Source: Branchiostoma lanceolatum (Eukaryota; Chordata; Leptocardii; Amphioxiformes; Branchiostomatidae). From it: a DNA stretch of 64,000 bases. Shown piece by piece: positions 1 through 64,000 of this stretch. Numbering within the stretch: the stretch's first letter is position 1; each line of letters opens with the position of its first letter. Below the pieces are notes generated by a model. The model saw nothing but the letters and a program-made list of their open reading frames with translations. It was not told where the DNA came from and made no database searches. The stretch spans positions 4,033,501 to 4,097,500 of the forward strand of contig NC_089736.1 of the NCBI RefSeq assembly GCF_035083965.1, read 5' to 3'. The position numbers and the translations under genes are program-made.

Positions 1-3000
1 TAGTAGTGTGTGGTCACAACAGGTTGGACTATATACTATTTTTTGAAAAACTTGCATACCTCATTATTGTTGTGCAGTACAGGCTTTGGGATTATGCACC
101 AAGTCATGCAGGATTTCGTGAGACATACCTCGGGATTTACAAGAGAGTTGCGGGACTACGAATTGTGTCTCATCATCCATTTTGTGGTGAGAGACCTTGA
201 TAATCAGACCCTGTTAAATGGAGTCTACCATGCATATGGTTCCCAAACGGTTGGGACATATTTCTTTGCAATTCTTAAGACCATTTAAAATAGTTCGCAA
301 ATTCGGGGTTCACGGACCTCTCAAAAGGTTTAGCTAACGCCGTAGAGAGCAAAGTTAATCATTTTGCTGAACCAAAGGTGTGTACACGCAGTTACTTATT
401 AAGTTTATCTTGAACTCAGGGCCTTTACTGCATGCAGCTGGTTTTAAGGTCTCACGTAAAGAGTTATGTGCGAGTCACACAAACTCCCAGGATTTGATGC
501 ATATCTCGAAGCCTGTACTGTACATGCACCATAATATGTATAAAAGTCATGATAGAGTACAGTACATGACATTTTATTCTGTACAATGTTTACCAAACTG
601 CTTTCCTGTGGCATCAAATTATGGATGCACACACTGTCATATAAGATTAATTTTTAAGTTGTTAAAATTTGGCAGACATACTTATGAAACATATTTTCAC
701 ATGTCAACAACATTGAACCCAGGAATTGCCATCTGCACCAGGCTAAGTGTCTATAAATCTATAATGTATTTTTGCAAACAATCCAATATGTATTTTTGTT
801 TTGCTGATACCTCAACTCAATTCCTCTCTTTCAAACATCACAAGGGAGGGACAGTTTTAGCAATGGTATATGGAACTAAAAATTCAGAGGATCACAGACA
901 TGCCCTTTCCCAACATTTTTCATTGTCATTTTTAGGGATCTGCATGCATTGGGAGATCCCGACATCTTCGCATTGCGCTGAATCCCAGAAGACAGCGGCC
1001 ACGTATTACGTTCTAGATCATGCCGGCTGAACGCTTGGCACATATTTTACAAATTAAATGTTAAATCAAATGCCCCGGCCTCGAGTTTCGCAAAGTCTAA
1101 ACGGCTGATTACGCTTTGCGGCATGCAGATCCCTTTTTTGAAAGGATTCTAGAAGTACAAGCCAACTTACAGTCACAGTCCGATGTTCTCTTGTCTTGTA
1201 GATAGCTGACAGATCCCACAGCACACACAGATAGGTCCTGGAACAATTCTCCTGGAATAAGGACAGGTACACAGGACAGCCGACAGGTCCCACAGGAACA
1301 CAGCCAAGTCCTCCTTGAATATCGACAGGTCCGGCATGGTCAGGTATGCAGTATCAGCTTCCCGTAACCTGGGGTGTAAAAGAAAAATTATTCAGAAAAA
1401 TCACATGCCAAATTAACATATACCAACAATATTCACATGCATTGTAACATTTCATGCTATTCATAACATTTGTTACATTTCTAAAACCTGCTTTGAGTTG
1501 GGAAAAAGATATCATGTGAATAAAATACCACAGCAAATTACTGTAACATTCAGTCAAAAGTAAAGATGAATTCAAAACAATTTCCATAAGGCACGTGTAC
1601 AACACACATCTCACGTTCACAGGGTATTGAGTCAAAATGCTGCAAATACATGAGGGGTAAAAGGAAATATGACAATAAAAATTCTATGTTGCAAATGAAA
1701 AGTGAAGTCATGATGGAGTCTTAGAACCAGGTGTACAATGTTGTAGTGTCTTAGACATAATCATGATCCAAAATATTTTTAGAATGCAATTAAAGGATCT
1801 TAAAAGAGTTGTGAAAGTTAAGGAGTGAAAGAGTCGGCAAGATAGGAATGGGAGGGTGTGACAGTGTACTTGAAAAAAAAGTAAGTGTACGAAGGTGTTG
1901 TCTTGTGTTAATAAAGAAACCATACTCGCAACACCCCATCTTCTTTCACTGCTCTGCTGATCAAAGTCTGCTTCTTCCTCCCAACAGGTTACAGTCTGGT
2001 CTCTGGGGTCTCATCTTCAAGAAAGACAAACAAAAGTCAGAGCTTTGACAGCAGCAGTTGGCCTTTCTGACAACTAACATCTAGAATGTCATGCTGCATT
2101 CATACTGATCTTTCTTCAGCTGGTATGCATGTTGCCAACTACAAAAGTTTGAATTCTAGATTGCAATTTAGCTTTTAGAAGCAGTTCCTAAACGAAGCAT
2201 GAACAGCCAGGATTGATCATAATTTTTGCCCAGGAAGAAAGTCTATCAAACTTCAAAATTTCATTGACAACATTGAATATGAATATGGTATTGTGTAGAT
2301 TTGTATACATTTGCAATCTGTAATACACTTTCTTAATGTCAAGGTGCAGTTAAAACAACACAAACTAGGTTACTTGATGTTAGAAAGGAGGATACGATAT
2401 TCCATGCAATTGCGAGTCCTCTTGAAGTTTAGAAAAAAGTACCTGGTATGTAAAACCTTAGCACTATACAAGAAATACTTTGTTTTGAAAGTCTCACAGA
2501 CTGAATAAAAGTTATGATAGGGAACTGTGCATCTCTTACTGAAGTGTGAATGCAGAGTGAAGAATGTTTTGTTCAGAAAAATACTATTTGAAGAAACAAA
2601 ACATCTATTTCTGGAGTTGAGTTTCCCGTTAGATAAACTGGTATCTGCTAGCACCATCACAGTACTTATCTACAGTTTTCTTTTGTCTGTAGTATGTGGA
2701 AAGACTCAAAGACATGTACGTACCGTTCAGTTTACATCAGGACCAGGCCATAACTTTCTTTCAATTTTTATTGAGACTTCAAGCTTTCTTTTATTGAATA
2801 GAACATTGAATATATATTTATGGATGATATACTCTGGGAACCCGAAACTGATGCGAGCAAAGCATGCAAATAAAGATAAAAGTTTGGCAAAAAAGTTGTC
2901 TTCAGTATGAAATCTACGTGGTCAGGAAGGTTGAACAAATAAATAAACAGAGTATGGTATATCAAATAATAGATTCTTCATTTTTGTTCTTTCATATCTT

Positions 3001-3526
3001 CTTTCATATCAAGGACTTTGGAACTGACCTTGGCATTCAATTAGTATTAGTATGCATTGTCCGAAATATTTGTTTCCAATTTACGGCATATACTTGCTCA
3101 TTTTTGAGCTACTTTGTATGATGCTGTGTCCGCCTTGTTTACGCGACTATTTTTGGCGGGAACATTAGCGGATTTAATAAGCGCACACGTGCGCATTCCG
3201 ACAGGTGGTCACTGAGCCTGGCGCACCACGTGGAGATAAACAAAGAAGAGACTTTTGTTATTACAACCTGTTGCACATATGTCAACTGAAACTTTCTACA
3301 ATAGACTGGTGGCACAAAGCTTCATTCAATGTTTTATAAGCACACCACAAATTGCGAATATTCAAGAAAATGGGGCAAAATGAACCCTTCCCAAGCCTCG
3401 CGGTCTTAAATGAAGAATTGTCGCCAGGATTTAAAAAAAATACACACATTTATAAAAAGACATAACCTTCACATGCCCTTACTGGTTGCTTATAAACAAT
3501 ATGGACAGAATGATTTGTTATTTTAC
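1..3526. other. Mostly unassigned noncoding DNA, left edge
   Basis: No convincing gene was recognised. On the minus strand a good splice acceptor (pyrimidine tract then CCCCAG) precedes an interval at about 1370-1168 that ends at a GTAAGT donor. One frame stays open for about 63 codons. Inside it a unit of roughly 65 bp is imperfectly duplicated, and the copies read similar peptides (DLSIFKEDLAVF..LWDLSA and YLSLFQEN..LWDLSA) in different frames. A second weak interval (about 2009-1925, minus) reads DQTVTCWEEEADFDQQ. These may be exons of the gene whose possible first exon lies at 3527-3578, but the phases do not chain cleanly. Confidence 0.3.
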
Positions 3527-3578
3527 CTTGTATGAACTCGTCTTCTCCACTGTCCACACCACGCCGCCGCCCGTTCAT
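3527..3578 (-). CDS. Possible first coding exon of an unidentified minus-strand gene
   Basis: On the minus strand an ATG at 3578 opens 17 codons reading MNGRRRGVDSGEDEFIQ and ends in phase 1 at a fair donor (CAAG|GTAAAA). The surrounding sequence is GC-rich compared with its AT-rich flanks, as expected near a transcription start. Another ATG just upstream meets a stop after two codons. No domain can be recognised in so short a piece, and later exons toward lower coordinates are not secure. It could be chance. Confidence 0.3.
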
Positions 3579-4444
3579 TTCGCCATGTTGTCTTCTCCAA
3601 ATTCCACACGCCAGGAAACAAACATTTTCTCATCAAGCCACCAAGATATGTCAGTTTAAGTCCACCGGGGTAGCGTCCCAACGTTATGCTTCAAGCGTAT
3701 GGAAAAGATTCTACGGAAAAAACAGCAAAAATAAGCCGAAAAGTTGCAAACAAAGTAGAAGAAAACTCCACAGCATTTTCCGTCATACAACAACAGCAGT
3801 TACCAGTTTAGACTATGCCAAATGTGTTTTTACACGGGGGTGAAAAAATTGCCACACCTAATTTTTGATTTCAATTTCTATTCATACGTCGACAAGTACA
3901 TTTTATCACCAAGTTTGTTAAAAATCTCGTAAAAATTGTTGTTATGGTTGTCACCTTCCTATTTCAGACTGTAGGTATACGCTTCAAACATATCGTCTAT
4001 CTTGGTACGTCTCCCACAATACGTTATCAGTTGGACCGATCCAGTTCAACCAATGACACGCGTCCGTGTGCCTCATTAATTCAGCTTTTTTTACGGTCCT
4101 TTTTTAGCGTCCTCTATCCCTCAGTTTGCAAACTGCAGCATTGCGCACATTTGCGAGGATAGGATACACCAAGCAGGTAGCGTGGAGCCTCCTTGTGCAG
4201 ACCAAACCAAAATGGCATCAGAAAGGACAGTGTTTCTAACCATATTTTGGCTGCAAAGAAGGGCGTTAACGAAAGTCAATTGGATTTTAGATCGATAAAC
4301 GGTTATACTGTGATGTATTCACTAAAACTGGGTAATCAGGGCATAGGAGAGTTCAAGGTTGACCTTTAGGAACCTCGGGTCACCTCGGAAGGTCACTACT
4401 ATATCCTGGTTATCCAGCTTAAAACCATATAGCACAGTACAACC

Positions 4445-4835
4445 GATTGTCGATCTAAAAAAAAGTAAAGTAAAGTAAAGTAGGCATCCACAATTGAGGT
4501 GAAGCATAATGCTTTTTCAAGTAGCTAGTGGTAGTGCAATGCGGCTTCACCACGGCTCGCGTTTTTGGCCAAGCACACCGGGTCACCCCTACTCTTCTCG
4601 ATAAGTGTGTTGAGTTCTTGTACGTGCAGAGGTTTGGCGCCCTAAAGCTCCCTCATACACGGGGCCGCCGTCTTTACGTCCCCATCCGATAGGACGATGC
4701 GCATCTTTTCCAGTCATGTCCAGGCCCGGGCGCGAACTCGGGCCGCTGGCTCCACGGAATTTGAACCAGATGTGGGATGTGGTGAGAGGCAGAGTGCGCA
4801 GACCTCTACACCACGCAATGAATTCCTCCTGAAAT
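4445..4835 (-). mobile_element. tRNA-derived SINE, left arm of the fold-back
   Basis: Read on the minus strand, it begins with a tRNA-like head having an A-box-like segment (GGTGTAGAGGTC) and a B box (GGTTCAAATTCC). A conserved core of about 250 bp follows, and then a CTTTA-type repeat tail near 4460. The same SINE sits inverted in the right arm, so it probably inserted before the arm was duplicated. Confidence 0.65.
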
Positions 4836-5474
4836 CGATTACTTTTTTTTTTTACATCAAACAGGTCGTGTAGAGTCTCCTTGGGTAAACCTAATTAAAA
4901 TGATATTTGAAAGGAGACACATCAGGGCTCTGAATACTTTTGAAAACCGATGGTGCCCGCAAACAGTGTTTACCTAAGGAGGTTTTATATAGAACCTCCT
5001 TGGTTTACCGTGACATTTCCTTCACTTTGAGGAGGACAACCTTTCCAGTGATCTTCGCGGAAGCGAAGGAACAGCCATCATCCTTTACTTTGGGAAATTC
5101 TTTACCCACCATCTGTTTTCAAAAGTGTTCCGAGTCCTGATGTGTCTCCTTTCCAATGCCATTTTGGTGTGGTCTACCCAAGGAAGCTCTACAACAACAG
5201 CTTGGTGTATCCTATCCTTGCAGCGGTGCGGTTGATCACGGTTCGCAATTCTGCAGTTGGCGGGCTGATAGATAGGGGGCGCTAAAACATGACCGTGAAA
5301 GAACTTGAATTTATATGAGGCACACGGACTGAAGAGTGGCATCCGTTGGTTGTAATCCTTAAAACCCTTATAACTTCTGATAGAATTGACGGATTTTGTT
5401 GATTCAATGCCCAAAACGCAGAGAATAATATGGTCAATCAATATAATGTATTACACAAGGGTGTAAAAAAAAAG

Positions 5475-5865
5475 TAATCGATTTCAGGAGGAATTCATTG
5501 CGTGGTGCAGAGGTCTGTGCACTCTGCCTCTCACCACGTCCTACATCTGGTTCAAATTCCGTGGAGCCAGGGGCCCGAGTTCGCTCCCGGGCCTGGTGGG
5601 ACATGACTGGAAAAGATGCGCATCGTCCTATCGGATGGGGACGTAAAGACGGCGGCCCCGTGTATGAGGGAGCTTTAGGGCGTCAAATCTCTGCACGTAC
5701 AAGAACTCAACACACTTATTGAGAAGAGTAGGGGTGACCCGGTGTCCTTGGCCAAAAACGCGAGCCATGGCGAAGCCGCATTGCACTACCACTAGCTACT
5801 TAAAAAGCATTATGCTTCACCTCAATTGAGGATGCCTACTTTACTTTAATTTTTTTTAGATCGAC
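5475..5865 (+). mobile_element. tRNA-derived SINE, right arm of the fold-back
   Basis: Mirror copy of the SINE in the left arm. The tRNA-like head with the B box GGTTCAAATTCC lies near 5550, and the tail of CTTTA-like repeats near 5845. Differences between the two copies are scattered substitutions and a short tail-length change, consistent with one duplication event followed by drift. Confidence 0.65.
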
Positions 5866-6894
5866 AATCGGTTGTACTGTGCTATATGGTTTTGAGCTGG
5901 ATAACCAGGATATAGTAGTGACCTTCCGAGGTGACCCGAGGTCCCTAAAGGTCAACTTTGAAATCTCCTATGCCCTGATTACCCAGTTTTAGTGAATACA
6001 TCACAGTATAACCGTTATCGATCTAAAATCCAATTGACTTTCGTTAACGCCCTTCTTTGCGGCCAAAATATGGTTACAAACACTGTCCTTTCTGATGCCA
6101 TTTTGGTTTGGTCTGCACAAGGAGGCTCCACGCAACCTGCTCGGTGTATCCTATCCTCGCAAAGGTGCGCAATGCTGCAGTTTGCAAAGTGAGAGATAGA
6201 GGACGCTAAAAAAGGACCGTAAAAAAAGCTGAATTAATGAGGCACACGGACGCGTGTCATTGGTTGAACTGGATCGGTCCAACGGATAACGTATTGTGGG
6301 AGACATGCCAAGATAGACGATATGTTTGAGGCGTATACGTACAGTCAGAAATAGGAAAGTGACCACCATAACGATTATCTTAAAGAGACTTTTAACAAAC
6401 CTGGTGATAAAATGTACTTGTCGACGTATGAATAGAAATTGATATCAAAAATTAGATGTGGTAATTTGTACACCCCCTTGTAAAAAAATACATTTGGCAT
6501 GGTCTAAACTGGTACTGCTGTTGTTGTATGACGGGGAAAGCCGTGGAGTTTTCTTCTACTTTGTTTGCAACTTTTCGGCCCCCAAAAACGGACTTAAAAG
6601 AGTCATAACTTGTTATAAATGCGAAATATAGAACAAAAACATACTTTCTTGTGATTCCTGTGGTTTCTTTTGCTTACAAACCGATTAGATTTCAAGTCAA
6701 CACACAACTTTTTATATGGTCCTCGGACTGACCATCCTTTATTTCTTCACAAGTTCCATTTTCTGGAAGCTCAACAGAATTATAAATATCTTCAGCTATC
6801 AACGTTATGCACTTCAACCTTTCATATTGCATAGAATTCATTTCAATCTGGACACACACATACATGTCCACAAAATGATGTGAAAGATGCACAG

Positions 6895-7075
6895 TATACA
6901 CCCAAAATAGTTACTCAAGCAACTGGATACAATTTTCAAACAGCAGACTTTTCATCAATCACTGACGAAAGACAGTGGATGCTGTCTGAAACGTCTGTTT
7001 CACAATTTTATCCAGTAGCTTGAGTAACTATTTTTGGCGTATGTTACTACCTGGATGTCTAACCTTCATCAACGA
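6895..7075. mobile_element. MITE with terminal inverted repeats
   Basis: The segment AAAATAGTTACTCAAGCAAC near 6905 recurs inverted near 7016-7037. An adjoining end segment (CCTGGATGTCTAACCTTCAT) recurs at about 14590 and, inverted, at about 10670. A degraded relative is near 41195. No coding capacity is visible. Confidence 0.55.
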
Positions 7076-7219
7076 TACACAGTATACTCTGACACTGTAA
7101 GACAATGTATGACAATATATAGTTCTCATGACTGTTTTACTTGAATCTTTAATTTTAGAAATCATTCTGTGTTGTTAATTGATCAACATGTGTGACCCTT
7201 TTATCATTATCAACCTGGG

Positions 7220-7400
7220 CATGGAATACTGTTAATGCAGAAATGTTCTCGGTGGTTTTATGTTCGCGGTTTTCGTGGCGAACGTTTCACAGTGAACATA
7301 AAACCACCGCAAACATTTTGGTCCAATATTGTAGCAGTATGTGACTGTAGCACTCCTGCGAAATTAAAACCATGCGAACTTAAATGCATTTACAGTATCC
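7220..7400. mobile_element. Short palindromic MITE
   Basis: The ends form an imperfect inverted repeat: the sequence after AATACTG at 7225 pairs with the one before CAGTAT at about 7392. Internally, TGGTTTTATGTTCGC is repeated in inverted orientation several times. It has no reading frame and is a non-autonomous DNA element by structure only. Confidence 0.5.
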
Positions 7401-9016
7401 CTTCAAATTAGGAGTAGAAGAAAAAACAGTACTATCCCTCCAAGGCAATATGTGTGCTAGGGTATCAAGAAGGCTCTTTATAACTGGAGTTTGAGAATGT
7501 TGTAATTACTAAGTAACATATGTTTATAATATAATGTTTGCGGATATGATAATGTGTAAGACTTTTTTGGGACAGTCTGACAGGTTGTATGATTTGTTTT
7601 TCCCCACATACATATTGCTGACACTTTTCTTAGGCTACTTTTTTCTACAATTCTTGACTACAAGAAATGTCCATGTGCTGTGCAATTTTATTCTATTTCA
7701 CTTCTGTCATAATTTACAGCTTTCTATGAAATGTGTGACATTCAATAATGATATATTACATACATTTTTGTAACATAGTACTACAATGTATTGCAATTCA
7801 CAAAACTTAAAAATAAATTACACTGGATGACAATATACCCTCGTATCAATGTATCTTGAGTTGTTTCATATCAAAATTACCTTAAACTTAAAGTTCAAAA
7901 ATAACTTTATATCTCACCATGAAAATTAGTTCTTTAAGCAGGGTAATAAGTGGCTAAAGAGCGGATTGATAAATACATGTTGTAGAATAAATATCAGTAC
8001 CTACTTAATTAACACTTCTACCTGCTTGTAATTATTCAAACTGGTTTGGTCATGTGGACTGTATTATCTTGCAATCTTGGAATTGCAAATCATATTGAGT
8101 GAGGTACAGTATATGTTTAGGTATTGCCAACAATTCGGACAGACAGAAATATGTTCTTTCCACCACCGGCACTTACATTTTGTGTACAGTGCACCAGTAA
8201 GAATCACCTAGCCACCATCTCGTGGTCCCTAAGAGTATTTTCCCCACTGACCTAAGCATTCACTTACGAACCCTGTCTATAAAGACCACCTGTGACTATT
8301 TTCTTCATGTTGGTCACTTTAGACAGGCTTGACTGTATATAATCTATCAACAAGCACAACAACACAAATTCCTTTTCCACAAAGGCATAACCAAAAAATA
8401 ACAATCATTAAATGACAAAATAAATGGCAATAGATCAACATCCTTCTCATGTTCAAGTTTCTTGAGTGGTCTCTTTTTCAACAGGTTTGACATTATTTAA
8501 TGAGTCGTAGAACAATAACAATACAGTAACAAAAATGTCACTGGCTCTGCCCCAAAACCATTGTAGAAAAAACACTTGATAATCACGAAATGAAAAAAAT
8601 TGATGAAAGATGCACATTTTCTTTGTGTAGACTATAGACAGGTTTGACTGTATTATGTAACAGCAAGAAAAATAACAACAAAATTGCCTCTGCCCAAAAG
8701 CATAGGGCCATGTTGACCCTTGAAGGTCCATGTTGATTTGATTGTATGGATGACATATACATGCACATGAATTTTCAGTAGCTGCAAAACGAGTAGATAT
8801 ATGCCGTAATTTGAATAGTTTCAACCAAGTGAACCAGTCAGAATTGCCTTGAAGAAGGTAACAGATGGTTGCCGAAACGTTGGTTGAATAAAATCACTTG
8901 GTTGTGTAAAAAGAGTCTTTTAATCAAACAGATACAATGTTGTTGATAGCCTTGTCATCCATACCATCGAATCAACATGGCCTACCAAAAAAAAACCTAC
9001 TCTCCCAACCTCTTTA
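7401..9016. other. AT-rich noncoding DNA 3' of PLEKHA8
   Basis: No exon is supported. At about 8836-8925 there is a half copy of the palindromic MITE family seen complete at 15692-16035. Two short related stretches (near 8270-8345 and 8630-8660, sharing GACAGG.TTGACTGTAT) look like fragments of another repeat. The 3' untranslated region of PLEKHA8 must lie here, but its end was not identified. Confidence 0.5.
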
Positions 9017-12000
9017 CTACCCTACCACCTCCTGTGAGTCTAGGTTATGAGTCACGTAAAACTCGTGCAGAATCGTGGTCAGGACTCCGAGCGCGTCGGC
9101 GTAGGTTTCGGCATCCTGCATCAGCGCCTTTTCCACTACAGGCGTGCCCTTGTACTCATCCCCCGCTGCTGATGTCACCTTTGTCTGGAAGTCTTCGTAT
9201 GACGGAACTGCTTTTATTGCAAGCTGTCAAGACGGAAAAGAACATGATGAGCATCTGTCAGTCATTTTTTCGTTTCTCAGTCAATTGTCAGCATTTTACA
9301 AGATCCAAAGGCCACTTACAGGATCCAGATTACATGAGTAGGACTGAAATAGCATGCTTGAGGCAAGTTTGACTGAGACTAAGTCCATATTTGGCAATCA
9401 TGACATGACTGGACTTGTTACTTTAGGTGTATGTTATATACAAGCCACAACAGCTGAGTCTTCCTCAAGAAACCACAAGTTATTCATTATTCATCCAAAC
9501 AAGAAAGCACAACATAAACAAATGATTTGATGATTATTGAATTGGAGATTGAACATACACATTTGTATATTTTGCAATGTCAAGCACAATTCTTATATGT
9601 TCACACAAATTTTGTAGTATACTACCGTCTAATGTTTTTTAACTTGCAAAAAAAACAGGTTCATACTCACAGCAACCACACCTCGAACTACAAAACCGTG
9701 GTATTTCTTCAACGTCTTCTCATATGCATTACCTGTAGAAGCAAAATATGATTGTCACTTAATTATATACATGACATTGTATGCAAGTTTTTGGACATGA
9801 TTACTGCAAGAATTTGTCTGCTAAACCTTCTGTAGAAACAATGCACACAACATGAGTCATCAACATTTTCAACCAATAAAGCGTCTGTGTGGCATAGTGA
9901 CAGAGCATCCGGCTATGAACCAATGAGACCCGGGTTCAATCCCCAGGGGTAAACCCAGATATGTCCAGACATGCACCCAGACGTTGTGCCCTTGGGAAAG
10001 GCAGTCTTATCACAATATTTTCTATATCCTAAGCCCTGCAGTAGGGTTTGGGTTGGCATTAGGACTAAGGGCATCCAGCCGCAAGAACTCTTGCTACAAA
10101 AAAGACTTGATGAGGAGTTCCAGGGCTCCCCCATCCATGTGCAAGCACTTCCAACCCCCATATGATGGGGAATATAAAAGACGTTGAAATGGATAGAGAT
10201 AGAGAGAGAGAGAGAGAGAGAGGAAGCCATCATGGATGTACTCACCTACAGCTACTGTTAGGTCCCTCTCTCCCTGTACAATCTCTATAAATAATTCTCG
10301 GGAAAACTGAAGACCCCTGTGGAAAGCGGAAGATATGGTTTAGAATCAGAAACAGAAAATCATTACGAATACCATTATCATCATCGTCATGTTGGGTGGG
10401 TTGCCCGGACTAAGTCAACCCTCTTGCTCCAATTGCTACGATCCGCCATTAAGTGCTCTAGATCTTTAGCCCTCACCCCGACGTCCCCAGCAAGTTGGTC
10501 AATGTAAGTCCGTCAGTGTAGGAGTTCACTTACAAGCTCATCTTTGTTTCAGCCATCCTAACACTTGTGTCAGTGTTTCATTGTGTGTGTGAAGAGTATG
10601 ACTGCCTTGAGTGGGAGGGGTGCATAGAGGTAATGCAGAAATCTTTAATCCTCGATACGCTGATGAAGGTTAGACATCCAGGTAGTAAGATATGCCAAAG
10701 ATTTGGTGAATCTTTAATCCTGCTTGCTTCTGAGTGTACATACCGTTTTAACCACATGATGGCATCCGTGGCCGAGTTCTTGACCTGAGTGGTGTTCATG
10801 GCCATCTCCTGTTTGACGATGTCCTGTAACGTGCAGTACACTCCCGGGTTGGTGGAATACTTCTGAGTTAGCTTCTGTGGGTGGGAAACAGAAGGATAGT
10901 ATAGTTCCATGAATAGTTTCATCAGGTTGGCATGTCACTGAATAAAAAGACACTTTTTACACAACCAAGAGATTGATTTCACCAACGTTTCAGTGACCAA
11001 ATAATTCTTTGTAACAGCGTAAAATCTTAGAGACCAAAATACTGACAAGCATCATTCTGCAATTGGCAGCAAAAAAATTCAATGTGTTGTTATTAGATAT
11101 CAATTCATAACAACTTGCAATTTTGCACATTTCATAAAGACAAAATTAGGTTGTGTATAGTGCATCACAATTTGCCATGTGACATTAACTCTTTTAGCAG
11201 AATAATGTTCCAAATTGCAGGTCGAATTTCAAACAACTTGCAGTTTTCCAGGTAAGAGTAAAAACATATTTCTAGCCAGAGTAACTGCACGTAAGAACTC
11301 TTACCCTGATGTTTCCCTGGACGTCCATCTTCACAGGAGCCATGGCTGGGCCTCCTACATGGTCTGGAACAGGACATCACATTAAAATAAATCATTAGAA
11401 CATATCAGGCATTCAAGCAATTAATTTATAACTGTTCAGATGATGAAATTTGCATTTTGGCCATTGACTAGCACTGCATCTATCCCCATCTGCTCAACCA
11501 TCAGCTATCCTGACACAAAAGACTGTCAATCAAATATAATATATGTGTATAGGACCATTAAATTTGAAATAATAGCTTCTTTTCTGTCAAAAGTTTAATT
11601 TTTGCACACAACCAAAAGTGTTTTTTTAACCGATGTTTCGGTGACCATCTCTCACCTTCCTCAGAGAAATTCTACATAAGATTGTAACTAGTTCACTTTG
11701 CACTGCAGCTAGGTGTCAAAGCATAAAGATGGTTGAATGAAACACTTGGTTGTGTTCAAAGAGTCTTTTTACTCAATATTTATATTTGCAGCTTCTTCTC
11801 TTTAAACAGCATGTACACAATACAGGTACTAACCAAAGAAAGGTAGCATGTCGTTGCAGGCATCTAGGAATGGTCCGGTGGGGATGTCACCGTTTACTGT
11901 CAGTCGGACATCTGTAAAACTGGGGAAACAGACAAAGTTAAAGTTATTATAAGTAATCTGGAGTGTTTAAGACTCAATGATGTCTGAATCTGCTATTAGT

Positions 12001-15000
12001 TGAAAGTTAGTTAAAATCCTCCCACACCATAAGGTGTATAGGCGGTGCCCATCCCCATTTCATAGCCCTGGGCCACACTGTGGTGCAATCACTGAAGCAG
12101 GGGGCTAGTCCACTGGCGGTGGAGTGTGTTTAACTTCTATACTGTTTCAGAAGTATGTACCATTTTTATAAAGTCTTTGGTATGACTCAATGTGCCTCTT
12201 GTCCAGAGGTGTCCTACCCGGGAGTTAAACTCAGGCCTTCTACACCACAGGGACACCCTGAATCTGCTATTATTCTTACATATTGATAAAAATACACTTG
12301 TTGGAGACTTATCTTTCAAAATATGCCACATTTGTGGAATGAGTCCAAAGGATTGACACAACAGGTGACTATCAGTGACACCTTTTCAAGATGTCAACCC
12401 AGAGACTGGACTGTAACATTTTAGGTTTGAACCGCTCACACACTGACAGACCCCTACTCTTTTCGATAAGTGGTGGGATTTTTAACATGCTTGAGGTGTG
12501 GCTATCTTCAAACACGGGACCTCTAGCTTTACATCTCATCCAGGAGGACGTCCCTAACCAAAGCTAGGTACTCATTGCGGAGTCGAGTGTCCTTTCCAAG
12601 GGCCTGCTAGGCATTCAAACCCAGGCAGTTACTGTGGTTTCCCTTAGAAATCTAAAAAGAACAGCCCCAATGGGAGATGAGAGACTGAGACTTATAACAG
12701 TATAATGATTATATATTGTCTATTTAAGATGAGAGACTGAGACTTATAACAGTGTGAAGATGATATATTGTCTATTTAAGCTCAAGAAACAAATGTTAGT
12801 TAGATATTTCTACAAGGATACAAAGCCAATTAAAAGGGGGAATCGGAGCCAAAAGAAAAGAGAAGAACTTTAGACTGATAAGTCACATAATCATTGTTTT
12901 GTTCCAAATAAACCAAGAACTAGAAATCAGGCATTGTCACATAAATGATTTTATTTTCGATACTATCTTGTGTCACAAATTATAACAAAAAAAATCCACT
13001 CACTTCTTATGATAAATAACTTTTGTGTAGAGCTAATATACAAACTGCTCGAAATTGTTCACAACTTTTGCATTATGATTTTGTCTATAGAAGGAAGGAG
13101 GAAAGAATCTCCCTTTAATAACTTGCAGATATCTATTGGAAGAGTCACCTACACTGTACAACTCAAGCAAGGTATCCAGAAGACAAATACTGTAGAAAGA
13201 AGGGCCAATAATACTGTTATATCAGGAACAAACATAACATCTCCATCCCCCCAGCTAGAACCAAAAGACTACAGGACTCTTTCCTACATAAGGCAATCAG
13301 TTTGTACAACAATCAGTAGCGCTCAATGTGCAATAACGCTTGGATGTATATATTGATATATTTGATATGTTGTATTTTTTATATAGGTGTTTTCTATTTT
13401 ATTGTGTATATATAGTGTCTGACCAACAGAGGCCATATAAATATCATCTCCATTCAGGTATCATTATTTTGTCTGTAAGTTGTGATATTTTGAATAAAGA
13501 ATTGAATTGAATATTATTTGTGGGTGAGAGAGTGACATACTTAACACTACCTGATGATGTGAAACACTAAGCAGGGTGCATGGTATATGGACTGACATAA
13601 GCTCCCTGTTGCTAATAGTAATATATGACATTGTGTGATGATTTGGCCCTAATAGTCTCAGTCAATTGTTACAAATTATGCTGGTGTGTTACGCCGAACG
13701 GCAGTTATATCAGCTATATACATGAAGATACAGATAGATACAGATACAAAAGTCTGCTCCCAAAGATCTGTGTGAAAGAAAACTTTGTCACTTGTAGCAC
13801 CAATAAAATAATGTCACAAAAAGAAAAGTCATTGGATTGCTAACAATAGGAAACATCTCACCGCCTTCATTTCATCATGATTGTAAATATGGTTAGGGAC
13901 TCCATTCTAATATTCCTAACTGACCTAAGTACACTTGTCTTGTAGAGAAACGGAACATATATAAAGCAAGGCAATAAATGTATCATACTGATTTTCGGCC
14001 TCCAGGGCACCAGAAGAAGTAAGCTAAATTGTACAAATACAAACCTCTGCACTAATTCTTGCCCTATGTCCCCATAGGACCCGAGTTGTCTTCTTGGAAT
14101 GTATCCAAAATGCCTGACTCTGTTAGAAACTTATAATTTTTTTATCGACTTGTTTGATTCCTTTTCTATAAAGAATACTTTGATGTTTACCCTTAACCCA
14201 GCCTAAAGAAGAGAGAAAGGTGTCTACACTACCTATGCTCTACTGCTGTAAAGAAAGTCTTGACTTTTCTCTCTTCATCATCATCGTCATCTTTTTCCAC
14301 AACATTGGAGGGACTGATGGTTTCTAGGGTAGGTGGGCGCGGCAGGTTGTTAGGGACATCCGTAACCATGGGCGATGTGGGCGCACTTGCGGAGAGTCTC
14401 TCGTTGTCCGCCGGGGGTCTCCTTGTGGAAGCGAAGTCTTCAAGGTTTTTGTAGGTTGTCGTCGGCCCCTTAGGAATGGAGACAGGGGTGGGGGAATGTC
14501 TGCAAGGAGAAGGAATAGTTGAATAATTTACGCCAAAAATAGTTACCCAAGCAACTGGATAAAATTTCTTATCTTATCTTATTACCTGGATGTCTAACCT
14601 TCATCAATGTACTAGCAGTTGAATAATTGTAGAAATGTATTTGTATCTGTATAGCAGGTGTACATTACCATCCTACGTTAAAAGACTCTAACTGCTCTGC
14701 ATGTGGTGCAGCTGGTTACATTCAGAATCTATAACTTATTTCGAACGACCTGTCACACCTAACCCTTTCACATCTACATGTAACTCGAGGCTAATTGTTT
14801 TAAGCTATCTAGTGATGATGCCTCTACTGTATTTTTACAGAGACTCCAATCATATCACAATCATATAATTATCAAAAATACTACTTTACATTTCAATAAG
14901 GAATAAGCTCTCAGGAGGCCCACAATGGACAAAAATCTGCAGAACCACAGTACCCTCCTTACATATTAACTATCTTCACAATCCAATCACAGTGACAGTA

Positions 15001-18000
15001 ACAACATTTACATGTAGTTGAAACACTTGTCCACATACATTGCACATTAACACACAAAAACAATACCTAGCAGCAAAAATATTGACCTCACAGATTCAAA
15101 TCAAGTTTTTGTCAGACTCTGTGAATTTGCATGAAGTTTACGCTTTTGAGACTGAAACACAAAAAAAATAGATTATCACATTACTAATCGCTCTTGCTTA
15201 TGCCATATTCTTAGCAGTACTTTGTGTGCAATACTTTGAAGAAAGAGACAGGAGATCTACTGTGGGCTTACCTATGTTCTGATACAGAAGTAGATCTGTT
15301 GTACGGTCTCTGGATAAAAGACAGAAAACAAAGAAGGTTAAAACAGTCAACTGCAATCAGGATAACAGAGTACTTTGTATACAACTAGACTAAGTGTTTT
15401 TTACCTAGCGGACATTACAGTGACTGTCTGACACCTTCTTCAGGGCAATACTGACTGGTTTTATTTCCCACTGAAGCTATTGGTTCCACTTGAGGAAATT
15501 GACAGATGGTCAAACACAAACCTTCAAATTAAAGCAACATTCACACCAGCTCCTAGCATTCACTGTCACCTGCTGTATATCTCCCACCACTTTAGTTCAG
15601 TGCCCAGAAGTGGTATTATTATAATCATGATTAAAAAACAGGAAAACTTACTTTTGCTTGTCTGGTGGGAGTTGGAGGTAACTACCACGGAATAAAAAGA
15701 CTCTTTTTACACAACCAAGAGATTTATTCAACCAACGTTTCAGTGACCGTCTGTCACCATCTTCAAGGCAATTCTGACTGGTTCACATTGCACTGCAGCA
15801 CAGGTGTCGTTGCTTATAGATTAGTATTTACATGTATTTGTTTTACATACATGTATATACAGTCACAATGAATGACATCACAATGCGGTCCCAAACGTAC
15901 TCACATACACAACTACCTGTGCTGCAGTGCAATGTGAACCAGTCAGAATTGCCTTGAAGAAGGTGACAGATGGTCACTGAAACGTTGGTTGAATAAATTT
16001 CTTGGCTGTCTAAAAAGAGTCTTTTTATTCAGTGACTTACCGACCCTGGGCAGCCCTGGCTGTGTGTACTGAACAGCCAAACCCAAAAATGAATAAAAAA
16101 AGAAGATAATCTTACCTTTGCATGTCTGGTGGGCGTGGGAGGCAGAGCGGAGTTCATGGAAGTGTTGGGATCTGTGACTTACCTTTGCATGTCTGGTGGG
16201 CGTGGGAGGCAGAGCAGAGTTCATGGAAGTGTTTGGGATCTGTGACCTACCTTTGCATGTCTGGTGGGCGTGGGAGGCAGAGCAGAGTTCATGGAAGTGT
16301 TGGGGATCTGTGGAGTAAAGCTGTTGTCGGCCAGCTTCATGCACTCGTTCATCGTCCGGATAAACGTGTCGCACGTCGCAGACAGCAGCGAAGACGACTC
16401 ATGGAGCATCTGTGGGGAGACAGCGACATGAATATTTGACAACACATTCAATCTCTTACACACAAGGTGACTAGTTCTCAGAAGCTTTTGAGACTATCGC
16501 TGTCTCTTTCTTAACCAAAATGTCAGGTCTTGTCTATTCTTCAATTAGCTTTTTGGTCTCTTTTGATTTAAGAAAACTCTCAGCACAATCTGTTTTTAGA
16601 GCATTGAGTACTAAAATGACATTTTTTTTAACGGTTCTCAGTGGCAAATGTGCTGGATGTTGGCACATTGGCAACCAAATCCGCAGTGTGTTTTTTCGCA
16701 CACAGGTTGACAGATTAGCCGAATAGGCTCAGTGGGCATCACTCCACCGTTCGGGAAGGTAGTGTAAGTGCCTTTCCCAAGGGCACAACGTCTGGGCATG
16801 GTGAGTATAGAACTCAGGACCTATTGATTCCGAGTTCAACGCTCTAACTGTTACGCCATGCCGACGTCACTAAATGACATTTAAGTACATTTAATAGGTA
16901 CACTAAGGAGGGCACTACAGGCAACAAGACCTTTTTTCTTCTGTATGATTAAAAGGAAAATACATATCAAGAGATTAAATAAATTTGAAAAAAAATGAGT
17001 TTCATCTAACCTCCTGATGACATGTTGTATAATCTAAGTAACCTAGTACGTAATATGAACCTAGGTTTTGGCTTGGCATTTAATCATTATATTCTTAACG
17101 ATTTATAAATAGCTTACTAGTAGTCTCATGCATTTTTTCCATATGCGCTTCAGTCTTGTGATGGTTTTTGTTAATTTTGTTTCTTCTATGTAATTTTACT
17201 TTGTGTTTTGTGTCCGCCTCTATGTGCGTGTGTGACGCACCTTGTGAAAGTTTGTATTGAACTTTGAATACTGTTCCCAGGGCTAACCCTTTGTAATAGC
17301 CTTCGGCTAGTTGGGTAGTCCTGGCTGTACTTTTCTACTGTCGAATAAAATCAAATCATATCAAATCTAACCTCCTGGTCTACTTGCTCTGGATCCTCAG
17401 CAGCAGTTTTGATGTTGGAGACTTGTTGTAGTAGTAAGTCACAGTACAGTCTCAGCTCTGACATCTTCCCCTTCAAGGTTTCCTTAGACTCCTCCAACCC
17501 TGGAAGGAACAATAGCAAGGCATTCTAATCATGGCAACACAAAAATACTGTAACAGTGTACCGGTAAGTCTTTTTGTGTTTGTTGTGTTTTTTTCTGAGA
17601 TAACACTGAATCTTGAACGAGGACATCAGTGATGTCATCTCAGGAGACAATGGGTTTAATAGTAGGTATTTAATAATACCTTCTGAGATAGGTATAATAA
17701 TATCTATTAATGATTAACTTAAAGTAAAATCAAGCACCTCAGTTTTGGCGCACATAATCCCTAGCTCTAAATGACCCCTGCAACCTGAGACTTACATGTA
17801 CATAGCCTCTACCAGGCCCTGTCCTATCGCTGGGAAATAGTAGAAATTGGCCGAGGTAGTCCGCTTTACAGGGTAGTCCGCTATACAGTGAACCTCCATT
17901 ATCAATGGACGGGGCCTGCGTCCATTGATATCAATGGAGCGGACTACCCTGTATAGCGGACTACCTTGGTCGATTTCTACTATTTTCCCAGCGATAGGAT

Positions 18001-20084
18001 GGGGCCTGGTAGAGGCTAGTACATGTGTACAATTATCCATTATAGTAAAGAAGATCTTCAGTTCGTGAGCATTAACATTGAACCACCATGTTTATCTAAC
18101 TTATTCTTTTATCAATTACAAGAAATTTTCCTTTTTTCCCCTGCAAAATACACCTAGAGGTCGCCCTAGAGGAAGACGGGTAAGATCAGCTCTTCAACAC
18201 GCTCCAGGGGCTGGGGATCACCAGAACTGACTAGAGGGTCTACGCGGAGAGCAGACAAACATGGCGAGCCCTATGCATGTCTGCAGCCGCCATGCATCAG
18301 ACACTGATGCTTGCGAACAATTGAAAATACAGGCTATAGATGGGCATTTCGAACCCTGAGTTTGTACTACTACTACATGTATGACTGTAAAAGTTTGACA
18401 CACCTTGTTCTTTCCTGTTCCTGCTGTCTGCCAGACAGGCCTTAGCGGTCCCCAGCGCGACGACCCAGGTCTGTCGCTCCGCCGGCGTGGCTGCCTTCAC
18501 GTAGAAGTGCTGCTCATGGGGGATGATCAGGTCAAACCTGGACTGGTCGGTCGGGTGGACTGGAGCAGAGAAATGGAGAAATATGTAAATTGGTCCAACT
18601 AAATAAAGCTAGCCAAAACTAACAGTGCAATAAAGACATACATGAGTATTTGTGTGGACTGTCCTAGAACAGTAAAATCATTGTCAGTGTACTTATTTTA
18701 GTATTGATAATAAGTATTATAACTATGATTACTGGACAAAACATCTATTGCTGGTTGAAAACCAAAGACTTGTCACAGTCCTCAATTATATCTAATTGCA
18801 GTTTAAGCTACCTGAAGAAGAGAACACTTTGACAGTTTGATTCTGGTGCGGTATCACCTTCAAATAACCCAAACTACATTTCTCCTTAAACTCTCCTACC
18901 CCTGATGTATTAAACTCTCACCTGCGATTTCACAGACAGACATCTTCAGCGCTCCTTTGCTTCCCTGGTGCACCTCCTCCTGTGACTTGTAGTACGCCAG
19001 CACGCCGTTATCTAGCACGAACCAGCGCGGCTGCCAACCTAGAAATAAAAGCGTAAAAGCATGGTAGGATTTGTTGTCAAGGATCAGGCCTCAAAATAGT
19101 CTTCCTGCATACCTTTACCGGTCCTTCCCAGTGTGAGTGGATCAAATAAATCTGGATATGCAGCTTGTACTCTTCAGTACAAACGCCTTGGTGAGGTTTA
19201 ATGGGTATGCAATTCAAACAAACAAAAGAAAGCACATTATCTCTACCATTACATAATAATATAATTATTATACTCATGATCATGTGGATATAATATAATT
19301 ACATACACATGAGGTTAGGTGCAGGTTAAACAAACAAACAAAGGTTGACACCTGGGCTACGTACAGGATTGTGTCAAAGGAAAACTTAAAACACCGATTT
19401 CCTCCTTTTATCCCCTACCACAAATTAAGTCCCCACAGAAATAAATGTATCTACTGTATAAAACGGGAATCAGTGCAGCTAACTTGGGGTCAACGTCCTG
19501 TGGCCTGTGGAGTCATCAGCACACAATTCACCTCTCCTCTCGGTCGTTCACATTATCGAAGAAATTTCACTAATTTTCCAGACTTAAATTTTTTCAGTGT
19601 TTCTTTGCCAGTATTTTTAGGTTCCTTGAAAGCGACGATAATTGCCCGAACAAAGGCATAAACGTGTTAAGCAAACAAACCGGGTCACGTCAAAGCTGCC
19701 ACGTATACCGGTACATGCAACACACGGACATTTGGCGAAACAAATGAACTACAACAACATCGGTGGTACAAGAGGAAGTCATTTAACAAGCGGAGAGCAT
19801 TTGATAAGATTCTGCAAGAATATCAGGCCTTGATGACCGATAAAATATACAGATTGATATTTTTCGTAAACCCGGAAGTAAACACTGTGATAGCGGTGTG
19901 TCCAGAACATGACCTGGTCACCCAACGAAGAACACGTTTTACCGAAGATCTCAGGCACTTAAGACCTTCTTTATTTATCTTAACAATACATTAAACACTT
20001 AAGTACCACTAGATACCCAAAACAAGCTTTCTACAATTTCTTACCGCTCAAATAATTGGTCCATTTCCAAAGAACTCCCTCCAT
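9017..20084 (-). CDS. PLEKHA8: FAPP2-type glycolipid transfer protein (PH plus GLTP domains), complete
   Basis: Thirteen exons join in frame to 506 residues: 20084-20045, 19038-18922, 18559-18404, 17499-17372, 16409-16251, 15309-15272, 14499-14233, 11919-11834, 11363-11305, 10874-10744, 10316-10246, 9732-9671, 9223-9017. The N-terminal PH domain (residues 1 to about 95) starts [19 protein letters not shown], keeping K7, W8 and R18, which bind phosphatidylinositol 4-phosphate in FAPP proteins. A conserved helix ([19 protein letters not shown]) and a Pro/Ser-rich linker follow. The GLTP domain (about 293-506) keeps the glycolipid-binding set D344, N348, K351, W391 and H429. The family carries glucosylceramide at the trans-Golgi. 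An in-frame ATG six codons upstream (20102) is possible, but the family begins at MEGVL. Human FAPP2 is of similar length. Exon 5 ends inside a 68-bp repeat. Confidence 0.95.
9885..10225 (+). mobile_element. tRNA-derived SINE in PLEKHA8 intron 11
   Basis: A tRNA-like head (TGGCATAGTGACAGAGC, then B-box-like GGGTTCAATCC near 9930) is followed by a conserved body of about 230 bp and a GATAGA/AG simple-repeat tail at 10190-10222. The tail ends about 20 bp from the exon 11 splice donor of the opposite-strand gene. Confidence 0.7.
10938..11005. mobile_element. Half copy of palindromic MITE
   Basis: It shares AAAAAGAC..TTTTTACACAACC and CAACGTTTCAGTGACC with the left arm of the element at 15692-16035. 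The opposite arm is absent. It lies in the 3' part of PLEKHA8 intron 9, near the exon 10 acceptor. Confidence 0.5.
11598..11775. mobile_element. Diverged palindromic MITE copy
   Basis: Same family as 15692-16035. The left arm has ACACAACCAA, a GATGTTTCGGTGACC core and TTCACTTTGCACTGCAG. The right arm ends CTTGGTTGTG near 11750. It is more diverged than the 15.7-kb copy. It sits in PLEKHA8 intron 8. Confidence 0.5.
12021..12265 (-). mobile_element. SINE-like element in PLEKHA8 intron 7
   Basis: On the minus strand a tRNA-like head (CTGTGGTGTAGAAGGCCTGA, then GAGTTTAACTCCCGGG) lies near 12250-12210. A body follows toward 12021. The boundaries are approximate. Confidence 0.45.
12425..12650 (-). 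mobile_element. SINE of the same core family as the fold-back SINE
   Basis: The stretch CCCCTACTCTTTTCGATAAG matches the core of the SINEs in the fold-back arms at about 4588 and 5735 (opposite strand). A B-box-like GGGTTTGAATGCC lies near 12620 on the minus strand. It lies in PLEKHA8 intron 7. Confidence 0.5.
12675..12780. repeat. Two-copy 52-bp tandem repeat
   Basis: GATGAGAGACTGAGACTTAT begins at 12676 and again at 12728. The two units differ by a few bases and a short indel. Confidence 0.8.
13360..13515 (+). mobile_element. Probable non-LTR retrotransposon 3' tail
   Basis: An AT-rich stretch ends in GAATAAAGAATTGAATTGAAT, a short direct-repeat tail like those of L2/CR1-type LINEs. No reverse transcriptase frame remains. 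It is in PLEKHA8 intron 7. Confidence 0.4.
14527..14613. mobile_element. MITE fragment
   Basis: CCAAAAATAGTTACCCAAGC and CCTGGATGTCTAACCTTCAT match the ends of the MITE at 6895-7075, but here they lie close together with the internal part missing. It is in PLEKHA8 intron 6, just upstream (in gene sense) of exon 7. Confidence 0.5.
15692..16035. mobile_element. Palindromic MITE, best-preserved copy
   Basis: The left arm (15692-15810) and right arm (15910-16035) are inverted copies, sharing AAAAAGACTCTTTTTACAC, CAACGTTTCAGTGACC, TCAAGGCAATTCTGACTGG and GCACTGCAG. The centre is about 100 bp. Related half or diverged copies lie near 8836, 10938, 11598 and 15370. No protein is encoded. It lies in PLEKHA8 intron 5. 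Confidence 0.75.
16116..16307 (-). repeat. 68-bp tandem triplication covering the PLEKHA8 exon 5 splice donor
   Basis: On the minus strand three units start at 16307, 16239 and 16171. Each has 56-57 nt of coding-like sequence (reading [19 protein letters not shown] in unit 1) preceded by CAG and ending at a donor: GTAGGT at 16250, GTAAGT at 16182 and GTAAGA at 16115. The 11-nt spacer between units (GTAGGTCACAG or GTAAGTCACAG) is far too short to be an intron. Only the first donor keeps the gene in frame, because reading on reaches a TGA in unit 2. Confidence 0.85.
16735..16866 (-). mobile_element. tRNA-derived SINE in PLEKHA8 intron 4
   Basis: On the minus strand a tRNA-like head (GGCATGGCGTAACAGTTAGA) is followed by GGTCCTGAGTTC. 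The body includes GTTGTGCCCTTGGGAAAGGC, which is also present in the SINE at 9885-10225. It is probably 3' truncated. Confidence 0.65.
17080..17368 (+). mobile_element. LINE 3' end abutting PLEKHA8 exon 4
   Basis: The stretch with TAGCCTTCGGCTAGTTGGG, ending in GAATAAAATCAAATCATATC, looks like the 3' end of a CR1/L2-type non-LTR element. Its tail reaches within a few bases of the exon 4 donor (GT at 17371-17370 on the minus strand), so the retroposon forms the first bases of the intron. Confidence 0.5.
17791..18030. mobile_element. Near-perfect hairpin MITE in PLEKHA8 intron 3
   Basis: The arm at 17791-17892 pairs with 17931-18028. Both contain GCCTCTACCAGGCCC, CCTATCGCTGGGAAA and GGTAGTCCGCT..ACAGGGTAGTCC, directly or inverted. 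The short centre contains a second small palindrome around TCCATTGATATCAATGGA. No frame is encoded. Confidence 0.75.
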
Positions 20085-23000
20085 CTGTGGCCGGTCCGAC
20101 ATCTTTTTTTTATTTTCATTGCAGCCTCGTTTTCATACAGAACGAGTCCTGATTGGCCAGATTTTTGGCGTGACGTATTTGAACTGAAGCCGGTCACTGC
20201 GCAGGCGCGACAACTTTTCAACCTGTCAACTCCAAGCAGATGTTGGGTGGTAGAGTCAGGGTGTGGCGGGTCCACTTGTGCGGCTTGCATGTTGGTGGAC
20301 ATTTCAGAGCCGATACCACAGTCAGAATCGTCAGCTGTCTTGCTCATTGGGTCCATGAAATATGATTCATGTAGTCGAAGGCATGTACCGTAAAGTCGAT
20401 TATATATCACCCGCACTGTGGTATCCTTGTTGGACCATTTCTATGCAATTAAAAGAAGCTATCAGAAAAGTCAATAACATGTATATCAAGAAATCCAGTC
20501 TTACTTTGTTTTTGTTCTGTGATAGAATTGATACTCGTAGCCCTATATATATAGTTGTGAAACAATCAAATTGCTCAGCAGACAATCATTCCATGCAAAT
20601 TCAAGCGACGTATCGTGTTATATAGATTAATTAGTCTGGCCAATTTTCAAAACCTTACAGGTTAAAGAATTACAACGAAAAAAAATTAGGTCGAAAGATT
20701 CCGTGTTTATCTTATGTGTTTTGGACAATAGATGGCGATTTCATTTGGATATAAAATGGAATAGAATGTGTTTTAGCTGATATAAAACCTGTCTACCAAT
20801 ACTGTTATGATTGTGCTATTGTAGAAAGTGAGAACAATATAATGTTTACTAGTGAAAATATTACCAAAGTAGTCCTGTTTCAGAAGTCGGTAAAACAAAC
20901 TCGCACAGTATCCCGTTTTTCTCTTTCTGAAAACTGGCAAAAATATTAGTGATAAAATCCAGCCAGTACTGTAGTACCCATGTTAGGCTTTTACTGGACA
21001 GGAACCGACAGATAATTGACCAGTTTATGGTCACTGTGGGACGGAACTGCAGTCATAAACAAATCCACAAGGGGACGCTGGTCGAATCAGCTTAGCCTGG
21101 GGAATGGCTGACTGGTACATGCATATATGAACGTATTGCAATAGCGTTTTCAACAAAATGCAAGTTTCTGTTAATATTTTTGTGCATTTTCTGTTTTCTT
21201 CGTTGCTTCTATACCTGCTCCCACGACAGCTGCACTGTCGACACATTTAGAATCATGGGAAAACGATGGGTCTGAGCAATGTCCTGAAATGGTATTCTAG
21301 GGCATCAATTTATAGTCTTAACAACGACTTTTAAATGCTACCAAAACAGCTATATGTTTTTTTTCGTGTTGCAATTAGCATAATCTAAACGGGTCGCATG
21401 AAATGACGACACATTTATATCTAATTACTTAAACACAAATGTCTTCAAAAACTGGCACAGTCAACGTCAAGAGAAGGTCTAACTTTTCACATTTGGGACG
21501 AAATAATCCTAGTGAAATTATTTCAAAATGAATGTGACCAATCACCTTCTAGGATATCGAGTGTTCACCAATGGCGAGACAGTACGTTTTCGCGCGTTTG
21601 CGTATCATCGACTTCATCGTCTATAACTGTAAGGTTATCCTCTTTCTAATCTACAGATATCACGATTTGAACACATCTGCACGGGTCATTTTACTAGCCA
21701 AATCAACACTGCGTGCAATGTAAGTCCCCAGCACTTTAACATTTAGAATGTGTTGCCACACCCTAGAACAAAGGCTTTATCATATTTGCTGCATGTAAAT
21801 CAGATGTCCACTAGGAAAGCGGAGAGGAGAACCATCGGATAAACAGCTTCAGGGTAGACCTCTGCAGAAAAGGTCCCATGGACAGGGATGACTATACACG
21901 ACGACGAGCTGTGATCCCTCCTCATTAGTCCGACAACAAACATCCTTAGAATTTCGAAACTCCGCAAGACACTGGTTCAAGATCATTTCCAGACCAAGAA
22001 GACGCTATGAGCCAGCCAATTAAGGTAAGCGATGGTATCAATCACATCCATCGGTGTATACAATTTGTCAATTTGTTGCATGATATTTGGCTTCCAACAA
22101 GAGCTAATTATCATCTTTCATTATCGACTATCGAGAAAAGGGCTAAATTTTGCCCAAGAATCAGATACGTCGATTGCATGTATATTAATTCCGTCGAAGG
22201 CAAAAATGTTCTTCCATACTAAGCGATGTCCAATATGGCGGACGTTAGGCCCATGTTGTTCTTGATTTGATGATCGTGTAGGAATGGTGATGTGGACCAA
22301 TAAACCACTTTTATTTAGACATTCTCATCTTTATCAATACGTAAAACATCGGTAAAAACATTTATACGAAGTAATCTAGCATAAAACTGAAAATGCAATC
22401 ATCGAAATATATATGTCGCAAAGATGGGTGTTCACAACTTCCAACACAAAACAGAAATGACTCGATGCATCTCTTTTAACTAGCCGTGCAGTATCACGGG
22501 CAAATGTAGAAACTCGTTTCATACACTGCTTTCTTAAAAGAATAGAAAGTATAATCTGGTTTGTATATCTGAAAACTCCCGTGGATGTTGATATATGCTG
22601 ACGGCATGGTTAGCTATTTGACACGTATTTCTGTATCAGATCTATCGGCGTGATTCGACATGTAAGTCGGACGTCATGGGAGGGGAGGACACTTGGGACA
22701 CTGACCTCATGCTGGCGCATCTTTAATTTCTTCATCAACAGTTTCCAATGTCTACAATTTTCTATGTTTTATGATATCTCTGATGATTTTTTTTTATTCT
22801 ACCCTATAGCGACCCAATATTTTCACATATAGATCTGTGTAGTGTGCTCATATTCTTTGGCAGCCACCACAAAACCTTGTTTCTGCACAAGGCAGCGTTA
22901 TCGAGACCTCCATCGATTTGTTTTGACTGAAATCCCGGTGATATTTTGACCTGTAATGCCTCATTTTATAGACATAAGACAATTTGCATCAAGAAATGGT

Positions 23001-26000
23001 CTAGAAACATTGGAAACGTCGCACACTGTCCTAAACAACTTAAAACAAGCCCTTTTAATGACCAAGATACTTGTTCTGTTTTAGCTATATGGTCGACAAG
23101 GCTTGGATTCCAGGCAGCTTCATGTTCGTTGCGTGCTATTGCAGTGTAATAGACCACTGTCGTTGAACATCGGCCATGTTTAATTTTGTGGGTCAAAATT
23201 TCTCTGGCGTCGACAGGAACATAACAGAGTATGACTTTAAGATGAATATTCAAATATCTGGACAGCGTGCCTACACCCCAAAAGAATTATCTTTGTGATT
23301 AAGCCACCAAGATAGGAAAGAACTGAGCTTCTTGCAGAGCATCATTTTTATTCCACAGCAAAGACGAGGTTGTAATAAGAAAGTGTCTAGATTTTTAGCA
23401 GTAAAATTTTCCCCGCTTTTTCATATATAGACCATTAACGTTTCTTCAACCCATCATTACCAGTAGTGTCAGCGTATCTGAATATTTATGAGACCAAAAA
23501 ATCTCTCGCGTAAATGCCAGTCTTATAAATCAGTATTAGTCCTGAAGTTCATCTTGCTTATCATAGCGCCAGTCTTAAGTCTCATCATTCTGTCATCATG
23601 TCTGAAGTATCTTGGATAAAGGTTCCTCTAAATTGAAGTCTTGGAAGAATTCTGTCCCCAAGCTGACACTGATTAAATGTTACACTGGAGGAACTATCCT
23701 GGTATGGAGGATTGGTCTCTCTGACCTGCCACGTAATTTGTCCAAACTAGTTACTATCAAATCTACTCCATGACAAATGATTGTTTCATTAGGGGAGCTC
23801 CTTTCTGAATAAAATATATCATGAAGTAGCGGTGATCCTCCTGATTATTTCATCTCTTGTCACGAGAGGGCTCTCTCGGGGATCAGGGAGGGTTTACCCG
23901 TAGGCCACCAAGGGCATTGTCACATGGGGAAATATGGACGATCATATCAGTTATTTTCATATAGAAAAGATACACATTGTAAACGCTTAAGAAATACTAA
24001 AAACTGCATTCTTTATCAAACCAGTCAGGTCATGCTTTAAGTATGGTATTTGAGAGAATGTGAATCTTTCTAGTACATTTTCATCAAACTGTTTGGCCAA
24101 GGGCTATTGAAATAAAATGGAAAGACACACTATTGTCGCCGAGGGTGCTGTAGTACATAGTAAAGTGATGTGCCGGACTGTGATGTGGAAATCCATTTAT
24201 ACTTTGTGGTTAGGAGAAGTGGCATCGTGCAATAGTATTGTCAGGGCAACAGGGACACACATCTACTGCCCAATCCCATAAAACATGGTTTCTCTCATAC
24301 AAATGTGAGGCATGGGGCAGTATAGTCTAAACTGAAATTGATGGATTCGAAGTTATTGATTTTGTGATGAAATATATTTTACGTTTTGATCCAGAGACCG
24401 AAATATAGTCTGTCTAAATTTGGCTGGACTAGAATCTATCATCATGGAATCCTCATCTTGGATTCTTTCACATTCCATTCAGATGACTCTCTCGACGATT
24501 AGAAAAATGGAAACATTTTATGTCAACATTGTGTCTGAGATTTTAACCGTATGCAAGTAGTGGTGCTCAACATCAGGGTTTCCGTCTTCAATAGACGTTT
24601 ATATTGAACGTACAAGCAAACTCGTCAGCCATGTTTGAAGAGCTGAAGGTATCAACCATAGCCATGGGACATGTAACCATTGACCAAACACCGTGTTTCG
24701 TTTCCTTCCGAACAGTATCACAACAGTGAGTCATTGCCTAAAGAAATTCCACACGCCTAGGCGGCCAAAATAGTAAGAGATGACGACAGACACACAGAAT
24801 ATGATGAGTGTGAGAATATTTGCAATTACAATCTGAATATCTAAGGTCCAGAATTGTATACTTATTACAAGTAATATCAGCTAGCGAAATACGATTAATG
24901 CATGCAAGGGAATATGTTCAGTACCGTATTGTTGAGCTTTAAAAAGAAGATACCCATTTCCGATGAGGACAAAATAGATAAAACCCAAACAAATACATTC
25001 AAAACAAACCAGAGAGGAGTAGAGCTTCAAAGATCTTGCGCCAGATACATCAACGCAACGGTAGAAAACTCCGGCGTACAACCATCTCTAAAATATTTTG
25101 ACAGTCTCAGATTGCCCTGCACCCCGGTCTCTGTCATATATACTCTCATCATGACTATATATCAAATTATGAAAAATGATTCTAAGAAAACTTATTGTAT
25201 TATCGTTGCAGGATCGACTATCAGAGATTCCATCTTCACGACCCTCCCTGCCCCAATGACCACCTCAAAGTTTTCTTATTGGCTCATCCTCTCTTCTTAT
25301 GACACATTCATAATGATCAAATAATATGCGCAAAGATAGATACTGTGGGTAGTGACCTGTTGAATTATGTAAGGCCACAGCATAAACACAATCTAATAAG
25401 GGCTGGATGTGGAATCGATGAGAGGTGAACTTGCATCTGCGTGTGGTTCGATCTGGTCAACATGCAGACACTGGTTGCTAATATGTCTGGGCTTGGGAAG
25501 TCTGCAATACATCACCATATCTGCACTTTTGAACTCTGAACCGTTTATGCAGATTTGATACGAGAACATTGCCCTATTTCTCTTCTCACGGGCAATTCCA
25601 ATCACATATCTTGGGTGTTATCATCATCATCATCATCAACAACAACATTAATACATTCGCACTTCAAAGATATAATGATGTTAATATTCTAAACATTTAC
25701 CGTCCATTATTGTTCAAGGAAACGTCCTATCATTAATTCCAATTCTCTGTTCAAGATTATGAAAAAGATTAACACAATAGAAATCTCTAGATCTGGAATC
25801 GATCATGGTTAACGTTGAACTTGAAACTGCGTGCGGTTCATAGCGGTCATTTTACAGACGCTGGCTGATAATTGTCTGGGTTTGGTACATCTGTTATTCG
25901 TCACGATGTGCACTTTGACACACGTACATGTATGTAGAGATGATATGACAAAATGTCTTCTTTGATATCTTTTCACAGACACTATATCTCATTACAATGT

Positions 26001-29000
26001 TTTTGTGCTCACTACAGCAAAACTCCTACACCAAAATATCCATGAAGGATATAATGTAGCTAGATCCAGGTTGTCTTGTGGTAAAATGAGCACATCAATT
26101 ATAACGACCACTAAGTGCTTATGACCACATTAAATATTAAACGTATTTGGATATTTCCTTTGTTACGGATAACAATAGAAACGATTATGGAACCCGCACA
26201 AAATAAGGAGGGTCATCTCGGTTGCTCCTTTTATAATTTTCTTATTTTTCGTTTGTTTGTTTGTTTTTCTTTTTGCTTGGAAAGTATCAGCTACATTGCT
26301 TTTGGTGAGTACGTTTTTTATCGGTATGTCCCAGAATTCTTATTGCAGTAATAACCACCTGTATCAACACAGATTATACCAGGACTGAAAAAAAAGTATG
26401 GTGTAATGGAAACACAGTCCCCGTTTCTTGAAAAAGTTTAGTTTGCAAAAATAGATCACTTGTGTGAATCTGTTGGAAAGGACATGAGGAGCATACAGCG
26501 TAAGAGTATGAGGTCCAAGATCACTGGATAAAGAAAACGATTAACGTGAAGTGTACCCCCCTTCCCCCTCGACTTTGCTGGTCTGAAGCTGTGAGAAAAT
26601 GTAGACTTAAAATACATAAATGGAGCTATGTCATAGATATTTGTTGCGTAGAGAATTTTCATAATGCTGGTTTCTTGTTATAGATAGCACATGGTCACAC
26701 ACAAAAAGTAAAGACATGTTTGTCGTACAGAAGACGGGACGAGGAGACTGAGAAGAAATTATAATTCTGGGAGGGGTGGGATTAGATTTTTACACAACAA
26801 TACACCGATGTCATTTTCACACAACCTCGTATGATACTACCAAATGGGAGGTAGAATAAAAGAGGATTTTATTTATTATCAATTTCCTCATATTTCCTTA
26901 ACTGTTCCCTTCAAATATTTCAGGCACTAATAACTGATATGAAATACTACCTGAATAGCATGATGACAATGACCTTCAATGTTTGAATAAATATACAACC
27001 GAGTCTTTAGAAAGTCTCCCATAGTTCTTGTCCATGACCATACCAATGCATACTTCAATTGATTTTTGCCACCCCTACATGATACAAGAGTTTGAAAAGA
27101 AGGAAATAAGCTAGTTCTATATGTATGACGAAACTATCACATTGCCCTTTTTGATATAAAACTGACCTTCAGATTCAGATTCCCAGACTGTAGATTGCCG
27201 GTTCACTTATTTCACAATATTCCATCATGTTAAATGGCGTCTGACCATGACCCGGTCCACATTTACTCATCATTCGGTTATTTCACATATTCTACATCAG
27301 CGCTCCAATAAACTGTGAAATGAAACTGAAATGAGAACTGAGAAGTGATCGTACAAATGAGATTGGTCTCAGATCTAAACAGTCCAAGCTGCAAATATCT
27401 TATTACAAAATACAGGATAGACTGTTACAGGGAAAGCCAAAATAGAATCTACTCTTGAGATGTAATTACATACTCTAGATTAAATTCAGATAGACAGGCC
27501 AAAATATACATGATATATCTAGGCGAACGTCCACCCTACTCCTGGAAACATAGCTACTCTTTAGCTGGAGAACAACGTCAACAAAAGCAGACAGAAATTG
27601 AAGTTTAGGAAGATGTTTCAAAATGTGTTCACTGCCTTGCTATCTACACTTAGAAGAAGATGGTAGCGCCATGGGTAGTGTCTTGTTAGGGGTACGGTGA
27701 ATGGCCCAGCAGTCCAATTCTAACACTTTATTCCTGCTTTCACAAATAAACCCACCCCTAAGCCATGATTAAAATTCGCCCATCCGCCATAGGTCACTCA
27801 CATTCCCGTCCCAGCGGTACTTAACAGTACGCCATGCCTCTTCATTAAGTTCGCGCAATTTTTCACAGATTGCAAATATCCCTCCCAAATGAACAATTGC
27901 TCTACTTAGAAACTCGATTGCTATTGATATCAATTTGTCGCAACCTTTCGATTGAGGTCGTTAATCGTCAGGATTGAATTCCAGAGTAATTTACCCTTCT
28001 GCAATATCACAGGGTGTTTGAAATACCAGTATTGCATGCTTTAGACGTGTGCTATGATGCCTGATATTCATCTACGCCCCACCAGGACAGCAGACATGTA
28101 ACGTGCCATGTAGGATATTTGAATGCGCGATCGTTGCGGTATGGAGATGTGAGTGGTCGGGCCGTGCTACATGATCCGCATCACTTCATCTCCCATCCCA
28201 TCATTTCCCACCGGACTCACACCACTGCCCAGTGTACTAACCTACAACATTAGAAACGGTTTAGTGGACACTGGGTATTCAGGAGGCAGTTAGAAGAACG
28301 ATAAAAATGATGTTTGTTAAGGATATAATGTTAGCACAATACTAGATTATCTTTGCATCAACTTAGTTCATCCAAAAAAAATACGGATAAAACGATGCTT
28401 AAAGTGCCCATGTCTGAATGCAATATCAGTCATTATGCGTTGTAACTAATTCCTTCATTTTGTCTGGATCCGAACATTACCATCGTATTCACTACACAAT
28501 ATACATTACATACATGCAAACTATGTAATAAGCTATAATCAAGATATTGGAAAACAAGCCCTGAAGCAGATCATCATTAGATCTGACAGGTTTGGAGTGC
28601 GGTTGAAATGTGATGTATCTGGGTCTGTTCCCCTATGAACGGTCGGAGTGAAGACGACTCCAATATGCAGAGAACATAGCTCCAGGGGAGAATCCCACAG
28701 GAGTACGAACTGACAGCATCTGGGCTGTTTAGAGATTCTGATTTATCTATTTCAATGGATGATTATTGCGATTTTATGATTTGTACCTACTACTTGTAGC
28801 CATACATGCTTACTTTCATTGATTAGAGCAGGTATAGGAAGAGATTCTGCAACCTGGTAGTAGGCGCCATCTAGCGTATCGTAAAATATCTGCACAGACT
28901 TCAAAGCTGTTCTTGATGAGCTGTTCTATCAACGTTTCGTCTACATGGTTAAAATATAGTATCTAAAAAGAAACCATCCAGACCACAACCTTTAGAGCAA

Positions 29001-29318
29001 GAATATATCAATGAGTAAATCAGTGATTTAATTGGATAATTGTCCCATCGTGTTTCATGAGGTATGACATCATTGGAAAACACATTCATTGAGAGGAAAC
29101 TTTCGTGATCTGCCGCCAAGAAATAGCATCGTAAGGCTTTGAACCTCGGCCTAACAGAAAAATGACGAGCAAGATGAAGTGATAAAAACAACAAGGCTTT
29201 ATTTCTATGAATCATTGAACTTTGATTTGAATGTGAGACACAAAGTTACACACACTCACACACAAATTATGTTGTTCTAACATTGTCATTCTGTTCTCTT
29301 TCAAAAGGTTACAGGATC
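20085..29318. other. 9-kb gene-poor stretch
   Basis: No exon chain could be supported on either strand. A short open start (MSQPIK, 22007-22024) followed by a good GTAAGC donor is the only hint of a first exon and may be chance. Two diverged direct copies of about 120 bp lie at 25412-25530 and 25795-25912. Small ATC/AAC microsatellites occur at 25620. The PLEKHA8 promoter and 5' leader must lie just above 20084. The rest shows no repeat or RNA gene that I recognise. Confidence 0.5.
25412..25912. repeat. Pair of diverged direct repeats, 383 bp apart
   Basis: GGAATCGAT starts both copies (about 25412 and 25795). They share CTGCGTG.GGTTC, CAGACGCTGG/CAGACACTGG, GTCTGGG and a downstream TGCACTTT, with an overall gapped similarity over about 120 bp. 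The flanking sequence weakens quickly. Function is unknown. Confidence 0.5.
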
Positions 29319-31280
29319 ATGATGTCATTCAACATCAAAGTCCCGCGGTCCGTGGATGACGTCAGTCTCCCATGGTTACAACAGGTCCTTAACAGTCACA
29401 ACCCCAGGGTCAACGTCACTGATGTCGTCATCACAGGACCGATGCGTCAGGCGCAGGGCTCCATCAGCTCACTACTGGCAGTGGTCGCCAGGGGGGCAGG
29501 GGGTTCTGAGAACGAGGACTACGACCTGGTTGTCAAACTTACCAGAGTGCACGAAGACGTTCCAAAGAAAGTTGTGACTCTAGAGGAAAGGGAAGTCTCG
29601 TTTTATTCCAGTGCAGTACCTGACTTGAAGTCTGTTCTTCGTGTACAGAACTTGGAGTGTACAAAAACCATAGACACAGACAATCAAGGTTGTAAGGGCC
29701 TCTGTACTGTGACGGGGTCTGTAGAGTCCTTGCCCGTACCAAAATGCTACTTCGCATCCAGTGACCAAAGTTCAATGATGTCTGTCAGGGTCCTTGAGAA
29801 CCTGGAGTTTCGCGGATTCACCGTCAAACCCTTCCCTGAGCCCTTAAGTCTAGAGGAAACAATAGTGGCTGTGCGCGCCCTGGCGCAGATCCATGGCCTA
29901 TCCCATCTCATGGAGCACAGGGCAGGCACTCCCCTCTCAGATCGTTACCACTGGCTAAGGGACACAGCTAAGGAACGGGCGACTTCTCGGCACCATGAGC
30001 GGTACGAGGAAGGCGTGAAGGCGTTTGCCTCGGCGTTTCCCGACCGCCCAGACCTGACGGCGCGCCTGGGGAGGCTGACGGCGGAGGTGCTGTTTACAGG
30101 GCGGGAGGCCACGACAGGAACACCGAGGGTCCTGTGTCACGGGGACTGTTGGAATGACAACATCATGTTTAAGGTACATTGAAAATCAAGAAACGCTCTA
30201 GTGAAATCAGTGAATCCATTAGACTTCTTTTTGGGTATGCATTTGCTTAGCCTTACCGGAAAAACTAACTAGGATGACACACATTTGCTCGCCCTGCTTT
30301 GTAAAAAAATCAATTAGAACCGTTTTAGGTCAACGACGGTTATACCAGAGTGTATCTGTAATGCATTTACAAGAAACCGTTTTGATCGCACAAAACTGAT
30401 TTCAAAGAAAACAAAATGAAACTTTGTATAGAAAATGTACATGTGATGCTGTAAAGAAAGACTGGACTAAACAAATAAGTGCTGTTTAAACTTTTACAGA
30501 CTCCAACAGAACAACCAAATACTGTACAGCTTTGCTCGGTATATTTAGTTAGAGAGTTGAAAACAACTTATCAGTATCATATCAACGTCATAGACTTATC
30601 ACTAATGAAAGCTTTTCTTCTCCACCCTCTACCCCCTTCACAAAAGTACGACCATGGCCTACCCGTATCAGCGATGTTACTGGACTGGCAGCACGCCTGC
30701 TACAGACGGCCGACCTATGACCTGGCCTGCCTGCTGATGTACACAACAACCCGGAAACTGCGTCAGAACCACACAGACGACATATTGTACTGTTATCATC
30801 AACAACTACAGCACACACTAGGGCATATGGGTGAGATAGATGTCTTAGAAATATGGTCCAGGTGTAATCTTTACTGCATGCCACTAAAAACTAAAAAGGT
30901 GAAGAACACACGAAAAGAGTAAAAACTAGCTGAAGTGATGTGTTAGGTCATTCAGCAATGATTAAAAAAAGCATATACACATGTATTCATAATTATATTT
31001 TCTTTCACTTTTGGATGATTCTAGAGAGAAAAGAAGTTTCAGGATAGGATTTTCTGGCCACTTTTTCATGCTGGACTGTCAAGTAACCCATGCATGCATT
31101 CTTCTCTTTACACCAGAAGAGACCAGACTGAGATCGTGCACGTTAGAGGACCTGAGAGCGGATTTGTGCGCCGACTTGATCTGCCCTGTGGCGCGGTGGC
31201 TGATGGGATCGTGGGCTCGTCCCCTCCACCAATACCCCCAGCTGCTACAGTGTGTGGAGGACATCAGGGACTGGGGGTGA
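29319..31280 (+). CDS. EcKinase/CHK-like small-molecule kinase, complete
   Basis: Three exons (29319-30173, 30647-30830, 31117-31280) join in frame to 400 residues, typical for the ecdysteroid-kinase-like (EcKL, DUF1679/CHK) family. The catalytic-loop motif HGDCWNDN lies at residues 274-281 and the metal-binding DWQ motif (LLDWQHA) at 298-300, followed by the family-typical R.PTYDLACLL. The family has a choline-kinase-like fold; insect members phosphorylate ecdysteroids or detoxify small molecules. The substrate here cannot be inferred. The start is the first of two adjacent ATGs. Sequence just upstream looks like a splice acceptor, so a 5' noncoding exon is likely. An N-terminal domain of about 270 residues is intact. 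Confidence 0.85.
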
Positions 31281-32370
31281 TATAAAGCGGCGTGTTGAGT
31301 AGGAAGGAGAGAAAATATTGCAAGGAGGTGGTTTGTGAATAACAATGCGTCAGGATATGGTACACAAAAGTTAGCTCGAGAAACTGTGACGTCCTCATAA
31401 ATGGAGACAGTTATGTACAACAATATAAAAATATATTGACATTGCTCTGTTTCTCTGTCGTCCTTTCAGGATAACCCATTAAGAGGTTGATATCTAGCTT
31501 ATAGGGGCACAGAAATCTTAAACTGTACAAAGGTAGGTACAGGGAGTCCCAGAGCCTTTCGGAAACCGCGGGGCAATGTGTTGTCATTTGTGTAAGGCCC
31601 GGAATTTATTGGAAGGTGGATCCAACACTCATTCTACATCTGGGTGGAGTGAAGAAAGTCACTTAAAGTGCCTTATACAAGGACATAACGTCTAGCCAGG
31701 AATACTAGGAATCGAACCCTCGACCTCTCGATCCCGTGCCCGCTAGCAAAGTCACTCATTGTACGCCACTACCTTAAATATGCTATTCATCTTCAAAGTG
31801 TTTCTTTTGACCCCCTTGTCATCCTTTAATAGCCAAGACACCAGGCAATATTGAACCTGTTAACTTTCTACGTACGTATTTACGTTCGACGCCAGGGATC
31901 GAAAGATGTTACCGTTCGGAGGTGGCCGCGGTCTTGTTGGGGGAACGAATTATAGAACCACAGCTCCCTCCCCCCCACAAGACGGAAACTCTCTACATGA
32001 CCCACTCTCATTAGTGATTGATACTATAGATAGATTGTTTTAATATCCCCGCGATCACGCTAGGAGGGCTAATTTGAATGGCTTTCATTGTCCTTTTGGG
32101 GCGACGTGAACTTAACCTACGTCGCTTCCACTCCTCAGCCTTATTATCAATCATATCTAAGTTAACGTTATATCTACAAATAAAACTGCCGGACCGAAAA
32201 AACGTAGTGAAATTTCTGAAGTTTAGATGACGTCACTCCTAACTTCGGGGAACTTCGGATTGCGTCCGATAGCGTACGAAAAGGCCCGAAGTTGCAAGTG
32301 ACGTAACCCGATTTCAACTTCTGCCATTTCACCCTAAAACTAGACATAATTGGAGCAGTTGACACGAGTA
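31281..32370. other. Intergenic, with one SINE
   Basis: The 3' untranslated region of the kinase gene and a SINE (31640-31775) are present. At about 32190-32340 a GC-richer stretch holds partly inverted segments around CTTCGGG..AACTTCGG and resembles a small MITE. No exon was found. Confidence 0.4.
31640..31775 (-). mobile_element. tRNA-derived SINE
   Basis: On the minus strand a tRNA-like head (GTGGCGTACAATGAGTGAC) is followed by a perfect B box GGTTCGATTCC near 31712, then GACGTTATGTCCTTGTA, which is related to the body of the other SINEs in the window. Confidence 0.7.
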
Positions 32371-32375
32371 GGACG

Positions 32376-32870
32376 GTGACAGCATCTCTTCTCCCTTTTT
32401 ATGTAACACCGTCCTTGAGAAGAGGAATCCGTAATGTGCATTTACGTATCGTCTATAACGTTAACTTGCCCGTTGAACCACGTTTACGTTTATGCTATCC
32501 TCCCATACATCATCCTATTGCAGTTTTCTACATATATCAGCTCACGCATGTTGATACATATCTTATCTTAAGTACGTAATTGCATATGAAAGTACTGAAA
32601 AATTCATTTCCTTAAAGATCTGGTCAAGCCTGGGCCACTCGTGGGCCAATCCTGTTTTTTGAGATTGATTACACCAGACATAATGGGCAAGCTTCAGGGG
32701 CTTCGAATCTATTGTAAACTTGACCTAACCTAACGTAACGTAAGGTTACGTATGGCATGAAGCCAACTGTAAGGTTACGTATGGCATGAAGCCAACTGTA
32801 ACCTGGCGCCGTATCTGGGATCGGGAGTGAAGACAACAACGTTATTGAGGTGGTAAGTTGGAGTTTTGTC
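32376..32870 (+). repeat. Upstream block A, likely LRR1 promoter/5' leader, duplicated at 45.97 kb
   Basis: The block matches 45975-46390 over most of its length: GAGATTGATTACA.CAGACAT, GCAAGCTTCAGGGGCT, TTGTAAAC.TGACCTAAC and AGCCAACTGTAACCTG occur in the same order. It contains an extra 29-bp tandem duplication starting at 32740 and 32769. A strong donor (GTG|GTAAGT near 32852) follows, and the LRR1 coding exon begins at a clear acceptor (35937). The block is therefore probably the LRR1 promoter and noncoding first exon, although a dispersed repeat is possible. Confidence 0.55.
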
Positions 32871-33004
32871 AGATGTAGGCAACGACGGTTTGAATAACAG
32901 TCACATGCCTCATTTTTTGTGCTTGTCTTAAAAAGTTTTTGTCACTAACGTGACCAACCAATGTGTAACGCGCGCTACCACAACTATAATGGCAATTGGT
33001 TACC

Positions 33005-33237
33005 GAACCTGTTATAATCTTACTGAAGTTCATCACCAGCCGGTATGTCAGGAAACATCGACTCTGCCTCAAAGGAGCAGACCTGGGGACTCTCGGGCTA
33101 GCCAGCCGGGGAATGCTACTCTTCAGCGTGGCAGAAATCATCGCGGAGCTAGAAGACAGGTGCCGATACTCTTTAACACATATAAGTGTTAAAATAGGCA
33201 AATATATAAAAGATTGTTTTCTTATTAGAAAAAAAAG
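33005..33237 (+). other. Open frame of unclear status
   Basis: A frame open for about 80 codons includes SRYVRKHRLCLKGADLGTLG and LLFSVAEIIAELEDR, which looks more protein-like than neighbouring noise and ends near a possible donor. I could not assign it to a family, and no partner exon was found. It lies within the presumed 5' intron of LRR1. It could be an exon of an unannotated gene, a gene remnant, or chance. Confidence 0.25.
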
Positions 33238-33309
33238 GTACTCATAATTAGCCCAACTTGAATCATGTAAAACCTAAGATAGTCATTTTGTTGTATTTAA
33301 TAGTTTAAT

Positions 33310-33400
33310 TCCATACTTATGTCTTGTTCTATGTTAACTGTCGTTGCCATACTTTGTACCTGCTACAATAATCGTGCAATAAAGTTCTTCTTCTATGAAT
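33310..33400 (+). mobile_element. Retroposon 3' tail
   Basis: GTTGCCATACTTTGTACCTG followed by GTGCAATAAAGTTCTTCTTC matches a second copy at 44725-44800 (GCTGCCATACATTGTACCGT, then GTGCAATAAAGTTCTTCCTC). Such short AATAAAG-ending copies are probably 3' ends of a non-LTR element or SINE. Confidence 0.5.
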
Positions 33401-35937
33401 GTTGTGAATGACAAGGAGTAATTTTTTTGTCATTTTGCAACTTTATAGCAAACGATTGTGTTGTGCTATTGTTGAAAGATTTGCTACGTCTGCTCTAGTT
33501 TCAGGTCTTCATGTTGAGTGATATCCAACGGCGGCCAGTTTGTCAAGAAACCGGTCAATCTGGATGCCTTGTTTAAAGGTTAGTTATTGAGCCATCTTTA
33601 ACCCAGGTATTTTTGCAAGAGAAATATACTTAGGCTGCACAATGCCCACACTTGCTAACGTGCGGCAGGATTGTTTCATACTGTTAAGTCATGCTTGATG
33701 TTATTTTCTCGCCATTTGTCTTTAGCTGCACATTTTCCGCTCAGTGGACTTTCTTTATTCAAATGCATGTATGGTAACTGTACTCGCAAGCTTAAAATGT
33801 CAGTAGAAAACAAACACCAATAACAAAAGCTGAAGTCGAAAGAATTTTCCGTTTTTCGCCTGCAACAGAGTGTAAAGTATTGCTCGTTTGGTTTCTTTTC
33901 AAATGACGTACTGCAGAAGTAATCGACACCGACCAAGGTCGCTGTACCACTGAACAGGCGGGAAATCCCTCAATAGTTCACACTGAAACTTACATGCAGG
34001 TCTCGTGCACTCCGCTAGTCGGCGTTTTTTATTCCCCTCACAAGTTCGCCGCTGAGTGTCCTCGTCACTCGAAACAATAAAAAAAACCATAAAGCTGTGC
34101 AAGAAGCAAATTGCGAAAGAAAACAATTATTCGTGACGCTTTTGTGCACTCATGGTGGCGAAGAATCCATTGGCGTTTGTGCGTTTCATGAAGTAGAGAA
34201 GTATTTAACAATCAGAAATAAATATTGAAAAACATGAAACCATATTTCAGTGTTTCCATGACTATCAATTGATACAGAAATTTCTTAATTGATATCTGGA
34301 AAAATAAAACCCAACCAGGTAGATATTTTCATCTAAGGCAGTCACCTTGAGTATGACATCACATTTATTGATATGAATTATTGATATGATTGCGTGCATA
34401 CGCTGATGTTACCATGCCAGGTTATCACATGCTTTTATTGATAGCGACGGTTTTACATAGCAAGCACGAAAATTCATGGGGCCAGGATAGCTTTTACAGG
34501 TAAGGATGGCGATCTTACTATTGTAAGACGTTATTGTTGACAAGCTTGTGTTAAGCAAGGTTGGTAAGATATACGGTACAATCCATCTTGTACTGTTGAA
34601 GAATCGTGAGCGAAATTTGTCCATGTAACAATGGGACAAATGAGTATCCGCATTGTTGTGGGAGTAGCATGCCATTTTCTGACAGGGGCTGTAAGAGATG
34701 CTTTGTGTTGCAAATTCGAAGTAAAAACCTGTCTCGTTTGACTAGAAATGTGCAATTCTAGTTATGTGTGCCTATAAGTTTTCCTTAACACGTTCTTGAC
34801 ATATTGTGACATTGAAAAGGAAATTACGAAGATGGCTTTTTGTAAAGCCCTCAATATGGTCTTTGTGTGGTGTCAACAGTAAAAGCGGGTGTGTTGTCGG
34901 CTGATTTGTTACGTCTTTAAATGTGTTGACGGCTTTTCACCTGCCGTCTCACGCGTGTTAGTCAACAGGGCTATCCTGTTACACACCTTACTTACCGTGA
35001 ACAACAACATAGGGTCAAGGGGGCGTGCGCAGCCTATTCAACCTGTTTGTGTACATGTAGGCCGTTAATAGACCTGACTATCGCCTAGGTGACGGGCTGA
35101 TGTCACTCACTTCTACGAAAGGTGTTTTGTTTTCAGGTAAGGTTAACGTTAGAAATCGTTAGAAAACAGTAGATTTGGCGGGCTATAGGACTCTGTAAGG
35201 ATACATACAATTCTATGGATGTCTTTGGTGGCCTCTTTGGGGTGATCTCACTTCGGTGACCTTGACAAGGACAAGGAGGTAATAGCTTCAGAAACGAGAA
35301 CATTTTGAGTTTCAGTTGTTGACGTTTTTGTGGATATGGACTTATAGCTTCCACTTCCTGTACTGTGGGCGGGGGGATGTCCCTATCTGTTCCCTAGGGT
35401 GTAATGTTCTAATAATGAGGTAAACGTAAAAAACAATGACCATATTTGTACACCAGGAAGTTGGGTCGTTCCTCAAGCGTACATGTGCGATTCTATTTCA
35501 TAGCGAACGTACTATCGAACTCTCGCACAGACCATATTTGGTTAAGAACCAAGCTCGATCGAACACCGACAACCGTCGTGTCGACGTTTCAGTCCCACTG
35601 TATGTAGTAACTGGTAGGTCCGCCATTTCTAACGTATGTTTATGCCGACTTTCAATACGCCCATTTCTAAGTCCAGGATATTATGGCTGAACTGTTAGCC
35701 GTATAATATCCTTAATGACTAATGTAGTTCAAATGTCTGTTTTTGTAATCGCAGAAACTTTGTCTCCAAACAACATTTCCGATAGAACAGGGAAGGGAAG
35801 GTGTGAGTAGTGCCCTTACTGTGTATGATATCCTACAATTATTATATTTCCGTTTACTCAACTAAAGACAACTTGAAACAGACATATATGTCTAAAAGTG
35901 TGGTATTGCTAATAACTCTGTGTGTTTCTTTTTGCAG
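33401..35937. other. Presumed LRR1 5' intron and flanking noncoding DNA
   Basis: No exon is supported. The acceptor for the LRR1 coding exon (pyrimidine tract ending TTTTTGCAG at 35937) closes the stretch. The remainder is AT-rich unique-looking DNA. Confidence 0.4.
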
Positions 35938-35970
35938 TTACCCATTTGAAAGTGAACTTAGAGTGAAGGC

Positions 35971-36816
35971 ATGGCTGTGGTTCCAAACTTAGCGGAAGTC
36001 TTCCCCTTACTTCTCACGGCGTTCATCGTGGTCTCAGCCGCTGACTACACCTGCCCCTCCTCCTGTGCCTGTACTGACGCTTACGGGGAGCTCACCGTGT
36101 CCTGTGCCGGGCAGGGACTCACAGAAATCCCCTCAAACATTCCAACAGCCGTTATATGGCTAAACCTCAAGTACAACAACATCACAAGGGTCTCAAGCAG
36201 AAGTTTCCACGGTCTACAGAACCTACATGGAATCGATCTGTCAAACAACAACATCAAACACATCTCATCTTCTGCCTTTAAAAATCTTCATCATCTACAA
36301 AACGTAGACATTTCCAGTAACCAGCTATCCACACTGTCAGAGCAAGTCTTCAACATGTCTATCACATCGGCGAGACAAGATCAGAGGAACTTCTACGTCT
36401 ACATGGCAAACAATCCGTGGAACTGTGACTGTCGGTTAAAATGGCTGGCAGCGGAACTCAAAGCTGAATCTCACTACTACAGTGACAGACTAGTAACATG
36501 TAACCGACCTGAACAGTTGAGGGGAAAGGACTTAAAAGATGTACCACTAGATGGCCTAGTTTGTGCACGAAAACTGGGGTCAGCCTTCGACGGAAATGTT
36601 ATGGACGTATCTAGTTCTGCCACGCCTACTCCTACTAGTAAGCTGAGGGAACCAGATAAAAACAGGACCGATAAGATGTCGTTTAACATAGCTCTCGGCA
36701 CGGCGGCAGCTGTCATTGCGATTATTGTAGTGGGTGTAAAAGCGCACGAGTTTTACAAAAAGAAATGCTCACGTCGACAGCAGCCAATCTTAGAAGATTT
36801 AGAAACACTGGTTTAA
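35971..36816 (+). CDS. LRR1: small leucine-rich-repeat type I transmembrane protein
   Basis: A single coding exon of 281 residues. A signal peptide (1 to about 24) is followed by a cysteine-rich LRRNT (CPSSCACTDAYGELTVSC, 28-45), three or four LRRs between 57 and 135 with LxxLxLxxNxI spacing (VIWLNLKYNNI, LHGIDLSNNNI, LQNVDISSNQL), an LRRCT (NPWNCDCRLKWL..CNRP..LVC, 148-198), a Thr/Ser-rich stem, a membrane segment (about 237-256) and a 25-residue cytoplasmic tail with no recognisable signalling motif. The family is LRRNT-LRR-LRRCT receptors, the fold group that includes GPIb and lamprey VLRs. An acceptor at 35937 and a 33-nt leader show that a noncoding first exon lies upstream. LRR2 (47.2 kb) is a close paralog and LRR3 (60.8 kb) a more distant one. 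Confidence 0.9.
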   Translation: MAVVPNLAEVFPLLLTAFIVVSAADYTCPSSCACTDAYGELTVSCAGQGLTEIPSNIPTAVIWLNLKYNNITRVSSRSFHGLQNLHGIDLSNNNIKHISSSAFKNLHHLQNVDISSNQLSTLSEQVFNMSITSARQDQRNFYVYMANNPWNCDCRLKWLAAELKAESHYYSDRLVTCNRPEQLRGKDLKDVPLDGLVCARKLGSAFDGNVMDVSSSATPTPTSKLREPDKNRTDKMSFNIALGTAAAVIAIIVVGVKAHEFYKKKCSRRQQPILEDLETLV

Positions 36817-37719
36817 AGGAGATGATTCAGTGTATGGTAATTAAAACTTGGACAAAGTCAAGTTAATTGAAAATATGTATTACTAGTAACGTTATACATG
36901 ATTTACACTAGAAGAAAGACTGAATGCAGCTGCAGGACGTTTCAACGACTGCAGATGCAGAAACCAGTAGATGATGATGATACATGATTGTATATAGTAC
37001 AGAAAAAATGTCGCGCAATGTATCTTGTTCCAAGACTCTGGGAGCATGCTGCTATACTTTGTATATACTTGAGTTTGATTTGATATAATATTATTAAGTG
37101 GAATGTAATGTGCCTTCTACGGATGAAATTTGTCAGATTCTCGTGTCTTCTTTAAAAGAGATACAACCCACCTTGTTTTTTCTACTCTAGGACTTTCTGT
37201 CAATCATACATGGGGAAAACAGATGTACATACAGATTAATGTCCTAGCTACTGAAAGGACAAAAATATAGCTTAAGACAAGTATCATATTTGTTACATGA
37301 CATTGTGTTACTGTAAAGCTAATGATATATTGTTTACGTTCATGTTATTTTATATTTTATAAATAGATTATGACATCTGCTGAAGTTGTAATGTTGCCTG
37401 TCACAGCCTTGTACATGAATGTGAACATGTGTGGTCTCATTTGACAGAGAGTAGCGTATTCTTCTCTACTTGTATTTATTGCAATCACCACTCATGATAC
37501 TCATTGTATTTTATTCCAAATATCACTGTATACAAAGGTTTGCACACTAGAAAAAAAGCATTAAAACTAATAACTATGCTGTAATACACACCAAATGTAT
37601 AAAACCACGTTTTTTTCCACACATATGTTGTCAATTGTGGGCTATATTGTTACCGTTGTACAGTCATTTATTTGTAAATACACATAATGTATCTATTTGC
37701 TTGCCAATGTTACATTTCT
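36817..37719. other. Convergent 3' regions of LRR1 and LRR-death gene
   Basis: AT-rich untranslated-type sequence. For the minus-strand gene, an AATAAA (TTTATT on the plus strand at 37667-37672) lies about 50 bp past the stop. No other feature was seen. Confidence 0.5.
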
Positions 37720-38754
37720 TTAGTCGCTATTAGATGACTCTTCCAGAAATCCATATATTTCTGGATCAAGTTGAAAACTTTTCAGCTGTTCGACTAATGT
37801 TCCAACAGTTCCTTGTTCGCCCATTTCGTTCTTCCAAACGACAAGCATGTTAAAGATCTGTACCCTCGTGTTTCTGTTGTTATCTGCGATGAACCTGTCT
37901 ACTTCCGCCTTGGTCATACCAAGGTGAATTGCTAAACTTTCCCATTCTTTTCCAAGCTTTCCAGCCAATTTGTTCAACTGTTCCTCGGTGACTAGTTCTG
38001 TGTGTCTATACAGACTTACCAGATGGACGTACCTGCTTCTTTTCTTACACTTATATACAAGGGTTGCTATAAGTCCGATTGTAAAGAGAACACAAGCTAA
38101 AATGATGGGCAAGAGGTAACGCCATTTTGTTTTGCACCAGTAGTCGTGGATTTCGACATTTTGTATATCCGCGTCTTTCGGAACTTGACAGCGAACTCCT
38201 ACCCAGACACTCGGACGTTGTTTCACTTGTTCTTTCAGCCACTCGATATTACAGATACAGTCAAACATGTTGATAGAGCAGTCACACTGTTCACTGTCTG
38301 ACAGAAGGCCACCACAATGCGCATCGCAGTGGAAAGGGTTCCCGTCTAAATCCACCAACCCGAGGCTTTTCGCGGTGTTACCGAACGTTCGAGGAGAAAC
38401 GATTGTCAGTTTGTTCTTGCTCAGATCTACCTCATGTAGATACGTGAACATCTCTAGTGTTCCTTCTATCTGGGCGATTTCGTCAGACACAAGTCGAAGT
38501 CCTCTCAGATTCTTGAGACCACCAAACACACGCAGGTCCAGGACAGGTAGCTTGAACCCGGTGAGTGTGAGGTAGGTTGTATCCAGCGGCAGATCATCGG
38601 GGATGGTTTTCGAGTCATTTCCGTTGCAGACGACATTCAAGTCCACCACATATTCTTCACAAGTGCAGTTTGGAGGGCAGCTAGAAGCACACCACGTGCA
38701 CGACACCGACAACGCCGCAAACACGACGAGCCAGTACGTGTGCCACATCGACAT
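37720..38754 (-). CDS. LRR transmembrane receptor with cytoplasmic death domain
   Basis: A single coding exon of 344 residues. Signal peptide (1 to about 23), LRRNT (CPPNCTCEEYVVDLNVVC, 26-43), degenerate LRRs (55-140, e.g. LHEVDLSKNKL), and a cysteine-rich C-cap with an unusual insertion (HCDAHCGG..EQCDCSINMFDCIC, 142-168) before LRRCT-like EWLKEQ..RC..WC. The membrane segment is about 212-234 and is followed by a basic stop (KCKKRSR). Residues about 254-338 read as a death domain: LNKLAGKLGKEWESLAIHLG, then MTKAEVDRF..N, NMLVVWKNEMG and TVGTLVEQLKSF, the usual six-helix pattern with the central tryptophans. Death domains recruit adaptors such as FADD or TRADD to apoptosis or NF-kB pathways; the partner here is unknown. 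It lies head-to-head with TNF1. Confidence 0.9.
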   Translation of the reverse strand: MSMWHTYWLVVFAALSVSCTWCASSCPPNCTCEEYVVDLNVVCNGNDSKTIPDDLPLDTTYLTLTGFKLPVLDLRVFGGLKNLRGLRLVSDEIAQIEGTLEMFTYLHEVDLSKNKLTIVSPRTFGNTAKSLGLVDLDGNPFHCDAHCGGLLSDSEQCDCSINMFDCICNIEWLKEQVKQRPSVWVGVRCQVPKDADIQNVEIHDYWCKTKWRYLLPIILACVLFTIGLIATLVYKCKKRSRYVHLVSLYRHTELVTEEQLNKLAGKLGKEWESLAIHLGMTKAEVDRFIADNNRNTRVQIFNMLVVWKNEMGEQGTVGTLVEQLKSFQLDPEIYGFLEESSNSD

Positions 38755-39728
38755 ATCAGCCTCGGTTACCGTGATTCAATCTGAGCCCACAAGATTCCTG
38801 CGAAAATTGAATGGTTAAAAGGTTTTATGAAAATCACAACCTCGATCGTAAAAGTGGCGATCAAAATGTCATTTTAAAGGTTATCGCAATACAAACAAGA
38901 TGGCGGACGGAAAGCTTCCCCTTTTTTTGTCTCACTCGATCGGAACATTCCGATGAACTATTGGTGAGTATTCGGGGTCAATTTCACACCCTAAATGATC
39001 TTAACACCAGTCACGTTTAGTCATAAAAAGTACAACGTTAAATACATTCGCAGATATAAAAGGTCTCTCACCTGAATAGGTCGGTCTCTCATACCCGAAC
39101 GTTCGAACAGCAAGGTGTTACACAGGGTGTTCAAACTTTGACCTTATGGCGTCGTCACAGCCAAAGTAAATGTTGTCAGTCTGGTGTTTTGAACAGACGT
39201 ATTCACTACCCCCTGGCAGTTCCTCTCGGCTTCTCTCCTATTGGACAGGTTCAGCGGTATTCACTGTGGCTTTTCATCTATTGGCTGTGGTTGACCGCAA
39301 GCGCAGTGGAAGGCGGGAGGGTAAGATAATGCTGTTTGTTTACTCTCAGCTCATGACACGCCTCCGAAACACGAAGCTGCTGCACAACAGGTCAATCCTT
39401 TGCGAGGGAGATCAGATGAAACTTTTTCTCGGAAATCTTGTACCTGCTTTCGTCTCCTTGGTGATCGACAGCTCTCTTGTTCCACAGATCTAGTCCAAGA
39501 CTGAAAGTGGGACGGACTAGCATGTATATATCGTGCTTAAGGGAACGAAGCCAGCTGCAGGTTTCTTCAACTGGACATAACGCCTGGCATGCATATTCAG
39601 GTGCTTGTTTTGAAGTCACCGAGGCTTGCTAGCTGGGCACAGTTGGTAAAGGGTCGTGTTGCATAGACAGACAGCTCGCCTTGGAAACAGTGGAAACTTG
39701 GGAAAATGCTACACTGACTACATACAAC
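38755..39728. promoter_or_regulatory. Shared upstream region between LRR-death gene and TNF1
   Basis: Only 974 bp separate the two divergent start codons. No TATA box or defined factor site could be assigned by eye. Both leaders and promoters must fit in this interval, so shared control is possible. The call rests only on the divergent layout. Confidence 0.4.
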
Positions 39729-42700
39729 ATGGATCCGGAAAAATCTCACTCTGTGAAACAAGATGCGCAGTTCTGCGAGGCTGACGAGTCCAGAACAAGC
39801 CTCAGAAAACACGACAGCAGCTTTTCTGTGTTGTTGTTGTTCGTGTTTTTGTCCGTGTTGAATGGAGCTGGATACATGCACTTAGCAATGCGCCTGACAT
39901 ATGTTGAAGGTCAGCTTGCTTTGCAGTGCGCCCACCCTGGACAGTTAGTAAGAGAGACGGATAGACAACAACATGGTGTCATCGAAAAGTTTGAACAGAC
40001 CTGGGAACAAGGAGCTAACAATGAACAGGTATGCCAGAGTGTTCTTTGGCTCTTGTCGTCTTCAGAGACGGTCGACAGCTTTCGGTCCATTTCTCAGCTT
40101 AGCAGTCAGTCACGGTCACTCTGGGGGGGGGGGGGGGGGTCCTAGCTTTGCAGTGCCTCTCGTGACTTAGGAGACCAATTCTGGCACGGCAAATCCTGTT
40201 GCAGAAAGTGCAGTGAAAGACTTCACTGACGTTTATCCCCTCTGTTCTGTTTTTCCTTCTATGTCTAGCCTCCGATTCTCTCTTCTCACGGGCAGCCCTG
40301 TAGAGCTCCATGCCGCTGTGCACTGCTGCTCTCCATCTACATCTGTCTGCTGCTATTGTAAAATGGCGTCATGTCGTCATAGATATCATATTTCAAACTG
40401 ATAGCATTGAAAGTGAAAGCAAAGAACGACCACTAAAATGTGTTTCAATGGAACTACCACCTGATGACGGGATGCTTTGTTTCCGTGTATAAGGGTTGCG
40501 ACTCAATGATCGACGTATTTTATGATCTGATGTATTTCTGGAAAATCGAACTGATCGCCAGTGCGAAAGCCATTCAAAAATAAAGATGTTTTGTGCTGTG
40601 ATTTTAGCAAACGATGGGAGAACTCAAATCTTCACCCGCTCTTCACCCAAACTTTGGGAGGAAAAAACGATCAGAAGATGGGTCTTCTGCAGATAAATGG
40701 GAAGGTAAATGTACTGTAGCATTTATGCACGCTTTTATGTACCTTTACAGAGAATCATGGATTATAAAATCAACCAACCAAATCTGAGACTTTTAGTTCC
40801 GTCTGCGTTTACTGAATGTTGCATTATTGCAAGTTGATATTTGATAATACAACTTCAAAAGGTTTCATATCTTGCCGCAGAATTTTATACCTTGGTCTAA
40901 ACAAGTCGCCAGCTCACTGTTCTGTTAATGCTTACAAGTTGCTAATTCCATGCTTGTACTCCATAGTGCGTCTCTTCCACCCAAAAAGCGCGAACGGGAA
41001 AAGGCACAAGCGACACCACGACATGGCCAAGGGTGTGGTGGAGGTGCGAATTGGCGGTGGGAAATGGGGGAGAATCTGTGACCGGAACTGGGGCATCGCC
41101 GAGTCTAACGTGGTGTGCAGACATCTCGGGCACGACGGGGCCACCAGGTATATGTAAACATGATCTGCATCTTTTAGCACAGCTATTACAGGATATGCTG
41201 ATGAAGGTAAGACATCTGGATAATCGATATTTCTTCACAAATGAAAGTGTCACTATATACTACGTTATACCGGATAATCATATAACAGCCTCCAGTTTAA
41301 TCTGGGAATTCCAGTTTAATTTGGGACTACCTCCCACATTTCAGCAATCTTAAACCCGAATGGCTTAATATCACATCTGGTAGATAAAAATGTTTAAAAA
41401 TATGTAGCAGCCATTGGATTAGCCCAATTCTGTAATTCTGGGGAATGGAGTCAGAATTTCTCAGAATTTCTCAGAATTCTGAATTTGCTGATTTTTTTAG
41501 AATTCCGCAGAATTCTGAGAAATTGAGCCAGAATTCTGAAGAGGCTATAGACTTCGTTTTTTAACGTATCTAAAATATCCGATTTCTTCCTCAGTGCCAC
41601 TCTTTTATATTAGCTACAGGGTAACTTTCCTCTTTTCCTTATACACTCAACTGGTATCACACAGATTCTGCGAGTTAGAGTTTGCATTGACCAATGAAAG
41701 TTTCAACTTGTCACGTCACAGTTGTTGTAAATGCTACTAATATCAATGGCAGATCCTACAGGAGGGCTGCGGCCAATTTCGGACAGTACTTCAGTCCGCA
41801 CTTCTCCCTGAGTGACGTGGAGTGTACAGGGACTGAACAGTTTCTACAGGAGTGCAGGCACATCTTCGACACCACGTCATGCGAGGGGAAGTCTCGGAGC
41901 AAGATGTCAGCCGGGGTCAAGTGCGCAGGTAGAACAACGTTTTGCTGTTGTTTAAAACCATCTAATATTACAGTGTGAATTTCACCTACGACAGTGAAAT
42001 GGAATAACAAGAAATCTATGAATACATATCTTGTCCATTGAATGGACTAGTATATGATTTATACAGATATGTAGTTTGAATGACTATAAGTTTGCCTGTG
42101 TCCCTCATGGCAGTTACCGACGAGTGTATGTCCAGTCCGTGTAAGAACGGCGGGACCTGTCGGGACGGTCAGGACCGATACACATGCGAGTGCACGCCGG
42201 GGTGGGAGGGGAGGAACTGCGAGATAGGTAAGTCTCTCTTACAATCACAATATCTGCTTTGACACGATTAGAATAGTCCACTTTTCCAGACCCAATAGCC
42301 TACTGTATAAAAGTTCACTTTCTGTCTTAAAACATCTAAGTTCATTTATTTATAAAAACTAAGGCTAGTTTCCCCTTTGAAATATACAGGATGTCCAGTC
42401 TAAAATGCAACCAAATGTTCAAAAGAACATTTAACGTTTTCGAACGATCTCTCTCACTGCTTGTGTATATCAAACGTTTTGTTTATAAAGAATACGGTGA
42501 TAAGAAAACATCCCTGGGCAATTTCCTATACAAAATGATCAATTAGTTAAACACGAGGTTCATGCTATGTGACAATACATCTTCTTCCTCTCGTCCATTT
42601 GACAGAGACCAACAAGTGTTCGTCCTCTCCTTGTAAGAACAACGGCACCTGTGATGGCGGACAGTACAACTACACCTGCCACTGTACCGAAGGATGGGAA

Positions 42701-45095
42701 GGACCGACCTGCGAAGCCAGTGAGTTCTGAAACTTTGAAACAAATAATTGTGAAGGTTTTTGAAATTCCAATGATAGATATTACATATGGAAAGTAAATA
42801 ATTAATGCAATATGCCTATTTTTGTGTTAAAATATCACAGGTTATGTGGCACTATGGCGTGTCATAAACAAGACAATTTCTTCTACCACAGACTCGGATG
42901 AATGTGAAGTCAATCCCTGCCAGAACAACGCCACGTGTGTGGATGGAGTTAACACCTACAGCTGCCTGTGTGCCCTGGGGTGGGAGGGACGGGACTGTGA
43001 CAAACGTGAGTCTAGCTACGTCACGAAGATGGAACGTGTCATGTCAAAAGTACTGCAACTTAAATCATAATATTGTGTTTATCTATATATGAAACAGTCA
43101 TATTTCTTTTAAAACTATTCATTACAGACAAATGCAGTTCTGATCCCTGTCAGAACAACGGAACGTGTCACGTTACCCAGCATGGATACGCGTGCGCATG
43201 CGCACCAGGATGGCAAGGCCACCATTGTGAAAACAGTGAGTGTATTCGGAATAATAGATTTGACTTAGGTGTGCTTAAATATTAATTCATCGCAATCTTT
43301 TAAACTGCAAAAATCTGCAATGAATTTTCAGGGTTATTTTTTTTTCAAATCTGAAATGACTGTCCATGTTGTACCCATCCAGTGGAGAACGTGTGTGACT
43401 CCAACCCGTGTCAGAACCACGGCACGTGTCATAACGGTGGAGACCACTATATCTGTCAGTGTCAGCACGGATGGGTCGGGGTTCACTGCGAAACTAGTAA
43501 CGGTAGGTCTCATCAACGTATACGTACACTTAAGTAAGCTCCATGCAGTAAGGGTTTTGAAAATGTGATCAAATGCTCATAGATTTCATTCCATGGAGAA
43601 AGATTGAATATCGTGTCCATGTCTCTATATCAGACGTACCTGATATGAAGTGTTATTAACATGGCCTTAATACAAGCTTTTATTTTCTGACAGAGGAAAA
43701 TGAAAGCGAAAGCAGTCTTGTGGCATCGTCCAATGCCAGTTCACACCATGGATATCATAACATGGACTCGGTACGCTACTTTCACAATGCCTTTAATTCC
43801 ATAATCATTTCGGAATCCACAATAGAGAAAGTGTTGCATGAATTTTCCTAACTAAACTATGTAAGCTAACAACAAACGTTGACTGCTTTTTGTTTGTATC
43901 GATGGAAAAGGCTGTATATAATTTTTTTTTTTAAATTTCAACCAAAAATTGATGTTTTGTTTCAGAAGTCCTCCTCAACCTGGGTACACATTGCGGCCAA
44001 ATCAGGTATTGAATGTTTTATTCGTAATGGTAATTGCCTAATTGCCAAGTGTGCATAGCATTAGCACTTTTCGTAATATTCCCTCATACTTTTAGTTATA
44101 AAATTAAGGCATAGTCATAGCTTATCGTTGTGTCTTCCGTTCTTATAGACTCTGGTGACCACACTGTTACCATCGAGCGTAAGTATTTCAGATTGTCATG
44201 TTTAACTCTATACTTTGACTCCATGCCTCTCTTCCCCATGCTTAAATCACGCGAAGGAGATGTAAATGTTAAACCAACTTGTCATTGAAGAAAAAGCATG
44301 CAGCAATGATGTTATTTCATAGCCTATAGAAGAAAAACAGATATCGCATAAATCTTATTTGTTAACGGTTGGCCCGTTTTGTCGTACAGGTGGTCACGGG
44401 GTGCTGGCAGACCACTGGAAAAAGATTCGCTCCAACAAGTTCAGCTTGGACCATGGGAAACTAGAGGTAAAGGAGGAAGGAGACTACTACATATATAGCC
44501 AGGTAGGATATGCCAGAAGATAGATACCTTCTATGAATCACAATATTCAGTTTTCTCAATATAATGTCTTATTTGTGAATCTATTTTTTGATGCAACAAC
44601 TCCCACAATGTAAAATGAAACTCATGGCTAGCCCCACTCGATTGTAACACTACATCAACGACTTATGCTTGGCCTTATTATTCAGTTATTAGGATGTTAA
44701 CTTTTATCATATATTTCTATTTTGCACTGTGTCAATAGTTGCTGCCATACATTGTACCGTGTACGATTGCCGTGCAATAAAGTTCTTCCTCTTCTTTTGT
44801 GCGTCTTTCCTAACCTCGTCAATTATTGAATCTTCAGGTACAATATATGGAAAACGAGAAGAACGCCTACACAACCAACCACACTGTCATGGTGGCGGGT
44901 AAACATGGCGGACCCGACCACTTCCTGACATGCGTACATGAGATGTACGGCTTCCCGCCCTACAAGACGTGCTTCACAGCGGGCATGCGCAAACTGCACA
45001 AGAAGGACGTGGTGTACCTACACGTTCCCTGTGACGGGTGTGCTATCTCTCTGGATCATGACACCACGTTTTTCGGTCTGATGAAGCTTACTTAG
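39729..45095 (+). CDS. TNF1: type II membrane TNF-superfamily ligand with SRCR and five EGF domains
   Basis: Fourteen exons join in frame to 611 residues: 39729-40028, 40608-40704, 40967-41147, 41753-41928, 42114-42227, 42606-42719, 42892-43005, 43128-43235, 43383-43496, 43694-43770, 43966-44005, 44149-44178, 44390-44502, 44838-45095. Short cytoplasmic N-terminus; membrane anchor about 32-52 (ends YMHL); furin-type site RKKR at 118-121; SRCR domain 133-251, split by a phase-2 intron; five EGF domains (252-439), each in its own phase 1-1 exon; a Ser/Thr stem (440-488); TNF domain 489-611 with [18 protein letters not shown] and TTFFGLMKL. The paired cysteines and CFTAG/TFFG motifs recall ectodysplasin. 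Predicted role: a cleavable trimeric cytokine acting on nearby cells. An AATAAA lies at 45809. Confidence 0.93.
40123..40139 (+). repeat. Homopolymer of 17 G
   Basis: An uninterrupted run of G in TNF1 intron 1, adjoining the 3' end of a minus-strand LINE fragment (as poly-C in its sense). The run length is prone to sequencing error. Confidence 0.9.
40140..40395 (-). mobile_element. LINE C-terminal fragment in TNF1 intron 1
   Basis: On the minus strand about 75 codons read [19 protein letters not shown], a basic stretch, then [19 protein letters not shown] and ERHCK. This is the CxxC..RIGLxSHxR zinc-finger end seen at the C-terminus of many non-LTR retrotransposon polyproteins. No reverse transcriptase remains beside it, so it is a 5'-truncated relic. 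Confidence 0.7.
41425..41540. repeat. AGAATTCTG-rich simple repeat
   Basis: Several close copies of CAGAATTTCT / CAGAATTCTG occur in TNF1 intron 3, the intron that splits its SRCR domain. It has the character of a local low-complexity expansion. Confidence 0.6.
44725..44800 (+). mobile_element. Retroposon 3' tail in TNF1 intron 13
   Basis: Second copy of the 33310-33400 sequence, ending GCAATAAAGTTCTTCC then a CT-rich run. It lies just upstream of the last TNF1 exon and includes an AATAAA that could in principle cause premature polyadenylation. Confidence 0.5.
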
Positions 45096-45974
45096 ACTCA
45101 GTTGTATAGTTTCAGTATTATTTGATCTTTGCCGCGAGACAGACAATCATGGCGTTTTGTTGATTACTAGATTCAAGTCGCAAAATAGTAATTGGATTTT
45201 CATCATATACAGTTCATGGTATCTTTAATGAGTTGCTGCTGCTTATCTGTTTTCAAAGTAATGAAATATTCGAGTAAAACCTACACGTATTACAGTAACT
45301 TTTGTATATATTGTATTATGTAACATATCATGACTAGGTAATAACGATGTACGAGTATAACAGGAGATGCAACTGATATTCATTCTGTGATGTTTTTCAT
45401 TTGGGCATAATGTCAGTACAATAGACATGATAGAGGCGCAATGAAAGTTTCTCACGGAGTCTGAACAGTGTTACAGCAAGTTCACTGCCAAAATATAGTA
45501 TATGTTTGTAAATATGGGTGATTCTTACTTAGAGATATAATGATAGAATGTATATATATTCTTGGAGTTTCACTGGTTTACCTAGACATTGATCTTTTGG
45601 ATTATTGCATGATATTTAGTAATTTTGGTAAACGGAGCATGCATATCTATTTGTTCATTTATCAATCTTTTGGGTGGTCCCTTCAGTTAACATTGTAACT
45701 GATTGTCTAGATTTTCACAGAGCCAAACCTTTATGATTGACCACAGCTCAACATTGAGCAAGGAGGGAGTTGTGATGGGTTCAATATATTGTATGGTTTT
45801 GTGTTGTAAATAAATTCAGTCATGAATCCCTTTCAATGTGTACACGTGAAAGAATAAATACAACAACTAATGTGATATGGACAAGATTAAAAGTTTGCTC
45901 AGTGCAAGACCCGACGACTTCTTCAAGGTTACGGGTAACATGAGGAGGGTTGGGACAGTCTCACTCCCCCCCCC
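45096..45974. other. TNF1 3' region
   Basis: AT-rich, probably 3' untranslated sequence up to the AATAAA at 45809-45814, then spacer with a short C run near 45967. No gene was seen. Confidence 0.45.
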
Positions 45975-46390
45975 CCCATGTATAACTTCCTTGAAAAGAG
46001 GTTGTATACACTAGTGCGTTTATGACTAGTCAGTTGATCCACGTTTATATTTATGCCATACATCATTCTCCAGTTGCATGTTACTGTATATACGAGCTCA
46101 CACTTGTTGATATATGGCCTAAAAGTTCGTTATTGCCTATGAAAGTGAAACAAGTACAGAGAATTCATTTCCTTCAAGACCGTGTCTAAACTGGGCCAAT
46201 CCTGTGTGACAGAGATTGATTACAACAGACATAATGGCAAGCTTCAGGGGCTACGAATAGCGTATGCATGAATAGCGCCTCTATTGTAAACATGACCTAA
46301 CAGGTATAAAGGTTACGTCTGGCACAAAGCCAACTGTAACCTGACGACGCCGTACCTGGGAGTGAGGAAGAAAAACAACAAAATGGCGCA
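45975..46390 (+). repeat. Upstream block B, likely LRR2 promoter/5' leader
   Basis: Paralog of block A (32376-32870), with the same order of conserved segments but only one copy of the 29-bp unit and an extra insertion near 46255. A possible 5' leader with a donor (GAG|GTCAGT near 46512) follows, and the LRR2 acceptor is at 47183. Two such blocks preceding two paralogous LRR genes favour promoter duplication. Confidence 0.55.
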
Positions 46391-47190
46391 GTGCGCTTTG
46401 GGACTTCGCGAGTAGACGTTCCCTGCAACCGTGCTTCCTTTGCAGAGGACAGACCGTATTTGAAAACGTGCTAACTTGTGCTCCGAGAAAAGGTGCTGCA
46501 TCAGCACAATGAGGTCAGTAGATTCGTAATATACTGTTAACTGCTACATATGTACAAAGCTGTTTAAATGCATACTATACTTGGTGTAAATAACACACCG
46601 CCGCACCCTAGAGGCTTGGTTAGGTGTGTCAACAAAATATTGGAGAACACACATTCTTCGTGTTCCCTCGTTCTCTTTCCTAATTCAATTCAATTCTATG
46701 CAGCCAGTGTCGGCTGCACGGGGGAGGGGGGGGGGGTATCACTAAAAAATATGTTGAGGAGCGTGCCCCTCCCTTCCCCTAAATCAAGCTTGAAACCCTT
46801 GTGCATTTTTCACTAGTTTGTTTGTGCCTTTATCTTAAAAAACTCGATGTTTAACTCTATCAGCCATATGGCTGCTTTTCGTAGAGGTCGAGATTACTAG
46901 TAGAGATGTCCTTAGCTTAGCTTAGCTTAGTCTACCAGCAAAATTGCCTTTCAGAATACCCTTCAAAATGCAGGGAATAACGTTTCCGAGGGTCAAGATT
47001 TCAAGATTTTTCCAGGGGAGCATGTCCCTAGGATTGTTGCGCCTTGGTGCTTGATATGGTGAAACTTCGGTCTGAAGTATCGCACCACCTCATACGAAAT
47101 TTCCTGCTGTCGCCTCTGAAAGGACTAGGGTTGATCATTTACTAATTGAGGTTCTCTTTTGTCTCTCTTCCTTTACAACACAGAGTGTAT
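46391..47190. other. LRR2 5' leader and intron region
   Basis: Contains a GC-rich leader-like stretch (46380-46510), a G-rich simple run near 46720-46735 and a three-copy CTTAG short repeat near 46912-46930. The stretch closes at the LRR2 acceptor (TTTACAACACAG, 47183). No coding exon was seen. Confidence 0.4.
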
Positions 47191-48045
47191 ATGTGGACCA
47201 GACTTCACACGACAGCGATGGTCGTACAGGAGCTATGTTTACTACTCTTGTCCGTCTTTGTGCTGGCCGAGACGGACGATTCCGACTGTCCATCCCCCTG
47301 CTCCTGTACTGACCAGTACGGAGAACTCGTCGTCAGCTGCGGAGGACGACAGCTCGAGAGAATCCCTGAAGACATCCCGCCATCAGTCATCTGGCTCGAT
47401 CTGAAGTACAACAACATCACCGACGTCACGTCTACGAGTTTTGAAGACATTACCCAAGTGAAAGGCATCAATCTGAGCCATAACAAAATTCATACGATAT
47501 CAGTTGATGCCTTTAAGCACCTGAAGCATCTGGATACGGTCGACCTGTCCCAAAACTTGCTGAAAACCATCTCATACGACTTGTTCAAAATCCCCATAGA
47601 CTCAGCTGTAAGAGATGCCAGACGTTTCTTTGTTACCTTAGCAATGAACCCCTGGCTGTGTGACTGTAGTTTGGAATGGCTGATAGAGTTATTCAGAAAT
47701 GACTCTCAACTGTTCAGTAGTAGGCTTGTAACGTGTGATGCTCCTGAGACGTTGCAAGGTGTAGATGTGAAAGAAGTGTCCCTTAGTAAGTTCTTATGTC
47801 CAATTGCAACAATCATGCCAACTGAAGAAAAGGATAACAGCACCTACCACTCTATGCCGGCGTCAGGGAGACATGTCTATCATCTTCCTGTGTATATGTT
47901 AGCACCGTTTTTTGCCATACTGGTTCTAACAGTGGCACTCGCATTGTTTGTGAGAAGATGTATGGAAGGAAAGTCCCCAAATAGGTATAGGAGAATACCT
48001 AATGATGTCTTGTTGACTGGACATGAGAAAGATGGGTCTGTCTGA
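47191..48045 (+). CDS. LRR2: small leucine-rich-repeat type I transmembrane protein
   Basis: A single coding exon, 284 residues from the first ATG after the splice acceptor; a later ATG (47218, residue 10) would give a better-placed signal peptide. LRRNT CPSPCSCTDQYGELVVSC (33-50), LRRs VIWLDLKYNNI, VKGINLSHNKI and LDTVDLSQNLL, LRRCT NPWLCDCSLEWL..C..LC (154-203), a short stem with an N-glycosylation site (NST), a membrane segment at about 233-254, and a 30-residue basic tail (RRIPNDVLLTGHEKDGSV). It is clearly paralogous to LRR1: the same VIWL.LKYNNIT block and the conserved S.RLVTC before the last cap. Ligand and function are unknown. Confidence 0.9.
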   Translation: MWTRLHTTAMVVQELCLLLLSVFVLAETDDSDCPSPCSCTDQYGELVVSCGGRQLERIPEDIPPSVIWLDLKYNNITDVTSTSFEDITQVKGINLSHNKIHTISVDAFKHLKHLDTVDLSQNLLKTISYDLFKIPIDSAVRDARRFFVTLAMNPWLCDCSLEWLIELFRNDSQLFSSRLVTCDAPETLQGVDVKEVSLSKFLCPIATIMPTEEKDNSTYHSMPASGRHVYHLPVYMLAPFFAILVLTVALALFVRRCMEGKSPNRYRRIPNDVLLTGHEKDGSV

Positions 48046-49156
48046 AGAGATTGATGTGTTTTTCGTCTTCAATGCAGTTATGATGTTGAAATGTTTTTTT
48101 AACTGCTGTGCAACATTTAAATGCTGGCAGCTGGAACCTTGACGCTATTTGTGTGCTATTTAATGCAGCGTTCTGTGTTATGCATTGGTAATCCTGACAA
48201 TGTAACTAATTAATAGTATTTAATGATGGGGTGATCTACTTATAGATCACGTATTTACAATGCTGTTTGGTGGTCATTAAAAGGTTGTACTTTGCACTTT
48301 TGTGTGCTTTTTGTATTATGAAAAGTCAAGTCATTTTGAATCAAGTTAAGCCAAGTCTACTGACAGTAAAATAAGGTTTTAATATTTTCAGAAAAATAGC
48401 ATGTATTGAAGGAAACACAAAACCCAAACATATTCTTCTTTCATACGGCCAGTAAAGTCATTAAAATGGTGATTTGATTGAAAGTTACACAAGCAAGGCC
48501 TGCATTGACGTAACGTTAAGGTAAGGAACACGATAGGCGGTCCTCGATTAAGTTTTCTTCGAAGAAAATGAAGCTCAAACACGTACACATGATGAACAAT
48601 GACATGTGTTGATATTGGAAACAACTTTAGACGATCATGGTACCTAGTGTGCAATTCACAGTAAAGAACGTATTAACATGCTCACTTTCCCAGAAAAGGG
48701 TTTGAACATGCATGACGTTTTATTCTACCGTTTAGTCTACCTTTATATGGGGATTTGTCATTAAACGTGATTTTTATGATAAAATATGAAAGGTGAAGTT
48801 CTGGTTATCTTTTGTTCATAAGTGAAATTTTGTCCTAGCTTTCCGCGGTTTCATTGAGGATGAAAAAACAGAAACATACGCCTTTATTCAAGCTTAAATA
48901 GTACCCAGCACATTGTGTTGCAGTGTTTTTGTCTTGGTCCCAGGCAAGGACAATATTTATGCAAAGGGGGCGTGTACATTGCAGTGTTGTGGGCTTCATT
49001 TCAACGCTGTCAAAACACCGCCTAAGGCAAGTGTTGGAGTGAGCGCATAGTTTGTAGACGAGATCTAACCCCGAGGTCTCAGAACGCCAATAACGCAGGC
49101 GGTGCAACGATTTCGTCAGGACAACAGATCACAATCTGTCTTATTAGCCAGTTAGC
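48046..49156. other. LRR2 3' region and TNF2 promoter
   Basis: AT-rich 3' untranslated-type sequence passes into a slightly GC-richer region before the TNF2 start (from about 48950). No exon, RNA gene or clear repeat was seen. Confidence 0.4.
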
Positions 49157-52100
49157 ATGAACGTTTGCAAAAACGACGGAAACATGGGGTTTGGTGACAA
49201 GCAGAGGGACAGCCTGAAGTTCGTTTGGGTTGTTCTGGTGGCTTTCCTCGTCACTAACGGCGTTGTTTACGTCCACCTGCTCGTCAATAATGGGGACCTG
49301 TCGGCCAGACTTAGGGCCGTGGAGGGGGAGTTACAGCCATACCGTCTGTCGGTAGACCATGATCGTCTCAAAAGTCAAATGCCTGAGGATGGAAGAGCTT
49401 TGGAGAGAAACAGCGATCTTATCGACAACAAGGTATTTTCCAATTTTATCTGAGGTTACCACAAGTATTTACAAACAAGGATTAGAATATACCAATGTTA
49501 GATAACAAATTAGAATAACCCTGTGTGAATTGTAGAGCTACTTTTATGATATAAAACGTACTAATAACTATCATTTTGCATCCTAATCATAGCCGATCAT
49601 GGTACAGAAACGATCCTACCGAACCGAGCCGAGGGATGAAAAGGCGGTCATCAGCGCCCCAGGTAACATTATCACTTTCTACCCGATTGGTTTGAATAAT
49701 TTGTATCTCGCTATACGTGTACATGATTTCTTTTATAGAATATTTCTTGTCATGTTTAATTATTCATATCAGATCTATACAACAAATGCAATCTGTTATC
49801 TCTTGATTGTTTCGATATCCTGCTTGTCAATGATACATTGTAACGAAGTCTTGGTTCACTTTCAGTTCTGACGATACACGCCAGGCTTGTTGACGGTAAG
49901 ACTAGCAATGAAGGCCGGCTGGAGGTTCGGAGTGCATCTGGCGGAGAATGGGGAACCATCTGTAACGACAGGTGGGACATGAAGGACGCTGACGTCGTCT
50001 GCAGACAGCTGGGGTACAGAGGAGCAGTGCCCGACACGGAGGGCAGCTTCTTCGGAAAAGGCCTGGGCAAGATCTGGCTAGATGAGGTCATCTGTGCGGG
50101 GACCGAGTCCAACCTGGCGGAGTGTAAACTTCCTCTGGGGTGGGGAATCCACAACTGTGGGCATGACGAGGATGTGGGAGTTGTTTGCGCAGGTGGAGTA
50201 AAAAAGATATTCTTTGTTTTTCTTCTTCGGTTTGGTCCCACACTGGAGCTTTGCTCATAGACAACAGTCCTCCATCTACTTCTTACATGGGCCGATGCCT
50301 CTGTCTCTCTGGAGTAAACAATACCATGATATAGTATGATTTTGGTTGCAAGGTTTGGTCTATCAGAGATGTTATATCTTTCAATCACAATTTATTTGGC
50401 GAAATGAAGAAAATAAAAGCATGTACACAGTCCTGTTACTTAGAAGTTGTATGTCTTGCAGAAGATTACATATGAATTATAATGTACAATATTGGAACAA
50501 ATTTTCATGACGAAAAGATTGTCTATTTTGCTTTCACACACATCTTTAATGTGTCTTTATGGTTCTATGGGCAGGAGTTAATGAATGTGCCGCCCACCAC
50601 TGTGAGAACCACGCGACCTGTTTCGGGAGCAACCAGGAGGAGGGGTACAAATGCCTCTGCGCTCCAGGGTTTCATGGAAAACACTGCGAACAAAGTAAGG
50701 GGGAGAACCTAATATAATACTAGTATTCACTTCTGTCATGTTTACGTTATTTACGGTGTATGGGATTAAGTAATATTTGAAGTTGAAAAGATGGCATGAA
50801 TATGTGTTTATATCATTTCACCATAGATCTGACTTTAATCTGACATAAATCTGAAAATATGTCAACGGCGTAAAATGATAATCATATTTGTTTTTTAATT
50901 CAATATTGTGCAGGCTCTCATAGACGTCATCAGACTACTTCGGGGCAGGTAAAACCATTTTATGAACGTTTCAACTTGTCCGTTTGTCTACAAACTTTGT
51001 ATGTTTACAGTGCAAGCTAGCGCAGTGTCTGTCGTCTACATTTTATGCGTTAACTTTATAACTTCATTAACCGACAGCAATACACTCTACCTTCCAGGCC
51101 TCTTTGCTGTCAGTCCATATTCCAGCCAGAACAGGTAAGTAATATTATATTACTCATTACTGTTTCATGTATCATTCCTGCTTGATATTGGTAAATCGGT
51201 GTCGGATATAGAAGATTAACAACTTTTTTTTTCTATTTCACTTATTCGAACAGACGAAAGAACAACATCAGCCATGATTCCTGTCAAAGGTAAGTTTCAT
51301 TATGCTGATATATCTGATATTGAATTTTGGAATTTTAGCAATGCAAGCACGTTACACTTGGTTATTTTAATGCTCCTTCAGATCATTCGTTTATTATTAA
51401 CCCAATACATCAATTTTTGTCAAGAACAAGGCAATTCAGTCTTATTTCTTTTTCCAGAGGGCATCTTCACCCAGTGGGACTATCATCAGGAGCCAGGGTT
51501 TGTGTTTGAGGGCGGACATCTCGGGATCCTGGAACCAGGAAAATACTTCGTCTATAGCCAGGTAATAGCCTTAGATATAGTATAAAGCTCTTATATTTGA
51601 AATTGAGCATTTGTTATGTGAACAAATCAATCGATTGCTTGCTTGCTATGCGCACATTATATTTTTTAAACTAAATGATATACCCGATGAGCATCCGTAC
51701 AAAATAGAATTCAAAGCCAATGTGTAAGTTGTTGCTAAAGGGGGGGGGGCACGGTGCACTGGTAGAAACCAAGGGAGTAGAAGTTTTGTAAGCATGCTTT
51801 AAAATTTTAATCACTGAAATCTTACATTCTTTTTGACCTACCAAAGATGATCTAAGCTTTCATACCATCTATAGCTCTATTTCTATACCACGTTCATGCC
51901 TGTATTCATATCAAACAGGTCGAGTTTGCCGGAGACGAAGCAGATGCAGGGAGTAAATACTCCATCAGAGTAGGAGAGACGCCGTTCCTGAGCTGCACGT
52001 TACCGGTGGAAGGTATCCCTCCGCAATACACGTGCTACACCGGCGGGGTGTTAGATCTGAAGTACGGGGACAAAGTCTACATCTACGTGGAGACGAAGGA

Positions 52101-52170
52101 AACGTGCAACATCGGCACGGAGGCGGACAGAACGTACTTTGGGGCCATCAAACTTTCTGCTAAATTGTAA
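49157..52170 (+). CDS. TNF2: type II membrane TNF-superfamily ligand with SRCR and one EGF domain
   Basis: Nine exons join in frame to 418 residues: 49157-49432, 49593-49662, 49866-50192, 50575-50694, 50914-50948, 51098-51134, 51254-51289, 51458-51561, 51919-52170. Membrane anchor about 22-43 (ends VYVHL); a basic junction QKRSYR (RxxR) in exon 2 could be a protease site; a full SRCR domain 116-224 in one exon (GRLEVR..GEWGTICNDRWD..VVCRQLGY..LDEVICAG..L.EC..NCGHDEDVGVVCAG); one EGF 225-264; stalk exons ending ASLLSVHIPART, shared almost exactly with TNF3; TNF domain 301-418 with GKYFVYSQ, SCTLPVEG..TCYTGGVLDL and RTYFGAIKL. The EDA-like cysteine pair is kept. An AATAAA lies at 52844-52849. 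Confidence 0.93.
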
Positions 52171-53301
52171 ATGGCAGCTAATGACCTCTATTTCTAAGCG
52201 CCATATGCAACTAGCCCCATATGCATTAAAACAGAAACACTCTTTGTACATGCATTTTTATATAACAAGAAGATTAAGGATCAAGAGAGTTTTAATCTTG
52301 ACTAATTATCAAGGTTAGACTGGTTTGACTTCATCGCATTGTGAATGATCGACCAAGTCGTGAACTTTATCCGAACATGTGTGCAAGTCATGCTATCAAC
52401 ACTGCCAAGTCTGTTAAGTACATATCGAATAGTAACTATCTAAGTTCAAGTTTATGCACATGTGAGTGGTTAAACATTTTATTTGAGTATAATTGCCGAC
52501 GTGTTTTGTTGAACAGTGTCAGTTGTATATAGCTAGGGTGGTTGCGTATCTCTTTTCCACATTGTAAGATATCACATCCTACAGGTATGGTCCACTAGAT
52601 ATAGCCACAATGGTATCGAAAGTTTTACGTTGTGACTATAATCATTGTACGTGGTTGCTAACTGGGGATCTGACCATGCCTAGGATAAATTTTTGTTAAA
52701 TCTATTTACAGGTGTGTGAAAATCAAATAAGCTATTACATGAATATTAAATTGTGATAGTTGAAATTAAAATATATCGACTAAAGAAAATGATGACTTAA
52801 CTATACCTTTGTCCACGCTTGTAAATATTTTGAAGGTTTAACAAATAAAAGACCGTTCTTCCTCATCAGTCTTTTTTATATTGCTATAAACTTGACTGTC
52901 TAGTTTGCCACCTATGAAGGTGCAATGCTTCATCCTCCCTTAGAAGACTTCAGAAAGAAACATGACCTTCTTTGCGATGATATTCACGGGCGCTCATACG
53001 CCAAGTACTGAAATGAGATAGCCCTGACATACTTCTCTCTGTCAACTCGCGGGGACGCATGCTTTGTGTACATAACAGTTACTCACCTGTCAGTTCAAAA
53101 AGGAGGCGTTTCAAGCGGCAGTAGTGGACAATGTTGTGGTGAAGCCCTTAAACAAATGAAGTGAACCTGAGAAGTTGCCCAGGGCAAATGAGCGGTGATC
53201 CATACTTGACCTTACGTTCTCGGTATTGCAGCTCGGTGCAGGGACCTTTTGCGTCAGTTCTAAAGGCAGTTTTGAGCTGATTCTACAAAGCGGTAGACGG
53301 T
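52171..53301. other. TNF2 3' region and TNF3 promoter
   Basis: 3' untranslated-type sequence runs up to the AATAAA at 52844. From about 53180 a leader segment (GGCAAATGAGCGGTGATCC, then CTTACGTTCTCGGTATTGC) resembles 63706-63765 upstream of TNF4, showing that the two genes share promoter-proximal or 5' leader ancestry. Confidence 0.5.
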
Positions 53302-56300
53302 ATGGATAAACACAGCGACGACGCGATTTACAGAAGCGAAACGCGACAAGGTGACATACGACGTCTACAGTTAGTTCTGGCCGGCACAGTTTGCCTGTTA
53401 ACATGTTTTATCGTGGTAAACATTCTTGTTTACGTTCATTTGACCGCCGCCATTGCAGACCTGTCGCACAGAGTCGGTGTGGAGAAGAATGAAGATACCT
53501 CCATTGATCCTAATTGGATAACCGTTAACGCTCCGGACGTCGAGACTACTAAGGGGCTAGACAGCAGACAAGACAACACTAGAAATCAGGTTGGACTTTT
53601 AGTAAATGACAGGCTGTCTCACTAGCATTGACAAAAGCTCCTTGTTAGGCATTGCAACACAGCTAAGGCCTTTGAGATAAGCTATCGTATCTATGAATTT
53701 GATACCTTTGGAAAATGTACTTTTGACGTTGAAGAGAAAGGTTAGTGTAAATCTCCCAGGTGTATGTAGAAGTCAATGTACGTAAACATTGTAGTTGCAT
53801 TGTATTTTTAGCTGTCGAACATGTCAAGTAAAGTCGTAATTTGTCTATTTATCTAACACTTTCTTTGGTCGGTTCCAGTCACTGACTCATTTCCCAGGAC
53901 TCTCTCGGCAAAATGGACAAGTGAGAAAGAGAAATGGTAACTTTTAAAAACTTTTCCTCAAACACAGATATCAAATTTAGTTGCATCTCAATTCTACATT
54001 CATTACATAGACATAGACTTCGGAATAGATTGACCCATCATGTCAGCATTAACTGTACTCATTTTTTTAAAATCTTAAGCACGCTCGACATGTGGACTAT
54101 ACGAGTACCAGTGTCATAATGGCCGCTGCATTCCCTCAAGCTGGCAGTGCAATGATGATTATGACTGCAGCGACGGCTCTGACGAACCTCCTTTGAATAC
54201 AAGATGCGGTAAGTACTTTTTAACGACAAAAACATTATAATAACTGTTAAGTTGTGAAAGATTGCAATACATTTATCAATGTGACTTCAGAAAGCAAATG
54301 TTTGTAGCTAGAACATTCTTCTGCCGAGACAAGCATGTTAACAAAGATACTTAAATACTGAATTTACACAGGCTCGTTGGTTTGGAACATACATACTTTC
54401 AACACGATTGTTAAACTGTGTGTTTGTTTTTGCCTTTCAAGCATACCCACCCTACGAGTGTGAAAATGGGTACAACATTCCCTCAGTTTTTCAGTGCGAT
54501 GGTGATTTCGACTGTACCGACGGTTCTGACGAATATCCTTGGAATGAAAAGTGCAGTAAGTACTTCTTAACGAGCAATACCTTCTAAAAAATCGAATATA
54601 GTAGTACAAATTGTTCTGATGAGTGATTGCAATGAATCTTTCTATATAGTATAGCATAGTAGTTCTTGTCAAGACACCAACGTTAGTGAAGATGCTCGAA
54701 TGGTGAACTTCCAAAGGTTAATAGAAGTGTATAAAATGTAAAGATATATGTTGATAGTAATATATAGAGTTCATTAGGACTTAAATGACATAAACTGTGT
54801 CTCTGCCATACTTTATCTGACCCTTACCTCTTCCTTCCTGACCTCAATGAAAAGCGGTTTGCATGTCGATTTGAGTTTCTCAGGAAGACACAAAGATTCA
54901 AACAAACAAACAAACAAACAAACAAACAAACAAACGCATGCGCATAATTTTGGTTATTAATGGTTATTAATTAAACTGCATTTTTGTCTGCCTTTTGTGA
55001 ATGTGTAAAGGTTAATCTGCATGAATACACATTCCCATAATTTCCACATGCTGATAAAGTTTCCTGTTTGATTCATTGATGTCTAATGCATCATTATGCA
55101 GATTGTCTACTTTAATTCTAGCCTATGGAAGTGAAAATGCATTTGACAGATTTTCACCACGTCTTTGGCCATTGAAGGTTCTTTTCATGTATTTCGTGCA
55201 GAAAAAGACCACTGTGAAACACACCGGTGCCAGAACAACGCCACCTGTCTCGCCAAAGAACATGGCTACACCTGTATTTGCCCCGAAGGCTTGCATGGAG
55301 TATTTTGCCAAAACAGTGAGTCAATGTTTTAAGTATACCTTTTGTGTACTCGGTTGTTACAGCAAAAGAACAGAGATTACGTTTTAAACAGTAAAAAAGT
55401 GCTCGGATGATATGTTTTGCCATCGTCATTTTGATATCATAATTGTCTGACACATTTATCTGGACCAGCTAAACAACCATCTTTCCTTTTCAAAATAGCT
55501 GAACGTGGACGACGCCGAGGAAGGGGGGGTAAAAGCAGGGGACGCCATGAAATAAATTCTCCCATCATTTGAGCACTATTAGCCGTATTTTTTCTGATTT
55601 CAATCACGCTCAACATGTAGTCAGGACACCTTCAGCATAGACGTTTATGAATATAAGGTCACTTGTTTTCCAAGACAGACATTTAATGAACATTTGTAGA
55701 TACTGAATTTCAACGGGTCGTTAAAATCTACATAATTTGACCATGATTTTAAAACTTTTTTTTTAAGAACGTTTGACATGTAGTAAGTACGAGTACCAGT
55801 GCCAGAATGGCCGCTGCATTCCCTCAATCTGGCAATGCGATTACGATGACGACTGCAGCGACGGCTCTGACGAACCTCCTTTGAATGCAAATTGCAGTAA
55901 GTACATTTTAATTACACGGACTTTTCAACAGCTATAGAGCAAGATGTTAGCTACGAAATGATTGCAATAAAGTCACCGGTGTGATATATTTGTTTCGGAA
56001 CAAATGTTTCAACATTCATCTGCCAATAAAAGCATTTTGATAAAGATACTTCATTTACACTGGTTTGTTATTCAGAACATACATAATTTCAACATCATTG
56101 TCAAACTGTGTTGTTATTTGCCTTTTAAGCACACCCGCCCTACAGGTGTAAAAATGGGTACAAGATTCCCTCAGTTTGGCTATGCGATGGCGATGTCGAC
56201 TGCACCGACGGTTCTGACGAATATCCTTGGAACGAAAAGTGCAGTAAGTACTATTTGAGATGATGGCACAGATTTTTGTTCTGATGAGCGATTGCAATAG

Positions 56301-59014
56301 ATGTTCCAATACGAATTTTTGCCAATATGGTATTTATCCGAAACCTTTGGTAACTAAGGCATATTGTCAGGGTAATAGTGTTATCTCAAATAGGGAACTT
56401 CAAAGAGGTTGTTCGTGACGTAACACATGTACATGAGTCCAACATTTTACTTTTACGCAGTCCCTAATGCAGATAAAGTCTAAACAAGTGAAAATGGATA
56501 TGACAGATGTTCTATGATTTTTGCTCAGCCCCCACCAGGACTTCCTGGGTGTATGGGGTAAGGGATAGTAAAATAAGGCAAAAAAGGGGAATAATTGGCC
56601 AGGAGAGTCAGTCCACGGTAAGGTTAACATCCCCCCACCCTGGAAATTAAACCCTCTGGTGGCCAAACTCGGAATGGGAGTAACTCCCATGGCAAATTAC
56701 TCTCCCTTTAACCTGAGGGTAGTCAGTCTGGTAGAGACTGATTTTTGTTGTTGTGTCTTCAGAATTAGAAGAGCACTGTGAAACACACCAGTGCCAGAAC
56801 AACGCCACCTGTCGCGCTACAGAAGATGGCTACACATGTATCTGTACTGATGGCTGGCTTGGAAAGTATTGCCAACAAAGTGAGTCAATGTTAACTCAGC
56901 CTTTTGCGCAATAGCTAGTGTAACTCAAAGCAGAGTGACACTTGAAATGCGTCAGAGATATAGCAAAGGGTGAAATTAGGGAAAAGATAGACAAATTTGC
57001 TCCTAATATACAATTCAATTTTGTTTGTTTCTCCTCTTCTGAAAGTCACATCTACCCGAGGTGTAGTAAGTGTTTTTTGATACCCAGAACTTTTTCACTT
57101 TTACAATGGGCCCTGATAGAGTTAAGGTCCAAGCAAGAGAAATGTTTTACGTCGATTCTTGCTGTTGAAACTTCATTGTATGGTTCTCTTTTAGAAATAG
57201 ATCAGTGTAAACCACACCAGTGCCAGAACAACGCCACCTGTCGCGCCACAGAAGATGGCTACACATGTGATTGCACCAACGGTTGGCGTGGAACTTTTTG
57301 CCAAAAAAGTGAGTAAATGCTATTTCAGCCTTTGTAACAATAAAAGTAGCATTGCAATTGAGGTGTGAGAAGAGTCAAACAGTATTCAGGTGAAGAGATA
57401 TCATATGTTTTTCTATCTTCATTTTGATATGATATTGTTTGACACATTTATCTGGACCAGATATTAACAGCTGTTTCTCCCTTGCAAAATGCCTGAACGT
57501 GTACTGCAAGGACAACGCCAACGAGGGGTGCGTCAGGGGAAAAACTATGGTCTGGTAAGGCCTCAAGTAAAACTGCACAGATGCTTCCTATCTGTATCTT
57601 TGACATCGTTCCGATTTTTAACGATTTTTCTTTTATGTAATTCGATAATTTAGACCAATCAAATAATACAACAGTTGGTTCTCTGTTATGTTGGCTCATG
57701 TACTGTTATTTGGTTTATAGTTGTCATTGCTGTCGGTGCACATTCAAGCCAGAACGGGTAAGCTGATAACAAACTCTGTTGTCTGCTGTCTTTCCTTATA
57801 CCACTCAGCTGAAGTCCACATTTCTGTTTCATCTTTGGAACTGACATCGTTTTCATTTTCTTATCCTAAAGATACGACGGAAACAGCTGGCTCAATACCA
57901 GTGACCGGTAGGTTAAACCACTCAAATCTCGCATGTAACTTGTTTTTTTATATCAAGGCGTGATCTCTATCTAGAATGTAAGAGTTCGAGTACGTAAGGA
58001 TAGAGACTAAAAGTTATTTTGGTCGGTAGGCAACTTTACCCAGTGGAGAGACATCACAGAGACCAGGTTTGGGCTTCAGTACGGACAGCTGATGATCAAA
58101 GAAACAGGGAAGTACTTCATTTACAGCCAGGTATGTATTGTTTTTGTCGCAATCTGGATGGGTCAAACATCGTGCCCTAATATGTGAAGTATATATACGT
58201 GTAGTTTGGTTCAGACTTTTAACCTTTAGGAGGTGTACGTCAGTGTTCTCAATCGAAGATAATCAGAAACCATTAACCAGAAAGGTACTATTATATATAT
58301 GACATACCAAATATCATTAACTAAATGAAAGCTTCATTTGCATAACTAATGACAGATTTTAGAATTATTTGTAGTAAGAGATAGTTGGCATCAATAAGGC
58401 AAATTATGATCATATTTGCTTGATACATGAGAAATGTCATCATAGTTTAGCGGCAAGTCATGGTAAGTCCATATTTGTGTCACATTGTGAACATCGCTAG
58501 ACATATTTAGGTATTTAGGAGTTAATGATCAATTGATTATTGACGGGATAAACAACGTTAAAACTGTAGTATAACTTAACACAATCTTAACAACCTGTTA
58601 ATTTCTGAGGACAATATTTTCTTGATATCATCTGGACCTCATTGTAAGCAATGAATTTCCTTGTCACTAGCTTTATCAAGTGTATGAACAAATAACTGGG
58701 GATGTTTTACATACTATTAGGTTTACTTCTCCGGTGAAAAGGATGATGCTGTGGCCAGGTATTCCATCAAAAAGGGAGGAGAAGTAAAACTGACCTGTGA
58801 GAGACCTCTGACCGGAGTGCCGCCCCCTCTAACCTGCTACACCGCCGGCGTGCTGGACTTACTGCGCGGAGATGTACTGGTCCTCTACGTGCCCAAACGC
58901 AGCTTGATCGACACAGCTGAAGACGCAACATTTTGGGGTGCTGTCAAGCTGTCCATTGATTTTCCAAAAGAGGAAAGGCCACGAAAGAAAAAATCGAAAA
59001 AAGGGAAAACATAG
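53302..59014 (+). CDS. TNF3: type II membrane TNF-superfamily ligand with four LDLa and three EGF domains
   Basis: Fifteen exons join in frame to 572 residues: 53302-53589, 53879-53936, 54080-54208, 54442-54555, 55202-55315, 55499-55528, 55768-55896, 56130-56243, 56763-56879, 57195-57308, 57511-57554, 57721-57757, 57872-57907, 58030-58130, 58721-59014. Membrane anchor about 23-46 (YVHL); dibasic RKR in exon 2; LDLa 116-158 and 159-196; EGF 197-234; a tiny Arg-rich exon 235-244; LDLa 245-287 and 288-325; EGF 326-364 and 365-402; basic stalk 403-417; [15 protein letters not shown] domain 442-572 with [26 protein letters not shown] and ATFWGAVKL. The tail is very basic ([11 protein letters not shown]). 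The stalk exon 57511-57554 was chosen because it alone fits both neighbouring phases; the small exon 55499-55528 is less certain, and skipping it keeps frame. Confidence 0.9.
54080..57560 (+). repeat. Internal tandem duplication within TNF3 (LDLa-LDLa-EGF-stalk module)
   Basis: Module 1 (54080 to about 55555) and module 2 (55768 to about 57560) match in exons and introns: both first LDLa exons are 129 nt and both second ones 114 nt, donors all begin GTAAGTA, and intron segments such as TTTATCTGGACCAG precede the stalk exons of both. Module 2 has gained one more EGF exon by a further tandem copy (56763-56879 and 57195-57308). Confidence 0.85.
54899..54936 (+). repeat. AAAC microsatellite
   Basis: About nine uninterrupted AAAC units in the TNF3 intron between the second LDLa exon and the first EGF exon. 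Confidence 0.9.
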
Positions 59015-60819
59015 AACAGTGATGAAGTGGCCTATCAAAGTTAGTGAACACTCTCTGCTTTCAAACAAACGTGTTTACCATGTAACTTAACACAGCTAGA
59101 AACGTTGTGACGAAACATCAAACTTATTAGCCAGTGTCTGAAAAATAAGAAGACATGTCACCTGTATGATAATATCTCATTATATTGTATTTGTCAGATA
59201 CACGTAAGTGCTTCGAAAAATTATATGCTTATCCTTTATCAATCTTCTGTGATATCGATGAAGATATTTGAAAGGTCGTGTCCGTATATTACCCGTATAA
59301 TGTAATTTTGTGTTCATAACATTGTACAGCAATGGTAATGGTATAGCAAAATTGTTCATGTTTATATCTAAGTGTATGTTATATTTTGATATGCCTGCTA
59401 ATACCAGTCAGTGCATGTGCATAGGATTCTGCTTCGACACAAGGATCATTCGGGGGTATTTTACTTCCCTCGTGTGTAAGGACAATAGAAAATAAACCGA
59501 CTTATTTTCTGCTTGAATACTTATGAGAATTGTGAATGTTAAACAGCTATTATGGAGACAAAACCACCTACACGCAACCCCATGAATGTCAAAGGTAACC
59601 TTAAGCTTGTTTATAGTTTGACCAGGTTTGCTTAGCGTTTTAGATTTGCTGTCTCCGTACGGTATCACCTTACCTGGACAAACATTGTCTTTTATTCGTG
59701 TGTAACACATCAGTCGGCTGACACTTGACCTTGTGGACGATACCATGTTGTTCTAAGGGTAGGTAGCATAAGGTGTTCATTATAAAAGCATACATGAACC
59801 AGATCTATTTAGTTTTACCGCATAAATAGCAGATACGATGGCAAACAATCTAATCCTTAAGGTAGAAACCAGTAAACATGTTTATGAAAAATACATACAT
59901 ACATGTGTATAAAATGTACATCCGCCGTCGTGCACAAGCACATGGGCACTTCCTCATTGACGTCATCTTCATGTGACTCAAGACAAAAAGTAGTCCAGAA
60001 AAATACTGTATCACCTGTGGAGTCTTGACGTTGATCATTTTCGGAGAGAAGTTGTATGAGGAAAGGATTTTGGAACAATTTTGATGACTGCATATTCGCG
60101 GATTTAGACTGTCCGGCTCACTTTGCGAAGAGACCTGTAGATCTGGGAAAAAAACGTAACGGTTCCGTACGAAGTTCGGTCGCTGACGACATTTTTGTTC
60201 CGTAACACATTTTTTTTAATTCCAGAGGACACAGTTTCGACAGCAACGATATTCCTTCTCATCGTTTACAAGGTTTGTTTGTTTGTTTGTCTGTTTGTTG
60301 GTTGGTTGGTAATATTGACCAGTATGGCAAATAAAAGATGAGTGACAATTGATTCCTGACATAAGAAGACGATGTGACCGTGTGCGTGATTTTTGTATTT
60401 GTTACACAGTAGAAACTGACATATACATAGGATAGCAGCTTCAGTTTAGATCCTCACGAGGACCTTAATAACAAATCATATTAATTTATGAAGGTATAAG
60501 GTACATTTGTCTTTGCGAGCTGTTGTATGCAAAATGGCGAAGCTGACGCATTAGGAAATTTTGTGTTCTTCTTTTTGTAACACATAGGGGAATTCCCAGC
60601 GCAACTGCGCAGAAAGATTGCGCAGTAGTAAACATGGTCTGTGTCAAGACATAGCAGGCTTTACCCTCAGTATTCCAAAGAAATATAACCTTCTTGGCAA
60701 AGGTAATAATCAGTGCAGTTCATATGTGGAGGACAAGATTGTATCAAATGATTTAATGTCTACGCGGAATGGTTTTTCATTAGTTTCTCTTCTTACCTTT
60801 CCAGAATTTACACAACAAT
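59015..60819. other. TNF3 3' region and LRR3 leader
   Basis: AT-rich 3' untranslated-type DNA, with AATAAA near 59491. Short GTTT/GGTT repeats lie near 60270-60310. A probable noncoding LRR3 leader exon lies about 60600-60700 with a short uORF (MVCVKT), a donor GCAAAG|GTAATA near 60701, and the acceptor TTACCTTTCCAG at 60804. Confidence 0.4.
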
Positions 60820-61572
60820 ATGGTGGTACATACTTCTCTCGTCCTAATCCTGCTTGCTGCGATTCAGAGCGCAGTGGCTTACTGCCCTGAAGCCTGCAAA
60901 TGTACACCTACAAGGGGCGGACAGATCGTAACTTGCATTGGAAGTAACCTGAAGACCATACCCGATGGGCTACCAACCGATACCGAATGGCTAAACATAC
61001 GGGACAATGACATACAGATCCTGAACTTAGACGATCTTAAGACTCTGTCTCGTCTGCAAGGTTTAGACGTCTCCAGCAACAGCATCAAGACCATAACGGG
61101 GTCGTTTGAAGACTGCCCGAACCTGGTAGACGTCCAACTCTACCAGAACAACCTGGCAACTTTGCACCCAACCACATTCGGCAAAGCTCTAAAATGGATG
61201 CAGTATGTCTCACTGAACAACAACCCTTGGGACTGTGACTGTAACTTGAAATGGTTGATTACAGAAATGGACTCTGAGGATTCTCCCTTGTCTTCACAAC
61301 TGGTAAAGTGTGAGACCCCAGAGGAGTTACGTGGCAACTACACCGCAGACATTGACGTGGACAAACTGGTGTGCAAGAGGATCCAAGGACCACATCGTCT
61401 GTCACAGATGCACATAATACTGATAGCAACCTCAGCAGCAACTGCAGTGGTTGCCGTTGTGGCTGCTGCAGTTATCCTTACACGTTGTCGCCGGGATGCA
61501 CCCCTCCCTCTGCCTGTCACTGTAAGTGAGGATGATGTGGACGACGCGCTCAATGCTTCAACTCGTAAGTAG
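60820..61572 (+). CDS. LRR3: small leucine-rich-repeat type I transmembrane protein
   Basis: A single coding exon of 250 residues. Signal peptide (1-20), LRRNT CPEACKCTPTRGGQIVTC (22-39), LRRs with TEWLNIRDNDI, LQGLDVSSNSI and LVDVQLYQNNL, LRRCT NPWDCDCNLKWL..KCETPEELRG..LVC (135-185), a membrane segment at about 198-220 that is rich in Ala and Val, and an acidic tail (VSEDDVDDALNAST). It is more diverged from LRR1 and LRR2 than they are from each other. The last codons (CTC|GTAAGTAG) form a consensus splice donor at 61565, so the tail may continue in an unseen exon. No such exon was recognised downstream. Confidence 0.88.
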   Translation: MVVHTSLVLILLAAIQSAVAYCPEACKCTPTRGGQIVTCIGSNLKTIPDGLPTDTEWLNIRDNDIQILNLDDLKTLSRLQGLDVSSNSIKTITGSFEDCPNLVDVQLYQNNLATLHPTTFGKALKWMQYVSLNNNPWDCDCNLKWLITEMDSEDSPLSSQLVKCETPEELRGNYTADIDVDKLVCKRIQGPHRLSQMHIILIATSAATAVVAVVAAAVILTRCRRDAPLPLPVTVSEDDVDDALNASTRK

Positions 61573-63853
61573 AATATTATATTGGTTTATCCTTTAAAAC
61601 TTTGGACAATTCACCCCCCCCCCCCACACACACACACCCTATTTGCAGAAAAGTATCGAAACCTTCAAATAGCATAAGTAGAAATACATTTAGAATAGCT
61701 GCTATTTCGACCATAAATCTATTTATTATGTCTTTCATTCTTCTTGCATACCATCACCGTTTTTGCTTTGTTTGTATTTGTATAAATGTATTTTTTTAAA
61801 GTTACAACCAATATTGTTTTTAGAAATAAAATTCCAACTCACCGCACTGATATTGGGAGCAACGTACTGACAACTAAGACGTCAACATTTTTCCTCCAAG
61901 TCATACATTTTCACGCAGTTCAGATGGCAAGATTTACAAACAGGTATAATTACTAGGAGTAGTCAAATATGGAGTACCCTGCAGTGGCAATCCATTCTAT
62001 GAACAAGTCCCGTTATCTAAAAGACATTCAATACACATTCTTTGTCAATATGAACGTGGGAATTTTTTGTGTGCGAGAGTTTTCACAGGGATTTATTATG
62101 CTGTAATAAAAAATGATATAGAAAATTGTAGAAAAGATGTAGACGTTGTTAAAAAAACATATATTTTAGGCAGATGATGTAGCCACGTATATTTATACTC
62201 TACGGCAGGACCAAAGTCTTTGCGGTCGGGACTCCCGGGATGGCTTCGCCCTGACCAGATAAATTCTCGAGACATCTACCAGTCATCCAGTAACTCAGGC
62301 GTGTGATACCCGACGCGACCTGTGCATCTTCAATGGTTGTAATGTACACAACTGCAGATCTGGAAGTATTACAGATTCATATTAGATTATAAGCCTTGAT
62401 AGGGATGCTTGGATGTAAAAAAAAATCTGTTAAATCTTGCCTGAAACGTTTATTTAGTTTACTGAATATACTCTACATCATTTCAAGGAAGAAATTATTT
62501 TTCTCTGTACATGTTATGTTTTAGGAATTAAGTAGCTATAGAATAACAATTGTTTTTGGACGTGGAAGCTGATATCTGTTAACAGATCATACAATTGGCT
62601 AGGTTTATTATTTCAGTGTTTTTTCCTGACGTTGTAGTCATGGCATTTATGTTTTGTTGTTGTTGTTGCGAAATTGACTTAGAATTGTTAAGCAAGGCAA
62701 AAAGTAACGACTTAAGCGTTGCAGGTTTGATGATATTATGCGTATTTTGTAATTTTCTGCAGGTGAAAAAGATGCTCATGTTGTGTGATTTGTAGCATTG
62801 TATTAGAAATATATAGACGTGTGCCATATGTGTGGATTTCGGAGTGAGAAATTGGCGCATGGGCGAACTGGCAATGTAGCAAAACGACCGGTTACAGAAA
62901 CGCACACCATTGGTCAACCACCGCCTGTGCGAACAAAACAACACGAGCATCTGTATGACGTGCGTTTTATGTGTGAATCTCTGTGTGTTGTCCAAACATC
63001 TGAGACGAATCCGTGTGAGCTTGAGTGTAAACAATAAGCCTTGGTTTTCATTCTGATTTTGTATGTGTTTTTGAAAATAAGATTCATCATCAAAAACGTT
63101 GGCTTTCGAATAATTTACAACATTGTTCATTTTTCATAACAATTGCAATTACCGGCAGGCCTTTACTAATTTGGGATGATGATGATAAAACTAAATTTGG
63201 ACGTCTTTGTTTGTTTATTTGTTTGGTTTGGGTGTGATAGGTGTGAAAGGGTCACCCATTACGGTGTGGTCCAAAACACCAGTCTGTACTGTCCTATTGT
63301 GATTATTGCTATTAAGAAAATAAATGCATACTTGAAACAATATATCACCTGATGATTGTGTCTTTCTACCTGCACAAAATATAGATAAATATGAACCACA
63401 AAATAAGAGCTGTCTGAAATGTTTCATTTACAGAAAATCACTGAAAGATATGCCAGTACTAACATTAACGTTTTAGCTGCCCTCGCCCCCGTATCTAACC
63501 ATGTAGTGCTACACTAATGAAAGCAGCCCTCTAAACCCCTTCAGTGTTTACATTCTTCATAACGAGTGACATATTTTGGTGCATCTTTACCTGGCGTGGG
63601 ACTGACAGAACGACATACAATGAGATATATGATAACCATGACAGGGAGCAATGTTGCGGTAAAATAACGCCTTCTAACAAAGGCGAGAAACTCACCGGCG
63701 GTTGCCTAAGGCAAATGTGCCGTGACCCGTACATCACCTTTCGTTCTAAGTATTGCAGCTCTTTTGAGCTCAGCTCAGTCTAAACACCTACAGTTCACAC
63801 GGCGGCTTAGCTGTTGTGTGTCATCTCAGTGTAGAAAGCCAGTAGCCACCAAC
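61573..63853. other. LRR3 3' region and TNF4 promoter
   Basis: A C-run plus CA repeat lies at 61613-61638. At about 62340-62200 on the minus strand a GC-rich stretch reads GITRLSYWMTGRCLENLSGQ and goes on to a stop. It is unlike its AT-rich flanks and may be a repeat or gene remnant. From about 63700 the sequence resembles the TNF3 leader. Nothing else was recognised. Confidence 0.4.
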
Positions 63854-64000
63854 ATGACTACACACAGCGGTTATGTAGAGTGCCGGAACCAAAAGATATA
63901 TGGAGATAAAAGACGTCTACAGTTCGTCTTGGTCGGCCTTGTTTGCCTGTTAGCATGTCTTCTCGTGGTGATCGTTCTTGTTTACGAGTACGTTCATTTG
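63854..64000 (+). CDS. TNF4: N-terminal exon of a further TNF-family gene (cut by window edge)
   Basis: The open frame starts MTTHSGYVECRNQKI and then has KRRLQFVLVGLVCLLACLLV..YVHL, closely matching TNF3 exon 1 ([23 protein letters not shown]), including the basic pair before the membrane segment and the YVHL motif after it. The upstream leader also resembles TNF3. TNF4 is therefore almost certainly a type II anchor exon of a fourth ligand. The stalk and TNF domain would lie outside the window. Confidence 0.8.
   Translation, partial: MTTHSGYVECRNQKIYGDKRRLQFVLVGLVCLLACLLVVIVLVYEYVHL

Follow-up and report, generated by a model that had tools for sequence, protein, structure and literature searches.

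Mosaic TNF ligand genes interspersed with short LRR receptor genes in an amphioxus locus

Ligands of the TNF superfamily are normally plain proteins consisting of a membrane anchor, a stalk, and a TNF head. Members of the BAFF/APRIL/EDA subgroup are cleaved by a convertase between anchor and head, EDA carries a collagen stalk between the two, and many TNF receptors have an intracellular death domain. MARCO and other class A scavenger receptors are type II proteins with a collagen stalk and a terminal six-cysteine SRCR domain. Among LRR proteins, Toll-like receptors have a cytoplasmic TIR domain, NgR1 is GPI-anchored, and the lamprey VLR germline gene is incomplete and is finished by the assembly of LRR cassettes. 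For amphioxus, the protein Bf66946 is reported to bind Gram-positive bacteria and peptidoglycan (PMC4731796), tandem TNF clusters have previously been reported (PMC4346834), and the 2014 lancelet genome paper describes exon shuffling at a higher rate than in any other animal known, with a preference for 1-1 exons (PMC4284660). The most unusual feature of the locus described here is its mosaic TNF genes. An earlier note on this DNA correctly recognized type II ligands but overlooked that TNF1, TNF2, and TNF3 contain SRCR, EGF, or LDLa exons. Among the papers listed in a literature search, mainly at the level of titles and abstracts, none described such TNF mosaics, although an earlier mention, for example in Huang 2008, is possible.

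The window is the whole stretch of DNA that was analyzed, 64,000 nucleotides in length. Along it the genes run in the order LRR1, LRR-death, TNF1, LRR2, TNF2, TNF3, LRR3, and TNF4, with LRR-death alone on the minus strand and the other seven on the plus strand. The same order and families had been proposed before, and seven of the eight genes are assigned from their own domains; TNF4 is placed only through its membrane-anchor exon (63854 to 64000, plus strand), which encodes a tail and a signal-anchor transmembrane (TM) segment and is cut by the window end, so that any TNF domain would lie outside. This exon resembles the TNF3 anchor (53% identity over 49 amino acids; 82.7% at the DNA level over 75 bases). 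The scans agree with the absence of other genes between the cluster members: none of 24 intergenic stop-to-stop open reading frames (ORFs) of at least 70 amino acids reached a Pfam family cutoff in a scan that genes consisting solely of short exons could escape, and the top intergenic score (DUF1106, 0.0011) was under the cutoff. Searches by tblastn at an E value of 0.01 with LRR, TM, TNF, SRCR, and LDLa queries (EGF excluded) gave zero matches between the gene models and zero in positions 1 to 35970. An EcKL gene is present in the left-hand part of the window; besides this gene and LRR1, none of 13 left-hand ORFs of at least 120 amino acids exceeded a Pfam cutoff. On the ORF Pfam scans and tblastn, a further hidden gene, or a remnant of an LRR or TNF gene, was rejected for the intergenic and left-hand stretches. 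NF-kB-like sites number 10 in the window and lie within 600 bases upstream of only two of the eight genes (LRR1 and LRR3), which is uninformative, and a six-frame regular-expression scan, a weak test, detected no TNF-receptor cysteine-rich repeats in the window.

Three TNF loci are built alike, each opening with an anchor exon and closing with a TNF exon that ends in a stop, all on the plus strand and in one order. Each anchor exon encodes a cytoplasmic tail, a predicted signal-anchor TM segment, and the start of the stalk. TNF1 (39729 to 45095) has the domain order TM-SRCR-EGF x5-TNF. Its anchor exon (39729 to 40028; best donor phase 0) is followed by a candidate linker exon with an RKKR convertase-like site (40608 to 40704; phase 0 to 1; top splice score, 6.1), an SRCR domain (40967 to 41928; Pfam SRCR, 4.3e-18) in two exons at about 40967 to 41147 and 41762 to 41928, the 5' acceptor being uncertain, and five EGF modules with one phase 1-1 exon per module (42114 to 43502; Pfam EGF, 1.9e-39 in five stretches). 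The TNF domain (44390 to 45095; PF00229, 4.8e-13; BAFF in the PDB, 1.9e-12) comprises exons 44390 to 44502 and 44838 to 45092 plus the stop; no position was found for the first TNF-domain exon of this gene. TNF2 (49157 to 52170) is shorter, with the order TM-SRCR-EGF-TNF: an anchor exon (49157 to 49432; best donor phase 0), a candidate linker exon with a dibasic site (49593 to 49662; top candidate, score 4.3), a single-exon SRCR domain (49866 to 50192; Pfam SRCR, 4.9e-30), one EGF module (50575 to 50694; Pfam EGF, 8.8e-5), and a TNF domain (51254 to 52170; PF00229, 3.7e-12; EDA in the PDB, 2e-12) in exons 51254 to 51289, 51425 to 51561, and 51919 to 52167 plus the stop. The SRCR domains of TNF1 and TNF2 each count six cysteines.

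TNF3 (53302 to 59014) has the order TM-LDLa x2-EGF-LDLa x2-EGF x2-TNF. Its anchor exon (53302 to 53589; best donor phase 0, weak at 0.3) precedes a candidate linker exon with a dibasic site (53879 to 53936; top candidate, score 5.6). LDLa 1 and 2 (54080 to 54555; exons 54080 to 54208 and 54442 to 54555), EGF 1 (55202 to 55315), LDLa 3 and 4 (55768 to 56243), and EGF 2 and 3 (56763 to 57308; exons 56763 to 56879 and 57195 to 57308) follow, with whole-protein Pfam values of 7.7e-34 for Ldl_recept_a in four stretches and 3.7e-17 for EGF in three. LDLa 3 and 4 copy LDLa 1 and 2 together with the intervening intron (76.7% DNA identity over 511 columns), and the copies give dN/dS values of 0.40 and 0.36. 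The TNF domain (57809 to 59014; PF00229, 5.5e-11; BAFF, EDA, and APRIL in the PDB) occupies exons 57809 to 57907, 58030 to 58130, and 58721 to 59011 plus the stop.

Exon joins in these models were computed from the genomic sequence. The Pfam input consisted of earlier models, with anchor exons of TNF2 and TNF3 shorter than now preferred and without linker exons, and in all three the cutoffs were exceeded for SRCR, EGF, and TNF (TNF1 and TNF2) or for LDLa, EGF, and TNF (TNF3). At the best computed junctions, all 13 EGF and LDLa exons are of phase 1 at either end. The first exons of all four TNF genes encode a single hydrophobic stretch (best 19-residue means of 1.92 to 3.52), from which we infer the topology of type II signal anchors. 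The TNF heads have BAFF or EDA as their best single-ligand PDB matches, and the cysteine of the Cys...TC[YF]T pattern is present in all three; the heads appear to resemble the BAFF/APRIL/EDA subgroup, with modest tree support for this placement. C1q identity of the heads was also considered and rejected, as Pfam gave no C1q match. A [KR]R motif occurs in the best linker candidate of each of the three genes, compared to 43 of 400 control segments, in a test devised post hoc with the peptides already seen and with exons that are candidates. Two of the three basic sites lack the P4 R, and the lowest linker score, 4.3, was also attained by 21% of control segments.

The four LRR genes are single-exon genes and fall into two kinds. 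LRR1 (35971 to 36816, plus strand) encodes a type I receptor with a signal peptide, LRRNT, LRRs, LRRCT, a TM segment, and a short tail (Pfam LRR_8, 2.1e-14; LRRNT, 3.1e-6). LRR2 (47191 to 48045, plus strand, with the start at 47191 or 47218; LRR_8, 6.4e-14) is a receptor of the VLR-like Bf66946 family. The top PDB sequence match of both is 4xsq, the Bf66946 structure (LRR1, 2.1e-59 with the next at 5.6e-39; LRR2, 3.4e-49 with the next at 1.6e-35), at identities of 89/174 (51%) and 84/172 (49%), respectively. Best matches to a B. floridae protein are in keeping with cephalochordate DNA. Foldseek also ranked 4xsq_A first for the AlphaFold model of LRR1 (1.5e-17); the model (mean pLDDT, 63.6) is reliable only for the N-terminal region and the LRRs and served this ranking alone. 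The marks of the Bf66946 family, namely, an LRRNT insertion, few LRRs, a long CP, and LRRCT, are found in LRR1 and LRR2, and the long CP is absent from LRR3 and LRR-death. These relatives of a bacteria-binding amphioxus protein are linked to the mosaic TNF genes. The acidic pair Asp105/Asp107 of Bf66946 reads N/D in LRR1 and T/D in LRR2, retaining Asp107 alone; the need for this pair in bacterial binding is reported for Bf66946 only (PMC4731796), and it is not strictly a family mark. Because Asp105 is replaced, a peptidoglycan or bacterial ligand cannot be assumed for LRR1 and LRR2.

LRR3 (60820 to 61572, plus strand; LRR_8, 1.9e-8) has the architecture LRRNT-LRR-LRRCT-TM, and in its PDB search the LRRC4 family outranks 4xsq. 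LRR-death (37720 to 38754, minus strand; LRR_8, 2.8e-6; TM window score, 2.68) has the architecture LRRNT-LRR-LRRCT-TM-death domain, and the Pfam Death match of 1.3e-13 confirms the earlier reading of an LRR receptor with a death domain in the cluster. The other three have short tails with no signaling domain in Pfam, and none of the four matched TIR in Pfam, so they do not qualify as Toll-like receptors. Lamprey-type VLR antigen receptors were likewise rejected, since LRR1, LRR2, and LRR3 are complete single-exon ORFs, against the germline incompleteness of VLR genes.

We give a probability of about one-half to the reading that the cluster is one end of a cephalochordate tandem innate-immune array with exon-shuffled, probably shed TNF ligands and short LRR receptors, linked through local duplication. 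The TNF stalks would have been assembled by shuffling phase 1-1 SRCR, EGF, and LDLa exons between anchor and head. The ligands would most likely be trimers, shed by a convertase at the basic site just outside the membrane, with the modules remaining joined to the TNF head and tethering the ligand to a microbial, glycan, or matrix surface. For signaling, the head would then use conventional cysteine-rich TNF receptors whose genes lie elsewhere; the LRR proteins would bind microbes independently, and LRR-death could additionally relay an intracellular signal. Linkage would arise from local duplication within an immune region and need not mean ligand-receptor pairing.

Local paralogs are present in both families, as had been noted, and an LRR-then-TNF unit does fit three times by position. 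By descent it does not: copying of LRR-TNF units as pairs is not supported, the LRR2+LRR3 and TNF1+TNF2 groupings both being rejected with an AU value of at most 0.023 for every tested placement. The LRR2+LRR3 grouping failed in all three placements among five sequences (AU, 0.021, 0.018, and 0.013) and TNF1+TNF2 in all 15 among six sequences (largest AU, 0.0225), and neither the trees nor DNA similarity agrees with three LRR+TNF pair duplications. No upstream LRR gene is common to TNF3 and TNF4, the youngest duplicates, and none lies upstream of TNF3. The TNF tree favors TNF2+TNF3; TNF1+TNF3 is possible, with an AU of 0.125 in one placement and 0.020 in the placement tried first. A position of TNF1 closer to BAFF/APRIL than that of TNF2 and TNF3 is also possible and is not decided by AU. 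The SRCR domain common to TNF1 and TNF2 had suggested sisterhood, but with all 15 placements rejected, SRCR was probably ancestral, with LDLa taking its place in TNF3, or was gained twice.

A single old block duplication would instead have turned a Bf66946-type LRR gene, a second-type LRR gene, and a TNF gene into LRR1/LRR-death/TNF1 and LRR2/LRR3/TNF2-4, with TNF2-4 multiplying later. In the LRR tree, LRR3 and LRR-death form a group (UFBoot, 97) that leaves out LRR1, LRR2, and Bf66946; TNF2 pairs with TNF3, and TNF4 is close to TNF3, all of which agree with such an event. However, the halves differ in orientation and order (LRR-death is inverted, and LRR3 lies between TNF3 and TNF4), their DNA similarity by blastn is confined to the LRR1/LRR2 coding stretch, the tree does not separate LRR1 and LRR2 from Bf66946, and the possible position of TNF1 near BAFF/APRIL is a further difficulty; we consider the block duplication doubtful. 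Synonymous changes are saturated in two of the three LRR gene pairs compared for dN/dS.

The alternation itself does not exceed chance, as at least as many runs occur in 26 of the 70 possible orders of two sets of four genes; leaving out LRR-death, the fraction is 7 of 35. That LRR genes came to neighbor a tandem TNF array by chance, with no functional significance, is possible, if on the unlikely side. Amphioxus has hundreds of LRR-only genes, which makes chance adjacency easier, with 948 LRR-only gene models credited to B. floridae (PMC4731796), and the LRR genes here belong to two distinct lineages, LRR1/LRR2 and LRR3/LRR-death. Against a chance neighborhood, four LRR genes lie within 26 kb with no recognized gene among them other than the TNF genes, and the 36 kb to the left are free of LRR and TNF matches.

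Are the LRR proteins receptors of the linked TNF ligands, with an ectodomain gripping the trimer and LRR-death or an adaptor signaling? The close linkage of both families and the intracellular death domain of LRR-death are consistent with this, and although the earlier note took the pair to be undescribed because classical TNF receptors are not LRR proteins, LRR-TNF pairs are not unheard of: binding has been reported between BAFF and the LRR protein NgR1 (PMC7858582) and between RANKL and LGR4 (PMC12655559). These vertebrate precedents make the TNF-LRR linkage a lead rather than evidence. The TNF ligands here are BAFF/EDA-like, and NgR1 is among the PDB matches of LRR1 (1.1e-28), but 275 distinct PDB sequences reach 0.001 or below in the LRR1 search, so the NgR match is generic. 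The LRR and TNF trees do not pair up, three of the four LRR proteins have the short tails described above, the nearest solved relative reportedly binds peptidoglycan, and 36 TNF receptor genes are reported for B. floridae (PMC12843592, citing Huang 2008). We therefore regard direct receptor function as improbable. Equally speculative would be a recognize-and-alarm system, in which mosaic TNFs act as soluble pattern-recognition cytokines, SRCR or LDLa binding the microbe and the BAFF/EDA-like head signaling, and the linked VLR-like LRR proteins detect either the ligand itself or a target coated with it. As BAFF-type ligands and LRR antigen receptors both belong to vertebrate lymphocyte biology, the linkage could then reflect an ancient ligand-receptor partnership predating vertebrate adaptive immunity.

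Under the preferred reading of a tandem innate-immune array, SRCR, EGF, and LDLa modules fused into TNF ligands would couple recognition of microbes or surfaces directly to a cytokine signal. The mosaics would also show that, in a close relative of vertebrates, a core vertebrate cytokine family acquired domains by exon shuffling. The linkage of TNF and VLR-like genes raises the testable question of whether LRR proteins and BAFF-type ligands cooperated before vertebrate lymphocytes.

Compared to known systems, the cluster TNFs are like BAFF, APRIL, and EDA in having a predicted type II anchor, a TNF domain with Cys...TC[YF]T, and, as a candidate resemblance, a basic site close to the membrane that may serve for cleavage. 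They are unlike them in that SRCR, EGF, and LDLa modules separate the anchor from the head. In NgR1-BAFF and LGR4-RANKL, an LRR ectodomain is reported to bind a TNF-superfamily ligand, whereas binding between the LRR and TNF proteins of the cluster is hypothetical, and LGR4 is a GPCR, unlike the cluster LRR proteins (PMC12655559). LRR1 and LRR2 share about half of their residues with Bf66946 (PDB 4xsq), as well as the long stretch before LRRCT and the LRRNT-insertion residues Tyr32 and Glu34, but they differ in the replacement of Asp105 and are linked here to TNF genes. TNF1 and TNF2 are like MARCO-type class A scavenger receptors as predicted type II membrane proteins with a six-cysteine SRCR domain, and they differ from MARCO in carrying a TNF domain.

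Gene models assembled with ORFs, splice-site scoring, and Pfam reproduce the eight-gene order claimed by the earlier note: LRR1 (35971-36816), LRR-death (37720-38754), TNF1 (39729-45095), LRR2 (47191-48045), TNF2 (49157-52170), TNF3 (53302-59014), LRR3 (60820-61572), and TNF4 (from 63854). LRR-death alone is on the minus strand, with the remaining seven genes on the plus strand. All four LRR receptor genes are single-exon and TNF1-3 are multi-exon; the window holds only the first exon of TNF4, the remainder lying beyond its end. The TNF ligand genes and their order stand, but that sequence-only reading overlooked the modules between the anchor and the TNF domain. According to Pfam, these comprise an SRCR domain followed by five EGF modules in TNF1 (SRCR, 4.3e-18; EGF, 1.9e-39; TNF, 4.8e-13), an SRCR domain and a single EGF in TNF2 (4.9e-30, 8.8e-5, and 3.7e-12 for TNF), and four LDLa plus three EGF modules in TNF3 (LDLa, 7.7e-34; EGF, 3.7e-17; TNF, 5.5e-11). 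By best-scoring computed junctions, 13/13 EGF and LDLa exons are phase 1 at either end, as would be expected of extracellular modules spread by exon shuffling. Within the TNF3 stalk (54075-57504), LDLa-LDLa and EGF units have been duplicated along with introns. LDLa 1-2 and LDLa 3-4 share 76.7% DNA identity over 511 columns, intron included, and this similarity suggests that the stalk is still growing. The LDLa copies give dN/dS values of 0.40 (42 codons) and 0.36 (37 codons); for EGF 1 versus EGF 3 the ratio is 1.07, but 37 codons are not enough to interpret it.

In each of TNF1, TNF2, and TNF3, the highest-scoring donor for the anchor exon (cytoplasmic tail plus signal anchor) is phase 0 (scores of 4.4, 2.2, and only 0.3, respectively), and in the alignment these donors coincide within about two residues; a phase 0-to-1 linker exon is therefore expected next. 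The top linker candidates of the three genes (scores of 6.1, 4.3, and 5.6) all include a dibasic site, which is RKKR for TNF1 and KR-type for TNF2 and TNF3, in a test framed after the peptides were seen and with 21% of 400 control segments reaching 4.3 or more; among the controls, [KR]R occurred in 43 top candidates and R.[KR]R in 4. BAFF, APRIL, and EDA are shed by a convertase, and the putative basic sites would fit such shedding.

The earlier note also proposed that an LRR-then-TNF unit had duplicated as a pair. With LRR1-TNF1, LRR2-TNF2, and LRR3-TNF4 as pairs, the two trees should match, and they do not. LRR2 and LRR3 as sisters were rejected in 3/3 placements (AU of 0.021, 0.018, and 0.013), as were TNF1 and TNF2 in 15/15 (largest AU, 0.0225). 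Grouping of TNF2 with TNF3 is favored with modest support (UFBoot, 71; FastTree, 0.84), and TNF1 with TNF3 is not rejected, 1 of 15 placements reaching an AU of 0.125. By first exon and upstream DNA, TNF3 is the nearest relative of TNF4 (53% identity over 49 aa of tail and signal anchor), yet tblastn found no LRR between TNF2 and TNF3. Because the trees are small (six TNF and five LRR sequences, with no amphioxus TNF from elsewhere), this is evidence against the pair model rather than proof. One old block duplication would match the groupings but not the present gene order and orientation.

Left of the cluster, the sole recognized gene in the window is an ecdysteroid kinase-like (EcKL) gene of at least two exons (29316-30919; Pfam, 6.2e-21 and 4.6e-11); 13 other left-hand ORFs of at least 120 aa had no Pfam match above the cut-off. 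No further copies were found in the window by tblastn with the LRR, TM, TNF, SRCR, and LDLa sequences, placing the left border near 35971 and leaving the right side open. An intergenic ORF left of TNF4 (61950-62174) matches DUF1106 at 0.0011 (19.4 bits, below the cut-off of 27). A long inverted repeat (3735-4851 and 5465-6579; arms of about 1.1 kb, 94% alike, about 0.6 kb apart) encloses a shorter inverted pair (4853-4955 and 5107-5209) and looks like a mobile element or hairpin-type duplication. The stretch 8829-16312 holds several copies of short repeats, some in each orientation, with a tandem overlap near 16111-16312, and an interspersed repeat pair 67.7% alike lies outside the cluster (32464-32772) and left of LRR2 (46025-46339).

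The best PDB match of both LRR1 (89/174 identical) and LRR2 (84/172) is Bf66946, an amphioxus VLR-like protein (4xsq), which also ranks first in a structure search with the predicted LRR1 model. Bf66946 is reported to bind Gram-positive bacteria and peptidoglycan, with bacterial binding lost upon substitution of Asp105/Asp107 (PMC4731796); of these, LRR1 and LRR2 retain only Asp107. LRR3 and LRR-death are without the long connecting stretch and cluster together (UFBoot, 97), and LRR-death has a death domain (Pfam, 1.3e-13). An IPT/TIG match (5.4e-5) spanning the LRR region of LRR3 (60820-61569) is probably spurious. We favor a reading in which mosaic TNF ligands are probably shed, their stalk modules would tether the TNF head to surfaces, and the linked LRR receptors would bind microbes separately. 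Direct LRR-TNF binding is a possible alternative, given that BAFF signaling via NgR1 has been discussed and partly tested (PMC7858582) and RANKL-LGR4 described (PMC12655559), but linkage by itself does not demonstrate it.

In PDB sequence searches, a single chain with three ligand heads (4zch) ranked top for all three heads. Among single-ligand entries, the TNF1 head best matched BAFF (1.9e-12) and the TNF2 head EDA (2e-12); the TNF3 head matched BAFF (4.6e-9), EDA (5.3e-8), FasL (2.1e-6), and APRIL (2.9e-6), besides two surely spurious antibody chains. The B. floridae repertoire is put at 24 or more genes for TNF ligands and 36 for TNF receptors (PMC12843592, citing Huang 2008), and tandem clusters of amphioxus TNFs are on record (PMC4346834), so the tandem cluster itself is not new. 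Among the papers listed by our literature searches, none described SRCR, EGF, or LDLa modules as part of a TNF ligand. Amphioxus SRCR domains are reported to pair with unusually many partner domains (PMC2575513) and lancelets to show extreme shuffling of 1-1 exons (PMC4284660); a new amphioxus domain mixture is thus expected in kind.
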